NCBI GenBank assembly: GCA_947494325.1
Contig: CANLUS010000006.1
Coordinates: forward strand, 238,512-302,511
DNA from: an uncultured Flavobacteriaceae bacterium
GTDB lineage: Bacteria; Bacteroidota; Bacteroidia; Flavobacteriales; Flavobacteriaceae
DNA length: 64,000 nucleotides
Reading direction: 5' to 3'
Shown here: in pieces, positions 1-64,000 of the stretch
Position numbering within the stretch: the first letter of the stretch is position 1
How the letters are laid out: the number at the start of each line of letters is the position of its first letter
Notes under the pieces: model-generated
What the model saw: the letters and a program-made list of their open reading frames with translations, nothing else
What the model was told of the DNA's origin: nothing
The model's database searches: none
Made by a program: the position numbers and the translations under genes

Positions 1-1
1 A

Positions 2-892
2 CAAAATAGTAATATTGAACAACTTAAGAAATACTTTCCCAAGCTAAAAGTTGTTGCACGAGGTAGCAAAATTAAAATATATGGTGAAAAAGAGCTGCTA
101 GATGAGTTCGAAAAGAGGTTAAAAATGTTGATACAGCATTTTAATCGATATAATAAACTCGATGAAAATAGTATTGAGCGCTTGTTAACATCAAATGGTA
201 ATGAGTCTTCGTCTTCAAAAGCTGCTAGTGATGTATTGGTTCATGGTGTAAGCGGTAAATTGATCAAAGCCCAAACCGCAAATCAACGTAAGATGGTTGA
301 GATGATGAAAAAGAACGATATGTTGTTCGCCGTTGGTCCAGCGGGTACCGGTAAAACGTATACTGCAGTGGCATTAGCGGTTAAAGCACTAAAAGAAAAA
401 GAGGTGCGAAAGATAATTTTAACAAGGCCGGCTGTTGAATCGGGCGAAAATTTAGGCTTTTTGCCAGGTGACTTAAAGGAAAAGTTAGATCCATATATGC
501 AACCTTTGTATGATGCTTTACGGGATATGATTCCTTATGAGAAGTTAGATTCTTATATTGAAAGTGGAGTGATTCAGATCGCGCCATTAGCATTTATGAG
601 AGGAAGAACATTAGATAATGCTTTTGTTATTCTCGATGAGGCACAAAATACAACGCATTCGCAAATGAAAATGTTTTTGACTCGAATGGGTAAAAATGCC
701 AAGTTTGTGATTAATGGAGATCCTGGACAAATCGACCTGCCGAGAAAACAGGTTTCTGGATTAAAAGAATCATTATTGGCATTAAAAGATATTAAGGGAA
801 TTGCAATGATTTACCTTGACGATAAAGATGTTATACGACATCGTTTAGTAAAAGAAGTAATCGCAGCATATAAAAGTATTGAAACAGAGTAA
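2..892 (+). CDS. phoH: PhoH family ATPase, 5'-truncated by window edge
   Basis: The frame is open from the first bases of the window, so the gene starts upstream; the first in-frame ATG (125) is internal. The 296 visible residues start in the N-terminal PhoH region (NIEQLKKYFP), then carry the P-loop GPAGTGKT near residue 111 of the fragment and the Walker B motif ILDEAQN near residue 210, followed by the family GDPGQIDLP motif. PhoH proteins are cytoplasmic P-loop NTPases linked to RNA metabolism; the exact role is not settled. The TAA stop lies 3 bp before the purC ATG, so the two genes are probably co-transcribed. Family is certain; only the 5' end is missing. Confidence 0.95.
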   Translation, partial: QNSNIEQLKKYFPKLKVVARGSKIKIYGEKELLDEFEKRLKMLIQHFNRYNKLDENSIERLLTSNGNESSSSKAASDVLVHGVSGKLIKAQTANQRKMVEMMKKNDMLFAVGPAGTGKTYTAVALAVKALKEKEVRKIILTRPAVESGENLGFLPGDLKEKLDPYMQPLYDALRDMIPYEKLDSYIESGVIQIAPLAFMRGRTLDNAFVILDEAQNTTHSQMKMFLTRMGKNAKFVINGDPGQIDLPRKQVSGLKESLLALKDIKGIAMIYLDDKDVIRHRLVKEVIAAYKSIETE

Positions 893-895
893 TTG

Positions 896-1858
896 ATGAA
901 TACTATTAATAATACAGATTTTAATTTTCCCAATCAAAAATCGATATACAAAGGTAAAGTTCGGGAGGTATATACAATTAAAGATGAACTATTGGTAATG
1001 ATAGCCACCGACAGACTTTCAGCGTTTGACGTGATTTTACCTAGACAGATTCCGTTTAAAGGACAAATATTAAATCAGATAGCGGCTAAAATGATGGAGG
1101 CAACTTCAGATATTGTTCCTAATTGGATACTTGCTACTCCAGATCCAAATGTAGCCATCGGTCACCTATGCGAACCTTTTAAGGTTGAGATGGTGATTAG
1201 AGGTTATTTATCTGGTCATGCTGCACGCGAATATAAATTAGGTAAACGTCTACTTTGCGGTGTTCTTATGCCGGATGGAATGCAAGAAAATGATAAATTT
1301 CCTGAGCCTATTATCACACCTTCTACTAAAGCAGATAATGGAGAACATGATGAAGACATTTCTAGAGAGGAGATTCTCTCGAAAGGAATTGTCTCGGAAG
1401 CGGATTATATAATTTTAGAAGAATATACCAGAGCTCTATTTCAGAGAGGTTCGGAAATAGCTAAAGAACGGGGTTTAATTTTAGTAGATACGAAATATGA
1501 ATTTGGTAAAACAAAAGATGGTAAAATTGTCTTGATAGATGAAATACATACTCCCGATTCGTCACGCTACTTTTATATAGATGGTTATAGAGAAAGACAA
1601 GATAGGGGTGAAGCTCAAAAACAATTGTCTAAGGAATTTGTGCGTCAATGGTTAATTGCCAATGGTTTTCAAGGGAAGGAAGGACAAGAAGTCCCAGTTA
1701 TGAGAGACGAAAAAATTATTGAAATATCAGAACGGTATATTGAGTTATATGAAAATATTACTGGGGAAACTTTTGTTAAATCAGATACTTCCAATATCAT
1801 GGAAAGAATAGAGGCTAACGTACAAGACTTTTTGAGTTCATCGGTAAAGAACTTGTAA
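896..1858 (+). CDS. purC: Phosphoribosylaminoimidazole-succinocarboxamide synthase (SAICAR synthetase)
   Basis: PurC joins aspartate to CAIR using ATP to give SAICAR in de novo purine synthesis, in the cytoplasm. The 320-residue protein opens with the hallmark YKGKVREVY glycine/lysine-rich ATP-binding strand and ATDRLSAFD, and later contains the signatures [11 protein letters not shown] and [13 protein letters not shown]. Length fits the longer PurC form of Bacteroidota and eukaryotes rather than the roughly 240-residue E. coli type. An in-frame TTG at 893 precedes the ATG at 896; I chose the ATG. It follows phoH almost directly and precedes a small membrane protein, so an operon is likely. 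Confidence 0.96.
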
Positions 1859-1877
1859 GGGTATTAAATACTTTCAT

Positions 1878-2276
1878 ATGAACGATATTACATTAACTAC
1901 TCCAGGATTATTATTTTCTGCAATTTCGTTACTTCTTTTAGCATATACGAATAGGTTTTTGGCGCTAGCTGCTTTGATTCGAAAATTACATGCTGAGTAT
2001 CAATTAAATCCTGATAAATTAGTTTTGTACCAAATTAAAAATTTGCGAAAGCGCGTTCAACTAATTAAAAGTATGCAAATATGGGGTGTAGCGAGTCTTT
2101 TTTTATGCGTTTTGTGTATGTTTTTAATCTTTTCGGAGAATCAAGTAATTGGCACATGGATTTTCGGACTAGGTCTCTTGTTGTTACTTGTTTCACTCGG
2201 AATTTCAATAAAGGAAATACAAATATCGGTCAAGGCGCTTAATATGCACTTAAAAAATATGGATCAGGATGAATAA
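1878..2276 (+). CDS. DUF2721 family membrane protein
   Basis: This 132-residue protein has an N-terminal hydrophobic segment (about residues 8-30, LLFSAISLLLLAYTNRFLAL), a central basic amphipathic stretch (residues 35-65), and two further hydrophobic segments (about 67-85 and 92-110). The early signature NRFLALAALIRKL matches DUF2721 membrane proteins. Function is unknown. It starts 19 bp after purC and is probably the last gene of that operon. No clear terminator follows before the convergent gene at 3511. Confidence 0.75.
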   Translation: MNDITLTTPGLLFSAISLLLLAYTNRFLALAALIRKLHAEYQLNPDKLVLYQIKNLRKRVQLIKSMQIWGVASLFLCVLCMFLIFSENQVIGTWIFGLGLLLLLVSLGISIKEIQISVKALNMHLKNMDQDE

Positions 2277-2311
2277 CTGATAGATAGGTATTCTCAGGCT
2301 CAATAGAAAAT

Positions 2312-3511
2312 TTATAAAATTCCTATTTCGACCATACACTGCTTCATTTCTTCATAAGTACGTTCAATATCATTATCTAATCCAATAGAAAAACGAATCA
2401 AGCCGTCTGTTAATCCCATTTCTTCTTGTTCTTCTTCAGGAATTTCCGAAGATGTAGAAGTGCCAGGTGCAGAAAATAAGGTCTTGTAAAAGCCTAAACT
2501 CACTGCCAAGTATCCTAAATTTCTGTGCTGCATTAATTCCATGAGTTCATTGGCTTTTTCTAAAGAGCCGACATCAAGGGTAAGCATTCCTCCGAAGCCA
2601 TATTCTACATTCATCATTTTTTTAAACAGCTCATGCGAAGGATGAGAGGCTAACCCAGGATATACTGTTTTGATGCCATCATCTTCAAATTTTTTCGCTA
2701 AGTAGGCTCCGTTAGCACTATGCTGCTTCATTCTTATATGTAATGTTCGTAAATTTTTTAAGACAGACGCTGCTCTTAAACTATCCATAGTCGATCCCAA
2801 AAGCATACAAGCTCCATCATTCACATTACGCAATTCATCTATAAATTCTTGGGTACCGCAAACAACGCCTCCCACAGTGTCAGACGAGCCATTAATAAAC
2901 TTGGTTAAACTATGAATTACCACGTCGGCGCCTAATTTTATTGGAGACACAGAGAGGGGAGAAAATGTATTGTCAACTACAAGTTTTAGATTGTATTTTT
3001 TTGCCAAAGTTGCAAGTCCTTGAATATCTGCAACTTCTAATAAAGGATTACTAACAGTCTCACAATAAATCACTTTTGTTTTATCGGTAATTGACGCTTC
3101 TACAGCAGCCAGTTTTGTTATGTCTACGAATGAAGTTTGAATAGATAATTTGGGAGTGAAATTCTTTAAAAAGGCATAGGTACCACCATAGATTGTTCTG
3201 CTAGAAACGATATGATCACCAGCATCACATAGTTGTAATAATACAGGTGTAATTGCTCCCATTCCTGAGGCTGTTACGTTAGCGGTTTCGGTTCCTTCCA
3301 TTGCCGCCAAAGCTTCTCCAAGATATAAATTTGAGGGAGTCGAATGACGCGAATACAAATAACAGCCGTCAGCGTTACCTTCAAATGTATCGAACATTGT
3401 TTTTGCAGATAAAAAAGTATAGGTAGAAGAGTCTGATATTGATGGGTTTACACCTCCAAATTCTCCAAAATATTGTAGATCTTGTATTTTGTTTGCTGGC
3501 TTAAATTTCAT
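2312..3511 (-). CDS. Cys/Met metabolism PLP-dependent enzyme (gamma-lyase / gamma-synthase family)
   Basis: A 399-residue fold-type I PLP enzyme of the trans-sulfuration family. Visible landmarks are the tetramer-type phosphate contact YSR (residues 53-55), ASGMGA (81-86), the pyridine-ring Asp in VVDNTF (D180), and the Schiff-base lysine in SLTKF (K204). The family includes methionine gamma-lyase, cystathionine gamma-lyase/synthase and O-acetylhomoserine sulfhydrylase. The cysteine of classical methionine gamma-lyases (YGCT) is glycine here (YGGT, residues 108-111), which argues against a classical Mgl, so substrate is left open. It is divergent from an Lrp/AsnC regulator with repeated palindromes between them, suggesting amino-acid-responsive control. 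Confidence 0.85.
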   Translation of the reverse strand: MKFKPANKIQDLQYFGEFGGVNPSISDSSTYTFLSAKTMFDTFEGNADGCYLYSRHSTPSNLYLGEALAAMEGTETANVTASGMGAITPVLLQLCDAGDHIVSSRTIYGGTYAFLKNFTPKLSIQTSFVDITKLAAVEASITDKTKVIYCETVSNPLLEVADIQGLATLAKKYNLKLVVDNTFSPLSVSPIKLGADVVIHSLTKFINGSSDTVGGVVCGTQEFIDELRNVNDGACMLLGSTMDSLRAASVLKNLRTLHIRMKQHSANGAYLAKKFEDDGIKTVYPGLASHPSHELFKKMMNVEYGFGGMLTLDVGSLEKANELMELMQHRNLGYLAVSLGFYKTLFSAPGTSTSSEIPEEEQEEMGLTDGLIRFSIGLDNDIERTYEEMKQCMVEIGIL

Positions 3512-3572
3512 TATATTAATTTTATGCTAAATAACAATTATGTAGATTTAAAATCAATGAATGTAGTTAAAT

Positions 3573-3623
3573 TTAGATATATAATCTATAATTATTTATA
3601 AATTAGATATATTTTCTATAAAT
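3573..3623. promoter_or_regulatory. Two palindromic half-operator copies 30 bp apart, likely Lrp-type binding region
   Basis: TTAGATATATAATCTATAA begins at 3573 and TTAGATATATTTTCTATAA at 3603, exactly 30 bp apart (about three helical turns). Each is an inverted repeat with arms TAGA/TCTA or TAGAT/ATCTA. They lie between the PLP enzyme and the Lrp/AsnC gene. Spaced palindromes on one DNA face suit oligomeric Lrp-family proteins. The second copy overlaps the putative -7 box of the regulator, which suggests autoregulation. Binding is inferred. Confidence 0.55.
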
Positions 3624-3626
3624 TTG
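3619..3626 (+). promoter_or_regulatory. Putative -7 box (TAAATTTG) for the Lrp/AsnC gene
   Basis: TAAATTTG matches the Bacteroidota -7 consensus TAnnTTTG and sits 34 bp before the ATG at 3661. No good -33 TTG lies at the usual distance, so the call rests on the -7 box and position. Confidence 0.4.
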
Positions 3627-3660
3627 ATTCGTTTTAATAATTGTTAGAAAAATATTCACA

Positions 3661-4119
3661 ATGGAATTTGATCATATAGACAGAAAACTACTTTACTTTC
3701 TTCAAACGGATAGCAAGCTAACCACAAAGAACCTATCTCATCAACTTAATTTATCGGTAACGGCAGTGTATGAACGGATAAAAAAATTAGAAAGATCTGG
3801 TGTTATAGAACAATATGTTGCGGTCATTAACAAGGAAAAAGCAAATAAGTCTTTTATTGTGTTTTGCCATATTAAGCTCATTCAGCACAGTAATGAATAT
3901 ATTACGAAGTTTGAATCTGAAGTGATACGTTTGAACGAAGTGTTAGAATGTTTCAATGTTAGTGGTGATTATGACTATATTTTGAAAGTGGTGGTGAAAA
4001 ACATGAAGGCTTATCGTGAGTTTATCAATGAGAAGCTTACAAAAATACAATACATAGGTAGCACTCATAGCACATTTATTATCAGTGAACTAAAATATAG
4101 TACTCGAGTAGAGGTATAA
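3661..4119 (+). CDS. Lrp/AsnC family transcriptional regulator
   Basis: A 152-residue protein with the standard two-part Lrp layout: an N-terminal winged helix-turn-helix (residues 1-60, DHIDRKLLYFLQ then LSVTAVYERIKKLERSGVI) and a C-terminal RAM ligand-binding/oligomerisation domain (about 65-145, including VSGDYDYILKVVV). Such regulators respond to amino acids and often control an adjacent divergent gene. Here the partner is the PLP sulfur-amino-acid enzyme, with two spaced palindromes in the shared intergenic region. It ends at a bidirectional terminator. Confidence 0.92.
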   Translation: MEFDHIDRKLLYFLQTDSKLTTKNLSHQLNLSVTAVYERIKKLERSGVIEQYVAVINKEKANKSFIVFCHIKLIQHSNEYITKFESEVIRLNEVLECFNVSGDYDYILKVVVKNMKAYREFINEKLTKIQYIGSTHSTFIISELKYSTRVEV

Positions 4120-4120
4120 A

Positions 4121-4146
4121 AAAAGCCTCGAAATTTTCGAGGCTTT
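4121..4146. terminator. Bidirectional intrinsic terminator
   Basis: A 12-bp perfect stem (AAAGCCTCGAAA, 4122-4133, with TTTCGAGGCTTT, 4135-4146) separates the convergent Lrp gene and M1 peptidase gene. Read on the minus strand the hairpin is followed by seven T residues, so it is strongest for the peptidase gene; the plus-strand T tract is short. Confidence 0.85.
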
Positions 4147-4152
4147 AAAAGT

Positions 4153-6414
4153 TTAATTTTTCAATTCTTTTTTAAATGAATCGAATTGTGAGTCTTGTTT
4201 TTTCTTGGGCCAACTGTTATTGGTCACATCAATATCGGCAGTTTCAAGATCGGGATCTACAATGATATTGGTTATCTTCTTTGCAGTCGCATATACTTTT
4301 TTCACTTCTTTATCATTCTTATTCCATACTTGTGCAGGATATTTTTTTCGTTCTTTAGTACCATCTTCATACGTCAATTCAACGATTAAAGGTAATACGA
4401 GTCCTCCAGGTTTTTCATAAGTGACTTCATAAAAATAATTTGGAATTTCTTTGAGTTCTGCTTTTTGAGCATCGGTCATTGAAGCCATATGTTTTTTAAT
4501 GACATCAATATCTGTTGCCTTTTTAGCATCTTTACTTGTGGCAGGATCTCCTTCTGCGTAAAAAACCAATTTATTTTTATATTCTTCTAACGGTAAATTG
4601 AATCTTTTTAAGTCAGCGATTGCCTTTTCTGTTGGCTTATCTGTAGTATAGTAGCTTTTAACGGACTTAACGCCAACGTCACTATAATCTGTAGTATAAA
4701 ACCATCCTCTCCAAAACCAATCCAGGTCCATTGCTGAAGCATCTTCCATTGTTCTGAAGAAATCTGCAGGTGTTGGATGTTTAAATTTCCATCTTCTCGA
4801 ATAGGTTCTAAAAGCTTCATCGAATAGTTCAGGCCCCATAATCGTTTGACGCAGCATATATAATCCTGCAGCTGGTTTTGTATAGGCATTTGGTCCAAAA
4901 TTATATACATTGTCTCCTTGAGTCATAATTGGTGATAAACGATCTTGATCGATACTCATATAGCGAACAATGTCTTTTGGTAAGTTACCTGTGTCGAAAT
5001 TAGGATCATAATCTAATTCTGCTAAAATTTCAACAAAAGAGTTAATACCTTCATCCATCCATGTCCACTGGCGCTCATCTGAATTCACAATCATTGGAAA
5101 GAAATTATGACCAACTTCATGAGTAATTACACCGATCATTCCGTTTTTCACTCTATCAGAATAGGTACCATCAGCTTTTGGTCTTCCGTAATTAAAGCAA
5201 ATCATTGGATATTCCATTCCTTGTCTTGCAGCATGAACAGAGATCGCCTTGCTATAAGGATAATCGAAAGTCAATTTCGAATATTCTTCTAAAGTATTTG
5301 CAACAACTCTAGTCGAATGTTCTTCCCATAGAGGGTTTCCTTCTTTTGGATATAAAGAAACGGCCATAACTGATTTACCGTTGATGTTAACGGCCATAGC
5401 ATCCCAAATATATTTACGTGAAGAAGCAAAGGCAAAATCACGCACATTCTTGGCGTTAAAATGCCATGTTTTGGTTTTAGTCGTACGTCCTTTTTCAGCT
5501 TTTTCAGCTTCTTCTTGCGTCACAATAAAAACAGGATCTTTGAATGACTTTCTGGCTTGCGCAAAACGTTTCCGTTGTTCTTTGGTAAGCACATCTTTTT
5601 CGTTTTGTAATTCACCAGTAGCATCTACAATATGATCAGCAGGAACTGTTAATTTAACATCGTAATCTCCAAATTCTAAGGCCCACTCGCTACGGCCCCA
5701 GAATTGCATATTTTGCCAACCTTCCACATTATCATAAACTGCTAACCTTGGAAAGAATTGGGCAATGGTATAGTTGTTATTTCCATCAGGAAAAGGTTCG
5801 TAACCTGAGCGACCACCTACTTCAATATACGGAGGCATATTAAACCACCATTTCATTTTAAATACGAAAGTGCCACCACTAGCCAGAGGAGTTGGTAAAT
5901 TAATTTTCATCATTGTGCGATTCACCATATGGCTCAAATCTTTTCCTTGGGCATCCTTCACATAATCAATATTGAAACCCCCATCAAAAGGTTCCTTTAG
6001 ATAAGAATTAGTAAAGCTAATCGGACCATTAAAGGCATTTCTAAAACTGCTTGATTGCGCGTCGGGTGTTTTAGAGTCTCTTGCTCTCATGTTTTGATCT
6101 AACTGTACCCATAGATATTCTAAATTGTCTTTAGAATTGTTTTTATAAGTAATTGTCTGTTCTCCGAAAAGCTTATTGGTTTTTTCATCGATAGAAATAT
6201 TCATAACATAATCTACCTTCTGCTGCGTATATTCGTGACCAGGAGCACCAGATGCAGTGTGCTGATTATTAGGATCTGGCAACTCTTGTTTTAGTTGTCT
6301 GAACTTACTTGTGTCACCGTGTCCCGGTTTTCTCTCTTTTTTTTCAGTTTCTTGCGCAAATGCTGCGACACTGATGAAAAGAAATGAAAGGAATAAATAA
6401 CCTAATTTTTTCAT
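4153..6414 (-). CDS. Exported M1 family zinc metallopeptidase
   Basis: A 753-residue gluzincin aminopeptidase-like protein. Residues 1-20 (MKKLGYLFLSFLFISVAAFA) form a signal peptide. The zinc site is HEVGH (about 432-436) with the downstream ligand glutamate in WMDEGINSF (about 455), the classic M1 HExxH-18-E arrangement. The N-terminal 300 residues form the beta-rich M1 saddle domain. The usual GxMEN exopeptidase motif appears as GMEYP (about residue 400), a variant seen in this Bacteroidota subgroup. It probably degrades peptides in the periplasm or at the surface. It lies 69 bp downstream of a DUF6702-like exported protein in the same orientation. Confidence 0.9.
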   Translation of the reverse strand: MKKLGYLFLSFLFISVAAFAQETEKKERKPGHGDTSKFRQLKQELPDPNNQHTASGAPGHEYTQQKVDYVMNISIDEKTNKLFGEQTITYKNNSKDNLEYLWVQLDQNMRARDSKTPDAQSSSFRNAFNGPISFTNSYLKEPFDGGFNIDYVKDAQGKDLSHMVNRTMMKINLPTPLASGGTFVFKMKWWFNMPPYIEVGGRSGYEPFPDGNNNYTIAQFFPRLAVYDNVEGWQNMQFWGRSEWALEFGDYDVKLTVPADHIVDATGELQNEKDVLTKEQRKRFAQARKSFKDPVFIVTQEEAEKAEKGRTTKTKTWHFNAKNVRDFAFASSRKYIWDAMAVNINGKSVMAVSLYPKEGNPLWEEHSTRVVANTLEEYSKLTFDYPYSKAISVHAARQGMEYPMICFNYGRPKADGTYSDRVKNGMIGVITHEVGHNFFPMIVNSDERQWTWMDEGINSFVEILAELDYDPNFDTGNLPKDIVRYMSIDQDRLSPIMTQGDNVYNFGPNAYTKPAAGLYMLRQTIMGPELFDEAFRTYSRRWKFKHPTPADFFRTMEDASAMDLDWFWRGWFYTTDYSDVGVKSVKSYYTTDKPTEKAIADLKRFNLPLEEYKNKLVFYAEGDPATSKDAKKATDIDVIKKHMASMTDAQKAELKEIPNYFYEVTYEKPGGLVLPLIVELTYEDGTKERKKYPAQVWNKNDKEVKKVYATAKKITNIIVDPDLETADIDVTNNSWPKKKQDSQFDSFKKELKN

Positions 6415-6483
6415 TTTTTATATTGTTTTTTAAAAATTTCTGCTCGAAAATACTCAATTTTAATCTAGCTATGTTAATTTATG

Positions 6484-6975
6484 TTAAAACTTTAACAAAT
6501 CTTTATCACTCTCTTTCGAGAGGATAAATGACTTCTTTTTATCATTAATATTTAATTTTATAATATTTTGTTGCTCGTCAAATTGATCCACCAAGATTCT
6601 ATTTTGTATTTCTATGGATTTTATTTCACTGATGTTCTCAATTTCGGCAAATAGGTAAACAACATCGGTTTCATATTTTTTACCGAGGTAATTGAAGGAT
6701 GTGGCCTTTTTGTTAATAGTAACCTTCAGTAAATCAGTTATATACATATTGATGTATTTATCAACATCTTTTGACTCTTGTTTTGTAGCCAATTCAAAAG
6801 ATCTCGAATTCTTATCATTTAATGCAGTCTCTAAGTCATCAATAAAAATTCGGGCTGTAATCTGTACGGATTTTGAGTCTTTGATATAATCAACTTTGGT
6901 AAGACTTAGGTAATATTTATGTGATTGAAATGCAAATAGAGGAATCAATAATAATAAAAGACAATATTTTTTCAT
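6484..6975 (-). CDS. Exported DUF6702-like protein
   Basis: A 163-residue protein with a signal peptide (MKKYCLLLLLIPLFAFQ) and the pattern HKYYLSLTKVDYI followed by ITARIFIDDLETAL, which I recognise as DUF6702, a small exported family often encoded beside M1 peptidases in Bacteroidota. No catalytic motif is visible. The mature part alternates beta strands and looks like a small periplasmic beta domain. It is upstream of the M1 peptidase on the same strand. The function is unknown. Confidence 0.65.
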   Translation of the reverse strand: MKKYCLLLLLIPLFAFQSHKYYLSLTKVDYIKDSKSVQITARIFIDDLETALNDKNSRSFELATKQESKDVDKYINMYITDLLKVTINKKATSFNYLGKKYETDVVYLFAEIENISEIKSIEIQNRILVDQFDEQQNIIKLNINDKKKSFILSKESDKDLLKF

Positions 6976-7044
6976 TCGTTTTATATCAGATTGTAAAAGT
7001 AAAAATTTATCTGTAGAAATGACAATACAATGATTGTTCCACTT

Positions 7045-7827
7045 TTAATTTTGATCTTTTAAAGTTTTCAAAAAATTGGGACTTTCTTTTATGAAAATAT
7101 CAATTACTTCTAACTTCCGATTTTTACTTAATAAATAATCTATGTTTTTGCTATCGCAGAATTGAATAAAAGTATCAATTTCTTGAACCGGGATTTTTAG
7201 AGTTTTAATAAAGAAGGAATCTGTTAAGTGTGCCCTAATATTTTGCCGTTGTTCTTTTTTAAATGCTTCATTTTTATCTCTTTGTAAAAGGCTTGTTAAT
7301 TTTCTGTCTTTTTTTCTGTCACCAGAAATAATATAATAGAGATTATCAATACCACCAGCGCCACCAATAAGCGTAAGTAAAACGGCAACTGGTAAACTTG
7401 CTTTCGTATGAGCATTCAATCGACTTTCTACTTTTGTTAACGGTTTTTTGCCTGCATTTGGTAAGCCTAAGTCTCCTGCTATATTCCGTCGTTTTTCTAT
7501 GGTCACTTCGTCGAGAGAATTGATTTCTTTTTCTAAAATTATTTTCAAATTTAATGATTTGATATTTAGATCATTAATTATAATTACTTTGTTTTTAAAT
7601 TGAACTGATGAAATCAATAATTCATCGTTCTCTTTAACTGGAATTTCGAAGATTCCATTTGTACTGCTTATAGTTGCTTTTTTTGAAGTTTTATTGATTA
7701 CATGAATGTTCTCTAATGAAATAGAATCACTATAAATCTGACCTGTAATTAAGACTCTTTTTTGTTGAGCCGAAACATCCAAACAAACAAGTATAACGAG
7801 AAAATAAAAAATAAGATTACTTTTCAT
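7045..7827 (-). CDS. Exported carboxypeptidase-like regulatory-domain protein (copy 2)
   Basis: A 260-residue exported protein: signal peptide (residues 1-20), then a CarboxypepD_reg-like beta-sandwich (about 22-105, with the typical pattern GQIYSDSISLENIHVINKTSKKATISSTNG), then a mixed, lysine-rich helical region of unknown type. Such domains are common plug-like or accessory modules in Bacteroidota envelope proteins, but no TonB barrel follows here. Its start overlaps the 3' end of the preceding paralogue by 11 bp, so the two are translationally coupled. The function is unknown. Confidence 0.7.
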   Translation of the reverse strand: MKSNLIFYFLVILVCLDVSAQQKRVLITGQIYSDSISLENIHVINKTSKKATISSTNGIFEIPVKENDELLISSVQFKNKVIIINDLNIKSLNLKIILEKEINSLDEVTIEKRRNIAGDLGLPNAGKKPLTKVESRLNAHTKASLPVAVLLTLIGGAGGIDNLYYIISGDRKKDRKLTSLLQRDKNEAFKKEQRQNIRAHLTDSFFIKTLKIPVQEIDTFIQFCDSKNIDYLLSKNRKLEVIDIFIKESPNFLKTLKDQN

Positions 7828-8650
7828 CTTTTAGGTCTTTTAGATAAAATTTACTCTGTTCAATTAGTATATCAATGGCTTCAATTTTCTTACCGTCGAT
7901 GTACTTTTTAATAACCCCTGTCGGTTTACAATATTTTATAAAATTATCAATATTTTTTGATGAAATTTTTAGAGCATCAACAAAGAAATTATCTCCCAAA
8001 TCATTTCTGATTTGATCACCACCGTTTAGAAGCTGTAGATCATATTTTTTCTGTTCTTTTTTTCTGATACGTTTTTTTCTCCCAATTTTAGAAACCTCTT
8101 TTCCGAGACCTGACAAAAGCCCCAAAATATTACCTTGAGCCGCTTGCTCAGTTGGATCTGTGAGTTTTCTTGAGCTCGGGGCTTTTTCTTTATCTATTGC
8201 ATCAAAGTCATCAACAATTCTCATATCTACCTTCCATGGTTTTTTTAATGTTTCATTTATTTCATCCTTGATAACGGTATTTGAAGCATCATTTTTTAAA
8301 TTACCCGAGAGATCATGCTCTTTAATAGTAACAACATTCAATTTATTGATGCTAAGTTTTAAATTTATGATAAGTTGAAGATTATTCATGTGATTTCCAT
8401 CAATTATAATTTTTTGAGTTTCATATTGAATATCCGAAATTAACAAGGTGTCATTTTTTTTTATGGGTATCCTAAATTCTCCATATCTATTACTGATGGT
8501 CCCTTTTCTTGAATTCAAATTAAATATATGCACGTCCTTAGTCGGAATTGAATCTGATACAATTTTACCAAAAAGAATTTTTCTCTCATTTTGAGAAAAA
8601 GAATAGAAACTAAGAAAAATAAAAAGAGGAATGAGTAGTTTTTTTGGCAT
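7817..8650 (-). CDS. Exported carboxypeptidase-like regulatory-domain protein (copy 1)
   Basis: A 277-residue paralogue of the following gene. It has a signal peptide (MPKKLLIPLFIFLSFYSFS), a CarboxypepD_reg-like domain (about 24-105, GKIVSDSIPTKDVHIFNL then GTISNRYGEF), and a C-terminal charged region ending in the same pattern as its neighbour (an NFIKY/TFIQF segment and a D-I-L/F-I-E/K-S tail). The pair probably arose by tandem duplication. Function is not known. Confidence 0.7.
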   Translation of the reverse strand: MPKKLLIPLFIFLSFYSFSQNERKILFGKIVSDSIPTKDVHIFNLNSRKGTISNRYGEFRIPIKKNDTLLISDIQYETQKIIIDGNHMNNLQLIINLKLSINKLNVVTIKEHDLSGNLKNDASNTVIKDEINETLKKPWKVDMRIVDDFDAIDKEKAPSSRKLTDPTEQAAQGNILGLLSGLGKEVSKIGRKKRIRKKEQKKYDLQLLNGGDQIRNDLGDNFFVDALKISSKNIDNFIKYCKPTGVIKKYIDGKKIEAIDILIEQSKFYLKDLKDEK

Positions 8651-8716
8651 ATAATTTACTTGGTCTACAAATTAACCGATACAAGTCATAAATAATTATT
8701 AAAATTAGTGTAAATT

Positions 8717-8747
8717 TTTGTTAAAGATTCGTGTTGTCTTACTTTTG
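8717..8747 (+). promoter_or_regulatory. Bacteroidota-type promoter for pepE
   Basis: TTTG (8717-8720, -33) and TACTTTTG (8740-8747, matching TAnnTTTG) are separated by 19 bp, within the range for Bacteroidota housekeeping promoters. The -7 box lies 22 bp before the preferred pepE ATG at 8770. This is the best promoter match in the window. Confidence 0.75.
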
Positions 8748-8769
8748 AATTTCTGCTAATTTAATGTTC

Positions 8770-9483
8770 ATGAAAAATTTAATTATTGCAAGTACCTCTA
8801 CTATTCATGGGAGTGATTATCTTGAGTATATAAAAGAAGATATAAAACAGCTGTTTAATAATGTTGAAGACGTTGTTTTTATACCGTATGCTCGACCCAG
8901 TGGTATTTCTTATAATGCCTATACCAACATTGCAGCTAAGGCCTTTGGGTCGATGGGTAAGAATTTACAAGGAATTCATACATTTAAGAATCCGAAAGAC
9001 GCTATTAAAAATGCTAATGGTGTTTTCGTTGGTGGTGGAAATACTTTCTTATTAGTCAATGAATTATATCAGGAAGGGCTCATTGATATTTTAAAATTTA
9101 AAATAGAAGAAGGGATGCCTTATCTAGGAACTAGTGCAGGTAGCAATATTTGTGGGCCTACTATGAAAACAACAAATGATATGCCAATTATCATGCCCCA
9201 AAGTTTTATAACAATGGGTGTAATTCCCTTTAATATTAATGCGCATTATTTAGATCCTGATCCCAAGTCTAAACATAAAGGGGAGACAAGGGAAACTAGA
9301 ATCAAAGAGTTCCATGTTTTTAATGATACCCCAGTACTAGGACTTAGAGAAGGTAGCTGGTTGGAAGTAAAAAATCAATCCATTATTTTGAAGGGAACTT
9401 TGACTGCTAGATTGTTCAATAAAAAAGGACTTCCGATTGAACTTGAACCCCTTACTAATATTGCAGAGAAATTTACTCAATAG
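8770..9483 (+). CDS. pepE: Dipeptidase E (peptidase E, S51 family)
   Basis: PepE hydrolyses dipeptides with N-terminal aspartate, using a serine nucleophile in a class-I-glutamine-amidotransferase-like fold in the cytoplasm. The nucleophile sits in GTSAGSN (about residue 120), preceded by FVGGGNT, and NAHYLDP follows. The 237-residue length matches the family. A further ATG two codons upstream (8764) is possible; I prefer 8770 because most homologues begin MKN. A strong promoter precedes it, so it is probably transcribed alone. Its 3' end overlaps the convergent DUF4369 gene by 11 bp. Confidence 0.92.
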   Translation: MKNLIIASTSTIHGSDYLEYIKEDIKQLFNNVEDVVFIPYARPSGISYNAYTNIAAKAFGSMGKNLQGIHTFKNPKDAIKNANGVFVGGGNTFLLVNELYQEGLIDILKFKIEEGMPYLGTSAGSNICGPTMKTTNDMPIIMPQSFITMGVIPFNINAHYLDPDPKSKHKGETRETRIKEFHVFNDTPVLGLREGSWLEVKNQSIILKGTLTARLFNKKGLPIELEPLTNIAEKFTQ

Positions 9484-10207
9484 AATCCTTTCGAACTGTA
9501 GTATTTGAAGCTAGGAAGTTAAAAATATTTTTTGAATATTCACTTTTCTTAACATCTTCGGAGAAGCCAGAATAAATAATATTCACCTCCTCAACATCTA
9601 CTTCAGGAATCCTCAAGACAGATTGTAAAACAATACTCGAAATGAACGAATTAGGATTGTTTTTAGCGTAATTGAGACTGTAACGTGTGTTTTCATCATT
9701 AATAGCTCTCATTTTGTTGTTTATTTCGTTGATTTTTTGCAAATCATTTTCTGCTCTCGCCTTTTGTATTTGAATAAATAAGTCACCTATCTTCGAAACT
9801 ATTTTTTCCGATCCTTTTTTGAACTCTTGCAGTTCATCATTTAGTTTAGAACCATTAATTGTTGGCGCAAATAAACTATCTTTATGTACTGTAACAAAAG
9901 TGGTCCCTTGATCCACTAAGACTAATAATTTTCCTGGTATATCATCTAAAAAAACGCCTAACATTAAGGGTGTATCTATACTTCCTTTAAATTCAACTTT
10001 GTTTTGGTCTACAACCGCGGAATCCATTAAAATGGTTGAATTGCTTTCTTGTTTTTTTAGTAAAACTTTAGTGCCTTTACTTATCCCATCAATTTCTATT
10101 TTTAAGTGAAACTTACCGGCATCAATTTGCTTGGAATTCGTATCGCATGAGAGTATTAAGAGAAAAATAAACGATAAAAAATAAAACGATTTTTTAGAAG
10201 TTTGCAT
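9473..10207 (-). CDS. DUF4369 domain lipoprotein lacking a thioredoxin domain
   Basis: A 244-residue lipoprotein. Start set at the ATG at 10207, because the peptide from there (MQTSKKSFYFLSFIFLLILSC) is a standard lipoprotein signal with the lipobox cysteine at residue 21; the upstream ATG (10243) would add a polar extension. The mature part begins with a DUF4369 beta-sandwich (about 30-115). In Bacteroidota this domain usually precedes a TlpA/ResA-like thioredoxin domain, but here the protein ends in a helical segment with no CxxC motif. It may be a disulfide-independent relative or a shortened form. Confidence 0.75.
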   Translation of the reverse strand: MQTSKKSFYFLSFIFLLILSCDTNSKQIDAGKFHLKIEIDGISKGTKVLLKKQESNSTILMDSAVVDQNKVEFKGSIDTPLMLGVFLDDIPGKLLVLVDQGTTFVTVHKDSLFAPTINGSKLNDELQEFKKGSEKIVSKIGDLFIQIQKARAENDLQKINEINNKMRAINDENTRYSLNYAKNNPNSFISSIVLQSVLRIPEVDVEEVNIIYSGFSEDVKKSEYSKNIFNFLASNTTVRKDSIE

Positions 10208-10636
10208 AATAAAATTGTATTTCTTAAACTGTATGTTGTGCATTAAATAAAGTTACTTTTTCTGTAGTAATAACTCTTAATTTCATTAAAAAGTACAATT
10301 AAGTTATTAACTATTTCGAGAGTTATTAACAAACTAAAGAAATACGAAGAAACCTTTAGATTTCCTTCAGATTTCAAAATTAGTTTCGCACCAGATTATT
10401 TATTTCATAGCAGTTTTAAAAATCGATTTAAAATTTTTTTGTGTTGCACAATTTTAATAAGAAAAATACGTTTGGTATATGCTGTATAAGTATAGCTCCC
10501 CCAAAATTTTACGATTAAATGCACCTATTTCATTGAATGACACTTCATTTTTTGAAGTGAACTATTGTCAAAAATCTGCTATGATTTTGAAATGTTATTG
10601 TTGATTACAAAGGTAATTAACGAATGAATATTTAAT
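10208..10636. other. Intergenic region before the giant T9SS protein; one hairpin
   Basis: No gene is seen in these 429 bp. A short inverted repeat (CACTTCA at 10541-10547, TGAAGTG at 10553-10559, T-rich loop) lies about 80 bp before the ATG at 10637 and could be an operator. No exact TAnnTTTG box was found; TGATTTTG near 10581 is one mismatch away. Confidence 0.4.
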
Positions 10637-13600
10637 ATGACAAAAAAATTATTTTTTATTATTCTTGTTTTTACAAGTTTAAATTTATTAGGGCAATCTG
10701 CAGTTTTATCTGATTTTAGGATAGATGAAACCAATAAAAATAGAGTTTACTTTAATACTTCTAAGATACTTTCATCATTGGAAACGTCGGGTTTTACTAT
10801 TAGTGGTAAATCGATTTCAAGTGCTGAGATTAATGCAGGGCAGTTGACTAATCATTATTTTACAGTAACAGAACCATTTACTTTTTGGGATAACAATACC
10901 ATACGCTATAATGGTAATGATTCAAATATTGCCGCTTTTACCTTAACCTATATTTCAAATTTAATACCCGAACCTTCGAGTAATGTGGATAGATATGTTT
11001 CAGCTTCGGCAGGTGGTGGTGGAGATGGTACCTCTGAAGGGTCAGCTTGGACTTTTGAGGAAGCTGCATTAAACGCTGAAGCAGGGCAGACTGTTTGGAT
11101 AAAGGCTGGAGAGTATGGTAATATAACAATTTCTATAGAGAATAGTGGAACGTCGAATAGTCCGATAAAATTCATTGGCTATACAAATAGCCCAGGTGAT
11201 ATTTTAGATGACATGCGTGATAGTTTTGTTTATTCAAGTAACGCACAAGCAACGGCATTTATAGATCCAAGTACGTATCCCGTAATTAGAGGCCGGAACT
11301 TAAAAGCGGGTTTTGGAATTAGAACAAGATCTAGTAGTAATATTGTTTTTAGAAATCTCTGTGTTACCAATAAAGAATATGGATTTTCGAATCATGGAAC
11401 CAGTTCAAATATATTGTACGATAACTGTTTGGCAGGTAATAATTATAGAAGAGGCACGTTGTTTGGTCGAGGTTGGGACACAACAGCTGATACAGAGAGA
11501 ATTAGGATAAATAATTCAGTCTGTTTTGATAGTTCGTTAACTAATGTAAGAGTGGACGGTTCATTTCATTTGATTAACAATACTAAGGCTGCATCTGGAG
11601 TTTTTAATCCGGGTGATTCAGGAACAGATTATTGGTTTTCTACGAACAAGTTTATAGATTGTATAGTTAAAGATAGTGAAGCAAGGAGAGTTGGTAAGCC
11701 TGGTCATAAGGGACATGGAATCGGAGGGAAGTCTTATCGTCATATCATTACAAATAGTCTATGGGTAGGTAATTATTCAGAAGATGTTCAAGAAGGCTTT
11801 TTTCTTGCGTATGAAGATTCTTATAATAACGTGTTTAAAAATAACAGATATTATGGCGATCCTTCGGATAAGGTACTAGCCGGAATTGTAGCGCGCGATG
11901 GAGCGCATGATAACATTTGGGAAAATAACTTTATTGAAAATGTAAAAACTGGAATTTTACAATGGCGAACAAGTGAGCAACGAAATCAACCATCTATTTA
12001 TATTTCGTTGAATAATACGTTCAGAAATAATGTATTCAAAAATTATAATAGAGGGGTGGAATATTTTGCAAGAGCTGATGCACCTCGTTCTTCTTACACT
12101 TTGCGTGGAAATAAAATTTATAACAATACATTTTATGAAGATGATAGCCGTGTTTCTAACTACTTATTCGTTTATAATCAAGGTTCATTACCTGTGACCT
12201 TCGAAGGAAATGAGTTTAAAAATAATATAGTACATACTGCGCATAGAAATTATATTTGGGGTGCTAATTCAAGTCACTTTCAACAACAATACAATAATTA
12301 TTATAATTGTTCAGAAGTAGATAGTGGTGTTGGTAATGTGAGTGTTAATCCGCAATTTGTCAATGCTAATACAGGAGATTTTCATTTATTGCCTTCCTCT
12401 CCAATAAAAGATTCAGGACTCGATATTAATAGTGTAAGTCTTGATAAAGATTCAATGCCCAGAGTTCTTGGAAAATATTCCATCGGAGCTTACGATGACG
12501 CAACACCAAGTGTGGGTACTGTTAGTCCAGATATTTCTATATGCGTTGGAGAAACAACTACTTTAGTCGCTTCTGGAGGTTCAACATATTTATGGGGAGG
12601 TGGAGAAACGACTCCTGAATTAATAGTAAGTCCGGTAGAAACTACGACGTATACTGTTACTATCACTGAAGGAGAAAATTCTGATTCTCACGATGTCACT
12701 GTAACTGTTAATGATGCTCCTTCTGTAGATTTAGGGGACGATGTTGAAATGTGCTCAGGAGAAACGATTGTATTGACCGCTCAAGGAGAAGGTGATTTTT
12801 TATGGAATACAGGAGAGACAACAGCGAGTATTAGTGTAAGTCCTTTAGATACTACAACCTATAGCGTTATAGCTAGTAATTCATGTAGTACTGAGGCCAC
12901 TGATGAAATTGTTGTTACCGTTAATCCCGGAGTTGTTATTGATGCCGGTGAAGATGTAGAAATATGTATTGGAGAAACTGTAACCCTTACCGCTACAGGT
13001 AATGGTGATTTTTTATGGAGTACGGGGGAAACAACTGCTAGTATTGATGTAACTCCAACGACAACAACCTCATACACGGTTACTTCAAATTTGGGTGAAT
13101 GTTCAAATGAGGATATTATTGAAGTTACAGTAAATCAAACTGCTGCAGTAAATATTTTAGAAACGGACTTTGAAATCTGTTCAGGAGATGATGTTATTAC
13201 CTTAACGGCCGAAGGTGAGGGAGATTTTTTATGGAGCACAGGAGAAACTACATCTAGTATTAGTGTAAATCCAGAAAGTACTACAGTCTACACGGTTACA
13301 GCAAGTAACGCATGTAGTGCTGACGCGACTGATGAAATAACTATTACTGTAAATCCTGGAGTAACGGTAAATGCTGGCGATGATATTTCAATGTGCGTAG
13401 GTGAGACTGTTACCCTTACCGCAAGTGGGAATGGTGATTATTTATGGAGTACAGGGGAAACGACTGCGAGTATTGATGTAAGCCCAACTTCTACTACCTT
13501 GTATACTGTTACCTCTACCTTAGGAAGCTGTTCGAATACCGATGATGTCGAGGTGACTGTGAATGAAGCACCTTCAGTAGCTATAATAGAATCTGATTTT

Positions 13601-16246
13601 TCGATTTGTTCTGGTGATAGTGAAGTAACTTTAACGGCTAGTGGTGTCGGTAATTTTTTGTGGAGTACAGGAGAAACAACTGCAAGTATAACTGTCAATC
13701 CAACAACAACTACAACGTATAGTGTGACTGCAAGTAATACATGTAGTATAGATGCTAGTGATGAAATTACAATCACTGTAAATCCAGGTGTAAATGTAGA
13801 TGCCGGTTCCGATGTTGCCTTGTGTACAGGAGAGAGTGTTACGTTGACTGCTAATGGAAACGGTGATTATTTATGGAGTACGGGAGAAACAACTGCGAGT
13901 ATTAGTGTAAGTCCATCTTCAACTACGATATACACTGTTACATCAACTTTGGGAGATTGTTCAGATTCAGATGATGTACAGGTAACCGTTAATGAGTCTC
14001 CATCTGTTAATATATTAGAATCAGATTTTGAAATTTGTTCAGGAGATGAGGTAATTACGTTAACTGCAGAAGGTGTTGGTAATTTTTTGTGGAGTACAGG
14101 AGAAACGACATCAAGTATTAGTATTAATCCTAACGTTACTACAACCTATAGTGTTACAGCCACTAATTCTTGTAGTACAAGTGCTAGCGATGAAATTACA
14201 ATAACGGTAAATTCAGGAGTAACAGTAAATGCTGGTGACGATGTTTCTATATGTACAGGTGAAAACATAACATTGACTGCAACAGGTAATGGTGATTTTT
14301 TGTGGAGCACTGGGGAGACAACAGCAAGTATTAGTGTAAGTCCATCATCGACAACACTATATTCGGTAACATCAACTTTAGGAGGATGTTCAAATTCTGA
14401 TGATGTAGAAGTTACTGTTAACGAAGCTCCTACCGTTAATATTTTGGAGTCAGATTTTTCAATATGTTCGGGAGAGACTATTTCTTTGACAGCCTCGGGA
14501 AACGGAGCATTTTTATGGAATACAGGGCAGACAACATCAACAATAACAGTTAGCCCTTCAAGTACGACAACCTATAGCGTAACTTCAAGCAATACTTGTA
14601 GCACTGATGCTACAGATGAAATTACAATCACGGTGAACCCGTCAGTTACTGTAGACGCAGGAGAGGATGTGGCCATTTGTACAGGAGAAAATATTACTTT
14701 AACAGCTTCAGGTAATGGTAATTTTTTGTGGAGTACAGGTGAGACAAGTTCAAGTATCGAGGTAAGCCCATCTGCAACTACAATATATACAGTTACTTCG
14801 TCTTTAGGCGATTGCTCAGATACGGATCAAGTTAGGGTGACTGTGAATGAAGCTCCTGAAGTTACTATTGTAGAATCGGATTTATCAATTTGTTCTGCTG
14901 GAGAGTTAGTTACACTTACCGCAAGGGGTAGCGGTAATTTTTTATGGAGTACAGGTGAGACAACATCAACAATAGAGGTTAGTCCAATAGAAACAACAAC
15001 ATATACAGTTACGGCAAGCAGTGCTTCTTGTAGCACAAATGATTCTGACGAAATTGTTATTACCGTAGTTCCGGAAATTATATTTGATGTTAGTGAAGAT
15101 GTGGTTATTTGTGAAGGAGAAGAAGTTATATTATCAGCAACTAGTAATGGTGATTTTTTATGGAGTACCGGAGAAGTAACTGGTAGTATTAGCGTAGCGC
15201 CGAAAGTTACAACCACATATACAGTGCGATCTGCTATTGGTAATTTTTGTTTTAAAGAAGAAGCGATCGTTGTTACCGTTATTGAAGCTCCAGTTGTAGA
15301 CGCTGGACCAGATGTTACAATTTGCGAAGGAGAGGAAATTACTTTAGAAGCTTCTGGATCAGGAAATTTTCTTTGGAGCACTGGTGAAACAGAAGCTATG
15401 ATTACGGTAAATCCTCAAGAAACAACAATTTACACAGTTGTATCAAGTACAACGGGAGATTGTGGAAGTTCAATTTCTGATACAGTTACTGTTAATGTAA
15501 ATAGGAAACCTGTAGCTACGGCAAATGACGATATCGTTATAATATCGGGTACAAGGGTAGATTTAACTGTAAGTGGTGTTGGTTCCTTTGAATGGAGTAC
15601 TGGCGAAGTTGGAAGCCGTATTTCAGTTAGTCCAACAACTACAACCACGTATACCGTTACAGCGAGTACTGGAGATGGTTGTTCCATTGATGATGAAGTG
15701 ATAGTTACTGTTGTAGATGAATTTGAACCAACAGAAACTACAATTATAGCGGGCCAAAATATAACTATTTGTCCAGGAGATACAGTAATTGTAGAAGCTC
15801 CTACTGGTACTCAATATTTGTGGAGTTCAGGTGAAACCGATAGAAGTATAAAGGTTTCTCCTACAGAAACATCCATTTATTCTGTAAAGGTGTATAACGG
15901 AGAAGATTCGGAAACGAGTCATTCGACGATAACGGTTAAAGAAGATTGTACATCAGAGGCAGTTGAAGAAGCACTTAGTAGTTTCGAGTTAGATCAAGAA
16001 GTGACTGTATACCCTAATCCTACAAAAGGGATGTTAAATATTAAAATTAAGGGATTTAATAATATCTCTAATATTTCAGTCTACAATACAAGTGGTACCA
16101 TGTTATATACGAGAACAATTAACAATGAATTAAGAGCGAGTGTTCTGAAGGAGCAGATAGACTTATCGAGGTTTCCAAAGGGATTTTATTTTGTTAAATT
16201 AAGTAACAATAGTAAAAGTGAAACGAAAAAAGTACTCGTTATATGA
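10637..16246 (+). CDS. Giant T9SS-secreted protein: beta-helix N-terminus, 16 Ig-like repeats, type A sorting domain
   Basis: An 1869-residue secreted protein. Residues 1-20 are a signal peptide. Residues about 115-610 resemble a right-handed parallel beta-helix of the chondroitinase-B/pectate-lyase-like group: opening RYVSASAGGGGDGTSEGSAW, the segment GQTVWIKAGEY, and many N-rich turns such as FRNNVFKNYNRG. From residue 624 to about 1770 there are 16 Ig-like repeats of about 71 residues, each with the core FLWSTGETTASI and usually two cysteines. Residues about 1790-1869 (VYPNPTKG onward, ending KKVLVI) are a type A T9SS sorting domain, so it should cross the outer membrane and be anchored or released. 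It may be an adhesin or a polysaccharide-binding or lyase protein; catalytic residues were not identified. Confidence 0.9.
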   Translation: MTKKLFFIILVFTSLNLLGQSAVLSDFRIDETNKNRVYFNTSKILSSLETSGFTISGKSISSAEINAGQLTNHYFTVTEPFTFWDNNTIRYNGNDSNIAAFTLTYISNLIPEPSSNVDRYVSASAGGGGDGTSEGSAWTFEEAALNAEAGQTVWIKAGEYGNITISIENSGTSNSPIKFIGYTNSPGDILDDMRDSFVYSSNAQATAFIDPSTYPVIRGRNLKAGFGIRTRSSSNIVFRNLCVTNKEYGFSNHGTSSNILYDNCLAGNNYRRGTLFGRGWDTTADTERIRINNSVCFDSSLTNVRVDGSFHLINNTKAASGVFNPGDSGTDYWFSTNKFIDCIVKDSEARRVGKPGHKGHGIGGKSYRHIITNSLWVGNYSEDVQEGFFLAYEDSYNNVFKNNRYYGDPSDKVLAGIVARDGAHDNIWENNFIENVKTGILQWRTSEQRNQPSIYISLNNTFRNNVFKNYNRGVEYFARADAPRSSYTLRGNKIYNNTFYEDDSRVSNYLFVYNQGSLPVTFEGNEFKNNIVHTAHRNYIWGANSSHFQQQYNNYYNCSEVDSGVGNVSVNPQFVNANTGDFHLLPSSPIKDSGLDINSVSLDKDSMPRVLGKYSIGAYDDATPSVGTVSPDISICVGETTTLVASGGSTYLWGGGETTPELIVSPVETTTYTVTITEGENSDSHDVTVTVNDAPSVDLGDDVEMCSGETIVLTAQGEGDFLWNTGETTASISVSPLDTTTYSVIASNSCSTEATDEIVVTVNPGVVIDAGEDVEICIGETVTLTATGNGDFLWSTGETTASIDVTPTTTTSYTVTSNLGECSNEDIIEVTVNQTAAVNILETDFEICSGDDVITLTAEGEGDFLWSTGETTSSISVNPESTTVYTVTASNACSADATDEITITVNPGVTVNAGDDISMCVGETVTLTASGNGDYLWSTGETTASIDVSPTSTTLYTVTSTLGSCSNTDDVEVTVNEAPSVAIIESDFSICSGDSEVTLTASGVGNFLWSTGETTASITVNPTTTTTYSVTASNTCSIDASDEITITVNPGVNVDAGSDVALCTGESVTLTANGNGDYLWSTGETTASISVSPSSTTIYTVTSTLGDCSDSDDVQVTVNESPSVNILESDFEICSGDEVITLTAEGVGNFLWSTGETTSSISINPNVTTTYSVTATNSCSTSASDEITITVNSGVTVNAGDDVSICTGENITLTATGNGDFLWSTGETTASISVSPSSTTLYSVTSTLGGCSNSDDVEVTVNEAPTVNILESDFSICSGETISLTASGNGAFLWNTGQTTSTITVSPSSTTTYSVTSSNTCSTDATDEITITVNPSVTVDAGEDVAICTGENITLTASGNGNFLWSTGETSSSIEVSPSATTIYTVTSSLGDCSDTDQVRVTVNEAPEVTIVESDLSICSAGELVTLTARGSGNFLWSTGETTSTIEVSPIETTTYTVTASSASCSTNDSDEIVITVVPEIIFDVSEDVVICEGEEVILSATSNGDFLWSTGEVTGSISVAPKVTTTYTVRSAIGNFCFKEEAIVVTVIEAPVVDAGPDVTICEGEEITLEASGSGNFLWSTGETEAMITVNPQETTIYTVVSSTTGDCGSSISDTVTVNVNRKPVATANDDIVIISGTRVDLTVSGVGSFEWSTGEVGSRISVSPTTTTTYTVTASTGDGCSIDDEVIVTVVDEFEPTETTIIAGQNITICPGDTVIVEAPTGTQYLWSSGETDRSIKVSPTETSIYSVKVYNGEDSETSHSTITVKEDCTSEAVEEALSSFELDQEVTVYPNPTKGMLNIKIKGFNNISNISVYNTSGTMLYTRTINNELRASVLKEQIDLSRFPKGFYFVKLSNNSKSETKKVLVI
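12506..15946 (+). repeat. Sixteen in-frame ~215-bp repeats, alternating two types
   Basis: Sixteen in-frame units average 215 bp. From unit 2 to unit 12 two types alternate. Type A reads roughly NILESDFxICSG...SNTCSTxATDEITITVNPG. Type B reads VNAGDDVxICTGE...STLGxCSDxDDVxVTVNEA. The higher-order unit is therefore about 430 bp (143 residues). DNA copies are diverged at synonymous sites. Units 13-16 and unit 1 do not fit the alternation well. Confidence 0.9.
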
Positions 16247-16255
16247 TTCATTAAC

Positions 16256-16286
16256 AGCTATTTAGGATAGCTCTTATTCTTTTTTT
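16256..16286 (+). terminator. Probable intrinsic terminator after the giant secreted protein
   Basis: A 6-bp stem (AGCTAT 16256-16261, ATAGCT 16267-16272) with a 5-base loop is followed by a T-rich tail to 16286. It lies 10 bp after the stop codon. The stem is short, so strength is uncertain. Confidence 0.55.
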
Positions 16287-16339
16287 AAAAATATTTTTTA
16301 CTCATTTAGAATTTTATTTTTGTCGAATTAAAACCATTA

Positions 16340-16366
16340 TTTGGTTATTAAATTTGATTATATTTG
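16340..16366 (+). promoter_or_regulatory. Putative promoter of the polysaccharide locus, with long leader
   Basis: TATATTTG (16359-16366) matches TAnnTTTG; TTTG at 16340-16343 is a possible -33 element, but spacing (15 bp) is short. If used, the leader is about 170 nt. The leader holds two small inverted repeats: ATAGAA/TTCTAT near 16431-16448 and ATGTAAA (16467-16473)/TTTACAT (16484-16490), the latter followed by T-rich DNA. Attenuation of this large locus is possible but not shown. Confidence 0.45.
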
Positions 16367-16544
16367 CGTTGTTATAGAGAAAGAGAATTATAAAAATGAT
16401 CACTTCAAGAAATTAATTACTATTCTTTAATAGAATTTAATTTCTATTTTGTCCTAAATTAAAAGGATGTAAACCATTTAGTATTTACATGTTTTGTAAT
16501 TGTTAATTTTTTATAACATTTAATTTTCCTAAAGAAAAGATATT

Positions 16545-17519
16545 ATGAAAAATTTCGCTTTAATTGGTGTTGGAGGTTATATAGCCGAAAGACATCTGAG
16601 AGCAATAAGAGATACGAACAATAATTTATTGGTTGCATTGGATAAGTTTGATAGTGTTGGTATTATGGATAGTTATTTTCCAGACACTTCTTTTTTCGTT
16701 GAGTTTGAAAGATTTGACAGGCATATTGAGAAACTACGAAGAAAGAATATTAATTTAGACTATATAAGTATATGTACTCCAAATTACCTGCATGATTCAC
16801 ATATTCGAATGGCTCTTAGAAGCGGAGCTGATGCCATATGCGAAAAGCCATTGGTTTTAAACCCTTGGAATATTGATGCCTTGGTAGATGTTGAAAAACA
16901 ATATGGTAAAAATGTAAATACAATTTTACAATTACGGTTACATGATAGTATAATTGCACTTAAAGAAAAGATAGATAATGGTCCTAAAGATAAGGTCTAT
17001 GATGTTGATCTGACCTATTTGACCTCTAGAGGAAATTGGTATTATACATCTTGGAAAGGAGATGTGTCAAGATCTGGAGGCATTTCTACAAATATTGGAA
17101 TTCATTTTTACGATATGTTGTCATGGGTGTTTGGAAAAGTAAAGAAGAATGTTGTGCATGGTCATACTCATGATAGAGCTGGAGGATATCTTGAATTTGA
17201 GAAAGCCCGAGTGAGATGGTTTCTCTCAATTAATTATGATGTTTTACCAGAAGAAATTAAGAAAAAAGGACAACGAACTTATAGGTCTATAACAGTTGAT
17301 AACGAAGAAATCGAATTTAGTGGTGGTTTTTTTGACTTACACACTAAAAGTTATGAGAATGTTATTTCTGGTAAAGGATTCGGTTTGAAAGACGCAAGAC
17401 AATCTATTGAAATTGTCCACGAAATAAGAAATGCTGAAAAAAGTCCTTTGGTGGGAGACTTTCACCCAATGATGAAATTCCCAGATGCTAGTCATCCCTT
17501 TGTAAAAGGAGTTATTTAA
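16545..17519 (+). CDS. Gfo/Idh/MocA oxidoreductase, WlbA/WbpB-like UDP-sugar 3-dehydrogenase
   Basis: A 324-residue NAD-dependent sugar dehydrogenase. The Rossmann start MKNFALIGVGGYIAERH, the segment NNLLVALDKFDSVGIMDSYFP and the catalytic CEKPLVLNPWN motif (about residues 96-106) closely follow the WlbA/WbpB group, which oxidises UDP-N-acetylglucosaminuronic acid at C3 on the way to 2,3-diacetamido uronic acids. The rest of that pathway (WbpA, WbpI types) is not in the window, although a DegT aminotransferase and acetyltransferases are further down. First gene of the polysaccharide run; the next gene starts 2 bp after its stop. Confidence 0.85.
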   Translation: MKNFALIGVGGYIAERHLRAIRDTNNNLLVALDKFDSVGIMDSYFPDTSFFVEFERFDRHIEKLRRKNINLDYISICTPNYLHDSHIRMALRSGADAICEKPLVLNPWNIDALVDVEKQYGKNVNTILQLRLHDSIIALKEKIDNGPKDKVYDVDLTYLTSRGNWYYTSWKGDVSRSGGISTNIGIHFYDMLSWVFGKVKKNVVHGHTHDRAGGYLEFEKARVRWFLSINYDVLPEEIKKKGQRTYRSITVDNEEIEFSGGFFDLHTKSYENVISGKGFGLKDARQSIEIVHEIRNAEKSPLVGDFHPMMKFPDASHPFVKGVI

Positions 17520-17521
17520 AA

Positions 17522-18934
17522 ATGAATTTTTTTAAAAACTTTGGTATTTATGGCTTAGTACCTGTTATTAGTAAATCTATAGGTTTTCTTTTAATTCCGC
17601 TCTATACTAGTTATCTGAGTGTTAGCGAATATGGTATTCAAGATATTTTTACAGTTTTTAAAAAATTAGCAGTTTTTTTTATCGTTTTAGAATTGTATTC
17701 GGGAGTTGGTAGGTATTTCTACGAATATGATAAGTTAGAAGATCGTAAAAAATTAATTTCTTCGGCTTTCAATTTTCAAGTGATTACTAGTATTATTGTT
17801 ACTGCTGTTCTTGTTATTTTTCATCAAAATTTTTATGAACTTTTAATTGGCGAAGAGGGATTTAAAACTGTTTATTGGATTATTGTTGCTTGGATTCCTT
17901 TTGCTGGATTCATTGGCTTCTTTTCAGTTATTGTTAGATATGATAGTAAAGCCAAGCAATTTTTATATATCACGATATTCCAGCTCTTAGTACGACTTTC
18001 GATCACGATTTATTTGATTGTTAAATTGAATTATGGAGTTCTTGGTATTTTTATAGGTCATCTATCTGGTTCGATAATTGCAGCTATTAGTTACTTTATT
18101 TTATTAAAGAGATATCTTTATTTAACGATTGCTAAAGAGCCAATTTTAAAAGTTCTAAAGTATTCAATTCCATTGATACCAGGACTTTTAATAATGGGTG
18201 TTCAACCGAATATTACAAGATATTTGATCAGAACTGATTTGTCAAGTGTTGAGGTGGGGTACTTCGCTTTTGCGATGACTCTTATTTCTTTTTATGCAAT
18301 TATTAGAATTGCACTAAGAATGGCCTGGCAACCATTTTTTTTTGAAAGTGCAAAGAAAGATCCTGAAAATTTAAATGAAAGAGTTATCGAAATTTTCAAT
18401 TTCTTTTTTTATGTACTGCTATGCATTAGCATTTTTGTATCTTTATTTTCAGTCGAAATTGTAAAATTAGTTGCAAAACCTTCGTATTATGAATCGTCAA
18501 AATTAATAGGTTTATTAAGTCTTCCAATGGCGTTGACTATAATTTCGGAAATAGCTGGTATAGGTATAAATTATGCAAAAAAAACAAATTTAAAATCACG
18601 GATTAATATTCTTTCAGTAGTAATTATATTAGGTGGACTCTTTTTGTTTTTAAAACCTTATGGTTTAATGATGGTACCTTGGGCATTTTTATTAAGCGCG
18701 GTGGTAGCCTTATTTATTTCTATGTATTATACCAATAAGTTTATGGCAATTAAATTTTTATATTTGAGATATCTCATACTTATTGTGACAGTTGTTTTGT
18801 TGAATATATGTATGTTAGAATTTCCTATTTCTATTACATATAAGATTTTGTTTTTAGTATTAATGCTATTCATTGTGTTTTTTAAAAGGGCGAGTATTAT
18901 AGGAAATATACGGAAGATTAATTCTAGAGGTTAG
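17522..18934 (+). CDS. Polysaccharide flippase, Wzx-like (MATE/MOP superfamily)
   Basis: A 470-residue, highly hydrophobic protein with about 12-14 predicted membrane segments, beginning MNFFKNFGIYGLVPVISKSIGFLLIPLYT, the typical opening of Wzx-type lipid-linked oligosaccharide flippases. It should move undecaprenyl-linked repeat units across the inner membrane. It is coupled to the preceding dehydrogenase gene (2-bp gap). Presence of a separate polymerase-like gene next door and Wza/Wzc-like proteins downstream supports a Wzx/Wzy-dependent pathway. Confidence 0.85.
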   Translation: MNFFKNFGIYGLVPVISKSIGFLLIPLYTSYLSVSEYGIQDIFTVFKKLAVFFIVLELYSGVGRYFYEYDKLEDRKKLISSAFNFQVITSIIVTAVLVIFHQNFYELLIGEEGFKTVYWIIVAWIPFAGFIGFFSVIVRYDSKAKQFLYITIFQLLVRLSITIYLIVKLNYGVLGIFIGHLSGSIIAAISYFILLKRYLYLTIAKEPILKVLKYSIPLIPGLLIMGVQPNITRYLIRTDLSSVEVGYFAFAMTLISFYAIIRIALRMAWQPFFFESAKKDPENLNERVIEIFNFFFYVLLCISIFVSLFSVEIVKLVAKPSYYESSKLIGLLSLPMALTIISEIAGIGINYAKKTNLKSRINILSVVIILGGLFLFLKPYGLMMVPWAFLLSAVVALFISMYYTNKFMAIKFLYLRYLILIVTVVLLNICMLEFPISITYKILFLVLMLFIVFFKRASIIGNIRKINSRG

Positions 18935-18989
18935 TATACTCAATGAATCCAAGAATATGATAATTTTAATATGATTTTAAAACCGTGAA

Positions 18990-20291
18990 ATGGTAATTAA
19001 GTTAATGCATTATACATATTGGTTCTTAATATTTAATATAGGCACCTTTGGCTTATTGGGACTGCCAACTGCATTGCATAAAATTGGGATACCGTTTTTA
19101 GGATTTGCTTTGTTCTTTATCACTATGGCCAGAGATGGCTCAAACGTTAAATTTCCTTTTTTCGGATGGGTCGGTTCATTTCTTGTTATAATTATAGCAA
19201 GTAAGATGATTAACGGATCTGCAATGTTTTCTATGCTATCCTTTATTTTTTATACCCTCCTTCCATATTTCTATTTAATTGTCATAATTAATGAGAAGGA
19301 CCCTAAACTTATTAATGCAATTACAAAATGTATTATTATTCTAATTTTGATTCAAATTCCTGCTTCATTAATTAAATATGGGATTATGGGACAATCTGAA
19401 AAAGGTGCAATAGGTACATTAAGTGTTGGTTTAGGAAGTTTTTCAACGGTTTTCCCAGTACTAATTATTGCCTTTTTAATGAGCTTTTATTTGTTTACTG
19501 ATAAAGTAAAGTATATCATACTTGTTATGTTTTTTGTTTTATTTGGTATTATTGGAGGTAAAAGAGCTATTACGTTTATCATTCCTTTGGAGTTATTACT
19601 TTCTTATTTTTTGTTTTTAAAGTATTTTATAAAGAAAAGAGATTTGAAAAAAATAAGAAATCTACTATATATAGTTGTATTTGGGGCCATAGCTTTTTAT
19701 GTCATGGTAAGAACGAATCCAAGTTTAAATAAAGAAAATGAAATTGGAGGTTCGTTTGATATAGAATTTTTAATGAATTATTCAGAAAGTTATACTTCTT
19801 CTGATGGGAAAGGTAAAAAAGAAATGAGGAGAAAAGATGGACTGATTTATTTTTTGACGTATAATATCAATTCGAAATTTGAAAATATGTTGTTTGGTGA
19901 TGGTGCAGGTATCTTAATAATGTCGAATTTTGATAAAAATTCTGGAGATATGGAATCTCTCTATGGTGTGAGGTATGGTGGACGAATGGGAATGATATGG
20001 TTAATTCTACAAGTAGGTATGCTAGGGTTGTTTATATATATTGGATTTTTATTAAGAATGATTTATGTTTTGATCACCAAATTACCAATCAAAAATAATT
20101 ATCTTCTTATGGGCTTTGCAGTAGCTTCATTTTTCATGTTGATAGATACACTCATATATTCAAATACTTTTATTGCTTTCGAAGTTGTGAAGAGCATCTA
20201 TTTTTATATTATAGCACTATTACTTTTACAAATGAAATTATTAAAATCTAATAAGAAAGTTAGACTTTTATACGTTAATACAACCATATAA
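18990..20291 (+). CDS. O-antigen ligase / Wzy-type polymerase-like membrane protein
   Basis: A 433-residue protein with about 10-12 membrane segments and one larger hydrophilic loop (about residues 245-300, SYTSSDGKGKKEMRRKDG), the layout of Wzy polymerases and WaaL-like ligases. Sequence families here are poorly conserved, so the assignment rests on topology and on position next to the flippase. Expected role: joining repeat units on the periplasmic face. Start ATG 18990 is chosen; an internal Met is at residue 6. Confidence 0.7.
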   Translation: MVIKLMHYTYWFLIFNIGTFGLLGLPTALHKIGIPFLGFALFFITMARDGSNVKFPFFGWVGSFLVIIIASKMINGSAMFSMLSFIFYTLLPYFYLIVIINEKDPKLINAITKCIIILILIQIPASLIKYGIMGQSEKGAIGTLSVGLGSFSTVFPVLIIAFLMSFYLFTDKVKYIILVMFFVLFGIIGGKRAITFIIPLELLLSYFLFLKYFIKKRDLKKIRNLLYIVVFGAIAFYVMVRTNPSLNKENEIGGSFDIEFLMNYSESYTSSDGKGKKEMRRKDGLIYFLTYNINSKFENMLFGDGAGILIMSNFDKNSGDMESLYGVRYGGRMGMIWLILQVGMLGLFIYIGFLLRMIYVLITKLPIKNNYLLMGFAVASFFMLIDTLIYSNTFIAFEVVKSIYFYIIALLLLQMKLLKSNKKVRLLYVNTTI

Positions 20292-20324
20292 TTAATACTA
20301 ATTCAATTTATAGTTTAAAAATAG

Positions 20325-21203
20325 ATGAAAAAGATAATTTTTATTGCAGGAACTGCAAGAAGCGGATCTACATTATTAGATTTAATTTTGTCGAATGATG
20401 AGAGAGCCATGTCTTTAGGAGAAATAGCCTCTTTATTCCATCCAACTCGGAAACATCATTTTGAAGAAATTGAGAAGCTTAAAAAGGATGAGAAATGGAA
20501 TGTGATAATTTCAGGAGGTAGAAAGAACCTGTATCCCAATTTAGTGAAATTATTTCCTGAAATAGATATTTTTGTCGATTCATCTAAAAACCCTTTTTGG
20601 TTTAAATATCATATGAATAGTTTGGCTAAAAGTGATTTGAAAGTTGCGAATCTTTTGATACATAAAACCCCACTTGAATTGGCAAATTCTTATATGAAAA
20701 GGGGTAAAAAAACTGAATGGATACATACTTATATAAAGTATCATAGAAAGTATATAAGTGTGATTAGCGATTACATTGCTATTTCTTATCATGATTTAGT
20801 AAAAGATGAGGTTTGTTTAAAGCGACTCTGCGAGAAATTGAAAATTAATTATTTCGAAGGGAAAAAGGAGTATTGGAATAAAGAACATAAGAACTTTTTT
20901 GGCAGTTTTATTACTCGTGGTGTAGATGCAAAGAAGAATCCAGAAAAGCGTTCAAGAAAAGATGTTAAATACGATGGAATTGATGAGAAGTATTTAGCGT
21001 TTGCCAGTGAGAGTATTCTAAATCACGATTTAATCCCAGCGATTCAAAAAGAAATAAATACTAATGACATCTTTCTAGATGCTAAGGAAAAAGAGGAAGT
21101 AAATGTTAAATTCTCGTCTTTTTATGTCTTTTTATTAAAAATGAAATATACTTTTCATCAAAAATATAGGTTTTATTTCCCCAAAGAAATTAGAGTTAAA
21201 TAA
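20325..21203 (+). CDS. Sulfotransferase family protein
   Basis: A 292-residue cytoplasmic protein. The N-terminal AGTARSGSTLLDLIL (about residues 7-21) is the 5'-phosphosulfate-binding loop of PAPS-dependent sulfotransferases, and VDSSKNPFW (about 84-92) matches the 3'-phosphate-binding region. It most likely adds sulfate to a sugar of the polysaccharide made by this locus; sulfated exopolysaccharides are common in marine bacteria. The stop overlaps the next start (TAATG), so the glycosyltransferase is translationally coupled. Confidence 0.85.
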   Translation: MKKIIFIAGTARSGSTLLDLILSNDERAMSLGEIASLFHPTRKHHFEEIEKLKKDEKWNVIISGGRKNLYPNLVKLFPEIDIFVDSSKNPFWFKYHMNSLAKSDLKVANLLIHKTPLELANSYMKRGKKTEWIHTYIKYHRKYISVISDYIAISYHDLVKDEVCLKRLCEKLKINYFEGKKEYWNKEHKNFFGSFITRGVDAKKNPEKRSRKDVKYDGIDEKYLAFASESILNHDLIPAIQKEINTNDIFLDAKEKEEVNVKFSSFYVFLLKMKYTFHQKYRFYFPKEIRVK

Positions 21204-22168
21204 TGATTAGTTTTATAATAATAGGATATAATGAAGGATGGAAACTTTTAAAATCGGTTAAACGAGTTTATGATATAATAGATGAATGCAGTTTAACAGA
21301 TGCTGAAGTTATTTATATTGATTCTCAATCTAGTGACAATAGCATGGAATCTTTAAAGGAGTTTAAAGATTTGAAAAAGGTAGTTATAAAAGGACATGCA
21401 AATGCGGCTATTGCGAGAAATATAGGTGCCGAAATTGCACAAGGCGATTGGTTCTTTTTTATCGATGGAGATATGGAAATCGAGAAAGATTTTGTGCTTA
21501 TGACTTTGGATAAAAACGTACCATATGAATTTTTTACAGGTCAGGTAATTGATTATATCTACGATTCAAATTGGAAATTTATTAATAAACAATCTCATTA
21601 TAAAGAAAATAAAGAAGTAATAACTGTTAATTCCACAGGAGGCGTTTTTTTGATTCGTAAGACATTATGGAGAAAAGTTAATGGTATGCGAAACAAATAC
21701 AAGAGAAGTCAAGATTTGGACTTTTCTTTAAGACTATCAGAATTAGGGCATAAGGTAGTTCGCTTACCACAAGCTATCTGTGCTCATCATACTATTCCTC
21801 ATAACAATAGTTTACGAATGTGGAAAAACATTTATAACCAGAATGTTTTTTACCAAAATTCTGTGCTTTTTAGAGATCATATGTTCAATATGAAATTCTT
21901 AAAGTCTTACGTCAGAACTAATTATAGTCAAATTGTATTGATACTAGCCGTAGTGTCGAGTTTGCTCATTTCTCCATTCTTTTTTATTGCATATTTGATA
22001 GTTGTTTTATTCCGATCTTACTTAAATACAACCAAAGTTAGTGAAGCATCAATTAAGTATTTTTTTAATAGATTTTCATACCATTTAGTGAAGGATTTTC
22101 TTACTATTTTCCATACGTTATTCTTTTATCCAACAAATCATAAATTAGAGTATGAACAAATTAAATAA
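21203..22168 (+). CDS. Glycosyltransferase family 2 with C-terminal membrane segment
   Basis: A 321-residue GT-A fold enzyme. It opens MISFIIIGYNEG, has the first Asp cluster in YIDSQSSDNS, and the metal-binding FIDGDME (about residues 90-96). QDLDFSLRL matches the ED-like acceptor region. Residues about 245-275 are hydrophobic (IVLILAVVSSLLISPFFFIA), anchoring it to the inner membrane. It should add a sugar to the lipid-linked repeat unit. Donor and acceptor cannot be told from sequence. Confidence 0.87.
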   Translation: MISFIIIGYNEGWKLLKSVKRVYDIIDECSLTDAEVIYIDSQSSDNSMESLKEFKDLKKVVIKGHANAAIARNIGAEIAQGDWFFFIDGDMEIEKDFVLMTLDKNVPYEFFTGQVIDYIYDSNWKFINKQSHYKENKEVITVNSTGGVFLIRKTLWRKVNGMRNKYKRSQDLDFSLRLSELGHKVVRLPQAICAHHTIPHNNSLRMWKNIYNQNVFYQNSVLFRDHMFNMKFLKSYVRTNYSQIVLILAVVSSLLISPFFFIAYLIVVLFRSYLNTTKVSEASIKYFFNRFSYHLVKDFLTIFHTLFFYPTNHKLEYEQIK

Positions 22169-22174
22169 AGTCCT

Positions 22175-23089
22175 ATGAGAGTATTATTTATTAGTAGTGG
22201 AAATTCAAAACTAGGAATTTCTCCTATTGTTAAAAATCAAGGAGAGTCTATAAAAAAGGAAGGAATTGAGGTTGAATATTTTAGAATAAAAGGAAAAGGA
22301 TTTTTTGGATATCTTAAGGCAGTGCCAATTCTTAGGAGGTTCTTGAAGAAGAATAATTTTGATGTTGTACATGCCCATTATTCCTTGTCAGCTTTAGCGG
22401 CCTCGCTAGCAGGTGCAAAACCTATGGTGGTTTCATTGATGGGAAGTGATTTAAATGCTAAAAGTTATTATAAATATTTGATTAGATTTTGTAATCGTTT
22501 TTTTTGGTCTCAGATCATAGTCAAGTCAGAAGATATGAAGAGATCAGTTGGTATTAAAGATATATGTGTAATACCTAACGGAGTAAATTTTGATATTTTT
22601 AAACCGATTGACAAAAGTGAAGCTATTAAAAAGAATGAATGGTCATCAGATAAAACATATGTTCTTTTTGCGGCGAATCCGAATAGACCTGTAAAGAACT
22701 TTGCACTAGCAGAAAATGCTTTTAGTAAATTGGCAGATAGTAATTTAGAGTTAAAATATTTTGAAAATGTCCCATTTCATGATATTGTATATTATCATAA
22801 TGCTGCAAGTGTAGTGTTATTAACAAGTCATTCAGAAGGAAGCCCTAATGTTATTAAAGAAGCAATGGCATGTAATGTTCCAATAGTTGCAACAAATGTT
22901 GGAGATGTTGATGAAATTATCTCTACAACTGAGGGTTGTTACTTGGCAGATTTTGACGCTGATGATATAGCGAACAAAATTAAATTAGGATTGAAATTTG
23001 ATAAAACTAATGGAAGACAGAATATTAAGCATTTAGAAAGTTCTGTCATTGCAAACAGAATAATTGATATATATAAAACGTTACTATGA
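22175..23089 (+). CDS. Glycosyltransferase family 4
   Basis: A 304-residue GT-B enzyme, shorter than the usual 350-400 residues but with both halves recognisable: N-terminal acceptor domain with VVHAHYSLSALAASLAGAKP, hinge VIPNGVNFDIFKP, and C-terminal donor motif EGSPNVIKEAMACNVPIVAT with the EX7E pair. It likely adds one sugar of the repeat unit on the cytoplasmic face. It starts 6 bp after the GT2 gene. Confidence 0.88.
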   Translation: MRVLFISSGNSKLGISPIVKNQGESIKKEGIEVEYFRIKGKGFFGYLKAVPILRRFLKKNNFDVVHAHYSLSALAASLAGAKPMVVSLMGSDLNAKSYYKYLIRFCNRFFWSQIIVKSEDMKRSVGIKDICVIPNGVNFDIFKPIDKSEAIKKNEWSSDKTYVLFAANPNRPVKNFALAENAFSKLADSNLELKYFENVPFHDIVYYHNAASVVLLTSHSEGSPNVIKEAMACNVPIVATNVGDVDEIISTTEGCYLADFDADDIANKIKLGLKFDKTNGRQNIKHLESSVIANRIIDIYKTLL

Positions 23090-23140
23090 AAATACATGTA
23101 TTTAAAAAAGGTATTTATCAATGGATTAAAATTCTTTTAA

Positions 23141-24463
23141 ATGAATAAGTATGTATTTAAAACATACCAATCGATAAGATTTTTATATAAAAATTTTCCA
23201 ATTAGTCCATTAAGACTTTTGAAAAGACTACGTAAGAGTGAATATTGGAATCGCGATCAAATGGAATCTTTTCAACTTGAGAAGTTGAATAAGTTAATAA
23301 GTGACGTTAAAGCAAGCACGGTTTATTTTAATGAGAGAGCAGCTGAAATTAATGATCCCTATAGGACTATAGAAGAATTCAAAAATGAGTTTCCTATTAT
23401 GACCAAAGATGATATAAGAGGTCATGAAAACAAACTGATTAACACAAATTTAAAAGTTACGCATACCCACTCTACAAGTGGAAGTACTGGTACTCCAATT
23501 GTAGCAAAAATTTCATGTCTAGCACAATCATATAGGTTGGCAGGAATCATGAGATTTTATAGCTGGTGGGGTATTGAACAAAATGATAAAAATGCATTAG
23601 TATGGGGTTTTAAAGAAACAAAAAAAGCCAAATCAGGCGTATTTTTTAAAATTAAAAAGAAGTTTAAAAATAGACTTGATTTAAACGTTTTTGATTTAAA
23701 TGACGAAACAATTTTTCAGTTTTATAATAGAATTGAACAATTTATTCCAGCTTATATTAGAGGATATACTTCTGGTTTGTATTTACTTGCTGAATTAATG
23801 GAAAAGCATAATTTACGATTTGAAAAAGTAAATCTCAAGGTAGCTATTGTTACAGGTGAAATCTTGTACCCTTATCAAAGGGATCTTATAGAAATGGTAT
23901 TTGAATGTAAGGTTGCAAACGAATATGGATCAGGAGAATGTGGATTGTATGCACATGAATGCCCAGAAGGATCTATGCACATTAATGAAGAATCAGTGCT
24001 TTTAACAACTGATGAAAATAATAATGCCATTGTAACTGAAATTCATAATAATGGAATGCCATTGATTAATTATGTTAATACGGATAAAATTCAAATATCG
24101 AATGGCTATTGTAAGTGTGGTAGGACCTCGCGGTTAATAGAAAAAATTGATGGAAGAGCAACAGATTTTATTCTAACAGCAGATGGATCGAAAAAAAGTG
24201 ACGCATTGTTTTATTATATTATTGCTGAATTAGATGATATCGATTTAGCTGAAAGTGTAAAACAATTTAAAATAATTCAAAAAAATAATCACTTTTTATT
24301 TCAAATAGTTAAAGGTGAGAATTATAACGACAGGGTGGCATCATATATCGAAAATAGGATGCGTGAAGAAATAGGACAGGATATTCTCATTAATATTCAA
24401 ACTGTTGAAGAAATAAAAAGAGACGATAGTGGTAAACTCAGAATGTTCGTTCGTGAAAATTAG
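23141..24463 (+). CDS. CapK/PaaK-like adenylate-forming ligase, tandem copy 1
   Basis: A 440-residue member of the phenylacetate-CoA-ligase-like (CapK) branch of adenylate-forming enzymes. The AMP-binding loop THSTSGSTGTP is near residue 110, with RGYTSGLY and EYGSGECGLYAHEC (about 262-275) in the adenylation core and YCKCGRTSR (about 322-330) after it; the four cysteines could bind zinc. CapK-like proteins occur in capsule loci and are thought to activate an acyl group for transfer to a sugar. First of three adjacent paralogues. Confidence 0.85.
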   Translation: MNKYVFKTYQSIRFLYKNFPISPLRLLKRLRKSEYWNRDQMESFQLEKLNKLISDVKASTVYFNERAAEINDPYRTIEEFKNEFPIMTKDDIRGHENKLINTNLKVTHTHSTSGSTGTPIVAKISCLAQSYRLAGIMRFYSWWGIEQNDKNALVWGFKETKKAKSGVFFKIKKKFKNRLDLNVFDLNDETIFQFYNRIEQFIPAYIRGYTSGLYLLAELMEKHNLRFEKVNLKVAIVTGEILYPYQRDLIEMVFECKVANEYGSGECGLYAHECPEGSMHINEESVLLTTDENNNAIVTEIHNNGMPLINYVNTDKIQISNGYCKCGRTSRLIEKIDGRATDFILTADGSKKSDALFYYIIAELDDIDLAESVKQFKIIQKNNHFLFQIVKGENYNDRVASYIENRMREEIGQDILINIQTVEEIKRDDSGKLRMFVREN

Positions 24464-24536
24464 CGCTTTAATTTTAAGTAAGATTAAGTGAAATTTTAGA
24501 CTAATAATAAGTTAACATTATTATTCCTTTAAAATT

Positions 24537-25859
24537 ATGTATAAATATTTATATAAAATATATCAAATCGTTAGGTTTAGACACAAGAAATTTCCAATTA
24601 GCCCTTTGGTATTTTTAAAACAATTAGGTGAAAGTGAATCTTGGGATAGAGATAGGATGGAAGCGTATCAATTAGAAAAAATAAATGAACTTTTAAGAGA
24701 TGCTAAGGAAAATACACCATTTTACAAAAAGAGAATTACGAAAGAATTGTCATCCATAAAAAGCTTAGAAGAATTTAAGGAATCATTTCCTACGTTAACA
24801 AAGAAAGACATTCGAACAAATGTTACCGATTTGGTAAATCATAAAGAAGAAAATGTACATCCCCATTCTACAAGTGGTAGCACAGGGACGCCTATAGTGG
24901 CAATAATCTCTGGAATGGCTCAATCTTTAAGATTAGCAGGTATAATGAGATTTTATAGTTGGTGGGGTATTGAACAGTTTGATAAAAATGTCTTGATTTG
25001 GGGAAGGCGAAAAACACAAAAAAAAGAAACAGGTATACTTGCAGGTATTAAGAGAAAATTTCTAAATAGATTGGAAATTAATGTTTTCGAGTTAAACAAA
25101 GATACTGTTTTAAAATATGTTGAAAATATCATACGCTTTAATCCAACGTATATAAGAGGTTATCCTTCTGGACTCTATACTCTTTCTAAATTGATGGGAG
25201 AACAGAAACTTACGCTGCGTAAAGTCAAACTAAAGGTAATTATTGTCACCGGTGAAATATTGTATGATTACCAGAGAACATTAATTGAGGATACATTTAA
25301 ATGTAAGGTGGCTAATGAATACGGTTCTGCTGAGTGTGGTTTATATGCACATGAGTGCCCAGAGGGGTCACTTCATATCAATGAAGAATCTGTTTTTATA
25401 CACACAGATGATAAAAATAACTCAATTGTGACAGAATTACACAATAATGGAATGCCTTTAATAAATTATGTGAATAATGATCGTCTTGAAATATCTAACG
25501 ACTATTGCAGTTGCGGTAGAACGTCAAGGTTAGTTAAAAAAATATCTGGACGAGTGTCAGATTATATTATTGCGCCAGATGGGTCAGAAATAACTGATGG
25601 TATATTTTATTATATAATTGCTGAATTAGCAGATGTTAATTTAAATAATTCGGTTATTCAGTATAAAGTATATCAGAATAAAAATGATTTTTTAGTCGAA
25701 ATTGTGGCAGGTGAAAATTATAAGGTTGAAGTTGCAAACTATATTGAAAAAAGAATGAAAGAACAAATAGATGAGAAAATTAATGTGAATATAAAGCTTG
25801 TAGAAGCCATAAAAAGGGACAAAAGTGGTAAATTGCGTGTTTTTGTCCAGAATTCATAA
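24537..25859 (+). CDS. CapK/PaaK-like adenylate-forming ligase, tandem copy 2
   Basis: A 440-residue paralogue of the preceding gene with the same landmarks: HSTSGSTGTP near residue 110, RGYPSGLY, EYGSAECGLYAHEC, and YCSCGRTSRL. Long stretches are shared (for example RLAGIMRFYSWWGIEQ), so the three copies arose by duplication within this locus or a recent ancestor. The conserved catalytic elements suggest an active enzyme, perhaps with a different acyl substrate from its neighbours. Confidence 0.85.
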   Translation: MYKYLYKIYQIVRFRHKKFPISPLVFLKQLGESESWDRDRMEAYQLEKINELLRDAKENTPFYKKRITKELSSIKSLEEFKESFPTLTKKDIRTNVTDLVNHKEENVHPHSTSGSTGTPIVAIISGMAQSLRLAGIMRFYSWWGIEQFDKNVLIWGRRKTQKKETGILAGIKRKFLNRLEINVFELNKDTVLKYVENIIRFNPTYIRGYPSGLYTLSKLMGEQKLTLRKVKLKVIIVTGEILYDYQRTLIEDTFKCKVANEYGSAECGLYAHECPEGSLHINEESVFIHTDDKNNSIVTELHNNGMPLINYVNNDRLEISNDYCSCGRTSRLVKKISGRVSDYIIAPDGSEITDGIFYYIIAELADVNLNNSVIQYKVYQNKNDFLVEIVAGENYKVEVANYIEKRMKEQIDEKINVNIKLVEAIKRDKSGKLRVFVQNS

Positions 25860-25903
25860 AATGAATTTAAAGCCATTAAAAAAACCAAAATTCAGCCCCG
25901 ATT

Positions 25904-27232
25904 ATGTATAAGTTTTTATTCAGAATCTATCAGTATTTTAGATTTAAGTACAAGAATTTTCCGCAAAGTCCATTAAGTATTCTTAAAGAACTTCAAAAGA
26001 GAGAATATTCTGAGCGAGTTGATACCGAGGAATATCAACTCAAAAAATTAAATGTTTTGATACATGAAGCACATGAAAATACATTGTATTATAAAAACAA
26101 TATTCCATCGGATTTAACGCCCATTACTAGTTTACATGAATTTAAAGATTCCTTTCCCAAATTAACCAAAAAGGAAATTCGTGAAAAATTCGAAAATTTA
26201 ATAAATTATAGCAAAAAAAATAGATATGCACATGCAACTAGTGGGAGTACAGGAACTCCGATAGTAACTGAAATTTCTGCAATGGCTCAAGCATATAGAT
26301 TGGCAGGAATTATGCGATTTTATAGTTGGTGGGGTGTAGAACCCAATGATAGAAGTGTTTTAATTTGGGGTCTGCGTAAAACATTAAAGAAGAAAAACGG
26401 TATCATTAGTAGAATTAAAAAAAGATTTAGAAATAGGCTTGATATTAATGTATTTGATTTAAACGAAAAGACCATTTTTAAATACTTTGATGCGATTGAA
26501 CAATTTAATCCTATATACTTACGTGGTTATAAATCTGCACTTTTTTCTTTAGCAGAATTGATGCATAGAAATAACCTAGAATTTACAAAAATTGATTTAA
26601 AGGTTATCATTGTCACTTCAGAAGTTTTGCATGAGCATGAAAGAAAATTTATGGAAGAAGTTTTTAAATGTAGAATTGCGAACGAGTATGGCGCTGGAGA
26701 GTGTGGTTTATATGCCCATGATTGCCCTGAGGGATCTATGCATATAAATGAAGAATCAATATTTATCACCACGGATAGTGAAAATAATTCAATAGTAACG
26801 GAGCTTCATAATGATGGAATGCCATTAATAAACTATATGAATAATGATCGAATCGAAATTTCGAATGAGTTTTGTACCTGTGGACGGACTTCTAGGCTAA
26901 TTAAAAAAGTATATGGACGAATTAACGACTATATAATTTGTACAAATGGCTCTAAAAAAAGTTCACATGTGTTTAATCATCTCATGAAAGAACTTAATGA
27001 TATTGGATATGAAAACAGTTTTAGATTTTTTAAAGTAACACAGAGTAATAAAGATTTTCTTTTAGAAGTGGTTGCAGGAGATAATTATACTCAGAAAGCT
27101 TCAGAATATTATCAACAGCGTATGCGAGAGGAGATTGGAGAAGGAATAAATATAACAATGAAGCTAGTACCAGAAATTATACGGGATAAAAGTGGTAAAT
27201 TAAGATATTTCGTCAACAATAATAATAAATAA
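25904..27232 (+). CDS. CapK/PaaK-like adenylate-forming ligase, tandem copy 3
   Basis: A 442-residue third copy with HATSGSTGTP near residue 110 (one change from HSTSGSTGTP), RGYKSALF, EYGAGECGLYAHDC and FCTCGRTSRL. The substituted positions (TSG context, pocket residues around RGY and the VTSEVLHEHE segment where the others have VTGEILY) suggest the acyl pocket differs. It ends 90 bp before the DUF354 gene. Confidence 0.85.
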   Translation: MYKFLFRIYQYFRFKYKNFPQSPLSILKELQKREYSERVDTEEYQLKKLNVLIHEAHENTLYYKNNIPSDLTPITSLHEFKDSFPKLTKKEIREKFENLINYSKKNRYAHATSGSTGTPIVTEISAMAQAYRLAGIMRFYSWWGVEPNDRSVLIWGLRKTLKKKNGIISRIKKRFRNRLDINVFDLNEKTIFKYFDAIEQFNPIYLRGYKSALFSLAELMHRNNLEFTKIDLKVIIVTSEVLHEHERKFMEEVFKCRIANEYGAGECGLYAHDCPEGSMHINEESIFITTDSENNSIVTELHNDGMPLINYMNNDRIEISNEFCTCGRTSRLIKKVYGRINDYIICTNGSKKSSHVFNHLMKELNDIGYENSFRFFKVTQSNKDFLLEVVAGDNYTQKASEYYQQRMREEIGEGINITMKLVPEIIRDKSGKLRYFVNNNNK

Positions 27233-27322
27233 ATAGAGTTTTGAACTTTGACTTTCAGTTCTTGATAGTTAAAGACGAAATTAATGTAATTTATGTTTGC
27301 TAAACCTTTAAGATAAAGAATA

Positions 27323-28417
27323 ATGAAAATTTTATTTCACTTAGGTCATCCGGCCCATTTTCATTTGTTTAAGAATGTTATTAAAAACTTAAAAGAGAAT
27401 GGAAATCAAATTTCAATTCTGATTAAGAAAAAAGATGTTCTTGAAGATTTGTTGAAGGAGGAAAATTTTGAATACAAAAATATTTTGGAAAAGGGTAGGC
27501 TGAACACAAGTGTGGGCATGGCCTATGGTTTAGTATCGCAAAATTTATCCATATTGAAGTATTGCCTTAGGAATAAGCAAGATTTATTGGTAGGCTGTTC
27601 TACAGGAATTGCCCATGCTGGTTCTTTGTTGGGTGTTCCATCTATTTATGTAAACGAAGATGATGTAAGTGTCATTAAGACTTTTGCCAAAATTACGTTT
27701 CCTTGGATAAATTCCATTGTTGTTCCAGAAGTCTGCGATATGGGAAAATGGGAAGGAAAAAAAGTCGGATATGCTGGTTACAATGAGCTTGCCTATTTAC
27801 ACCCAAAAAATTTCGTGCCAAATCGAAAAATTGTAGATAAATATTTCGATTCTACTGAACGTTATTTTATCATCAGATTGGCAGAACTTACTGCACATCA
27901 TGATGAAGGGATAAAAGGAATCAACAAAGAAATAGTAAGGAAAATAATTAATTTATTAGAGCCTCACGGTAAAATCTGGATTACTAGTGAACGAAAAATT
28001 GAGAAGGAATTTGAAGGTTATAGAATTGCTATCAATCCTAAAGATATGCATAATGTAATGGCCTTCGCTTCATTTTATATTGGTGATAGTCAAACAATGG
28101 CTGCGGAAGCCGGTGTTTTAGGAGTTCCTTTTATTAGATTTAATGATTTTGTAGGTAAAATTTCATATTTAAAGGAGTTAGAAGAGAAGTATAAATTAGG
28201 TTATGGAATCAAAACCGATGAGGTAGATAAACTTTATGAAACTATTAAAGAGCTTTTGGAAATGCCTAATCTTGGGCAAGTGTTTGATGAAAGAAGAAAA
28301 AAGATGTTAGATGAAAAAATCGATTTATCTCAATTTTTGACCTGGTATTTAGAAAATTATCCTGAAAGTGAAAATAAAATGAACGAAAACCCAAACTATC
28401 AATACAAGTTTAAGTAG
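27323..28417 (+). CDS. DUF354 family protein (glycosyltransferase-like), copy 1
   Basis: A 364-residue DUF354 protein, a family with a predicted GT-B (UDP-GlcNAc 2-epimerase/glycosyltransferase-like) fold. It begins MKILFHLGHPAHFHLFKNV, and has GDSQTMAAEAGVLGVPFIRFND near residues 253-274, the region equivalent to the nucleotide-sugar-binding motif of GT-B enzymes. A paralogue lies at 33286-34395 in the same locus. Probably transfers or modifies a sugar of the repeat unit; not demonstrated. Confidence 0.82.
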   Translation: MKILFHLGHPAHFHLFKNVIKNLKENGNQISILIKKKDVLEDLLKEENFEYKNILEKGRLNTSVGMAYGLVSQNLSILKYCLRNKQDLLVGCSTGIAHAGSLLGVPSIYVNEDDVSVIKTFAKITFPWINSIVVPEVCDMGKWEGKKVGYAGYNELAYLHPKNFVPNRKIVDKYFDSTERYFIIRLAELTAHHDEGIKGINKEIVRKIINLLEPHGKIWITSERKIEKEFEGYRIAINPKDMHNVMAFASFYIGDSQTMAAEAGVLGVPFIRFNDFVGKISYLKELEEKYKLGYGIKTDEVDKLYETIKELLEMPNLGQVFDERRKKMLDEKIDLSQFLTWYLENYPESENKMNENPNYQYKFK

Positions 28418-28457
28418 AAATAGCAACTTTAGGCGGGTTGATAGAGATTTTTTAGCG

Positions 28458-29921
28458 ATGAAAAAAATAGTTATTCTTGGAATTGGAAATATTGGGTTTA
28501 CCATAATTAAAACACTTTTAAGTGAACATAATAATGTTCAAATTATAGCTATTGATAGAAGTTTACCTTCCTATTTTAAAGAATTCTTAAACAAAGCCAA
28601 TAACTTAAATTTTATTGAATGTGATTTGACTAGTGCTGATCAAATTCAACATTTATTAGTAAAAGAAGAGCTAAATGATATTAATGTGCTCATATCGACG
28701 GTGGGAATATTATCTAAATCTGTTGATTTTAATAATTATAAAAAAGAATTCGATATTAATTTTTTCGGAAATGTAATTCCTGTTAAGGCCTTCCTTAAAA
28801 AAATAAAAGATGATCAACACAATAGAATAATTATTTTGAGTTCTATTTCTGGCAACATTGCACCAACAGATTTGCATTCTTATGCGCCATCAAAATGGGC
28901 TCTTGAAAGTTTTTCGAACGCGCTTAGACAAGAATATGAACCCAAAAAGATTTATGTTGATATTGTAAGACCAACAAATATTATAAATAAGTATTCTGCA
29001 GTTTTTGATATTAAAAAAGGTATTGATGTCGAAGATGTTGTGAAACATATAAATATAAAAATTCAATTTGCATTGAATGAAAGACCTAAAAAAGGGAAAA
29101 GTTTCTTTGTACCAAGACATTTTCTTTTCTATAGAATAATTGATAGAGTTTTTCCTAGTCTATTAAATTTCTATTATAAATTGAAACCTGAATTTTTAAG
29201 AAAAAAGACTTACAAACAGATAAAGAAGGAATGTGTTTTAATTACTAATGGCACTACCAAATTAGGTAAAGAACTTGCCTTAAAGTATGCAAAACAATCG
29301 AAAAAAATTTGTTTAATCGGAGATAATGAAACGTCTTTACTTCGTATTAAAAATGAAATTAATGAAATTGCAAATTGTATTGTTGAAACGTATTCTATCA
29401 ATTTGAATGCAAATGAAGATTTCACTTCATTCATAGAAAAAAATAGTGATATTGACTTATTAATAAATAATGATAGTGCCTTCGTATCTAAACCAGTGAG
29501 TGAGGCCGCTATCTCACAATATCAAGAAATGTTTGATACCAATTTTTTTGGTCAGGTACGTTTAATTCAATCGTTATTGGTGGAGAAAGAAAAATTGATG
29601 AAAATAATTAACATTAACACTGTAGATGCCATTTTTAGTAAAGAGCGTTTTAGCGCTTATGCAGCTTCTAAATCAGCTTTTTGGTGCTATATAAAGTCCA
29701 TTCGACGAAAGTTTGGAAATAAGTCGCACATTTTAGAAGTGATAGTGGAATCGATGAATTCAGATTATTTTACACCAGAGAAAACTAATGAAATTACTTT
29801 AGCTATTTGTAAAGCAGAACTAAAGGGTAAGGATAGAATATTGATCCCGAAGAGATTATATTTTTATATGTGGTTAGAAAGCTTATGTCGACCACTATTT
29901 AACAACATATATTTAAAATAA
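28458..29921 (+). CDS. Double short-chain dehydrogenase (SDR-SDR fusion)
   Basis: A 487-residue protein made of two complete SDR-like halves. Half 1 (about 1-245) has the dinucleotide motif GIGNIG near residue 8, ILSSISG (catalytic Ser) and YAPSK (YxxxK). Half 2 (about 258-487) has ITNGTTKLG as a modified glycine motif, LLINND (like the NNAG motif), a Thr in NINTVD where Ser is usual, and YAASK (YxxxK). Typical SDRs are about 250 residues, one domain. Both halves keep YxxxK; the glycine-rich motifs are non-standard in both. It may oxidise and reduce a nucleotide sugar in one chain. No close annotated equivalent is recalled. Confidence 0.8.
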   Translation: MKKIVILGIGNIGFTIIKTLLSEHNNVQIIAIDRSLPSYFKEFLNKANNLNFIECDLTSADQIQHLLVKEELNDINVLISTVGILSKSVDFNNYKKEFDINFFGNVIPVKAFLKKIKDDQHNRIIILSSISGNIAPTDLHSYAPSKWALESFSNALRQEYEPKKIYVDIVRPTNIINKYSAVFDIKKGIDVEDVVKHINIKIQFALNERPKKGKSFFVPRHFLFYRIIDRVFPSLLNFYYKLKPEFLRKKTYKQIKKECVLITNGTTKLGKELALKYAKQSKKICLIGDNETSLLRIKNEINEIANCIVETYSINLNANEDFTSFIEKNSDIDLLINNDSAFVSKPVSEAAISQYQEMFDTNFFGQVRLIQSLLVEKEKLMKIININTVDAIFSKERFSAYAASKSAFWCYIKSIRRKFGNKSHILEVIVESMNSDYFTPEKTNEITLAICKAELKGKDRILIPKRLYFYMWLESLCRPLFNNIYLK

Positions 29922-29928
29922 GTAAAAT

Positions 29929-30927
29929 ATGAATGTATTAGTAAATACTCAAGTACAAGAAACCAAATGGATGGAGTTGTTAGAGAGGAGCAAATATGCT
30001 ACTCCTTTTCAAACACCAGAATGTCACAAACTATATAATGAATCAGAAGGGTTTTCTTCTGATGTTTTTGCCGTCGAAAGTGACAATGAGTATAAGGCTT
30101 TGGTAGTAGTAACAGTACAAAAGGAAAGTGGTATCAAAAGGTTTTTATCAGTGCGCGGTATTGTTTATGGAGGTGTGGTTTTATTACCTAATAACTCTAT
30201 ATATTTAGAAAACTTAATTGATAAAGTGAGATCTTTTTATAAAAGAAAATTAATTTACTTAGAAATTCGGAACCACTTTGACTATGGTGAACATGCAGCT
30301 ACTTTTAATAAATATGGATGGAATTTCAATGAGCATTTAAATGTAATCATTGATTTTCAAGATAAAAGTATTGAGGATGTAATGGCCAATATGAATTATA
30401 ATAGAAGAAGACAGATTCAACATTCATATAAACACGGTGCAGAAGTTAGATTGGCCAAAAACGAAGAGGAAGTAAAAGAGCTTTTCTATATTTTAGAGGA
30501 CCTTTATAAAAATAGAGTAAAACTTCCCTTAAGTCCATTATCTTATTTCTTAGACTTATACAAAAGCCCTGTAGGTAAGGTGTTTATTGTATCTCATGAA
30601 GGCAAAGTAATAGGGGGTGCATTTTGTGTTTATTATGATGAAATGTCGATTTATACGCTTTACTATGCTGGTTTAAGAGGTTATCATAAAAAGATTTATC
30701 CAACGCATTTAGCGGTGCATGGAGGAATTGAGTACGCCTTGGAAAACAAGTTAAAAATGTTTGATTTTATGGGTGCAGGAAAACCTGATGTTGATTATGG
30801 AGTTAGAAAATATAAAATGGAATTTGGCGGCGAGCTAGTTGAACATGGAAGGTTTTTAAATGTATTCAATCCATTTTTATATAAAATAGGTATGCTAGGT
30901 TTAGAGTTATTAAAAAAAATTAAGTAA
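29929..30927 (+). CDS. FemAB/GNAT-type acyltransferase (Acetyltransf_6-like)
   Basis: A 332-residue protein with two GNAT-like halves, as in FemAB and BioF2-like acetyltransferases. The second half carries KVFIVSHEGKVIGGAFCVYY and the substrate-facing YYAGLRGYHKKIYPTHLAVHGGIEYAL, ending with MFDFMGAGKPDVDYGVRKYKMEFGGE, a signature of this subgroup. In polysaccharide loci such proteins are expected to add acyl or aminoacyl groups to amino sugars. It starts 7 bp after the double SDR gene. Confidence 0.8.
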   Translation: MNVLVNTQVQETKWMELLERSKYATPFQTPECHKLYNESEGFSSDVFAVESDNEYKALVVVTVQKESGIKRFLSVRGIVYGGVVLLPNNSIYLENLIDKVRSFYKRKLIYLEIRNHFDYGEHAATFNKYGWNFNEHLNVIIDFQDKSIEDVMANMNYNRRRQIQHSYKHGAEVRLAKNEEEVKELFYILEDLYKNRVKLPLSPLSYFLDLYKSPVGKVFIVSHEGKVIGGAFCVYYDEMSIYTLYYAGLRGYHKKIYPTHLAVHGGIEYALENKLKMFDFMGAGKPDVDYGVRKYKMEFGGELVEHGRFLNVFNPFLYKIGMLGLELLKKIK

Positions 30928-30993
30928 TCATAAATAGGTCGTTATCCATTTTATAGAACCATTTTCCAACGAATAGAATTTCATTGTTTTTTA

Positions 30994-31001
30994 TATATTT
31001 G
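30994..31001 (+). promoter_or_regulatory. Possible internal -7 box (TATATTTG)
   Basis: TATATTTG matches TAnnTTTG and sits 32 bp before the ATG at 31033, in the 105-bp gap after the FemAB-like gene. No -33 TTG is at the usual spacing. A secondary promoter inside the locus is possible. Confidence 0.35.
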
Positions 31002-31032
31002 ATTCTAAATTGCTATTATAAACCCCGCTGCT

Positions 31033-32148
31033 ATGAAAAATAAATTAAAAGAGAAAAGCTGGTATCCAGATGTTTTCAAAAAAGGAGAAGAAAAAGACAT
31101 TGTCGATTTGATGGAAGAAGATATTAAAGCCAGAGGCAGTGGAGCTATTTTTGATAATGAACATTGGCAATGGAAGTTTAAAGATAATAATGCTGGCTTT
31201 TTCCCTAATTGGATCCATTTGGCGAAATCAAAGGCAACTAATTTTATTGGCGGCCATTATACTGTTATACCTGCTTTTTTAAAGGCGAATGGGAATACTG
31301 TTTTATCCTGTCAATCTGTAGATACGATGACGCATAAAACATTTCGACGACAAGGAGTATTTACTGTGTTAGCGAATGCATGTTATAATGAACTTATTAA
31401 GAGTAATGTAGATATTATTTACGGTTATCCGAATGATAGTTCTTATCCCGGATTTGTTAAAAAACTTGAGTGGGATCATATATTTACGGTTGATGAGTTT
31501 GGTTATATTCTGGATGTTCCGAAGTTAGTTGACTACAAGTACAAAAATTTCTTTAAAAATGTTACCGTAAAAGTTGGCTTATCAGCATTAAGTGTATCTC
31601 GAAAATTTTCACGGAATGTTCCAACAAAAAATAGATTTCAATTTCAAACTATACCTATTGATGATGTTGATCATGCTATTATTGAAGACTTAATATCGAA
31701 AAATTATAAATACTATCTCGAAAAATCTAAAGACTATTTTAAATGGAGGTATGTAAAAAACCCTCATGATAGAGAAGTTATGGTCAAGAAGGTGGTACAT
31801 AATAAAAAAATTGTCGGCTATTATATTTTAAAATTTAAAAATTATCCGCATCGAAATAATATAAGAGCAGCTCATATTATGGAGTTAATTTTAGATCAAG
31901 ATGTCAAAGAAATTTATAATGCAACTTTAAATGATATATTTGTAGTGTCGAAAGAAAGAAAGATGTCTATGATATACACTTATTCTCACGACAAGCAATT
32001 TGATTATTTACCATATAAGAAATTCGGATTTATGAAACTGGATAATAAGAACTTTATTATCAGAATTAATAAGAATAAACAAAATTATGAAGGTATTTTC
32101 AATGCGAATAATTGGTTCATTACCCAAGGTGACTCAGATAGAGCTTAG
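31033..32148 (+). CDS. GNAT family N-acetyltransferase
   Basis: A 371-residue protein whose N-terminal half is a GNAT domain: VLSCQSVDTMTHKTFRRQGVFTVLA contains the acetyl-CoA phosphate-binding loop (RRQGVF, about residues 110-116). The C-terminal half (about 200-371) looks like a second, more degenerate GNAT-like domain. It probably acylates a sugar amine in this pathway, for instance after the DegT aminotransferase encoded next. The next gene starts 6 bp downstream. Confidence 0.75.
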   Translation: MKNKLKEKSWYPDVFKKGEEKDIVDLMEEDIKARGSGAIFDNEHWQWKFKDNNAGFFPNWIHLAKSKATNFIGGHYTVIPAFLKANGNTVLSCQSVDTMTHKTFRRQGVFTVLANACYNELIKSNVDIIYGYPNDSSYPGFVKKLEWDHIFTVDEFGYILDVPKLVDYKYKNFFKNVTVKVGLSALSVSRKFSRNVPTKNRFQFQTIPIDDVDHAIIEDLISKNYKYYLEKSKDYFKWRYVKNPHDREVMVKKVVHNKKIVGYYILKFKNYPHRNNIRAAHIMELILDQDVKEIYNATLNDIFVVSKERKMSMIYTYSHDKQFDYLPYKKFGFMKLDNKNFIIRINKNKQNYEGIFNANNWFITQGDSDRA

Positions 32149-32153
32149 TAGTG

Positions 32154-33299
32154 ATGAATAATAAGTTAGTTCCACGATTTTACTATACATTACCGATTCA
32201 TCTTTATGGTACCTTTTTTTCATGGAAAAAAGATTTTAGTTTGGAAGGATTCTTAAATTTAGAAAATAGCTATTGGTTAAATAGTTCTAGAGTTGGTTTG
32301 CGATTGTTACTTAATAGTATTGGAGACAAACCCTTGAATATTGGGGTGCAAGCATATACATGTCATACTGTGTTTCAATCTATTGAAAAAGCTGGTCACA
32401 CTCCAGTTTTTTTGGATTTAAGTTTGGATTTCAAATTAGATTTAAAAGATCTTAAAGAAAAAGTAGATACGATCGATGTTCTTTTAATAACTCATACTTT
32501 TGGATTTTTAGACGCCATTGAAGAGATTAAAACGATTGCAGCAGGAAAAATAATTATTGAAGATTGCGCTCACTCTTTCCTTTCTAATTATAATGGAAAT
32601 TTTGCAGGTTCCTTGGCTGATGCTTCTATTTTTTCTACAGGCTTAGGAAAATTTCCAGCAGTTGGAAGTGGTGGGCTGTGTTTAATTAATGAAAATAAAA
32701 AATTTCCTTTATTTGAAGAAGAATATGCCAAAGTTAGTAAGCCTAGTGGAATTTCTTCATTGAAAGTTTTTGTAAAAACTATTGTTTTTTCGTTTATGAT
32801 GAAACCCCCGTTTTATGGTTTAATTACCTATAAACTTGGTAAAAAACTTGATAAAAAAATGGATTTGGGGAATAAATTCACTTTTGATGAGTTTAAAGGT
32901 TATTCATGGAGCAAGAAGGTATTTAAGAATAATATTTCGTTTTATCATCGAATAAAGCAGCGACAAACGAAAAATGCGAAATCCTTAAACGATTTAATTA
33001 AGAACGAACGCATTAAAATTTTAAGAGATGTAAATGAGAAAAATGTTGCAAATAACTATATTTTTCCATTGTTAGTCGAGAAAAGAGATAAATTGTTTGA
33101 TGTCTTATTGGAAAATGGGATTGAACCAGGCAAGCATTTTCATAAGTCTTTGGAATGGGCGTCGGAGTATGGTTATAAGGAAGGAGATTGCCCGAACTCA
33201 GAAGTTATAGTTAGAAATATAATTGCAGTGCCTATTCATTTCGGCGTATCTAAAAAATCATTAATTAAAATAGCCAAGATCATAAATGAGCACGAATAG
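32154..33299 (+). CDS. DegT/DnrJ/EryC1/StrS family sugar aminotransferase
   Basis: A 381-residue PLP aminotransferase acting on keto sugars. Recognisable regions are VGVQAYTCHTVFQSIEKAG, the ring-stacking IIEDCAHSF (about residues 137-145), and the lysine region FSTGLGKFPAVGSGG (K about 166), a variant of the usual SFxxxKxxxxGEGG. A GTG two bases after the upstream stop (32151) is an alternative start; I chose ATG 32154. The variant lysine context, lacking the usual GEGG, suggests a divergent substrate range. It overlaps the next gene by 14 bp. Confidence 0.83.
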   Translation: MNNKLVPRFYYTLPIHLYGTFFSWKKDFSLEGFLNLENSYWLNSSRVGLRLLLNSIGDKPLNIGVQAYTCHTVFQSIEKAGHTPVFLDLSLDFKLDLKDLKEKVDTIDVLLITHTFGFLDAIEEIKTIAAGKIIIEDCAHSFLSNYNGNFAGSLADASIFSTGLGKFPAVGSGGLCLINENKKFPLFEEEYAKVSKPSGISSLKVFVKTIVFSFMMKPPFYGLITYKLGKKLDKKMDLGNKFTFDEFKGYSWSKKVFKNNISFYHRIKQRQTKNAKSLNDLIKNERIKILRDVNEKNVANNYIFPLLVEKRDKLFDVLLENGIEPGKHFHKSLEWASEYGYKEGDCPNSEVIVRNIIAVPIHFGVSKKSLIKIAKIINEHE

Positions 33300-34395
33300 T
33301 AATAAAAGATATCTCTTTCAACTCAATCATCCGGCCCATTTTCATTTGTTTAAACATACTATTCGTATATTAAAGGAAAATGGACATGATGTTTTGATTT
33401 CTATAAAGGATAAAGATATTTTAAAAGATCTTGTGAAGGATTATGAATTTGTGCAACTTTCTGAAGGATATCGCAAGAAAAATATATACTCTATTTTAAA
33501 ATCTGTTATTGATAGAGATCGAAGACTGCTTAGTATTGTTAAAAAATTTAAACCCAATCTTATGATCGGAACATCTCCAGAGATTGGTCATGTTTCTAGG
33601 GTAGTGGATGTACCTTCATTATTTTTAGGCGAAGATGATGTAAATTTGTCTACGACCATGTACCTCGCAGCTTTTCTTTGTTATCCTTTTTTTAGCAATA
33701 TGTTAACTCCTTATTGTGTTAATAATGGTATCTGGAAAAAGAAAGCTACCTATTATAATGGTTTTCAAAAATTGGCTTATCTCCATCCTAATTATTTTAC
33801 ACCAGATCGCAAAAAAGTCAGGATCAAGAATGATGAAAGATATTTCATTATCCGTTTTTCGGGATTAACAGCTTATCATGATACCGGAATAGAAGGAATA
33901 AGTGATGTTTTTGCGAAGAAAATAATTAAAATACTTTCTGATAAAGGAAGAGTTATTATTAGCAGTGAGCGACCTTTACCCAAAGAGTTGGAGAAATACA
34001 GATTCGATGGTGATGTAAGTGATATGCATCACTATTTAGCTTTCGCGGATTTATTTATCGGAGATAGTCAAACTATGTGTGCTGAAGCGGGTTTATTAGG
34101 AACTCCTTTTATAAGATATAATGATTTTGTAAATAAAATAAGTTATTTAAATGAAATAGAAAAGAAGTATAAGTTAGGATATGGTATTAAGATTGGTAAT
34201 GATGAAGAGGTACTTGAAAAAATAAAAGAGTTATTGAGTATTAAGGATTTGAAAAATATTTACGTCCAACGAAAAGTTGACCTTTTAGAGGATAAGATTG
34301 ATGTAACTGCCTTTTATGTTTGGTTTATTGAGAATTATCCCCAGAGTGTGAAAATTATTAAAGAAAACCCAGAATATCAAAACAAATTCAAATAA
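33286..34395 (+). CDS. DUF354 family protein (glycosyltransferase-like), copy 2
   Basis: A 369-residue paralogue of the 27323-28417 gene. Both have the start motif NHPAHFHLFK/GHPAHFHLFK and the late motif GDSQTMCAEAGLLGTPFIRYND; the shared ending NPEYQNKFK/NPNYQYKFK shows common descent. The N-terminus here is longer by a few residues. Two copies in one locus suggest two similar sugar-transfer steps. It overlaps the aminotransferase 3' end by 14 bp and is followed after 2 bp by the deacetylase-like gene. Confidence 0.82.
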   Translation: MSTNSNKRYLFQLNHPAHFHLFKHTIRILKENGHDVLISIKDKDILKDLVKDYEFVQLSEGYRKKNIYSILKSVIDRDRRLLSIVKKFKPNLMIGTSPEIGHVSRVVDVPSLFLGEDDVNLSTTMYLAAFLCYPFFSNMLTPYCVNNGIWKKKATYYNGFQKLAYLHPNYFTPDRKKVRIKNDERYFIIRFSGLTAYHDTGIEGISDVFAKKIIKILSDKGRVIISSERPLPKELEKYRFDGDVSDMHHYLAFADLFIGDSQTMCAEAGLLGTPFIRYNDFVNKISYLNEIEKKYKLGYGIKIGNDEEVLEKIKELLSIKDLKNIYVQRKVDLLEDKIDVTAFYVWFIENYPQSVKIIKENPEYQNKFK

Positions 34396-34397
34396 CT

Positions 34398-35150
34398 ATG
34401 GATTTTACGGTAAAAATATATAAAAGCCTTTTAGAGACTTTGATAGGAGAAAAATATGAATTTCAAACATTTGATGAATATTTAAAACAACCTGCGGACA
34501 AAACAATTATTCTGCGACATGATGTCGATCTATTGCCATTCAATTCTTTGCGGTTTGCAAAAATACAACATGAATTAGGCGTTAAAGGAACCTATTATTT
34601 TCGAGCGGTTCCACAAAGCTGGAATGAAGATGTTATAAAAGAGATTGCTGCATTGGGTCATGAGATTGGATATCATTATGAAAATTTAACGACTTGCAAT
34701 GGTGATATTGAAAAAGGAATTACGGATTTTAAGCATAATTTAGAAGAACTTAGAAAACTTGCTCCAGTTAGCACGATTTGTATGCATGGTAGTCCAATGT
34801 CTAAGTATGATTCCAAAGACCTCTGGAAGGAATATAATTATGAAGATTATGATCTTATCGGGGAACCATACTTTGATGTAAACTTCAACGAGGTTTTTTA
34901 TTTAACGGATACAGGAAGAAAATGGGATGGTAATAAAGTAAGTGTTCGAGATAGAGTAGATAGCTCATTTGATCTCTCTTTTCATTCAACAAATGAAATT
35001 ATCGAATATGCTAAACAAACAGGGTTACCCAATAAGATCATGTTTACCTATCACCCTCAACGCTGGAATGATAATCTCTTTATGTGGACCAAAGAATTAG
35101 TATTTCAGAACGCCAAAAATATTGTAAAAAAACTTTTTTTCGTTAAATAA
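34398..35150 (+). CDS. Polysaccharide deacetylase-like protein
   Basis: A 250-residue protein with the motif LRHDVD (about residues 39-44), which carries the catalytic Asp-Asp of NodB-like deacetylases, and GHEIGYHYE (about 93-101) resembling the HxxxH metal region. ICMHGSPMSKYD and YHPQRW suggest further metal or catalytic histidines. No signal peptide is visible, so it is cytoplasmic and probably acts on a sugar precursor. It ends the forward run before a 427-bp gap. Confidence 0.75.
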   Translation: MDFTVKIYKSLLETLIGEKYEFQTFDEYLKQPADKTIILRHDVDLLPFNSLRFAKIQHELGVKGTYYFRAVPQSWNEDVIKEIAALGHEIGYHYENLTTCNGDIEKGITDFKHNLEELRKLAPVSTICMHGSPMSKYDSKDLWKEYNYEDYDLIGEPYFDVNFNEVFYLTDTGRKWDGNKVSVRDRVDSSFDLSFHSTNEIIEYAKQTGLPNKIMFTYHPQRWNDNLFMWTKELVFQNAKNIVKKLFFVK

Positions 35151-35577
35151 ATTGGGACTGTTTTCTTATTTAGTTTGTCGTTAACGCGATTATCTGACGT
35201 ATTTTAGCGGAAATTTTGCCATAAAAGCATTTCATTTCAATATTTAATAGTTTGATAATCAAATAATTATCCTAAAAATTAATTTATTTTTATTGTTTAA
35301 AGGGAAGTTATGTCAAAAAAACTTATCTTTGCTAGGCTATTAAAAAAGAAAATCCCCTAAAGTGTCAAATCGAGAAAAAGTTGACATACAATGTTTAAAC
35401 ATGAAGGAAACTAAAACCTTTGTGAATTTTGATAACAAAAATTTAACTGTTTTGTTATTCAATTCTTGTTTAAAAAAAGCTAAATTTTCTGGGAATAAAT
35501 TTTTTGGTAGGGAGCGACTATTGTTTCATAATTGTGTTACTAATTAGTTGAATAAAGATCATTAAAACTTTTATGCT
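35151..35577 (+). promoter_or_regulatory. Intergenic region with a -7 box upstream of the sugar transferase
   Basis: TATCTTTG (35324-35331) matches TAnnTTTG, 247 bp before the ATG at 35578; there is no well-spaced -33 TTG. The long leader has no clear hairpin. A GTG-started frame (35362-35547, 61 residues, no recognisable family) is open but not convincing as a gene. Confidence 0.4.
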
Positions 35578-36975
35578 ATGAAAGAATTTTTAAATGAGAC
35601 TTTAATATTAGATCGAAATACAGAAGAGAAGTTTTCTTTAATGAAAGACCATATTTCTGATAGAATTTTTAATCCAATATTAAAAGAAAAAAAGAAAAAG
35701 TCAATTTTTTTCGAGTTACCTACTCGAATTTGGAAAACCAAAACAACATCTGATTTTACTTCTTTAGAACGTATACGAATTGTAGTAGATGGGCTAATAG
35801 GAGATTTAAGTAAATCAGAAATTTGCAGAAAGGAGAAAATTTCACCTGAAGTTTATGATGAATTAAAGCAAGAATTTTTAGGTGCTTTTAATGAATTTTC
35901 TGAATTCAAAGAGCTTCAAAAGACGCTTACTGCACATAATAAAGAACTTATTATTGAAGAACTTGGTAAGAATCAGTTTGATTTTTATCAAAAATTTAAT
36001 GATGTAACTTCGTATGATAGTCTTGTTGTTCCTAAAGAAAAAGATTTATTAAACTACAGTAACGAGTTTATCAAAATTAATAATATAGTATTACTCGATA
36101 AAATCAACAACTTTAGACAGATTAATAAGAAATTCGAAGATGCAAATGCTAAATTACCTATGGGTGGTTTTTTTATGGGTAGCTTCGAAACTTTTAATGC
36201 TAGAGTTAGAAAAACTAGATTTTGCAACGTACCTGTTCTAAAACATGTATGTTCAACAATGAGTTTTTTGATGCATAGAGTTTGTCCAAAACTACCATAT
36301 ATAAAGAAGGCATATTTCTTTTTTACGAAAGGAAGAAATCGAATGTTATCGAAGGCAGAAGCTTTAGGAAGACTAGTTTCTTGTGGATTTGATATTTTGG
36401 ATTATACTGAGATAGATGGAATTCATTATTTTGCTTCGATTAAAATTAAGGAGCCTTCTTTTGATATGAATCCGAGTTATGGACCATTGTTTAAAATGAG
36501 AAGAGTTGGGAAGAATGGTAAGATTATAGGTGTGTATAAGTTTAGAACGATGCATCCTTATTCTGAATATTTACAGGATTATATCTTGAAACTAAATGGA
36601 TATGCTGAAAGTGGTAAGCCTGCTAATGATTTTCGATTGGTTCCTTGGGGAAAATTCTTGAGACGTTACTGGCTAGATGAATTGCCGCAATTAATAAATG
36701 TGGTTAAAGGAGAGTTGAAGTTGGTCGGAGCTAGACCTGTATCTCAAACGTATTTTGATAGAATACCAGAAGAAATTCAGCAGTTGAGATTAACTCAAAA
36801 GCCAGGTTGTATTCCTCCATATGTCGCTTTAGATAGAAAAAGTTCTGTTAATAGTGTGTTACAGTCGGAAAAGGAATATTTACAAGAAAAAGTTAAAAAT
36901 CCTTATTTTACAGATACGAAGTATTTTTTTAGCGCCATTTTTAATATTATGTTTAAAGGAAAACGAAGTGCCTAA
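35578..36975 (+). CDS. Bacterial sugar transferase (initiating glycosylphosphotransferase-like) with HTH-like N-terminus
   Basis: A 465-residue protein. The C-terminal third (about 260-465) is the sugar-transferase catalytic domain: GPLFKMRRVGKNGK, the YKFRTMH signature (about 319-325), DFRLVPWGKFLRRYWLDELPQL (about 350-372) and VGARPVS. This domain moves a sugar-1-phosphate onto undecaprenyl phosphate to start each repeat unit. Odd points: no clear membrane hairpin like WcaJ/WbaP, only a weakly hydrophobic stretch near 215-245, and residues about 62-105 (IVVDGLIGD...SEICRKEKISPEVYDELKQEFLGAF) resemble a transposase-type helix-turn-helix. Confidence 0.85.
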   Translation: MKEFLNETLILDRNTEEKFSLMKDHISDRIFNPILKEKKKKSIFFELPTRIWKTKTTSDFTSLERIRIVVDGLIGDLSKSEICRKEKISPEVYDELKQEFLGAFNEFSEFKELQKTLTAHNKELIIEELGKNQFDFYQKFNDVTSYDSLVVPKEKDLLNYSNEFIKINNIVLLDKINNFRQINKKFEDANAKLPMGGFFMGSFETFNARVRKTRFCNVPVLKHVCSTMSFLMHRVCPKLPYIKKAYFFFTKGRNRMLSKAEALGRLVSCGFDILDYTEIDGIHYFASIKIKEPSFDMNPSYGPLFKMRRVGKNGKIIGVYKFRTMHPYSEYLQDYILKLNGYAESGKPANDFRLVPWGKFLRRYWLDELPQLINVVKGELKLVGARPVSQTYFDRIPEEIQQLRLTQKPGCIPPYVALDRKSSVNSVLQSEKEYLQEKVKNPYFTDTKYFFSAIFNIMFKGKRSA

Positions 36976-37290
36976 GTAAGATAATAATAGACGTTGTATT
37001 TTAACAGCGTAATAATTAAAATTAAGAAGCCAGGAGATATTAGTATCTACTGGCTTTTTTTTTGGATATTGATTGTTAGGATCTAATACTATGAATAAAT
37101 ATATAAGGTACTCCTAGAATTTAAACTACTTTAAGACCTATTGATTTCAAATAATATGCTAAAATTCTCCGTTCAATCGTATAAACGCTATTATGGAGTT
37201 TGTATGATAATGTATATCTATTAACTTTATATCGGAATAAGTATGAACAGAATATAAAGCAAGAAATCTGTTTAATAAGGTAATAGCTTA
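36976..37290. other. Convergent intergenic region
   Basis: Separates the sugar transferase from the Wzc-like gene on the opposite strand. Apart from the terminator at 37027-37063 nothing recognisable is seen in the rest of the 315 bp. Confidence 0.5.
37027..37063 (+). terminator. Intrinsic terminator after the sugar transferase
   Basis: A hairpin formed by AAGCCAG plus AGATA (37027-37039) and TATCT plus CTGGCTT (37044-37057), with one bulge each side and a TTAG loop, is followed by a run of nine T residues in all. It ends the polysaccharide run on the plus strand. Confidence 0.85.
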
Positions 37291-39720
37291 TTATGATTTA
37301 AATTTCCACCATGGCTTATCTTTCGAATTATCAAATTTGGAGCCATAGCCATAGCCATAACCGTAGCCATATCGATTAGATTTTTTGTGATCTATATCAT
37401 TTACTAATAGAGCCAAATTCGGTAATCTCTTTTCATGATACAATGATTTAATGTATCTCAAGGCTCGTTTATCCAAAAAGTTAGCTCTTATTGTGTAAAT
37501 AACAACATCGGCATATTTACTCAAAATTAGCGTATCGGTTACCATACTATAAGCTGCTGTGTCAACAATAACGTAATCATAATTCTTCTTAGCATATTCA
37601 AATAGCTCCTTCACTCGTACGTTCATTAATAATTCTGCCGGATTTGGCGCAATATCACCAGAAGACATAATATAAAGGTTTTCAACACTTGGTACTTCGG
37701 TTGTTATTTGTTCTGGGGTAATTTCCTGATCAATTATATAGTTCGTTATTCCCTTTTTCCCTCTTACTCCAAGATAATGCTTAATTCTAGGAGCTCTAAT
37801 GTCCATACCTAATATTAAAGTTTTCTTACCAGCATGCGCTAAAGCTGAAGCTAAATTACTTGTAATAAATGATTTACCTTCGTGAGCGATAGTTGAAGTT
37901 ACGAAAATTGTTTTACCGTTTGTATCGTCAGAATTAGTCGTTACAAAACTTAAATTTGTTCTTAATATTCTAAAAGCTTCAGCTACACTTGAATAATCAT
38001 CTTTTTTAATTAAGTACTTTGTTTTAGATTTAAATTTTGGGATATCCCCAATAATAGGAATATTCAATACTTTTTCAACATCTTCTTTAGTATGTACTTT
38101 AGAATCTAATAAGTCAGCTGCGTATATAGATACAAAAGGTACTATGAGTCCAAGTATTGCACCAATAAAAAGAAGTACTTTTTTGTTGGGAGCAATAGGA
38201 TTTGCCTTTGATTCTGCATAATCAATTATTTCAGCGTTAGGATCGGAGACACCTAACGTTATTGCGGTTTCTTCTCTTTTTTGCAATAAATAAAGGTATA
38301 AAGCTTCTTTAATCTGTTGTTGTCGTTGAATATCTCGAACCTGTCGTTCTTGTTTTGGAGCAGCATATAGCTTCGAATTAATGCGATTGCCTTGAGTAGT
38401 TAATGCATCAAGAGATATCCTCTGAGTGGATTCCATATTATCAAGACCCTGTTTAATTGTATTATCTAGGGCCTGTAACTGCTCATTAATATTAACAACA
38501 ATGGGATTCTTTTCGGTTGATGTTTTCAAAAACCTTTTTTTCTCCCTCATTAGAGTATTATATTGCTGAACCGAACTCGATAATCCATCGTCTTGGGTGC
38601 CAAGATCAAACGGAATTACTTCATTTTGATCTTTTGTGGCAACGAAATCTTTGATGAAATTTATTTTTTCTAACTCAGTATTGGCTTGAACGATTTGATT
38701 TTCTATAATACGTCCACTTTCCATATTTAAACCAGCTTCAGAAGCAGCATCAGTAATTCGATATCGCGTTTTGATCGATTCAGCCGACAAATCTACGTTT
38801 GATAAATCTTCAGAAATGATCAATAATCTTTTATCTACAAAATCAGATGTGCTTTTCGAAAGATTCTCTTTAATAGCAATCGCCCTATCATTGTATTTTT
38901 CGACAAGTGTATTTAGGAAATCTTCTGCTTTTCGCTTTACTCCATCAGTGAGCGTTAAATTTAACACGTTAGAGAACTCAGATTTGGGTTCGATTATTAA
39001 TTTTTTCGAATACCGTGTTACTAAACTCTTAATGGAAGAAATATTAACCAAAATATCTTGATTAACTAAATCCTTTCCTTTTAAATCCTCATTTGGCGTA
39101 ATTACTATGTCACCGAAGTTAGTAGAAATTTTTTCTCCAAAGGAATGTTTACTAATCTTATCTCCTTCAATATCAAAAAAGGTGTAATTGGTTGAGGACT
39201 TAATGGAAATTATAAATTTAGATTTTGTGGTATGCAGAAGTGAATCACTAATGAAAAAATTAATCTTTATTGGTGGTTTAATATAGTTTTCTGTTTTAAA
39301 AAATTCAGTGCTCATTCCTAAATCACTATCTAAGAAATCACTAAGTTTATTTTTTTCAGTAAAATAAACAATATTTAAATTCAACGCTTTTACAACTTCA
39401 GAAATCAGACTTTTAGATTTTAATATTTCAATTTCATCCTCCACATTTTCTTTAGAGCCTCCCATTATATTTAAATCTTGAAAAACAGAAAGTGTTGAAT
39501 TATCACCACCGTTTTCATCTTTAATTTTTATAGTCGATGTCGCTTCATACTCAAGGCGAGAAAAATTCAGTTTCAAGAAGACGAGAGAAATACTTATAAT
39601 AAGTGAAAAAATGAACCACTTCCAATAACGTAAATACTTGTCTATTATATCTCGTATATGAATACTATTTTGGTCAAAATTATCATCCTCTATCAATTCA
39701 AGATTGTCTTTAGTGTTCAT
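37291..39720 (-). CDS. Wzc-like polysaccharide co-polymerase with tyrosine kinase domain
   Basis: An 809-residue inner-membrane protein of the PCP-2a type. An N-terminal membrane segment (about 33-52) and a second one (about 500-522) flank a large periplasmic coiled-coil region. The C-terminal cytoplasmic BY-kinase has the P-loop AHEGKS (about 609-615), Walker A' LILGMDIRAPR and Walker B YVIVDTAA. A tyrosine-rich tail (RYGYGYGYGYGSKF, about 781-794) gives the autophosphorylation cluster. These proteins control chain length and export. Transcribed with the Wza-like gene (25-bp gap), opposite to the rest of the locus. Confidence 0.9.
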   Translation of the reverse strand: MNTKDNLELIEDDNFDQNSIHIRDIIDKYLRYWKWFIFSLIISISLVFLKLNFSRLEYEATSTIKIKDENGGDNSTLSVFQDLNIMGGSKENVEDEIEILKSKSLISEVVKALNLNIVYFTEKNKLSDFLDSDLGMSTEFFKTENYIKPPIKINFFISDSLLHTTKSKFIISIKSSTNYTFFDIEGDKISKHSFGEKISTNFGDIVITPNEDLKGKDLVNQDILVNISSIKSLVTRYSKKLIIEPKSEFSNVLNLTLTDGVKRKAEDFLNTLVEKYNDRAIAIKENLSKSTSDFVDKRLLIISEDLSNVDLSAESIKTRYRITDAASEAGLNMESGRIIENQIVQANTELEKINFIKDFVATKDQNEVIPFDLGTQDDGLSSSVQQYNTLMREKKRFLKTSTEKNPIVVNINEQLQALDNTIKQGLDNMESTQRISLDALTTQGNRINSKLYAAPKQERQVRDIQRQQQIKEALYLYLLQKREETAITLGVSDPNAEIIDYAESKANPIAPNKKVLLFIGAILGLIVPFVSIYAADLLDSKVHTKEDVEKVLNIPIIGDIPKFKSKTKYLIKKDDYSSVAEAFRILRTNLSFVTTNSDDTNGKTIFVTSTIAHEGKSFITSNLASALAHAGKKTLILGMDIRAPRIKHYLGVRGKKGITNYIIDQEITPEQITTEVPSVENLYIMSSGDIAPNPAELLMNVRVKELFEYAKKNYDYVIVDTAAYSMVTDTLILSKYADVVIYTIRANFLDKRALRYIKSLYHEKRLPNLALLVNDIDHKKSNRYGYGYGYGYGSKFDNSKDKPWWKFKS

Positions 39721-39745
39721 TTCTACTCTATGTATTGAAAATTAA

Positions 39746-40531
39746 TTACCTATTAGTAATACTAATTATTAGTGCGGTTATGGTTACTAAGGTTGAAACT
39801 ACTCCTAAAGTAGCAGATGTATTAGGTCCAACTGTAGATGATTTTACTCTTGAACTATTTGGCTCAACATAAATTACATCATTTTGGGTTAAATAATAGA
39901 CTGGTGAATTAAAAACACTTTCAGAAGTTAAGTCTATTCGTGTGTAAGTTGTTTTGCCTTTATCTTCTCTAACGACAAGAACATTATTTCTTTTAGCTTG
40001 GATACTCATATCTCCGGCTAACCCCAATGCCTCTAAGATAGTAATTCTTTCATTTGAAATGGTATATGAACCTGGTCTATTAACTTCACCTAAAATCGTT
40101 ACTTTGAAATTAACAGTACGAATATTTACAATAGGATTTTTTACATATTCTTTAATTAAGTCCGTAATTTTATTTGTTGCTTGTATTCTGTTTAATCCAG
40201 CCATTTTTAAAGTTCCTAGAACAGGAAAATTTATATTTCCATTTGAATCAACAAGATATGTTTGCTGTGCGGCCCTACCTATTTCTCCTTCGTTAGTAAT
40301 AAAAGAAGTGGCAGGTAAGTTAAAGGGTTTAACAGCATCCAAATCTAACGCCGCAACGTTAATCGTTAAAATATCATCCGATTTTATGGTAGGATTATAA
40401 ACATTAATGGAGTTGCTACTTCCTATATTATCAACATTTTGAAAGTAAACGACATCTTTTTTGGATCCACAAGAGGCCAATAGCAATAATGATAGTAGAT
40501 TTAAGAGTAGTAAGGTTGCTTTTCTTTTCAT
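39746..40531 (-). CDS. Wza-like polysaccharide export lipoprotein (OPX family)
   Basis: A 261-residue outer-membrane polysaccharide export protein. The signal MKRKATLLLLNLLSLLLLASC ends in a lipobox cysteine (residue 21). The Poly_export domain (about 50-140, with IKSDDILTINVA) and a SLBB-like domain (about 145-215, VTILGEVNRPGSYTI, a family signature) follow. A C-terminal hydrophobic segment (about 235-257) is present, as in many Bacteroidota members, which may replace the outer-membrane helix of E. coli Wza. It works with the Wzc-like protein encoded immediately downstream. Confidence 0.9.
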   Translation of the reverse strand: MKRKATLLLLNLLSLLLLASCGSKKDVVYFQNVDNIGSSNSINVYNPTIKSDDILTINVAALDLDAVKPFNLPATSFITNEGEIGRAAQQTYLVDSNGNINFPVLGTLKMAGLNRIQATNKITDLIKEYVKNPIVNIRTVNFKVTILGEVNRPGSYTISNERITILEALGLAGDMSIQAKRNNVLVVREDKGKTTYTRIDLTSESVFNSPVYYLTQNDVIYVEPNSSRVKSSTVGPNTSATLGVVSTLVTITALIISITNR

Positions 40532-40579
40532 TTTAAATAATTTTTTTTTCCTAAATTTTAGGAATAAATATTAACTTAA

Positions 40580-40587
40580 CAAATATA
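40580..40587 (-). promoter_or_regulatory. Putative -7 box for the Wza-Wzc operon
   Basis: On the minus strand the sequence reads TATATTTG, matching TAnnTTTG, 48 bp upstream of the ATG at 40531. No obvious -33 element at the standard spacing. Confidence 0.4.
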
Positions 40588-40786
40588 GATAAATAACTTT
40601 TTCTAATATTCATTAAGAAAGGATATTTTCATAAGATATAAACACATTTGGTTTCAAATGGATGTTGAAATATTATTAATTTTAGCATCAGACTAATTCT
40701 ATTTCGAAGTTTTATAATAGCACTAAATACTAGATATCATCTTGAAACATATAATTAATTCTTAAATAGATCAATATCTTGCAATC

Positions 40787-40800
40787 ATTTCCCAATACAA
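40787..40800. repeat. Putative attachment site, left end (14-bp direct repeat)
   Basis: ATTTCCCAATACAA is identical, in the same orientation, to the last codons of mnmE at 61663-61676. On the minus strand it reads TGT ATT GGG AAA then TGA, so the mnmE ending CIGK-stop would be kept if the two sites recombined. This is likely the original chromosomal 3' end of mnmE, displaced by the element. Confidence 0.75.
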
Positions 40801-41061
40801 TATCTATCTTTCCTTTATTAATAGGGGTTTTAGAAGTCTGAGGTGTAAATAAGGTACAAAAAAAGTAATTGTTGATAAATTTAACCTAATTACAACCAAA
40901 ATTAATGAAGGGTTAGAATTTAAGTAAAGATAGTTTATTATCATATTCTAAACCTTCGATTGCACCGCCTGTGGTTAATATTCGAATTTGATTTGGTATC
41001 AATTGAGTGATTTGGTAATGTTTAGTAATTGATTTATAATTTCATAGGGAAATCCATTTCT
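40801..41061. other. Left end of the element, non-coding
   Basis: No gene seen. It contains the arm-type motif at 40840-40850 and otherwise AT-rich DNA up to the stop of the serine hydrolase at 41062. The chromosomal side (40588-40786) is also gene-free. Confidence 0.5.
40840..40850 (+). repeat. Arm-type-like motif near left end (GAGGTGTAAAT)
   Basis: Identical 11-mer to 61532-61542 near the right end, same orientation. It is 40 bp inside the left 14-bp repeat. Likely integrase arm-binding site by analogy with other tyrosine integrases. Confidence 0.55.
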
Positions 41062-42588
41062 TTATTGATTGAGTTTTGTTAGCATGGCTTCAGCATTTCC
41101 GTTTTCAGGGTCTAATTCAAGTGATTTTTTATAATTTTTTATTGCTAATGCTTTTTCGCCCATAAGCATATATATTTCGCCTAAACTGTCATATGCGTTA
41201 GAAGATTTGGGATTGTCATCAGCATTGAGTTTAAGAACCAATAAAGCCTTTTTAAACGCTTTGTTATTAATTAGTTCATAACCTAGATTGTTCATCTGAT
41301 TTTCAAAAGCTTTTAATGGAATTGAATCATAGAAATCTTTAGCCTTATTGATATCATCAGTTAATAATAACTTCCTAAAAGTTTCAAAATCTGAATTACT
41401 AGCTAATCTATTTTCTGCATCTAAATCTCTTGAAAAATCATTTTTTAAAAATATATTCTCTGCATACTGAGTGATTAACTCCTTGTAGCTAGAAATTTGA
41501 TTAGTCATTATAAAAATTCCAAAACCTTCATCTAAGTGCAAAACACATCTAGAATTTTGACCGTCAATAGCGCCATTTGCTCCTAAAGTTATTTTATTGT
41601 CTTTTGAATACCCTCCAAAACCTATATTATAATACCAAAACTCATTACCATTTCTAAGGCTAATATTTGAGTGAGGTTTTAACATATAATTATACTCATT
41701 ATCAGTCATATAGCGTTCATTTTCATGCATACCGTTATTTACTAACATTTTAACCCATTTTGCTATGTCACTAGGTGTAGAACTAATAGCGCCAGAAGGT
41801 GCGACATGCGTTAGATTAACTACAACATCAGGTGTTACTCCATCTCCTTTATAGCCTGTGGCCTTATTAGAAACATTTACAAAATCAGAATAACCTGTAT
41901 AAGAATCATTCATATTTAAAGGGATGAAAATTCTCTCTTTTATAAGGGTTTCCCAAGGTTTTTCAGTAACTCTTTCGTGAGAGATACCAACTAAAGCATA
42001 CATAAAATTATTATAACCATAAGAGTTCCTAAAACTACCGACTAAATCAATATCTTTTATGACATTTAATATTTCTTCTCTTGGATAATCTTTATATTTC
42101 CATAAATCATCTCTCCTGCCAAGACCCGTTCTGTGTGCTAAAGCATCAGCTATTGTTGCATTTTCTTCGACATACTTATTTTTTAATTTAAACTCAGGTA
42201 TATAGGTTTTAATTGGTGTATCCCAATCTAACAAACCATCGGACACTAATTTAGAAGTTAAAAGCCCTGTAAAGGGTTTTGTATTAGAGCCAATACTAAA
42301 GAGTGTATTCTCTGTAATTTTCATTTTTTTTTGTACATCTCTAAAACCTAATCCGCCTTTATATAAAACATCATTATTGTAAATAATAGCAATACCTACA
42401 CCTGGTACATTAGTCTTATCTCTTATAGAATCTGCTATTTTTAAAAAATAGTCTAGTTTTTGATTTGGGGTTTTTACAGATTGAAAATTGTTTAAGTTTA
42501 TTGCACTTTGATTATCGGCCTGTTTACATGACAAAGCGAAAAATACCAGCAAAAGAGGTAGATGCTTTATTAGTTTATTTATTTTCAT
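41062..42588 (-). CDS. Serine hydrolase (beta-lactamase/PBP class C fold) lipoprotein with TPR tail
   Basis: A 508-residue lipoprotein (signal KHLPLLLVFFALSC, lipobox Cys 21). The beta-lactamase-fold domain (about 45-375) has the nucleophile motif SNTK (in SIGSNTKPFTG, near residue 98), the YxN-like YNN (in YGYNNFMYAL), and GANGAIDGQ in the place of the third motif. The C-terminal region (about 410-505) has TPR-like repeats, the last AYDSLGEIYMLMGEKALAIKNYKKSLELDP. Such proteins hydrolyse peptides or esters in the envelope. It follows the LytS gene with an inverted repeat between them. Confidence 0.87.
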   Translation of the reverse strand: MKINKLIKHLPLLLVFFALSCKQADNQSAINLNNFQSVKTPNQKLDYFLKIADSIRDKTNVPGVGIAIIYNNDVLYKGGLGFRDVQKKMKITENTLFSIGSNTKPFTGLLTSKLVSDGLLDWDTPIKTYIPEFKLKNKYVEENATIADALAHRTGLGRRDDLWKYKDYPREEILNVIKDIDLVGSFRNSYGYNNFMYALVGISHERVTEKPWETLIKERIFIPLNMNDSYTGYSDFVNVSNKATGYKGDGVTPDVVVNLTHVAPSGAISSTPSDIAKWVKMLVNNGMHENERYMTDNEYNYMLKPHSNISLRNGNEFWYYNIGFGGYSKDNKITLGANGAIDGQNSRCVLHLDEGFGIFIMTNQISSYKELITQYAENIFLKNDFSRDLDAENRLASNSDFETFRKLLLTDDINKAKDFYDSIPLKAFENQMNNLGYELINNKAFKKALLVLKLNADDNPKSSNAYDSLGEIYMLMGEKALAIKNYKKSLELDPENGNAEAMLTKLNQ

Positions 42589-42592
42589 AAAT

Positions 42593-42627
42593 TGAAGATT
42601 TGTAATAAATTAAATTATAAATCTTCA
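42593..42627. promoter_or_regulatory. Inverted repeat between LytS gene and serine hydrolase gene
   Basis: TGAAGATTT (42593-42601) and AAATCTTCA (42619-42627) form a perfect 9-bp inverted repeat with a 17-bp spacer, directly upstream of the hydrolase gene (start 42588). It may be an operator or an RNA hairpin in the leader. Confidence 0.45.
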
Positions 42628-42671
42628 GACCTAATAATAGACTTTACAACAAAGAAAAATAGTTAACGAAT

Positions 42672-45539
42672 TTATTTGAAGAAAGTGATATTAGGAAATG
42701 TAATAACAATCTGCGTTCCTGAGGAAGCTTCATCTGAAATAAGGTCTTTGACAACAAAACCAATAGTTTTATTATACTTTTTTTCTAAAATTTTCAAACG
42801 TTTTTTAATCGCTTCCATAGCATAAGAACTATGATGTTCTCCCTGTCTTTTTTGAATTTCTAAAGCTTTTTTTCTACCAATTCCATTGTCAGTAATTGTG
42901 CACTGTAATCCATCTGAATAAGGCGTAAACTCTATATTGAGATTTTTTTTACCCTTTTTGTGAAACAAGCCATGTACAATAGCGTTTTCTACAAATGGCT
43001 GTATCACCAATGATGGAATTTTTTTATCTACTAAACACTTGTTGATTATACTGTATTGAAAATCAGAACCAAATCTTAATTTTTCTAATTTTAAGTATGT
43101 GTTTAAAAAACTTATTTCTTCTTCTACACTTATGTATTGTCGATTAGAATAATTTAATGAATTACGGACTAAATCTGAAAATAAAACAATATAGTCGTAT
43201 GAGGCATTCGTGTCTTGTTTTAGAATAAGGTCTTGAATAGAGTTGAGAGAATTAAAGATAAAGTGAGGATTCATCTGTGACCTTAGAGCTCTTAATTCAG
43301 ATTCTATAGAGTCCATTTTTAAAGATTGTCTAAGAAGTTTTTCTGCGTTTGTTTTCTTAAGTCTCTTTGCTCTGTGTGCGGTATAATAGAATCCTATAAT
43401 TACTACAGCTGAAACAACAATTGCATAAAACCACCAAGTTTGCCAATAAGGTTTTCTGATACTGAAATTATAAGTTAACTCTGAGCTTTCTCTATCTCTA
43501 AATTTTACATTTATTAAAAAATTATAATCGCCCGGTGGCAAATAGTCATATTGTATTTTAGACTCTAGAACACTTTTAAATCGTCGTTTGTCATCAAAAC
43601 CAATTAATTGATAACTATATGAAGCTTCATTCTGGTAAGGTATTAAACTAAAGTCTGGGAATACGGACAATTTATTTTCTTTAGAATTGAAACTATAGTC
43701 AGTTATTTTTTCTAAGTATTTGTTTCCGATTTTAATAGAATCAATTTGCAACTCTAAATCAATAAGTTCCGTTTTAAAGTTGATGGGTATTGAGACTAAA
43801 GTATTGTTAGAAGCCAACCAAATAGCATCATCAGTAACCGTAAAATTGTTCACACTGCCATCTTCAATACCTTCTGCAAAACCAATAGCCTGCCAAGTTT
43901 TATTTTTAGTATTGTACATCTGAAAGCTGGATTTTGTAGAGATGTAAACTATTCCGTTTTTTTCATGTATTTTATTTACATAGTTATTTGCTAAGCCGTT
44001 GCTGACGTCAATAGTGTACAAGAATTCTCCTCCTTTAAATACAACTATACCTTGACTTTGTGTTGCGACCCACACTTCATCATTAAAAGTCAACAAATCA
44101 TTGCCTATTAATTCCTTGTTTTTCAACTTCAAAATTTCCTTAGTTCCTCCTTCCGTTACTTTAATTAGTGAGGATATTGTAGATATATAAATAGCCTTTT
44201 CAGCTGGTGTGTAAATAGCATCTAAACATCTTGTTTTTGTATCTTTTAAAAGATATATATTGTCTTTTATTGGTTTCCAAATAGTATCGGACAACAGTTC
44301 TTTATTTCCAAACTTGTATAACCCTTCTGATGTGCTCAACAACATCGTATGCTTATCAATTTTATCAATATTCTTTAGAGCACCATAAATACCAGAATTA
44401 TTATAAAAAAGAGTAGGGAATTTTCTATTAACATCTATGTGAAAATCTTCCACAGAGAATATTTTTTCAGGGATAAACTCTAAATCAACATTCAGTTTTT
44501 CTAACTGATTATGATGATAACTTAAGATTCCATTTATTCTATCAGAGATAAAAACAGTACCCTTTTTATTTGAGGCAATCGACTGAATATTATTCCCTAG
44601 ATTTTTGAATTTATATTGAAAAATATTTTTATTCGGTATCACAAATAATCCCTTTCCAAAAGTGCCCAAAAATAATTCTCCATTTACACCTTCAGCTATA
44701 TGAGAGATAAATGTGTTCTTGAAGTATATTTCTTTCACTTTTGGCATATCATTTTCGATAACCAATTTTTCAATACCGCTTGTATGATTTTTTCGCCAAA
44801 TAGTTTTATTGTTAAATTGAAAATAACTAGTAAGGGATGTTAGTTTTTTTTCTTCTTTAGTTTGTCTTATTTCATTAAGTCTATCTACATTAATCAATTT
44901 TTTACCTAGTATGTATATGAGTCTATTAAATTCTGAAGTATGTTCAAATTTGTATAGATTGGGTATTATTCTGCCTCTAGAGATTTGAAATAACGTGTCC
45001 TCTTGTTTTGTTGAAATGAATATTCTACCATCTGGTAGCTTAGAGAATTTAGTTATTTCATTTGGTCTATGGTATATGGGTTTTATACTGTCAAACTTTA
45101 TTATAAAGCATCCTTTAGAACCCACGATAAGGTTATCATCTTCATCAAACTCCATACTCATACTTGCTGATAGTGAATTTGCAGGAATTGTTTGATATAA
45201 TTCTAGCTTGTTTCTCTTTATTGTGAATATTTGACCATTAAGGTTATAGCAAAACACATCTCCTTTTTTATTCTCAATTAGGTTAAATAACGAAATCCCT
45301 AATTGTTTTTCATTTGATGAAACGAGTTTCATCTCGCCATGTTTATACTGATAAAGACCTTCGTTAGTTGCAACAAATAGGCGTAAATCTTTTGTTTGAA
45401 GAATTGAATAAATCTCAGCATTTTTCAGCTCTTCTTTGCCTAGAACGAAATAGTTTAAATCTTGCGCATAGCATTTGTGAACTGTTGTCGAAACAATAGC
45501 AAATAGTAATAGAAAAAATAGTTTGAGCTTATTGTGCAT
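42672..45539 (-). CDS. Hybrid-type sensor histidine kinase, LytS/YehU class with beta-propeller sensor
   Basis: A 955-residue sensor. Residues 1-25 are a signal peptide. About 30-600 form repeated short beta segments (for example GSKGCFIIKFD, EDGSVNNFTVTDDAIWLASNN) like the periplasmic two-component propellers of Bacteroidota. A Y_Y_Y-type domain (about 610-690, YSYQLIGFDD) precedes one membrane helix (about 700-720). The His_kinase domain has QMNPHFIFNSLNSIQDL (phospho-acceptor His about 757) and the ATPase N-box PFVENAIVHGL. It should sense an extracytoplasmic signal and phosphorylate the LytTR regulator encoded just upstream (15-bp gap). Confidence 0.9.
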   Translation of the reverse strand: MHNKLKLFFLLLFAIVSTTVHKCYAQDLNYFVLGKEELKNAEIYSILQTKDLRLFVATNEGLYQYKHGEMKLVSSNEKQLGISLFNLIENKKGDVFCYNLNGQIFTIKRNKLELYQTIPANSLSASMSMEFDEDDNLIVGSKGCFIIKFDSIKPIYHRPNEITKFSKLPDGRIFISTKQEDTLFQISRGRIIPNLYKFEHTSEFNRLIYILGKKLINVDRLNEIRQTKEEKKLTSLTSYFQFNNKTIWRKNHTSGIEKLVIENDMPKVKEIYFKNTFISHIAEGVNGELFLGTFGKGLFVIPNKNIFQYKFKNLGNNIQSIASNKKGTVFISDRINGILSYHHNQLEKLNVDLEFIPEKIFSVEDFHIDVNRKFPTLFYNNSGIYGALKNIDKIDKHTMLLSTSEGLYKFGNKELLSDTIWKPIKDNIYLLKDTKTRCLDAIYTPAEKAIYISTISSLIKVTEGGTKEILKLKNKELIGNDLLTFNDEVWVATQSQGIVVFKGGEFLYTIDVSNGLANNYVNKIHEKNGIVYISTKSSFQMYNTKNKTWQAIGFAEGIEDGSVNNFTVTDDAIWLASNNTLVSIPINFKTELIDLELQIDSIKIGNKYLEKITDYSFNSKENKLSVFPDFSLIPYQNEASYSYQLIGFDDKRRFKSVLESKIQYDYLPPGDYNFLINVKFRDRESSELTYNFSIRKPYWQTWWFYAIVVSAVVIIGFYYTAHRAKRLKKTNAEKLLRQSLKMDSIESELRALRSQMNPHFIFNSLNSIQDLILKQDTNASYDYIVLFSDLVRNSLNYSNRQYISVEEEISFLNTYLKLEKLRFGSDFQYSIINKCLVDKKIPSLVIQPFVENAIVHGLFHKKGKKNLNIEFTPYSDGLQCTITDNGIGRKKALEIQKRQGEHHSSYAMEAIKKRLKILEKKYNKTIGFVVKDLISDEASSGTQIVITFPNITFFK

Positions 45540-45554
45540 TGGTCTGATAATTTC

Positions 45555-46298
45555 TTAAATCATTTTATTATCAAACACTTCGTATTGTGACCTTGATATT
45601 CTGGCTTCTATTTTGCCTTTCAAAAAAAGTTTACTTTCCGAACGATTAATACTTTTCAGAAAATCTAAATTTACAATCCAACTACGGTGACTTCTAAAAA
45701 AATTAACTTCAGTTTCTAAGATGTCTTCGTAGTATTTAAGGTTTTTACTTGTGAATAAGACCTTATCATCCTTTAAGTGTATATTACTATACGCACCATC
45801 TGCTTCGATGGCTATTATTGACTCAATATTAACGATGCGTTTGTTACCCGATTCTGGTATAACCAGTTTTTTGAACTCCTTGGTTTTTACAGTTTCTAAA
45901 AGAATTTCGTAATGTGTTAGTTTGTCCTTGTTATTTAGCTTAGTATTTAGTTTTTGAACTGCATCCTTTAGCCGATTTCTATCAATAGGCTTGACCAAAT
46001 AGTCTACAGCGCAAAGCTCAAATGCTTTAATAGCATATTCATCATAAGCAGTTACAAAAATAATTTCAAAATTAATTTCCTTAAAAAAATTCACTATTTC
46101 GTAACCCGAATAATTGGGCATTTTTACATCTAAAAAAACAACTTGAGGTTTATGTCTTTTAATTTTAAATACAGCTTCTTGTATATCTGAGGCTTCATCA
46201 ATAACATCTATATTTAAGGCTTTATCTTTAAGTAAATTACCTATAACACTTCTTGCTCTAGCTTCATCATCTACTATAATTGCTTTAGTTTTATTCAT
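45555..46298 (-). CDS. LytTR response regulator
   Basis: A 247-residue regulator: receiver domain (about 1-120) with acidic pair DDEARARS at the start, phospho-acceptor Asp in VFLDVKMPNYSGYEI (D about 57), FVTAYDEYAIKAFE and VDYLVKPID (lysine about 106); then a LytTR DNA-binding domain (about 145-245, with FFRSHRSWIVNLDFLK). LytTR proteins bind direct repeats in promoters. It is the first gene of the pair with the LytS sensor. A -7 box ends 5 bp before its ATG, suggesting a leaderless transcript. Confidence 0.92.
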   Translation of the reverse strand: MNKTKAIIVDDEARARSVIGNLLKDKALNIDVIDEASDIQEAVFKIKRHKPQVVFLDVKMPNYSGYEIVNFFKEINFEIIFVTAYDEYAIKAFELCAVDYLVKPIDRNRLKDAVQKLNTKLNNKDKLTHYEILLETVKTKEFKKLVIPESGNKRIVNIESIIAIEADGAYSNIHLKDDKVLFTSKNLKYYEDILETEVNFFRSHRSWIVNLDFLKSINRSESKLFLKGKIEARISRSQYEVFDNKMI

Positions 46299-46303
46299 GT
46301 AAT

Positions 46304-46311
46304 CAAAGGTA
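46304..46311 (-). promoter_or_regulatory. -7 box (TACCTTTG) immediately before the LytTR start
   Basis: On the minus strand TACCTTTG is followed by 5 bp and the ATG at 46298. Bacteroidota promoters start transcription a few bases after this box, so mRNA would be leaderless or nearly so. The same box occurs before the second LytS gene at 57747-57754. Confidence 0.5.
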
Positions 46312-46368
46312 AATTAAAGTTCTTAATCTTCTTTTTTAAATAAATAAATATTATCTCTGTTAGTTAAC

Positions 46369-46392
46369 TAGAATTAACGCTCGTTAATTCTA
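46369..46392. promoter_or_regulatory. Perfect 24-bp palindrome in the divergent promoter region
   Basis: Arms TAGAATTAACG (46369-46379) and CGTTAATTCTA (46382-46392) flank a CT centre. It lies between the LytTR gene (46298) and the DUF5694 gene (46460). The core TTAACGCTCGTTAA is similar to a site at 51195-51208 in front of the Nudix-like gene. Likely an operator for a regulator of the island. Confidence 0.6.
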
Positions 46393-46459
46393 TGCTATTA
46401 AAGTGTAACGTGATTCGTTTTCATGATTCTTTGCTATATAACTTTTAAAATCTTATACC

Positions 46460-47596
46460 ATGAAAACTTATTTGACATACACTTTTATTCTGTTTAGCGC
46501 GTGTTTATTTGCTCAGAATTCTAATTATTTAGACTTAGACAAAATTTTAGTTCAAAATGACAAACGTCCTCAAATACTTTTAGTAGGAAGTTTTCATTTT
46601 AACTACTCAGGTAGAGATACCCACAAAACCAAAACAGAAGATAGGATAGATATTATGAGCGAAAAGCGACAAAAAGAACTAGAAGAATTATTAGAATATA
46701 TAGCGAGATTTAAACCAACTAAAATTGCAGTAGAAGCAGGAAGAAATACAGGTTACCTGCATTGGAGGTTAAAAGACTCTAAAACTGGAGAAGATAAACT
46801 TAGAGCATCTGAAACTGACCAAATAGGTTTGAGACTAATGGATCGCTTTAAATTAGACACAATCTATGGAGTCAATGATTTTTCATATTTAACAAGAAGA
46901 AACTATAAGCGATCAAAAGATGAATTACCTCCACAAAACTATTTAGACAGTCTTTTTGTTGAACATCACTATGACGGCACTGACAAAATATCTAATCGCT
47001 ATAAAAGTTCCTTAAAGGCGCAAGACAAGTTTTTTGCACAAAATACTTTACTAGAATCTTTTTCTCATCTAAACAGTGATATAGCATTAAAAAGAAATTT
47101 TGGCTCTTATATATCTGGTGGTTATTTTATGTCAGAAGGACAATAAGGACCAGATTCATTTTCGTCAATTTTAATGAATAGAAATCTACGCATATACAAA
47201 AACATTTTAAACATAGACCATGATGAGAATGACCGCATCTTAGTTGTCATGGGGGCAACACATATAGCTGCTTTACACTGGTTTTTTCAATGCTCACCGA
47301 CTTTTGAGTTAGTAAAATTTAATGACCTAGCTTATATAAAAGGTAGTAAGTTTTCTAAAGGCAAAGCTAAAGTTAAAATAGCCTGTAAAATGTGTGGTAA
47401 GGATGGTGTATTAGTCATAAAAAACAAAGAATTAAACTTTGAAAAAATAGTCAATACTAATAAGAATTTTAAGTTAGATTTTCTATTAGATAAAGGCGTA
47501 TATCAATATTTCTACAATGACCAAAGCAATAATGCCATAATGGGCACTTTTAAAGCTAATCCAGAACAACGAAAAACGATTCGTTTGTTTAAATAA
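46460..47596 (+). pseudogene. DUF5694/TIKI-like exported protein, interrupted by in-frame TAA
   Basis: One reading frame, broken by TAA at 47144-47146; the rest continues in the same frame (GPDSFSS then MNRNLRIYKNIL from 47174). The intact paralogue at 49086-49970 has glutamate where the stop lies (DKFEGPD against SEGQ-stop-GPD), so a GAA to TAA change is the simplest cause. The product has a signal peptide (YTFILFSACLFAQ), the motif GSFHF near residue 34, IAVEAG near 91, and GATHIA in the second part. About 75 extra C-terminal residues contain a CKMCGKDG segment, absent from the paralogue. Readthrough or a sequencing error are alternatives. Confidence 0.85.
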
Positions 47597-47605
47597 GCAA
47601 AGAAA

Positions 47606-47721
47606 GTGTTTAAAAAGTAGTGAATTCTTTTCATACTGAGCTTGTCGAAGTTTTTAACATATTAAATATCCTTCGGTAGGCTCAGGATGACATTTTTATT
47701 GTTTTCTTACTTTTTAAACAC
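47606..47721. repeat. Nested palindromic element (~116 bp)
   Basis: Outer arms GTGTTTAAAAAGTA (47606-47619) and TACTTTTTAAACAC (47708-47721) are a perfect 14-bp inverted repeat. Nested inside are TCATACTGAGCTTGTCGAAG (47631-47650) and CTTCGGTAGGCTCAGGATGA (47671-47690), inverted with four mismatches. The inner arms resemble the dispersed CTTCGAC..CTCAGTATGA type of repeat common in Bacteroidota. It starts 9 bp after a stop codon; a fold-back element, or terminator by exaptation. Confidence 0.7.
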
Positions 47722-47845
47722 CCTCTTTTTGAGTTATGTACAGGCTCCATTAAACAGTATTTGTACTCATAAAGTTTTCAATATTTTATTGTAATAATTA
47801 CGTTCTATTCATGTCTCTATGAGGAACACTTAAATACCTTATTTT

Positions 47846-49075
47846 ATGAAAAATCAATTAACAATAATAATCTTACTTATAAGTCTTGTCGCTTTGGGTC
47901 AAAATGGATTAACTAAAGAAAATTTAAACCCCTTTACGTATTCTTTTCAAATAGAAAAGGGTAAAATAACTGGAGAAGGCGCAACGTTTTTGTTACAAGA
48001 AATGTTTAAATCGCAATTTACAATGCTTGGAGAATATCATGGTTCTAAAAGAATTTCAGAATTCACTGAAGCTATTATACCAGAAATAGATAAGTATGGT
48101 TATAAAACTTTTGCATTGGAGATTGGTCCAATTTCAGCAAACATTTTGGATTCGACATCCGAAGATATTGTTAAATATTTAAACAAACTAAATCAAAAAT
48201 ATTTACTCAAAGATGATGATTATATAGATGTCCCTATCCCCTTTTTTGATTATGTAGAAGATGCTAAATTTTTAAAACAGGCAAAAAATTTAAAATGGAA
48301 TTTAATTGGTATAGACCAAGAATATTACGATTCATTTATCATGTTATCTGACAAGATGTATAAAAACTTGTCCAAAAAAAATCAGAAAAAATCAGAAAAA
48401 GTATACATATCTGCAATAGACTCTCTTAACTCATACTACAAAGGTAATACTGCCTTTTCTATAGCTGTTAAAAAATCTAAAACTATTGATAATTTCTTAG
48501 AAGAAATGTCAGTCAATGATAATAATACGGTGATAGTAAAAGCTTTCAAAAAAAGTATAGAGATTTATTATTTAAACGACACAAGAAAGTACTATGGTAA
48601 TAATGCAAATAGGATTAAATACATGAAAGAGAACCTTAGAAGAGAGCTTAAAAATAAAAATTTTGATATTTCTAAAGATAAATTATTAATAAAAATGGGA
48701 CAAAATCATTTAGCTAAAGGATTTAGTCCGCTTGCCCTATATGAGGTTGGTAATACCCTAAGTGAAATTGCTGCATACAATGGTAATCAAAGTTTTAACA
48801 TTGCATTTATGTCAAGATTTTCAACAGATAAAGGTAAAATAATAGATTTAATGAATTCGGATAATAATTATTACAAAAGGTCTAATGACTTGAGACAAAT
48901 GGGCAAAAAAGATGAATGGGTGGTTATAGATTTAAGAAAACTAATTAAAGGGCATTTTTACAGACCTAATAAGTACAGATTCAACGAAACTATAGAAAAT
49001 CTTGTAAAGCGTTATGATGTTGTTGTAATACCAAAAACGGAAGTAGAAGGAACACTTAATTACTCACTTAATTAA
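47846..49075 (+). CDS. Exported TIKI/EreA-like protein
   Basis: A 409-residue exported protein (signal MKNQLTIIILLISLVALGQ). Landmarks: FTMLGEYHGS (about residues 59-68), the glutamate in FALEIGP (about 98), and LIKMGQNHLAKG (about 283-293). A GxxH, Glu, GxxH pattern is the signature of the TIKI/TraB/ChaN/EreA superfamily of putative metal-dependent hydrolases; I use it as inference, since the overall sequence is not familiar. It lies between the two DUF5694 copies, which show the same pattern. Substrate unknown. Confidence 0.65.
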   Translation: MKNQLTIIILLISLVALGQNGLTKENLNPFTYSFQIEKGKITGEGATFLLQEMFKSQFTMLGEYHGSKRISEFTEAIIPEIDKYGYKTFALEIGPISANILDSTSEDIVKYLNKLNQKYLLKDDDYIDVPIPFFDYVEDAKFLKQAKNLKWNLIGIDQEYYDSFIMLSDKMYKNLSKKNQKKSEKVYISAIDSLNSYYKGNTAFSIAVKKSKTIDNFLEEMSVNDNNTVIVKAFKKSIEIYYLNDTRKYYGNNANRIKYMKENLRRELKNKNFDISKDKLLIKMGQNHLAKGFSPLALYEVGNTLSEIAAYNGNQSFNIAFMSRFSTDKGKIIDLMNSDNNYYKRSNDLRQMGKKDEWVVIDLRKLIKGHFYRPNKYRFNETIENLVKRYDVVVIPKTEVEGTLNYSLN

Positions 49076-49085
49076 TTTTATACAA

Positions 49086-49970
49086 ATGAAACAAAATATA
49101 GTAGCTATATGTTTATTATTAAAAGTCTTTTTTTTTCATGCACAACACCAAGGCTTTTCTGACCCAGATTCTATACTTGTGGCAAATAAAAAATTACCTA
49201 AAGTATTACTTGTTGGTACTTGGCATTTTAATTATCCTGGACTTGATGCTTTTAAAACAGAAGAAGACAATAAAATAAATATTCTTTCCAAGAAAAGACA
49301 AAAAGAATTAGACGAACTTCTTACGTATATAGAACAGTTTAAGCCTACAAAAATAGCAATTGAAAGCGGCAGAAATACTGGATATCTTAAATGGCGCCTT
49401 AAACAGTGGCAATCTGGAAAGCGTAAACTTAAAGCTTCTGAATTAGAACAGATAGGCATACGCTTAATGCACAGAAACAAGTTAGATACTATTTATGGAG
49501 TTAACGCTTACCCCTTACTATTGGAGTTAGATGATAATAAAGTAAAACCTACTTCAGAACCTTATATTTACGAAGTACTAGAAAGGCACTATTTTGGGGG
49601 TAATGATTCTATCTCTAAACGTTATGACAGATACTACAATTACCAAGACCTAGCTTCAGTAAAACACACATTATTAGAAAGCTTCAAGTATTTTAATTCT
49701 GACAAAGTCTTAAACAGAGATTTCGGCGCATATATTTCTGGAGGACAATTTTACTCAGATAAATTTGAAGGTCCTGATGCGCTTTCAATGTATTGGATGA
49801 ATCGAAATTTACGAATCTATAGAAATATTCAAAATATAGATTATGATAAAGATGACCGCATATTAGTTATATTCGGTTCCTCACATATAGCAATTCTAAA
49901 ATGGCTATTTGAATGCGACCCAACTTTTGAATTGATTAAATTCAATACACTCACTGAAACAAAGAGCTAA
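49086..49970 (+). CDS. DUF5694 family exported protein (intact paralogue)
   Basis: A 294-residue exported protein. The signal peptide (about residues 1-19, IVAICLLLKVFFFHAQ) precedes GTWHFNYPG (about 43-51), the glutamate in IAIESGRNTGY (about 95) and ILVIFGSSHIAIL near the C-terminus (about 260). The whole length matches the broken copy at 46460-47596 closely (for example NILSKKRQKELDELL and NRDFGAYISGG), so this is the working copy of a recent duplication pair. It starts 10 bp after the TIKI-like gene and is followed by a serine hydrolase gene 12 bp later, so an operon is likely. Confidence 0.8.
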   Translation: MKQNIVAICLLLKVFFFHAQHQGFSDPDSILVANKKLPKVLLVGTWHFNYPGLDAFKTEEDNKINILSKKRQKELDELLTYIEQFKPTKIAIESGRNTGYLKWRLKQWQSGKRKLKASELEQIGIRLMHRNKLDTIYGVNAYPLLLELDDNKVKPTSEPYIYEVLERHYFGGNDSISKRYDRYYNYQDLASVKHTLLESFKYFNSDKVLNRDFGAYISGGQFYSDKFEGPDALSMYWMNRNLRIYRNIQNIDYDKDDRILVIFGSSHIAILKWLFECDPTFELIKFNTLTETKS

Positions 49971-49982
49971 AATATTTTTCCG

Positions 49983-51092
49983 ATGTATTACAATATAAAA
50001 TTATCATTCCTCATAATTTCTTTATTTATAATAGGATGCAAAGAGAGTCAAAAGAATAGAATAGGCAGTACTCAAGAAACAATAAAAACAGATTACTATT
50101 CCTTTAAAATTGATAGTTTAATCAAGACAAGGAATCCCAGGAAATTTAATGGAGTTATACTTATTACTAAACAAGGTGAGACTACATATTCAAAAGCGTA
50201 TGGCTATTCTAATTTAGACAATAAAACGCCTATTAAACTAAGTGATAATTTCAGAATACAATCCAATAGTAAACAAGTGACCGCTGTTTTAATTCTAAGA
50301 GAAGTTGAAAATGGCAGGATAAATTTGGAAAGCCCTGTTAATAAGTATTTATCTGAAATCAACCAAAAGTGGGCTAATGAGGTAACTGTTCATCAATTAC
50401 TTAATATGTCATCAGGCATAAAGAGTATGGATGAACCATTACTTTTTAAGCCAGGAACAGATTTTTATTACAGTAATCCCGCGTATGCACTACTTGGAAG
50501 AATAATTGAAAAAGTAACTGGAAAAACATATATAAAAAAGGCTAATGAACTATTTGAAGAATTAGCTATGCGTAACACGTATTGTTACGAATTAGGAATG
50601 ACAAACAACAAATTAATTAATGGGTATGCAGATGATAATGAAAATAGTGAATTTATTGTCAAAGACATAGATAAGAATTTGGCTGACCTTCCTAATCCAA
50701 AAGAATGGTGGAAAGACTTTATTCCAGCAGGCGGTATCATCTCTAATTTAAATGATTTGAGCATTTGGGATAAAAACCTTCATAAAGGTAATTTGCTGAA
50801 ACCTGAAACATATAAATTAATGGCTAGTAGTGATAGAAGAACAAATTACTTTAAAGCTTATGGAAAAGAGAAGGTAGGTTATGGTTACGGAGTTTGTATT
50901 AGTAATGAACCCATAATTAATATTGGGCATCCCGGTAAAGGACTGGGATTTGGTTCGTTTAAATTTTACGTGCCCGAAAGTGATATAAACGTCATAATAT
51001 TGCAAAATTTATATTATGACGATAGCGATATCTTTTTCCACTTTGAAAAAGAGATAAGAGCGATAGTTTTAAACAGCACTTTGGTAAAATAA
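49983..51092 (+). CDS. Serine hydrolase lipoprotein (beta-lactamase/PBP class C fold)
   Basis: A 369-residue lipoprotein (signal IKLSFLIISLFIIGC, lipobox Cys about 19). SNSK (in RIQSNSKQVTAVL, about residues 87-92), YSNPAYALL (YSN motif, about 163) and GHPGKGLGF (the HxG third motif, about 320) make it a complete class C-type hydrolase. Unlike the copy at 41062-42588 it has no TPR tail. It may hydrolyse amide or ester bonds in the envelope. Twelve bp after the DUF5694 gene. Confidence 0.88.
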   Translation: MYYNIKLSFLIISLFIIGCKESQKNRIGSTQETIKTDYYSFKIDSLIKTRNPRKFNGVILITKQGETTYSKAYGYSNLDNKTPIKLSDNFRIQSNSKQVTAVLILREVENGRINLESPVNKYLSEINQKWANEVTVHQLLNMSSGIKSMDEPLLFKPGTDFYYSNPAYALLGRIIEKVTGKTYIKKANELFEELAMRNTYCYELGMTNNKLINGYADDNENSEFIVKDIDKNLADLPNPKEWWKDFIPAGGIISNLNDLSIWDKNLHKGNLLKPETYKLMASSDRRTNYFKAYGKEKVGYGYGVCISNEPIINIGHPGKGLGFGSFKFYVPESDINVIILQNLYYDDSDIFFHFEKEIRAIVLNSTLVK

Positions 51093-51194
51093 ATACATAA
51101 ACCTCAAACTATCTATTTTAAGTATTACAAAAAATAGTGTTGTTACGAGAATTATCCTTTCTCAAAACACAATGATTAATTTCATTAAATACAT

Positions 51195-51208
51195 TTAATG
51201 CTCATTAA
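51195..51208. promoter_or_regulatory. Palindromic site TTAATGCTCATTAA upstream of the Nudix-like gene
   Basis: Fully symmetric around a CT centre, with arms extending to ATTTAATG (51193-51200) and CATTAAAT (51203-51210). The same plan (TTAAyGCTCrTTAA) is found at 46374-46387. A second CATTAAAT copy precedes it at 51183-51190. It lies 62 bp before the ATG at 51270. Confidence 0.55.
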
Positions 51209-51269
51209 ATTATACAAATATCAATACTTAAAAAGACTAAATTGATATTTAAATAAATAAAAAAATAAT

Positions 51270-51839
51270 ATGAAGAAGCTATTAATTGTACTTGTCTTCA
51301 CCGTTTTTCAATCAAATGTAGCACAAGAAAATAATACTGTTTCAGTCTTTCATAGATTATTAATTTATAATTCTGACAACCAAATAATGCTTGTGAAAAT
51401 TAAAGGAAAAGGTGCTGAAGTTTGGGTTACACCTGGTATTTATCAAGATTCTAATCAGTTTATAAAAAAAGGATTAGACGATTTAGTTAAAACATATGGT
51501 ATAGAAACATCCAGTCCCGAACTAAAAGGAGTTTTTTCGGTACAATATGAAAATGATGAAAAAAAGGAAATGTGGTTACGAAATTATTACACCTGTAAGT
51601 ACATTAAAGGGGATATTCATTTTCCTAAAAATCAACCATTCACAGTTTCAGAAATAAAATGGGTATCTCTTGAAAAATCCCTAGAAATGCTTAGCCATGA
51701 ATTCGTAAAGTTAATGTTAGAACAAACACACAATAATCCTAATCTTGTTAGTGGTGGTTCTATTAGTGTATTCAAAGAAAATCACAAGGTTAAAGTGAAA
51801 ATAGAAGAAGAGTTTTATCCACTTTTTCATAAAAATTAA
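51270..51839 (+). CDS. Exported Nudix-like protein with degenerate Nudix box
   Basis: A 189-residue protein. After a signal peptide (MKKLLIVLVFTVFQSNVA) comes a Nudix-type beta-alpha-beta pattern: SVFHRLLIYNSDNQIMLVKIKG, then VWVTPGIY, a helical segment (DSNQFIKKGLDDLVKTYGIE), and LRNYYTCKYIKGDI with SEIKWVSLEKS. The Nudix box consensus GX5EX7REUXEEXGU is not kept: the REUXEE metal-binding glutamates are replaced (FIKKGLDDLV). An exported, probably non-hydrolytic binder is therefore likely; this is inference. It is preceded by a palindromic operator-like site. Confidence 0.65.
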   Translation: MKKLLIVLVFTVFQSNVAQENNTVSVFHRLLIYNSDNQIMLVKIKGKGAEVWVTPGIYQDSNQFIKKGLDDLVKTYGIETSSPELKGVFSVQYENDEKKEMWLRNYYTCKYIKGDIHFPKNQPFTVSEIKWVSLEKSLEMLSHEFVKLMLEQTHNNPNLVSGGSISVFKENHKVKVKIEEEFYPLFHKN

Positions 51840-51964
51840 TCACGGATTTTATTATTTAAATACTCATATATTACTGCTCAAATATGCATCCTATTATCAA
51901 TAGTTTCCTAACAATAGTATTCAGTACTTCCGATTAAGCTTAATAACTGCAAAATTCCCAAAAG

Positions 51965-53347
51965 ATGAGTATTCAAAAAAAAATGCTTTCAGAATTAAAG
52001 CAAAAAGAAATTTTTTATCAAGCACAAAATTATGCATTTGAGTATATAGATAATCTTGAAACATCTAGAGTGTATCCAAATGAAGAAAATTTAGCTAAAC
52101 TTAAAGTTTTCAATGAAACTCTTTCTGAAAAAGGTAAAACTGCATCCGATATACTATCTCTGCTTCACAGCAAAGGTTCATTAGGTACTGTTAAACATAC
52201 AGGAGGTCGGTATTTTGGATTTATAATTGGTGGAGTAACACCCATATCTATAGCCACTAAATGGCTTACTGATTTATGGGACCAATGTGGTGGATTATAT
52301 GTGTCATCACCCATTAATTCTGAGTTAGAAGTCGTATGCGAAAAATGGTTGGTAGAATTATTAGACCTACCAAAGGAATCTATTGCTGGCTTTGTAAGTG
52401 GCGGGTCAATGGCTAATTTCAGTGCTATTACTGCTGCTCGATATCATATTCTACAAAATCTTGGTTGGAATGTTAATAAAAAGGGATTAAATGGCGCTCC
52501 AAGAATTAGGATTATCACTCATGAACAAATACATGCTAGTATCCGAAAAAACCTTGTTCTTCTTGGATTTGGAGACGAAAATATAGAATATCTACCATCA
52601 GATAGTCAGGGCAGGATACTTGTTAATTCAATTCCAAAACTAGACAATTCTTGTTTAGTTTTTTTACAAGCAGGTAATGCAAATTCTGGTGCTTTTGATG
52701 ATTTTGATGCTGTCTGTAAAATGGCTAATAAAGTAAATGCTTGGGTACATATTGATGGCGCATTTGGATTGTGGGCTGCTGCATCAAAGGAACTATCTTA
52801 TTTAACGAAAGGAATAGAAAAAGCTGATTCTTGGGCGTTAGATGCGCATAAGACCTTAAATATTCCTTACGATTCTGGAATTGTTATTTGCAAACACCCT
52901 GATGCTATGGCAAATGCATTGCAAGCTACTGGTGAATATATAATTTACACTTCTAAAAAAAGAGACCCAATGCTGTATACACCTGAGATGTCTAAACGTT
53001 CAAGAGTGATAGAATTATGGGCTACATTAAGGTATTTAGGAGTTCAGGGTGTTGATGAGATGATTACAACTTTTCATGCAAGAGCGAAACAGATAGAGCA
53101 AGGATTAAGAGAACTTGGATTTCAAATTCTCAATGAAGTTGTCTTCAATCAAGTTCTCGTTGCTTGTGATAATGAGGCAAAGACCAAAAAAATATTGGAC
53201 TACATTCAAAAATCAGGCGAATGTTGGTTAGGTGGTTCTACTTGGCATGGAAAAACTGTAATTAGAATTAGTATTTCTTCTTGGATGACAACTGAAAGTG
53301 ATGTAGCAAAGACTATCAATGTTTTTGAAAGAGCAAAAAATAATTAG
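51965..53347 (+). CDS. Group II PLP-dependent decarboxylase (aromatic amino acid / glutamate type)
   Basis: A 460-residue fold-type I decarboxylase. GFVSGGSMANFSAI (about residue 140-153) binds the PLP phosphate, EQIHASIRKN contains the ring-stacking His (about 187), HIDGAFGLWA the Asp pairing with the pyridine nitrogen (about 262), and DAHKTLN the Schiff-base Lys (about 294). In this family substrates include tyrosine, tryptophan, DOPA, 2,4-diaminobutyrate and glutamate; specificity cannot be read here. The enzyme makes amines from amino acids in the cytoplasm. It is in the element cargo together with exported hydrolases. Confidence 0.88.
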   Translation: MSIQKKMLSELKQKEIFYQAQNYAFEYIDNLETSRVYPNEENLAKLKVFNETLSEKGKTASDILSLLHSKGSLGTVKHTGGRYFGFIIGGVTPISIATKWLTDLWDQCGGLYVSSPINSELEVVCEKWLVELLDLPKESIAGFVSGGSMANFSAITAARYHILQNLGWNVNKKGLNGAPRIRIITHEQIHASIRKNLVLLGFGDENIEYLPSDSQGRILVNSIPKLDNSCLVFLQAGNANSGAFDDFDAVCKMANKVNAWVHIDGAFGLWAAASKELSYLTKGIEKADSWALDAHKTLNIPYDSGIVICKHPDAMANALQATGEYIIYTSKKRDPMLYTPEMSKRSRVIELWATLRYLGVQGVDEMITTFHARAKQIEQGLRELGFQILNEVVFNQVLVACDNEAKTKKILDYIQKSGECWLGGSTWHGKTVIRISISSWMTTESDVAKTINVFERAKNN

Positions 53348-53422
53348 GGATTCCAAAGTAAATATTAATCAACTACATTAAAACTAAGAATTATTTTTAG
53401 GCAACCACCACCATGTTTTTGA

Positions 53423-54997
53423 TTAGTAGTCTAAATCTGTGTAATTACTTATATCAATTTTTCGACTAGAGTCGTTAGCATCTTTCACAGCTTTTAAGAT
53501 ATCGTCTAATAAAGCTCTGTCATATAATTCACCTTTCATTATAACAGAATTAATGCTCTTAGTATTACTTATATTTTCTAAGGGATTCTTATCGAGTAGG
53601 ACTAGATTAGCGTCTAGACCTTGAGCAATAATACCAGAATTACTACCCAAATAATTAGCTGGTATTGCTGTCGCTGAAGAAAGTACTTGAGATGTTGACA
53701 TACCTGCTTTGTTTAAACTTAAGAACTCGTCATGAAGGGAAAACCCTGGAACAGTTGGCGGAAGATTCGCATCAGTTCCTGTCATTATTTTAACTCCTTT
53801 TGAAGCACATACTCTTGCGAGCATTTGGCATGCTTTTGCATAGGTACTCCAATATTTTCTGTATTCTTCTGTTTGTTCTTCAGTTATATTTTCAGGTAAC
53901 TTATAACGGTTGACATTCGGAAGCCAACCTAATCCTTGAGGTATGTACGTAACCCATTCACTTATACCAGGATTTTCATATTCTAATTCAACACTCTTTA
54001 AAACTTCTTCTATCTCAAAAGGCTGCTTTGCAAAACTTTCAGTAAGCCACAAAGTAGATGTGATGGCAACGTCATTACTTCTTAAATCTTCAGCTAAAGC
54101 AGGTGCCCTAGATTCAACGTATTTTAAAAATGCTTCCTCTTTACCTTTAAAACTTCCTATTTTCCTTTTGTCGTCAAACTCTCTACTCAAAGCATTCATT
54201 AATTCTTCAAAATGAACTACATTCTTATATCCGCTTTTCCAAACGTCCTCAAATGTGATGGACCAAGGAATATGTCCAGCCACTTGCATATTTAGCTCAT
54301 TAGCTTTGTCTAATACGGCGTAATAAACTTCTTTGGTAACTTGACTATAAATTTTAATTCCATCATAGCCCTGGTCATGAAATTCTTGAATCATTTCTCT
54401 GGCCTCTTCTGGCGTTTTGATATTAGCATAGCCTTGAGAATATTCCATGAACCAACCTTCAAGAGTTTCAAAACTTCCAATTCTAGGAGAGGATACATGC
54501 ATTTTTGGTCCAATTCTTTCATTCTCCTCTATTTGTTGTTTCCATTTTAAATGGTCTTCTTCACCAATAAGTTCTCTTATTTCGGTTACACCGTTGGCAA
54601 GATATAACAGTAAATCATTAGGGCTTTGGAATAGGTGGACATGAGTATCTATAAAACCTGGAATTAAATATTTTCCTGAAGCATCTATTACTTTTCCTTT
54701 ATGGGAAGTATCAAGAATAGTGTCTATAGAATTGATTTTAGATTCTTCTATTATAATTGTCCGATTTTGTAATATGGTATCACCGTTGGGCGAAAGAATA
54801 TTGACATTGGTCAATGCAAACCCTCCTTTCTGTGGTTTAAACTTATTATACTCTACTCTTTTAGTAAGTTGACCATATATTAATTTTCCCTGTCGGTTCA
54901 TGTAAATACCACCAACAATGAATAAAATTAAAAATATAAAGAATGAAATTTTAAATACTTTTTTTATTACTCTTAGAACTCGTTTAGATTTACCCAT
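53423..54997 (-). CDS. Membrane-anchored amidohydrolase (imidazolonepropionase/prolidase-like)
   Basis: A 524-residue protein. A single N-terminal membrane helix (about 13-32, VFKISFFIFLILFIVGGIYM) follows a basic start, so the enzyme is anchored and probably faces outward. The amidohydrolase domain has the metal motif FIDTHVHLF (HxH, about 116-118), a candidate carbamylated lysine in DGIKIYSQV (about 212), H in AGHIPW, and the catalytic Asp in GTDANLPP (about 407). Substrate not known; cyclic amides or dipeptides are possible. Convergent with the decarboxylase gene. Confidence 0.85.
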   Translation of the reverse strand: MGKSKRVLRVIKKVFKISFFIFLILFIVGGIYMNRQGKLIYGQLTKRVEYNKFKPQKGGFALTNVNILSPNGDTILQNRTIIIEESKINSIDTILDTSHKGKVIDASGKYLIPGFIDTHVHLFQSPNDLLLYLANGVTEIRELIGEEDHLKWKQQIEENERIGPKMHVSSPRIGSFETLEGWFMEYSQGYANIKTPEEAREMIQEFHDQGYDGIKIYSQVTKEVYYAVLDKANELNMQVAGHIPWSITFEDVWKSGYKNVVHFEELMNALSREFDDKRKIGSFKGKEEAFLKYVESRAPALAEDLRSNDVAITSTLWLTESFAKQPFEIEEVLKSVELEYENPGISEWVTYIPQGLGWLPNVNRYKLPENITEEQTEEYRKYWSTYAKACQMLARVCASKGVKIMTGTDANLPPTVPGFSLHDEFLSLNKAGMSTSQVLSSATAIPANYLGSNSGIIAQGLDANLVLLDKNPLENISNTKSINSVIMKGELYDRALLDDILKAVKDANDSSRKIDISNYTDLDY

Positions 54998-55097
54998 ATT
55001 TGATTGGTTTGGTTTAATTGAATAATTTAAGTCATTTAGTTATAGGTATGTTTACTGTTTTATGAACACAAAATTTGTTTAACGAAAAGTCTTCATA

Positions 55098-56009
55098 TTA
55101 GTTCATTTTAAGTATTCCCTCTAGTACAGCATCAATAACTTTAGACATTTTTTGAATATCAATCGTTTCAATAGTGTCAGATTTCCGATGGTAATTTTTG
55201 TTACGATTAGGTCCTGTATCAGTTAACATAGATGCACTATAACCAAAATTCCAATAATTTAAATGGTCGGACCAATCCAGTCCTTCTATGGATTTTGGCC
55301 CAGATAAGGATTTTACTTTTATTTTGTTTTGACTTTTCAGTTTTCTTTTTAATCTCCTTGCAAATTTTCCTTTTCCCCACTTATTAACAATCATTATGTA
55401 ATTACCTTTTGTACCATACACCCAGGACATAATACCAATGGGGAATTTTTGTGATTTTTTTGTCTTATCAAAATAGCCTATCATATCAAAAGATAACATC
55501 CCATAGACATCTCTTTTAGTGTCAAAAAGAAATTTTGCGTGTTTATAACTTCCCATATTTTCTGTTCTAAAAAACGGTGGTTCTTCTAAGGTATACCCAA
55601 CAAGTTCAATACGATAATTTAATAGTTTTCCTTTCAGTAATCTGGCTAATTCTAGAAGACCTATTACACCGCTTGCATTATCGTCCGCGCCATCTTGGTC
55701 TCCACAGACATCATAGTGCGCTCCAATAACTATAGTTTTCTTTTTATGCTTTCCAAAAACTGAAATGACATTCTTATATTCATTGCCATCGACTTTATAT
55801 TTTTGATAGTATGTGGTATCTGCATATTGTTCTAATTGCTGTTTTATATACAAAGCAATTGTGTCTAATGTTTGGAAATTTCGATAATTTCTATACTTTT
55901 CGGTATTTACAATTTTATCAAAATGTTTCTTTATTAATGTAGTATCCGATTGTGAAAAACTATTTAAACAGACCATCAGTAAACAGATGAGTATTGGTTT
56001 TTTTTTCAT
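55098..56009 (-). CDS. Exported M28 family zinc peptidase
   Basis: A 303-residue exported protein (signal MKKKPILICLLMVCLNSFS). Zinc ligands and catalytic residues of M28 aminopeptidases are all visible: GAHYDVCG (His, about 96), DGADDNASG (bridging Asp, about 108), LEEPPFF (Glu pair, about 146), SFDMIGY (Asp, about 173), and WSDHLNYW (His, about 252). Such enzymes remove N-terminal amino acids, or act as glutaminyl cyclases. It overlaps the upstream DUF6624 gene by 4 bp, so the two are translationally coupled. Confidence 0.9.
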   Translation of the reverse strand: MKKKPILICLLMVCLNSFSQSDTTLIKKHFDKIVNTEKYRNYRNFQTLDTIALYIKQQLEQYADTTYYQKYKVDGNEYKNVISVFGKHKKKTIVIGAHYDVCGDQDGADDNASGVIGLLELARLLKGKLLNYRIELVGYTLEEPPFFRTENMGSYKHAKFLFDTKRDVYGMLSFDMIGYFDKTKKSQKFPIGIMSWVYGTKGNYIMIVNKWGKGKFARRLKRKLKSQNKIKVKSLSGPKSIEGLDWSDHLNYWNFGYSASMLTDTGPNRNKNYHRKSDTIETIDIQKMSKVIDAVLEGILKMN

Positions 56010-56989
56010 TTTGATGATGTTTCTTTAATTACTTTTTTTAGATAACTCCAATTTCTAGGGCTAACATCTTTTATGTAATTAAAATCAATATCAGACAGAA
56101 ATTCTTGGCCATCTCGGTGTCCATTAATAATGGCCTTTATTAGATAAAAAGAAGCCCATTTACTTTCTTTATGTTTTGCTAATGAGCAAGCGCGTGCAGT
56201 TTCAATATAGTCTTCGATTTTTATTGAACCGTTTGATTTTAAGGCTTCTAGATAATAGGTAACTGCATCATCATAATTTTTTGAAACCATTGCTTGTTTC
56301 GCTTTTTTTACATTATTATTATATGCTTTTTCAAAAGCATTACTGCGTTGAATAGCCTCTTCTTTAGTGGGGACTTTATACTTAAATCCGTATTGTTGTG
56401 CATAGGTTTCAACATGAAGGTCAAAGCCCATAACTGCTCTTCTATTTTGTATATTGGTTTCGTCTTCAATAGGTTGAAAAGCTCCTTTAGCAATACCGTT
56501 ATTGGTAGTACTTTGAGTGGCATATAATTGCTTATCTCCTTTAAATACGGCCACTCTGTCGTACAAAAATGCGTAATTCACAGGGTCCGCTTCTCCTTTG
56601 TTTGTAGCCTCTTTTAAAAGTGGTAAACACTTTATTTGGAAGAGTGGGTCTCTATCAGAATGTTGTGCAATGAGCCAAGCACCCACACTCGCTTTTTTTC
56701 CTACTAAGCTGTATGTAGGCCAACCATACTTGCTGATTATTACCTTCAGTCTTTCGGTATTAGCGCTATCGGCAGAAATAAGTTTATTGGTTAGCGTTTT
56801 GAATTTTTGATTCTCTGTTTTTCCAGAACTAGCCATTTTAGCCCATTTCTTTCTCAGTTTTTTGTCAGCAGCCCTAATTCCAATAAGTTCTTTAGATAAT
56901 TTAGGATTTTCAATACTTTGTGATAAGATATCACAATTGTATATAAATATGACTAATAGGACTAATGCGAATTTCATAGTTATTTTCAT
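56006..56989 (-). CDS. DUF6624 family exported protein with repeat tail
   Basis: A 327-residue exported protein (signal about 1-22). Residues about 30-180 match DUF6624: YGWPTYSLVGKKASVGAWLIAQHSDRDP followed by CLPLLKEA and YAFLYDRV, whose histidine-aspartate pattern is typical. The C-terminal part (about 200-320) has TPR-like helical pairs. Function of DUF6624 is unknown. Second gene of an apparent three-gene operon (ankyrin, DUF6624, M28 peptidase). Confidence 0.78.
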   Translation of the reverse strand: MKITMKFALVLLVIFIYNCDILSQSIENPKLSKELIGIRAADKKLRKKWAKMASSGKTENQKFKTLTNKLISADSANTERLKVIISKYGWPTYSLVGKKASVGAWLIAQHSDRDPLFQIKCLPLLKEATNKGEADPVNYAFLYDRVAVFKGDKQLYATQSTTNNGIAKGAFQPIEDETNIQNRRAVMGFDLHVETYAQQYGFKYKVPTKEEAIQRSNAFEKAYNNNVKKAKQAMVSKNYDDAVTYYLEALKSNGSIKIEDYIETARACSLAKHKESKWASFYLIKAIINGHRDGQEFLSDIDFNYIKDVSPRNWSYLKKVIKETSSK

Positions 56990-57008
56990 AAGTATAGTGT
57001 TTGTATTT

Positions 57009-57542
57009 TTATTGTTTTGCTCCTTTGCTAACTAAATAGGTTATTACGGCTTTATGCTTCCCTTTTTTAGCCATACGTAATGCGTTTCTTTTTTCAGTAC
57101 CTAGTCTATAGCCTTCTCTAACGGTTTTGTTGATGTCAGCTCCATGTTCAACCAAATATTTAACTACATCTAAATGACCATTCCATGCTGCTCTGATTAG
57201 GGGTGTTTCGTCACCTTCTACATGTATGTTAACATCAGCATTTTTTGAGATTAAATACTTTACTATGTCAAGATATCCGAGTTTAGAAGCCTCTATTAAT
57301 GGACTGCCATCCAACTTTACACCTTCGTTTGCATCTGCTCCTTTTTCGACAAGGATTTTTACAGCTTTTAGATTACCTGTTTTTACAGCACTTATTAAAG
57401 GTGTGCCATTTCCTCGAAGAATTATAGTATTTTGATTGTCCGAAGAGATTAGTTGTATAGGTAAGTCATTATTACTTTCTTCTTGGCTAAATACACTTGT
57501 TAGGCTAAGGCAAGTTATTAGAGTAAATACAATTGTTTTCAT
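57009..57542 (-). CDS. Exported ankyrin-repeat protein
   Basis: A 177-residue protein with a signal peptide (MKTIVFTLITCLSLTSVFS) and about four ankyrin repeats: NGTPLISAVKTGNLKAVKILVEKGAD, DGSPLIEASKLGYLDIVKYLISKNAD, DETPLIRAAWNGHLDVVKYLVEHGAD, then a degenerate one with RNALRMAKKGKHKAVITYLVSKGA. It mediates protein binding in the periplasm; the partner is unknown, perhaps the M28 or DUF6624 product encoded downstream. A -7 box lies 37 bp upstream. Confidence 0.87.
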   Translation of the reverse strand: MKTIVFTLITCLSLTSVFSQEESNNDLPIQLISSDNQNTIILRGNGTPLISAVKTGNLKAVKILVEKGADANEGVKLDGSPLIEASKLGYLDIVKYLISKNADVNIHVEGDETPLIRAAWNGHLDVVKYLVEHGADINKTVREGYRLGTEKRNALRMAKKGKHKAVITYLVSKGAKQ

Positions 57543-57578
57543 TCTTTAAATACTTTTAGATTATTATTTATTTGATAG

Positions 57579-57586
57579 CAAACATA
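57579..57586 (-). promoter_or_regulatory. Putative -7 box for the ankyrin-DUF6624-M28 operon
   Basis: On the minus strand TATGTTTG matches TAnnTTTG, 37 bp upstream of the ATG at 57542. A -33 element was not clear. Confidence 0.4.
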
Positions 57587-57746
57587 TCTAAAGAGCTGAG
57601 ACAAAAAATGATAAATAGACCAATTGGCTTTTATTACACACATACAATTGATATTGACAGAAAACCAATTTATCAGTAGAAAATGCGATTTGGTCATCAT
57701 AAAATTTAGATTCGTCTATTAATAAAAACCAACTATAATTGTTTAT

Positions 57747-57754
57747 TACCTTTG
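57747..57754 (+). promoter_or_regulatory. -7 box (TACCTTTG) immediately before the second LytS start
   Basis: TACCTTTG ends 6 bp before the ATG at 57761, the same box and spacing as at 46304-46311 before the other LytTR gene. A leaderless or near-leaderless mRNA is inferred. Confidence 0.5.
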
Positions 57755-57760
57755 TTTTTT

Positions 57761-58825
57761 ATGATTGAAAAAACAAGTTATATCGATAGAATAATACAGA
57801 ATAGAGTAGTGTCACACTTTATTTTCTGGATTATGTTCTTCATTATTTTTTCCATTCTTGCTGTATTAAATTCTGGTAATCTAAAAGAATCAATACTTAG
57901 TTATCTAGCTTTTTTACCCTCCCAGTTAATGGCAGGTTATTTTTTAGTCTATTATCAAGTCCCTAAACTTTTATTAAAGAAGAAGTATGCTTTATTTGGC
58001 ATTTCTTTTCTTTTGTCTGTTTATATTTTTTCAATTGTTGCTAGACTTAGCAGCATCTACTTTGCCGAACCTTTTTTTAGAGAAGATTTTTATCAAGAAA
58101 GCTTGCTCGAGGTTATGAAAGACCCTCTTTATTTAGCTATTGTCTACTTTCCTACGGTGTATGTTGTGGTGTTTTTAATGCTTATAATCAAAGTAGTAAA
58201 AGACCGCTTTGAAGAAAAACATCAGTTTGAGATATTACAGAAAGAAAAAGCCAACACGGAATTAAAATTTCTTAAAGCTCAAACTAATCCACATTTCTTA
58301 TTCAATACACTAAACAACCTATATTCACTTACATTAGCTAAATCTGACAAAGCTCCAGAAGTGGTTTTGAAATTATCAGATATGTTAGACTATATGTTAT
58401 ACCAGTGTAATGAACCTACGGTATCTATCATTAAGGAAATTGAATTAATACAGAATTATTTAGATATAGAATCTTTGAGATATAATAAGACATTAAATGT
58501 TAATTTTAAGCATTCTTGTAATAATATTGATGCTAAAATAGCCCCATTAGTTTTATTACCTTTTATTGAAAATGCTTTTAAGCATAGTGCAAAAGGAACA
58601 AAGGCAACACCAATAATAGAAATAGAGCTAAATATGACAAATAATAAACTTCGATTTAAAGTTCGAAATTCAAAACCTACTACTGTCAATATTTCTAGAA
58701 GTAAAGGTATTGGTATGGAAAATATAAAAAGACAATTAGAATTGCACTATAAAAACAACCATGATTTGGTTATAGACGATGGGCACGATTATTTTGACGT
58801 TGAGTTAAATATAGTTTTAAAATAA
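57761..58825 (+). CDS. Sensor histidine kinase, LytS/YehU class
   Basis: A 354-residue membrane kinase; start at ATG 57761 (a TTG at 57752 is in frame but within the likely promoter). About four membrane segments (residues 17-150) are followed by a His_kinase domain with KAQTNPHFLFNTLNNLYSL (phospho-acceptor His about 177) and ATPase motif PFIENAFKHSAKG. Unlike the other kinase in the element it has no periplasmic propeller, so it should sense through its membrane domain. Its stop overlaps the response regulator start (TAATG). Confidence 0.9.
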   Translation: MIEKTSYIDRIIQNRVVSHFIFWIMFFIIFSILAVLNSGNLKESILSYLAFLPSQLMAGYFLVYYQVPKLLLKKKYALFGISFLLSVYIFSIVARLSSIYFAEPFFREDFYQESLLEVMKDPLYLAIVYFPTVYVVVFLMLIIKVVKDRFEEKHQFEILQKEKANTELKFLKAQTNPHFLFNTLNNLYSLTLAKSDKAPEVVLKLSDMLDYMLYQCNEPTVSIIKEIELIQNYLDIESLRYNKTLNVNFKHSCNNIDAKIAPLVLLPFIENAFKHSAKGTKATPIIEIELNMTNNKLRFKVRNSKPTTVNISRSKGIGMENIKRQLELHYKNNHDLVIDDGHDYFDVELNIVLK

Positions 58826-59517
58826 TGAGTATAAACTGCATAATTATAGATGACGAACCTTTGGCTATCAAAGTCATAGAGCAGTATATTTCTAATGTAT
58901 CTATCTTAAATCTTAAAGGCACATTTGAAAATCCAATGGAAGCTCAAGAGTTATTAAATTCAAATGACATTGATTTGATTTTTTTAGACATACAAATGCC
59001 TCTAATAACAGGAATCGATTTTCTAAAAACTATAAAAATTAATTCAAAAGTTATCTTTACTACAGCTCATAGAAATTATGCTATTGAAAGTTATGAATTA
59101 GATGCTGTAGACTATCTTTTAAAGCCAATTTCATTTCCACGCTTTCTTAAAGCGATTAACAAATATGAAGAGATTAGTTTGGATAAAAACTACAAGTTAG
59201 AATCTCGTTCTGATGATAATTTCATCTATGTGAATTCAAATAAAAAAAATATAAAAATAGATTTTGATTCAGTACTTTACATTGACAGCATCAAGGATTA
59301 TATTAGAATTCATACTTCTGAAAAAACAATAGTTACTAAAGAAAAAATTAGTTCTTTTATAGATAAGTTATCAGAGGATTTTATAAGGGTTCATAGGTCG
59401 TACATTGTAAATAAAAATAAGGTAACTGCTTATACTGCTAAAGATATCGAAATTGAAGACATTGAAATTCCAATTGGAAATTACTATAAAGATGAGATAA
59501 GAAAGTTAGGAAAGTAA
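58825..59517 (+). CDS. LytTR response regulator
   Basis: A 230-residue regulator with receiver domain (IIIDDEPLAIKVIE, phospho-Asp in IFLDIQMPLITG, about 54, FTTAHRNYAIESYELDAVDYLLKPI) and a LytTR DNA-binding domain (about 125-228, with FIRVHRSYIVNKNKV). Translationally coupled to the kinase gene. It is the second LytTR system in the element; the two regulators share general layout but are clearly different proteins. Target sites are unknown. Confidence 0.92.
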   Translation: MSINCIIIDDEPLAIKVIEQYISNVSILNLKGTFENPMEAQELLNSNDIDLIFLDIQMPLITGIDFLKTIKINSKVIFTTAHRNYAIESYELDAVDYLLKPISFPRFLKAINKYEEISLDKNYKLESRSDDNFIYVNSNKKNIKIDFDSVLYIDSIKDYIRIHTSEKTIVTKEKISSFIDKLSEDFIRVHRSYIVNKNKVTAYTAKDIEIEDIEIPIGNYYKDEIRKLGK

Positions 59518-59728
59518 TCTTTGCTTATTTACTTAAAAAATTAAGAACACTATCTAGTACATCATCTGCTTCTTTATGTATAAAATTAACTTGGACATTA
59601 GTATGAAATTAGTAATTTCCTAAAAAGAAAGAGACTACAATTGTATATTCAATATGAAATATTAGTTCAAGTTTTTGGTTTTCAGTATTCCAAAACTCAA
59701 AACTCTACTCTCAGTAAGAAAGCTTAAA

Positions 59729-60013
59729 CTAGCTATTCTTTAGGACGTAATTCAACGCATCATTTTTAATCTCAAAGTTTGATTTACGATTATTCTGAAG
59801 TAACCATTCGTTTAGACGATTAATGTCAAAAAAAATCAATTTACCATTTGGTTTGCTGTGAGGAACGATTCCAGCAGAGGTCAATTTATATAAATAGCTT
59901 CTTGATATACCAGTATAACTGCAAGCCTCTTCCAAAGTAAGCACCTGTTTTGTACTTAACAACAAGCTCTCAATTCTATCTAGCTTTTCTTGAATTTCTA
60001 TTATATCTATCAT
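59729..60013 (-). CDS. Small MerR/excisionase-type helix-turn-helix protein
   Basis: A 94-residue protein with an N-terminal leucine-rich coil (IQEKLDRIESLLL) and an HTH_17-type domain (residues about 23-75: VLTLEEACSYTGISRSYLYKLTSAGIVPHSKP then LIFFDINRLNEWLLQ). Proteins of this kind encoded next to tyrosine integrases act as excisionases or repressors in Bacteroidota mobile elements. It lies 321 bp downstream of the integrase gene, on the same strand. Confidence 0.82.
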   Translation of the reverse strand: MIDIIEIQEKLDRIESLLLSTKQVLTLEEACSYTGISRSYLYKLTSAGIVPHSKPNGKLIFFDINRLNEWLLQNNRKSNFEIKNDALNYVLKNS

Positions 60014-60334
60014 ATTTTTCTCAAGGTCAAGAAACCAATAACACTTATAGTTTCGCTTAGTGGAATTCTGAAACTAAAGGTATAAAGAAGGAAAATATAA
60101 GTTAATTGAAAGTAGTAATATTTATACACAAAAGTTAGTATATCAGACACTTACATCCAAATAATTACAAATGATTATAAATTTTATTGACCTCATAAAA
60201 TTGATATTTTAAAGATTGATTTTAACATCAGAATTATTTGAGAAAAAAGACATAGAGACTTAGTTATTAACAATTTAAGTGCTAAAATAACATTGTGCTA
60301 AAAAATATAGGTTTTGCCAACGCCAGACAGTAAT
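60014..60334. other. Intergenic region between integrase and HTH gene
   Basis: No gene, promoter box or repeat stands out in these 321 bp. It is the 3' side of the integrase gene and the 5' side of the HTH gene, so the HTH promoter should be here. Confidence 0.4.
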
Positions 60335-61489
60335 TTATAAAACATCTAATTCGAGAGTTGGAACCAAATTTGCTGCTTCTTTCATTTTCTTGTCGATAAT
60401 CTTAGCATAAATTTCTGTAGTTCTAATATCTTTATGACCAAGACGCTTTGAATCTGTGTAAATATCAGCACCGTTTTCAAGTAAAAGTACCGCGTTCGTA
60501 TGGCGAGCAGAGTGAAATGTTATGTGTTTACTAATACCTGCGTACAAACACCAGCGTAGCAATTGAAGGTTCATATGAGCGCTGTATCTAAGATTAGTAA
60601 AAACTCTGTCTGTCGGCTCTAAACGTTCCCCTAGCAATTCTCTGGCTTGCTGAGAAATATAAAGGTATTCCATTCCTTCAGTCTTTTTCTGTTTAAAAAC
60701 GATACGGAAGATTTCATTACCAGAATTATCAATTCCTTCGTCTCGAACCTCTGACCAGATTAGTTTATGCGTATCAGACCACCTAATACCAGTCAAAGCG
60801 GAGAACAAAAACGCTCTTTTTAGAACTTCGTATTTGCACTTTGTTTTGGAAAGCTTTTTTAGTTCATCTGAAGTCAAATATTCTCTTTTAGATTCGCCCA
60901 TAGCAAATCCCTTTATCCTAATTATGAGGTTTTCTTTTAAGTAGCCTTCTTCAAATGCAGCTCTCATAGCCGCTTTGAATTTGTTAAAGTAGGTATGCTT
61001 AGTATTTTGAGACAAGTTTGTTTTACTTTTAGTAACAGCAATTGTATAAAGATATTTTTTAAATCCTTTTATAAAATCAATATCTACATCATTAAAAGTA
61101 ATGTGAGGCGAGCAATAATTCTCTAAGTGCTTTTGTGCGGCATCCCAGTTATCATAATTACCCTTATTCTGATAACGTTCTTCCTTTTTTGCCTCATAAA
61201 AATCCAATACTGTTGTTTTTCCAATATGATTATTTTGCATTTTATATTTTCCCTGATATATCTCGGCTTTTCGAATAGCAAAGATTTGTTCGGCAAGTTC
61301 CAACTGTTCTTTGTTCTTTTTCTTTTCCGAAGCTGTTTTTGGGTCGGTAATAAGATAGAGTTCTAAATATTCGAAATCTCTAATATGCTTAATTTTTCCT
61401 TCAGAGGTAGATTTGTGACCTTTATAGTATTCAATGTAAAGACTTGTTTTACCACTTTTTAATTTCTTCTTTCTAAGATGGATTTTCAT
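60335..61489 (-). CDS. Tyrosine recombinase (site-specific integrase)
   Basis: A 384-residue integrase. An N-terminal arm-binding domain (about 1-60, MKIHLRKKKLKSGKTSLYIEYYKG, the usual Bacteroidota start), a SAM-like core-binding domain (about 90-190), and a C-terminal catalytic domain with R236 (TGIRWSD), H326 and R329 (HSARH), H352 (LGH) and nucleophile Y361 (TTEIYAKI). All catalytic residues are present, so it looks active. It lies 171 bp from the mnmE stop with three 20-bp-spaced repeats next to its start, as expected for the integrase at the end of an element. Confidence 0.93.
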   Translation of the reverse strand: MKIHLRKKKLKSGKTSLYIEYYKGHKSTSEGKIKHIRDFEYLELYLITDPKTASEKKKNKEQLELAEQIFAIRKAEIYQGKYKMQNNHIGKTTVLDFYEAKKEERYQNKGNYDNWDAAQKHLENYCSPHITFNDVDIDFIKGFKKYLYTIAVTKSKTNLSQNTKHTYFNKFKAAMRAAFEEGYLKENLIIRIKGFAMGESKREYLTSDELKKLSKTKCKYEVLKRAFLFSALTGIRWSDTHKLIWSEVRDEGIDNSGNEIFRIVFKQKKTEGMEYLYISQQARELLGERLEPTDRVFTNLRYSAHMNLQLLRWCLYAGISKHITFHSARHTNAVLLLENGADIYTDSKRLGHKDIRTTEIYAKIIDKKMKEAANLVPTLELDVL

Positions 61490-61490
61490 A

Positions 61491-61540
61491 CGAGGTGTAA
61501 TTTTTACATCTCGGGTGTAAAAAACAATTTCGAGGTGTAA
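61491..61540 (+). repeat. Three 10-bp direct repeats at 20-bp spacing, likely arm-type sites
   Basis: CGAGGTGTAA (61491-61500), TCGGGTGTAA (61511-61520) and CGAGGTGTAA (61531-61540) are spaced exactly 20 bp apart, two helical turns. Between the first two lies TACATCTC, an inverted copy of the motif. They lie between the integrase start and mnmE. Likely binding sites of the integrase N-terminal domain, possibly also autoregulatory. Confidence 0.65.
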
Positions 61541-61660
61541 ATTAGATGTAATAAATGTATAAAAATCGGATAACCAAGAGAAAGTAAAAATTCAAGAGTT
61601 ATTAACATTCATTTGATTTACAATCAATTACAGTCAATTGAAATCAAAAAATATGAGTAA

Positions 61661-63052
61661 CTATTTCCCAATACAAAAATTAGCGAAGATATTTCCAAGG
61701 AGATCATCATTAGTGATTTCACCGGTAATCTCGCCAAAATGGTAAAGAGCTTGTCGTATATCAATAGACATAAGATCTCCAGATAAACCAGTATCTAAGC
61801 CATATTTAACTTTGGTAATTTCTTGCAATGCTTTTAAAAGTGCATCATAGTGACGAGAATTTGTCACAATAGTATCATTATTATGTAGAGCGCCAGTGTT
61901 GACAAAGGTGAGTAATTTATCTTTTAACTCTTCTATTCCAAAGCTTTCCTTGGCTGATATTAAAAGTAAATTATCTGGAGTAAAAGAAGTTGAAATGTAA
62001 TTTTTATCTGAGGCATCAATCTTATTGGCTATAATAAGTAAAGGCTTGTTCGGGAACCTATTTTTTATTTTATTGATTTCTACATGAATTTTTTTGACGT
62101 TTAATTCATCTGTAATAGTCGTCGCATCAATTAAATACATGATCACTTGAGCTTGTTCAGATTTTTCAAAGGTCTTCTTTATACCAATACTTTCAACAAC
62201 GTCTACAGTATCACGGATACCTGCGGTATCTATGAATCGAAAACCAATGCCTCCAATGGTCATTTCGTCCTCAATGGTGTCACGAGTCGTTCCAGCAATA
62301 TCACTTACAATGGCCCGATCTTCGTTCAACAAAGCGTTCAATAATGTGGATTTACCAACATTCGGTTCACCAATAATAGCAACTGGAATTCCATTCTTAA
62401 TTACATTTCCGACTGCAAAAGAATCGATAAGTCGTTTAAGCACAAATATAATTCTTGCTGTTAATTCTTTGAATTGAGTTCTATCGGCAAATTCTACATC
62501 CTCCTCAGAAAAATCAAGTTCTAATTCTATAAGTGACGCAAAATTCATTAATTCTTGGCGTAACTTAGAAATTTCTGATGAGAAACCACCGCGCATTTGT
62601 TGCATGGCTATTTGATGTGACGCTTTAGAATCACTTGCAATAAGATCTGCTACTGCTTCGGCCTGACTTAAATCTAATTTTCCGTTTAAAAAGGCTCGTA
62701 GCGTGAATTCTCCAGCGTTCGCCATTCTACAACCATTTTTTAAGAATAGTTGGATTATTTCTTGCTGAATAAAGGTAGAACCATGGCAAGAAATTTCAAC
62801 AACATCCTCTCCTGTATACGAATGAGGGTTTTTAAAAACAGAAACCAATACTTCATCTAATACTCTATCATTCTCGATAATATGACCAAGAAGAATAGAA
62901 TGTGATCGTTGCTTATTTAACTCTTTACCGTGAACAGATGTAAAGAACTGACTACAAGTAGAAATAGCATGTTCTCCCGATAATCTAATTATAGCAATTG
63001 CACCAGCGCCTGGCGCTGTGGCTAATGCTACAATGGTGTCATTATATATCAT
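61661..63052 (-). CDS. mnmE: tRNA modification GTPase MnmE
   Basis: MnmE with MnmG adds the carboxymethylaminomethyl group to wobble uridine of certain tRNAs. The 463-residue protein has the N-terminal folate-binding domain (IYNDTIVALATAPG), the GTPase motifs GEPNVGKST (about 222-230), DIAGTTRDT, DTAG and NKID, and the obligatory C-terminal FCIGK. Start is taken at ATG 63052; the longer frame begins at TTG 63073. The last codons overlap the 14-bp repeat of the integrated element and the reading frame is intact. Confidence 0.96.
   Translation of the reverse strand: MIYNDTIVALATAPGAGAIAIIRLSGEHAISTCSQFFTSVHGKELNKQRSHSILLGHIIENDRVLDEVLVSVFKNPHSYTGEDVVEISCHGSTFIQQEIIQLFLKNGCRMANAGEFTLRAFLNGKLDLSQAEAVADLIASDSKASHQIAMQQMRGGFSSEISKLRQELMNFASLIELELDFSEEDVEFADRTQFKELTARIIFVLKRLIDSFAVGNVIKNGIPVAIIGEPNVGKSTLLNALLNEDRAIVSDIAGTTRDTIEDEMTIGGIGFRFIDTAGIRDTVDVVESIGIKKTFEKSEQAQVIMYLIDATTITDELNVKKIHVEINKIKNRFPNKPLLIIANKIDASDKNYISTSFTPDNLLLISAKESFGIEELKDKLLTFVNTGALHNNDTIVTNSRHYDALLKALQEITKVKYGLDTGLSGDLMSIDIRQALYHFGEITGEITNDDLLGNIFANFCIGK
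61663..61676. repeat. Putative attachment site, right end (14-bp direct repeat in mnmE 3' end)
   Basis: ATTTCCCAATACAA covers the mnmE codons Cys-Ile-Gly-Lys and the first base of the TAG stop, and is repeated at 40787-40800. The mnmE (trmE/thdF) 3' end is a known target of integrative islands such as SGI1. Confidence 0.75.
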
Positions 63053-63070
63053 AGATATTCTTAAGTAATG

Positions 63071-63078
63071 CAAAATTA
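63071..63078 (-). promoter_or_regulatory. Putative -7 box for mnmE
   Basis: On the minus strand TAATTTTG matches TAnnTTTG, 18 bp upstream of the ATG at 63052. The leader would be very short. It overlaps the TTG alternative start, which supports the ATG choice. Confidence 0.45.
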
Positions 63079-63211
63079 AGAATTCTAATGATTTTACTAT
63101 TTAATTTGCTAACTTTATAAAGTTGCGTAAAAGTTTGATCTGTAACTACTTGTAACAAAATCTGATTTCTTGCGTCTAATATGTGTAATCATTAATCAAA
63201 AAAGTCAAACC

Positions 63212-63547
63212 ATGAAAACAAATAACCAACTATTAGTACTTACACATTTAAGCCAATTATTAGATTTGGTAACCTTAGTGGGAGGATTTATAGTGCCGTT
63301 AATACTATGGTTAATCAATAGAGATAAAGTATATCAAATGGATGAACATGGTAAAGCCATTATTAATTTTAGAATCAGTATGATATTATATGTACTGCTG
63401 TGCATTCCTTTAGTGCTATTTTTTGGTTTAGGTTTATTAGGTTTCCTAGTAATTGGAGCCCTATATTTTATTTTGCCTATACTAAATGCTATAAAAGCGA
63501 GTAACGGAGAGGAGCCGAACTACCCATTTTCCTTAACAATTATTTAA
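63212..63547 (+). CDS. DUF4870 family small membrane protein
   Basis: A 111-residue protein; start at ATG 63212 (MKTNNQLLVLTHLSQLLDLVT), rather than TTG 63170. Three hydrophobic segments (about 12-32, 55-75, 76-97) and the pattern HGKAIINFRISMILY match DUF4870, a family of small membrane proteins of unknown function. It is followed by a strong terminator. Confidence 0.8.
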   Translation: MKTNNQLLVLTHLSQLLDLVTLVGGFIVPLILWLINRDKVYQMDEHGKAIINFRISMILYVLLCIPLVLFFGLGLLGFLVIGALYFILPILNAIKASNGEEPNYPFSLTII

Positions 63548-63570
63548 TATACCAACATAATGAATAAAAA

Positions 63571-63597
63571 AACACCTCTCTGCGAGGTGTTTTTTTT
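63571..63597 (+). terminator. Intrinsic terminator
   Basis: Stem AACACCTC (63571-63578) / GAGGTGTT (63584-63591) with a 5-base loop, followed by T residues to 63597. A-rich sequence before the stem could make it work in both directions. Confidence 0.88.
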
Positions 63598-63796
63598 GAC
63601 TCATAAAGCCATTTCAGTACAATGTAGGTGTTTAAGTATCTGATATTCAAATATTTAAAAATACTTTGAAAACTACTAGAAAACCATGATTTTTAAAAAT
63701 ACCCAGATGCTCTATTGTACAGAACGTATAAAGGCTATATGTTTGTAGTGTACAATTAGAGATAATAATTGCAACATTTAAACGTTCATTAAGATA

Positions 63797-64000
63797 TACT
63801 CCGCAAGGAGACAACGAAAGGGGAGAAAGGAGAGAAGCGAAAATTATCATAGCATAAAACTATAAGTAGTTTTTCTCCTTATCATTTTTTTCTAACCATA
63901 TACTCCGTAAAGGAGATTAAGAAAGGGGAGAAAGGAGAGAAGCGAAAAGAATTAAGTATGAGTTTAATTCCTACAAGTAACTTTTCTCCTTACTATTTTT
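63797..64000. repeat. 104-bp tandem repeat, second copy cut by the window end
   Basis: Copy 1 starts at 63797 and copy 2 at 63901. Each begins with a short hairpin-like CTCCGCAAGGAG or CTCCGTAAAGGAG, followed by a purine-rich block (a 28-bp identical segment, 63816-63843 and 63921-63948) and, about 25 bp later, TTTTCTCCTTA. The purine block and the later pyrimidine block are partly complementary. No coding frame is convincing in the 63.6-64.0 kb stretch. Confidence 0.7.

Follow-up and report, generated by a model that had tools for sequence, protein, structure and literature searches.

SGI1 is an element known to use the 3' end of trmE/thdF (mnmE), as the sequence-only reading of our locus had noted. 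Its target is the last 18 bp of thdF, and it combines a tyrosine integrase with an excisionase; it also has direct repeats, forms tandem arrays and uses a secondary site (PMC8409611, PMC2297512). Integrative and mobilizable elements of Bacteroidetes, of the NBU1 and Tn4555 kind, are reviewed in PMC5704250, which names trmE twice (SGI1, MGIVchHai6) and mnmE nowhere; the passages of PMC11104534 consulted hold nothing on mnmE. Targeting of mnmE is already known from SGI1, and in the literature searched we found neither a Bacteroidota family with this target nor an exchange of arm cassettes in print.

The window analyzed here is a stretch of 64,000 nucleotides from an uncultured Flavobacteriaceae bacterium. 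It holds a 20.9-kb integrative element that adjoins mnmE at the 3' end of the gene and is likely driven by its own integrase (probability about 0.88). The element and its family resemble SGI1, as far as covered above, in the mnmE 3'-end target, a tyrosine integrase with an excisionase (here predicted), direct repeats, tandem arrangement and a secondary site. They differ in belonging to another phylum; by Pfam matches of its 18 ORFs, the window element shares with the SGI1 family the insertion point but none of its backbone (mps, tra, sga), mobilization or regulator genes, and other relatives use a MobA/VirD2-like relaxase and a NikA-like protein. A tyrosine integrase, and such a relaxase in 12 of 20 mapped relatives, are likenesses to the NBU1/Tn4555 kind as reviewed there, whereas the window element itself has no relaxase or primase. 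Non-autonomous or cis-mobilizable genomic islands carry integration functions only. The window element is like them, with an integrase, a predicted excisionase, ends and no transfer genes, and a kin element lies beyond a relaxase-bearing one in genome G341.

Ends and recombination genes of the element

The element spans 40787-61676, and the exact end of mnmE is its insertion point. The features of the two ends are as follows.

39746..40531, minus strand: wza-like gene for polysaccharide export, which comes next in the host (Pfam; follows mnmE directly in the sister species)
40787..40800, no strand: far-end copy of the attachment site (sequence), with the crossover probably within CCAATAC (40792-40798)
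40840..40859, no strand: predicted far-end arm sites (sequence), GAGGTGTAA at 40840-40848 and the weaker AAGGTACAA at 40851-40859
59729..60013, minus strand: HTH_17 protein, predicted excisionase (recombination directionality factor; Pfam, NCBIfam, PDB profile match)
60335..61489, minus strand: tyrosine integrase, intact, 384 aa (Pfam, catalytic residues)
61492..61551, no strand: integrase-side cluster of predicted arm sites (sequence; same layout in relatives; travels with the arm-binding domain), GAGGTGTAA at 61492-61500, TTACATCTC at 61504-61512, GAGGTGTAA at 61532-61540 and the degenerate AGATGTAA at 61544-61551
61663..61676, no strand: mnmE-side copy of the attachment site (sequence), with the crossover probably within CCAATAC (61668-61674), placed from relatives G157, L111 and G343
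61661..63073, minus strand: mnmE, host gene targeted for integration at its last codons, FCIGK and stop (ORF; C-terminus NIFANFCIGK)

The sequence-only reading had proposed a complete element bounded by a 14-bp perfect direct repeat, a match judged unlikely to arise by chance. The repeat, ATTTCCCAATACAA, was located at 40787-40800 and 61663-61676, and the window has no other exact match to it. Across the whole genome of the host (3.64 Mb, 43 contigs) there are exactly two occurrences of the 13-bp core TTTCCCAATACAA, at the two element ends and not at the many unrelated places that would have told against the proposal. On the right, the repeat forms the end of mnmE and reads FCIGK then TAG, and the left copy has identical CIGK codons followed by TGA, so that both copies run into a stop after AAA as described. 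Part of the 14-bp identity may reflect constraint on the FCIGK codons. In relatives, a shorter core within TGYATHGG is common to both copies; a longer exact repeat was rejected as the att site of the family, since the GGN and AAR codons and the stop are often not the same in their two copies. An RNA or tRNA integration target was looked for and none was found. The base composition of the element showed no difference from the flanks, and foreignness on this ground was dropped.

The intact integrase, the small HTH protein and the motifs at both inner ends were likewise recovered. The integrase has three Pfam domains (Arm-DNA-bind_5, SAM_5 and Phage_integrase), and its residues R236, K268, H326, R329, H352 and Y361 fit the catalytic pattern. 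An intact integrase by one end and direct repeats at the end of a conserved gene mark an integrative element of the tyrosine-integrase kind. The HTH_17 protein scores 35.7 bits against NCBIfam TIGR01764 'excise' (cut-off 28.8), with RdfS as its best PDB match (profile E 0.018). The GAGGTGTAA-type motifs are most likely arm sites of the integrase.

From these features a mechanism can be proposed. The integrase likely inserts the element by recombination between an element site and the final codons of mnmE, with the crossover probably within TGTATTGG, which encodes CIG of the FCIGK tail. Since the crossover would fall within these bases, the end of the gene together with a new stop codon would come from the element, and MnmE would be rebuilt as an unchanged protein. 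The N-terminal domain of the integrase probably binds the repeats near both ends, and the HTH_17 protein is predicted to tip the reaction towards excision.

Related elements behind mnmE

Relatives carrying a related integrase at this site, for which the sequence-only reading had proposed a search, are numerous. A related integrase lies behind mnmE in 29 of 29 loci from one search and in 75 of 80 named loci from another. The five exceptions are L148, where an FCIGK tail stands at the contig cut, L173, where the cut is too close to tell, L106 and L184, which lie behind an FCIGK-coding copy, and L109, which lies at the end of an HsdM-like ORF and has its integrase site outside mnmE. As judged from these loci, the window element is a member of an mnmE-end family found across Flavobacteriaceae, in dozens of related bacteria. 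Both ends were mapped for twenty elements (8.8-27.7 kb), all of which have the integrase and HTH_17; for 13 of 24 extended integrase-bearing loci, no far end was accepted in the DNA examined. HTH_17 was found in 50 of 66 loci with at least 9 kb downstream, and not found in the other 16.

The sister species G003 presents the empty site: mnmE is followed directly by wza and both flanks align, which is the junction expected from an element-free relative. In another sister, G004, mnmE and wza are separated by 26.6 kb of other genes without a related integrase, so this slot is also filled in another way.

Evidence for transfer comes from other family members, as no near-identical copy of the window element was seen in another genome. 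The element of G157 and the copy at L111 share 99.5% identity over the 11.5 kb seen, although the mnmE genes of their hosts are only about 69% alike. Past the end of mnmE, each of ten bins is identical at 25 of 25 positions, whereas over the final 200 bp of mnmE the figure is 14-21 of 25. By this comparison the pair shows transfer and sets the element boundary at the mnmE stop, in line with the insertion first proposed. Between hosts, similarity is higher for the integrase than for mnmE, with 87% against 70% at the protein level for L105. The site is a widespread docking place common to mobile DNA in Flavobacteriaceae, and the attachment sites are mapped well enough to seek cargo in other genomes. 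Hydrogenase genes, Argonaute with metal efflux, and toxin-antitoxin genes are carried by family members elsewhere; with such varied cargo, the mnmE site can move whole functions between hosts.

Cargo, transfer genes and alternative readings

Sixteen of the 18 element ORFs are cargo, arranged as follows.

41062..42588, minus strand: Beta-lactamase-family serine hydrolase with TPR repeats (Pfam)
42672..46298, minus strand: LytTR response regulator (45555-46298) and 955-aa histidine kinase with regulator-propeller repeats (42672-45539; Pfam)
46460..47596, plus strand: DUF5694 sequence split over two ORFs (46460-47146, 47174-47596), likely a broken copy (Pfam profile 14-112 and 134-183 of 185)
47846..49075, plus strand: 409-aa protein without Pfam, PADLOC or NCBIfam match
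49086..49970, plus strand: DUF5694 protein (Pfam)
49983..51092, plus strand: serine hydrolase of the Beta-lactamase Pfam family (Pfam, NCBIfam)
51270..51839, plus strand: 189-aa protein without Pfam, PADLOC or NCBIfam match
51965..53347, plus strand: pyridoxal-dependent decarboxylase family protein (Pfam)
53423..54997, minus strand: amidohydrolase (Pfam)
55098..56009, minus strand: M28 peptidase (Pfam)
56006..56989, minus strand: DUF6624 protein (Pfam)
57009..57542, minus strand: ankyrin-repeat protein (Pfam)
57752..59517, plus strand: histidine kinase (57752-58825) and LytTR response regulator (58825-59517; Pfam)

The cargo ORFs probably serve the host. Two-component regulators are encoded, and the remainder are mostly hydrolases; in many of the products a leader peptide can be made out by eye. 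The serine hydrolase at 49983-51092 reaches 58.7 bits against the class C equivalog cut-off of 415. A defence island was considered and rejected: PADLOC, run on ten window proteins (8 of the 18 element ORFs lay outside the scan), gave no match for eight and matched only the ankyrin protein (PDC-M72A, E 1.7e-19, and Ankyrin) and the HTH protein (mad1, weakly, E 6e-5).

No relaxase, NikA-like or primase gene was matched by Pfam among the window ORFs, and the element thus shows no recognizable relaxase of its own or other mobilization gene, such as an integrative and mobilizable element would have. The PF03432 relaxase and PF02534 coupling protein were absent from its genome, with controls positive in 1 and 5 of 14 genomes; for PF01076 and PF18976, the control genomes gave no signal. 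In the 12 mapped relatives with a relaxase, its gene is located after HTH_17. The original remark that a cargo without transfer genes is unusual holds for the window element and its nearest kin, but not for the family as a whole. Conjugation would mobilize more than half of the mapped members, which also have primase-like, NikA-like and relaxase genes. The window element and its nearest relatives show the integrase and the HTH protein but no relaxase, so that a helper would be required for spread to other cells; one candidate is a family member with a relaxase that shares the mnmE site in a stack. G341 has a window-like element on the far side of a family integrase that is accompanied by a relaxase gene.

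Alternatively, the element could be what remains of a former integrative and mobilizable element: having lost its primase, NikA-like and relaxase genes, it would persist as a fixed island that keeps only a working-looking integrase. The relaxase of so many relatives, the lack of both PF03432 and PF02534 in the genome and one broken-looking cargo gene all fit such a history. However, the closest integrases (G337, the second copies of G338 and G341, G339 and G340) also have no primase/NikA-like/relaxase module in the DNA examined, so any loss is old, and an intact integrase, HTH gene and arm sites would be unexpected in a long-dead island. We regard decay as plausible but lean against it.

Much less probable is a phage satellite or prophage remnant, packaged by phage rather than moved by conjugation. 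An integrase with a small HTH protein is also the layout of phage satellites, and distant kin of the integrase occur in 189 phage records, each below 60% identity; but the relatives carry relaxase and NikA-like genes, and the 18 ORFs show no phage structural, terminase or packaging domain by Pfam (two without any match). It is hardly credible that the repeat pair arose by chance in ordinary chromosome with a resident integrase gene. The flank-like base composition would agree with this, but the rarity of the core, the empty site in G003 and the same anatomy in 19 further elements argue against it.

Predicted arm sites and their types

Several sequence types of these predicted arm sites exist in the family. 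The type of the integrase-side sites, together with the segment encoding the arm-binding domain, changes 10 times on the catalytic tree and once on the arm-domain tree. By these trees, sites and domain have been exchanged repeatedly as a unit between integrases of the same target. Such exchange makes it possible to test how tyrosine integrases acquire a new arm specificity without giving up their target.

The exchange is not a fully matched change at both ends, as far-end sites are often unlike the integrase-side type. The comparison covers 14 mapped elements whose integrases are at least 70% alike. In seven of them the integrase-side sites are of the TTACACCTC type, with a like far-end site in six (not G283). 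Six have the TGTGTCTC type, with a matching far end in two (G157 and G343; not G346, L113, L131 and L132), and G250 has a third type. In six pairs of unlike type, identity recovers downstream in all to some degree, and upstream in three (G113/L113, L120/L124 and G250/G346); a sharp 240-bp segment in every pair was rejected on this count.

It is conceivable, at rather less than even odds, that a single target in the mnmE tail and interchangeable arm cassettes of about 240 bp, of at least two types (TTACACCTC, mostly F39; TGTGTCTC, Y39) and exchanged between integrases, form an incompatibility system, by which two elements could occupy a single mnmE end in a stack without cross-excision. The cassettes would then be a natural domain-swap set for reading the DNA code of arm-binding domains. 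Residue 39 and arm type agree in 35 of 36 cases, and the F39/Y39 code is broken only by L114.

The mnmE slot and the ends of the element

The repeat that the sequence-only reading had placed at both ends of the element is present there, and a search of the whole 3.64-Mb genome for its 13-bp core gives exactly these two places, not the many unrelated ones that were named as an argument against integration. On the right it forms the 3' end of mnmE, which reads NIFANFCIGK before the TAG stop, and the left copy carries the CIGK codons followed by TGA. The integrase claimed just inside the mnmE end consists of 384 aa with arm-binding, SAM-like and catalytic domains, and R236, K268, H326, R329, H352 and Y361, which we take to be the catalytic pattern of tyrosine integrases, are all in place. 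With a minimum length near 70 aa, a simple ORF caller found 18 ORFs within the element. The main features are as follows.

39746..40531, minus strand: wza-like polysaccharide export gene, next host gene beyond the far end
40787..40800: left copy of the 14-bp repeat
40787..61676: the element
59729..60013, minus strand: HTH_17 protein, predicted excisionase
60335..61489, minus strand: integrase
61661..63073, minus strand: mnmE
61663..61676: right copy of the 14-bp repeat

Comparison with a relative lacking the element gave the proposed arrangement. In a species of the same genus (G003) the element is absent and the wza-like gene directly follows mnmE, with the mnmE side aligning to the window at 81% and the wza side at 69% (3.1 kb). 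When the window flanks are joined without the element, the alignment runs through the mnmE end; conservation just past mnmE is only moderate, so that the junction is positioned by mnmE and wza, not base by base. The slot varies: in G004, a further species of this genus, mnmE and wza are separated by 26.6 kb of other genes, and there is no related integrase. G004 (L079-L081) also encodes a LytTR regulator with 59% and a kinase with 43% identity to the corresponding proteins of the window. Among 29 mnmE loci from relatives (L004-L032), an integrase match lies within the 1.5-kb flank in seven and is absent in 22.

Far ends were sought with the FCIGK-stop codon pattern and accepted for 20 elements, including the window's, with sizes ranging from 8.8 to 27.7 kb. 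No far end was accepted in 13 of 24 extended integrase loci, including G171 over 80 kb, and the mapped sizes are therefore biased to short elements. Candidates in G070 and G152 were left out, and the mapped set includes near-copies (G157/G343, L160/L161). The element-side far end resembles TRTAAAATAAGG..GTTAC in most of the 20. Over the 11.5 kb available for comparison, the elements of G157 and L111 are 99.5% identical. Counted in bins of 25 bp, the agreement is 25/25 in all ten bins past the mnmE end and 14-21/25 in the final 200 bp of the gene. G157 and G343 have a common 19-kb element with 87% identity, which agrees through GTTACTTTTTG at the far end and diverges beyond it. From these two comparisons we infer a crossover within TGYATHGG, by which the element would provide the last mnmE bases and the stop codon. 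They also show movement between hosts that have just 67-69% identity in their mnmE DNA and are thus probably of different genera. NiFe hydrogenase and Hyp families were found in a pooled scan containing the G157 ORFs and attributed to G157 via length and order; G343 has those ORFs too. This element, whose NiFe hydrogenase genes are likely, is seen in L069-L070, L200-L201 and L111, with 87 to 99.5% nucleotide identity between hosts.

A family of integrases at mnmE

The proposed search for this integrase in other Flavobacteriaceae placed it behind mnmE almost throughout. Integrase matches (E <= 1e-40) occur in 62 of 299 sampled family genomes, the window's own genome counted, and in all of the best 29 loci fetched besides the window's the mnmE end lies at most 0.9 kb upstream. 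A scan of named genomes found a relative encoded by 110 of 308 candidate stretches; among the best 80 loci kept, 75 have the integrase behind the mnmE end, with a gap of 144-227 bp in 69 and 634-955 bp in six. A small extra gene lies between mnmE and integrase in G060, G213 and G283, that of G213 with an HTH_17 match. The hosts span many Flavobacteriaceae genera and one Dysgonomonas (L157).

For the five exceptions, the FCIGK tail is visible at the contig cut in L148, the contig is cut too near the integrase in L173, and in L106 and L184 the integrase follows an FCIGK-coding copy with no detectable mnmE gene. The integrase of L109 lies at the end of an ORF that is presumably HsdM-like. The genomes of L106 and L109 each have a further integrase of this kind, at a distance of 17 and 41 kb and with the same orientation; L106 and L109 are the second copies, which fits a stacking of elements. 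In L109, around 9832, the integrase is window-like, the element starts at the end of the HsdM-like ORF, and GGGAAATAG is common with the mnmE end; this is a natural secondary site. Integrases just 33-36% identical to the window's (L019, L020 and L191 of G338) likewise lie behind mnmE and may represent a further lineage using the site. In G021 the C-terminus of mnmE is found a second time about 42 kb from the gene, as a stretch of 55 residues (C3:189759-189923; 60% identity, one internal stop) for which no related integrase was found; it is possibly from another mnmE-targeting element type.

The parallel with SGI1 drawn from the sequence holds, both elements being inserted in the last bases of mnmE: SGI1 uses the last 18 bp of thdF (mnmE; PMC2297512; see also PMC8409611), and it also stacks and has a secondary site. 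A review of integrative and mobilizable elements (IMEs) names 'trmE' twice, for SGI1 and MGIVchHai6 (PMC5704250). No Bacteroidota counterpart targeting mnmE was found in the literature searched, and the window's element is a member of a seemingly undescribed family within a known kind.

Putative arm sites and the arm-binding domain

A 9-bp motif, the putative arm site, is repeated in the mnmE-integrase gap, mostly two to five times and in a layout similar across elements, and the far end has one or two more copies. The copies of one element tend to change type together; many elements have TTACACCTC, others TGTGTCTC, and some a GTATCTC-like form. Types were compared in 36 distinct integrases with 70% or more identity to that of the window; 16 of the 36 have the TGTGTCTC type. 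When the tree is built from the SAM-like and catalytic domains (columns 96-388), arm type changes 10 times, at least six of them forced by well-supported branches; this is hardly below shuffles (mean 12; 75/500 as low for this group), and a single clade of the arm type is rejected (AU p 5.9e-6). A tree built from columns 1-90 needs a single change (support 97/93; 0/500 shuffles as low). Identity falls around the integrase start in pairs of unlike type, as in G113/L113 (41-70% across -60 to +179, then 86-98% across the next 780 bp), and there is no such fall in the like-type pairs G337/G340 and L113/G171. The integrase-side putative arm sites and the arm-binding domain thus travel together.

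Since the sites adjoin the domain, linkage alone may account for this. Position 39 is Y in 16/16 TGTGTCTC rows and F in 19/20 others (sign test over independent pairs, median p 0.03). Far-end sites match the integrase-side type in six of seven TTACACCTC elements but in just two of six TGTGTCTC elements, which disfavours a fully matched two-ended system.

Gene content and mobility

Integrase and HTH_17 genes are present in 20/20 mapped elements. The window's HTH_17 protein (94 aa) scores 35.7 bits against NCBIfam 'excise' (cut-off 28.8), and among PDB entries it comes closest to RdfS, a recombination directionality factor, in a weak match (E 0.17 alone, 0.018 as profile); that no mapped element lacks it argues more strongly for a predicted excisionase.

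Other genes in the 20 mapped elements (cluster names each taken from one representative)
CHC2/Toprim primase-like gene: 13
MobA/VirD2-like relaxase: 12
DUF6730: 12
NikA-like: 11
DUF5906/VapE-like: 9, and a further cluster in 3
HigB: 6
HTH_3 partner: 6

HTH_17 was found in 50 and relaxase in 27 of the 66 named loci that extend 9 kb or more downstream. DUF5712 and TraG-type are among the matches listed for the pooled ORFs of G113 and G215, undivided by member. The mnmE element of G213 (L098-L099) carries an Argonaute (PADLOC pAgo, E 3e-287) and metal-efflux families.

The cargo was described from the sequence as free of transfer genes, and none of the family's were found in the window's element, yet most mapped relatives carry the relaxase. 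The element differs from IMEs in having no mobilization genes. Compared with loci L065-L184 at E 1e-6, nine of its 16 cargo ORFs are without a match, and the remaining seven have at most 59% identity among the matches listed. For the nearest integrases (G337, G339, G340 and the second copies of G338 and G341), HTH_17 is likewise the only other family gene seen in the fetched DNA. PF03432 is absent from genomes G337, G338, G340, G113, G213 and G215; G339 has two matches elsewhere in its genome, and of the two in G341 one (at 1355744) lies between the integrase copies. The window's own genome has neither PF03432 nor PF02534 (controls positive in 1 and 5 of 14 genomes). For the window's element, a reasonable route would be to move in cis with a neighbour that carries a relaxase. 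Within the element, two adjoining ORFs at 46460-47596 match the first and the last part of the DUF5694 profile and are likely a single gene that has been broken; an intact DUF5694 gene lies next to them at 49086-49970.
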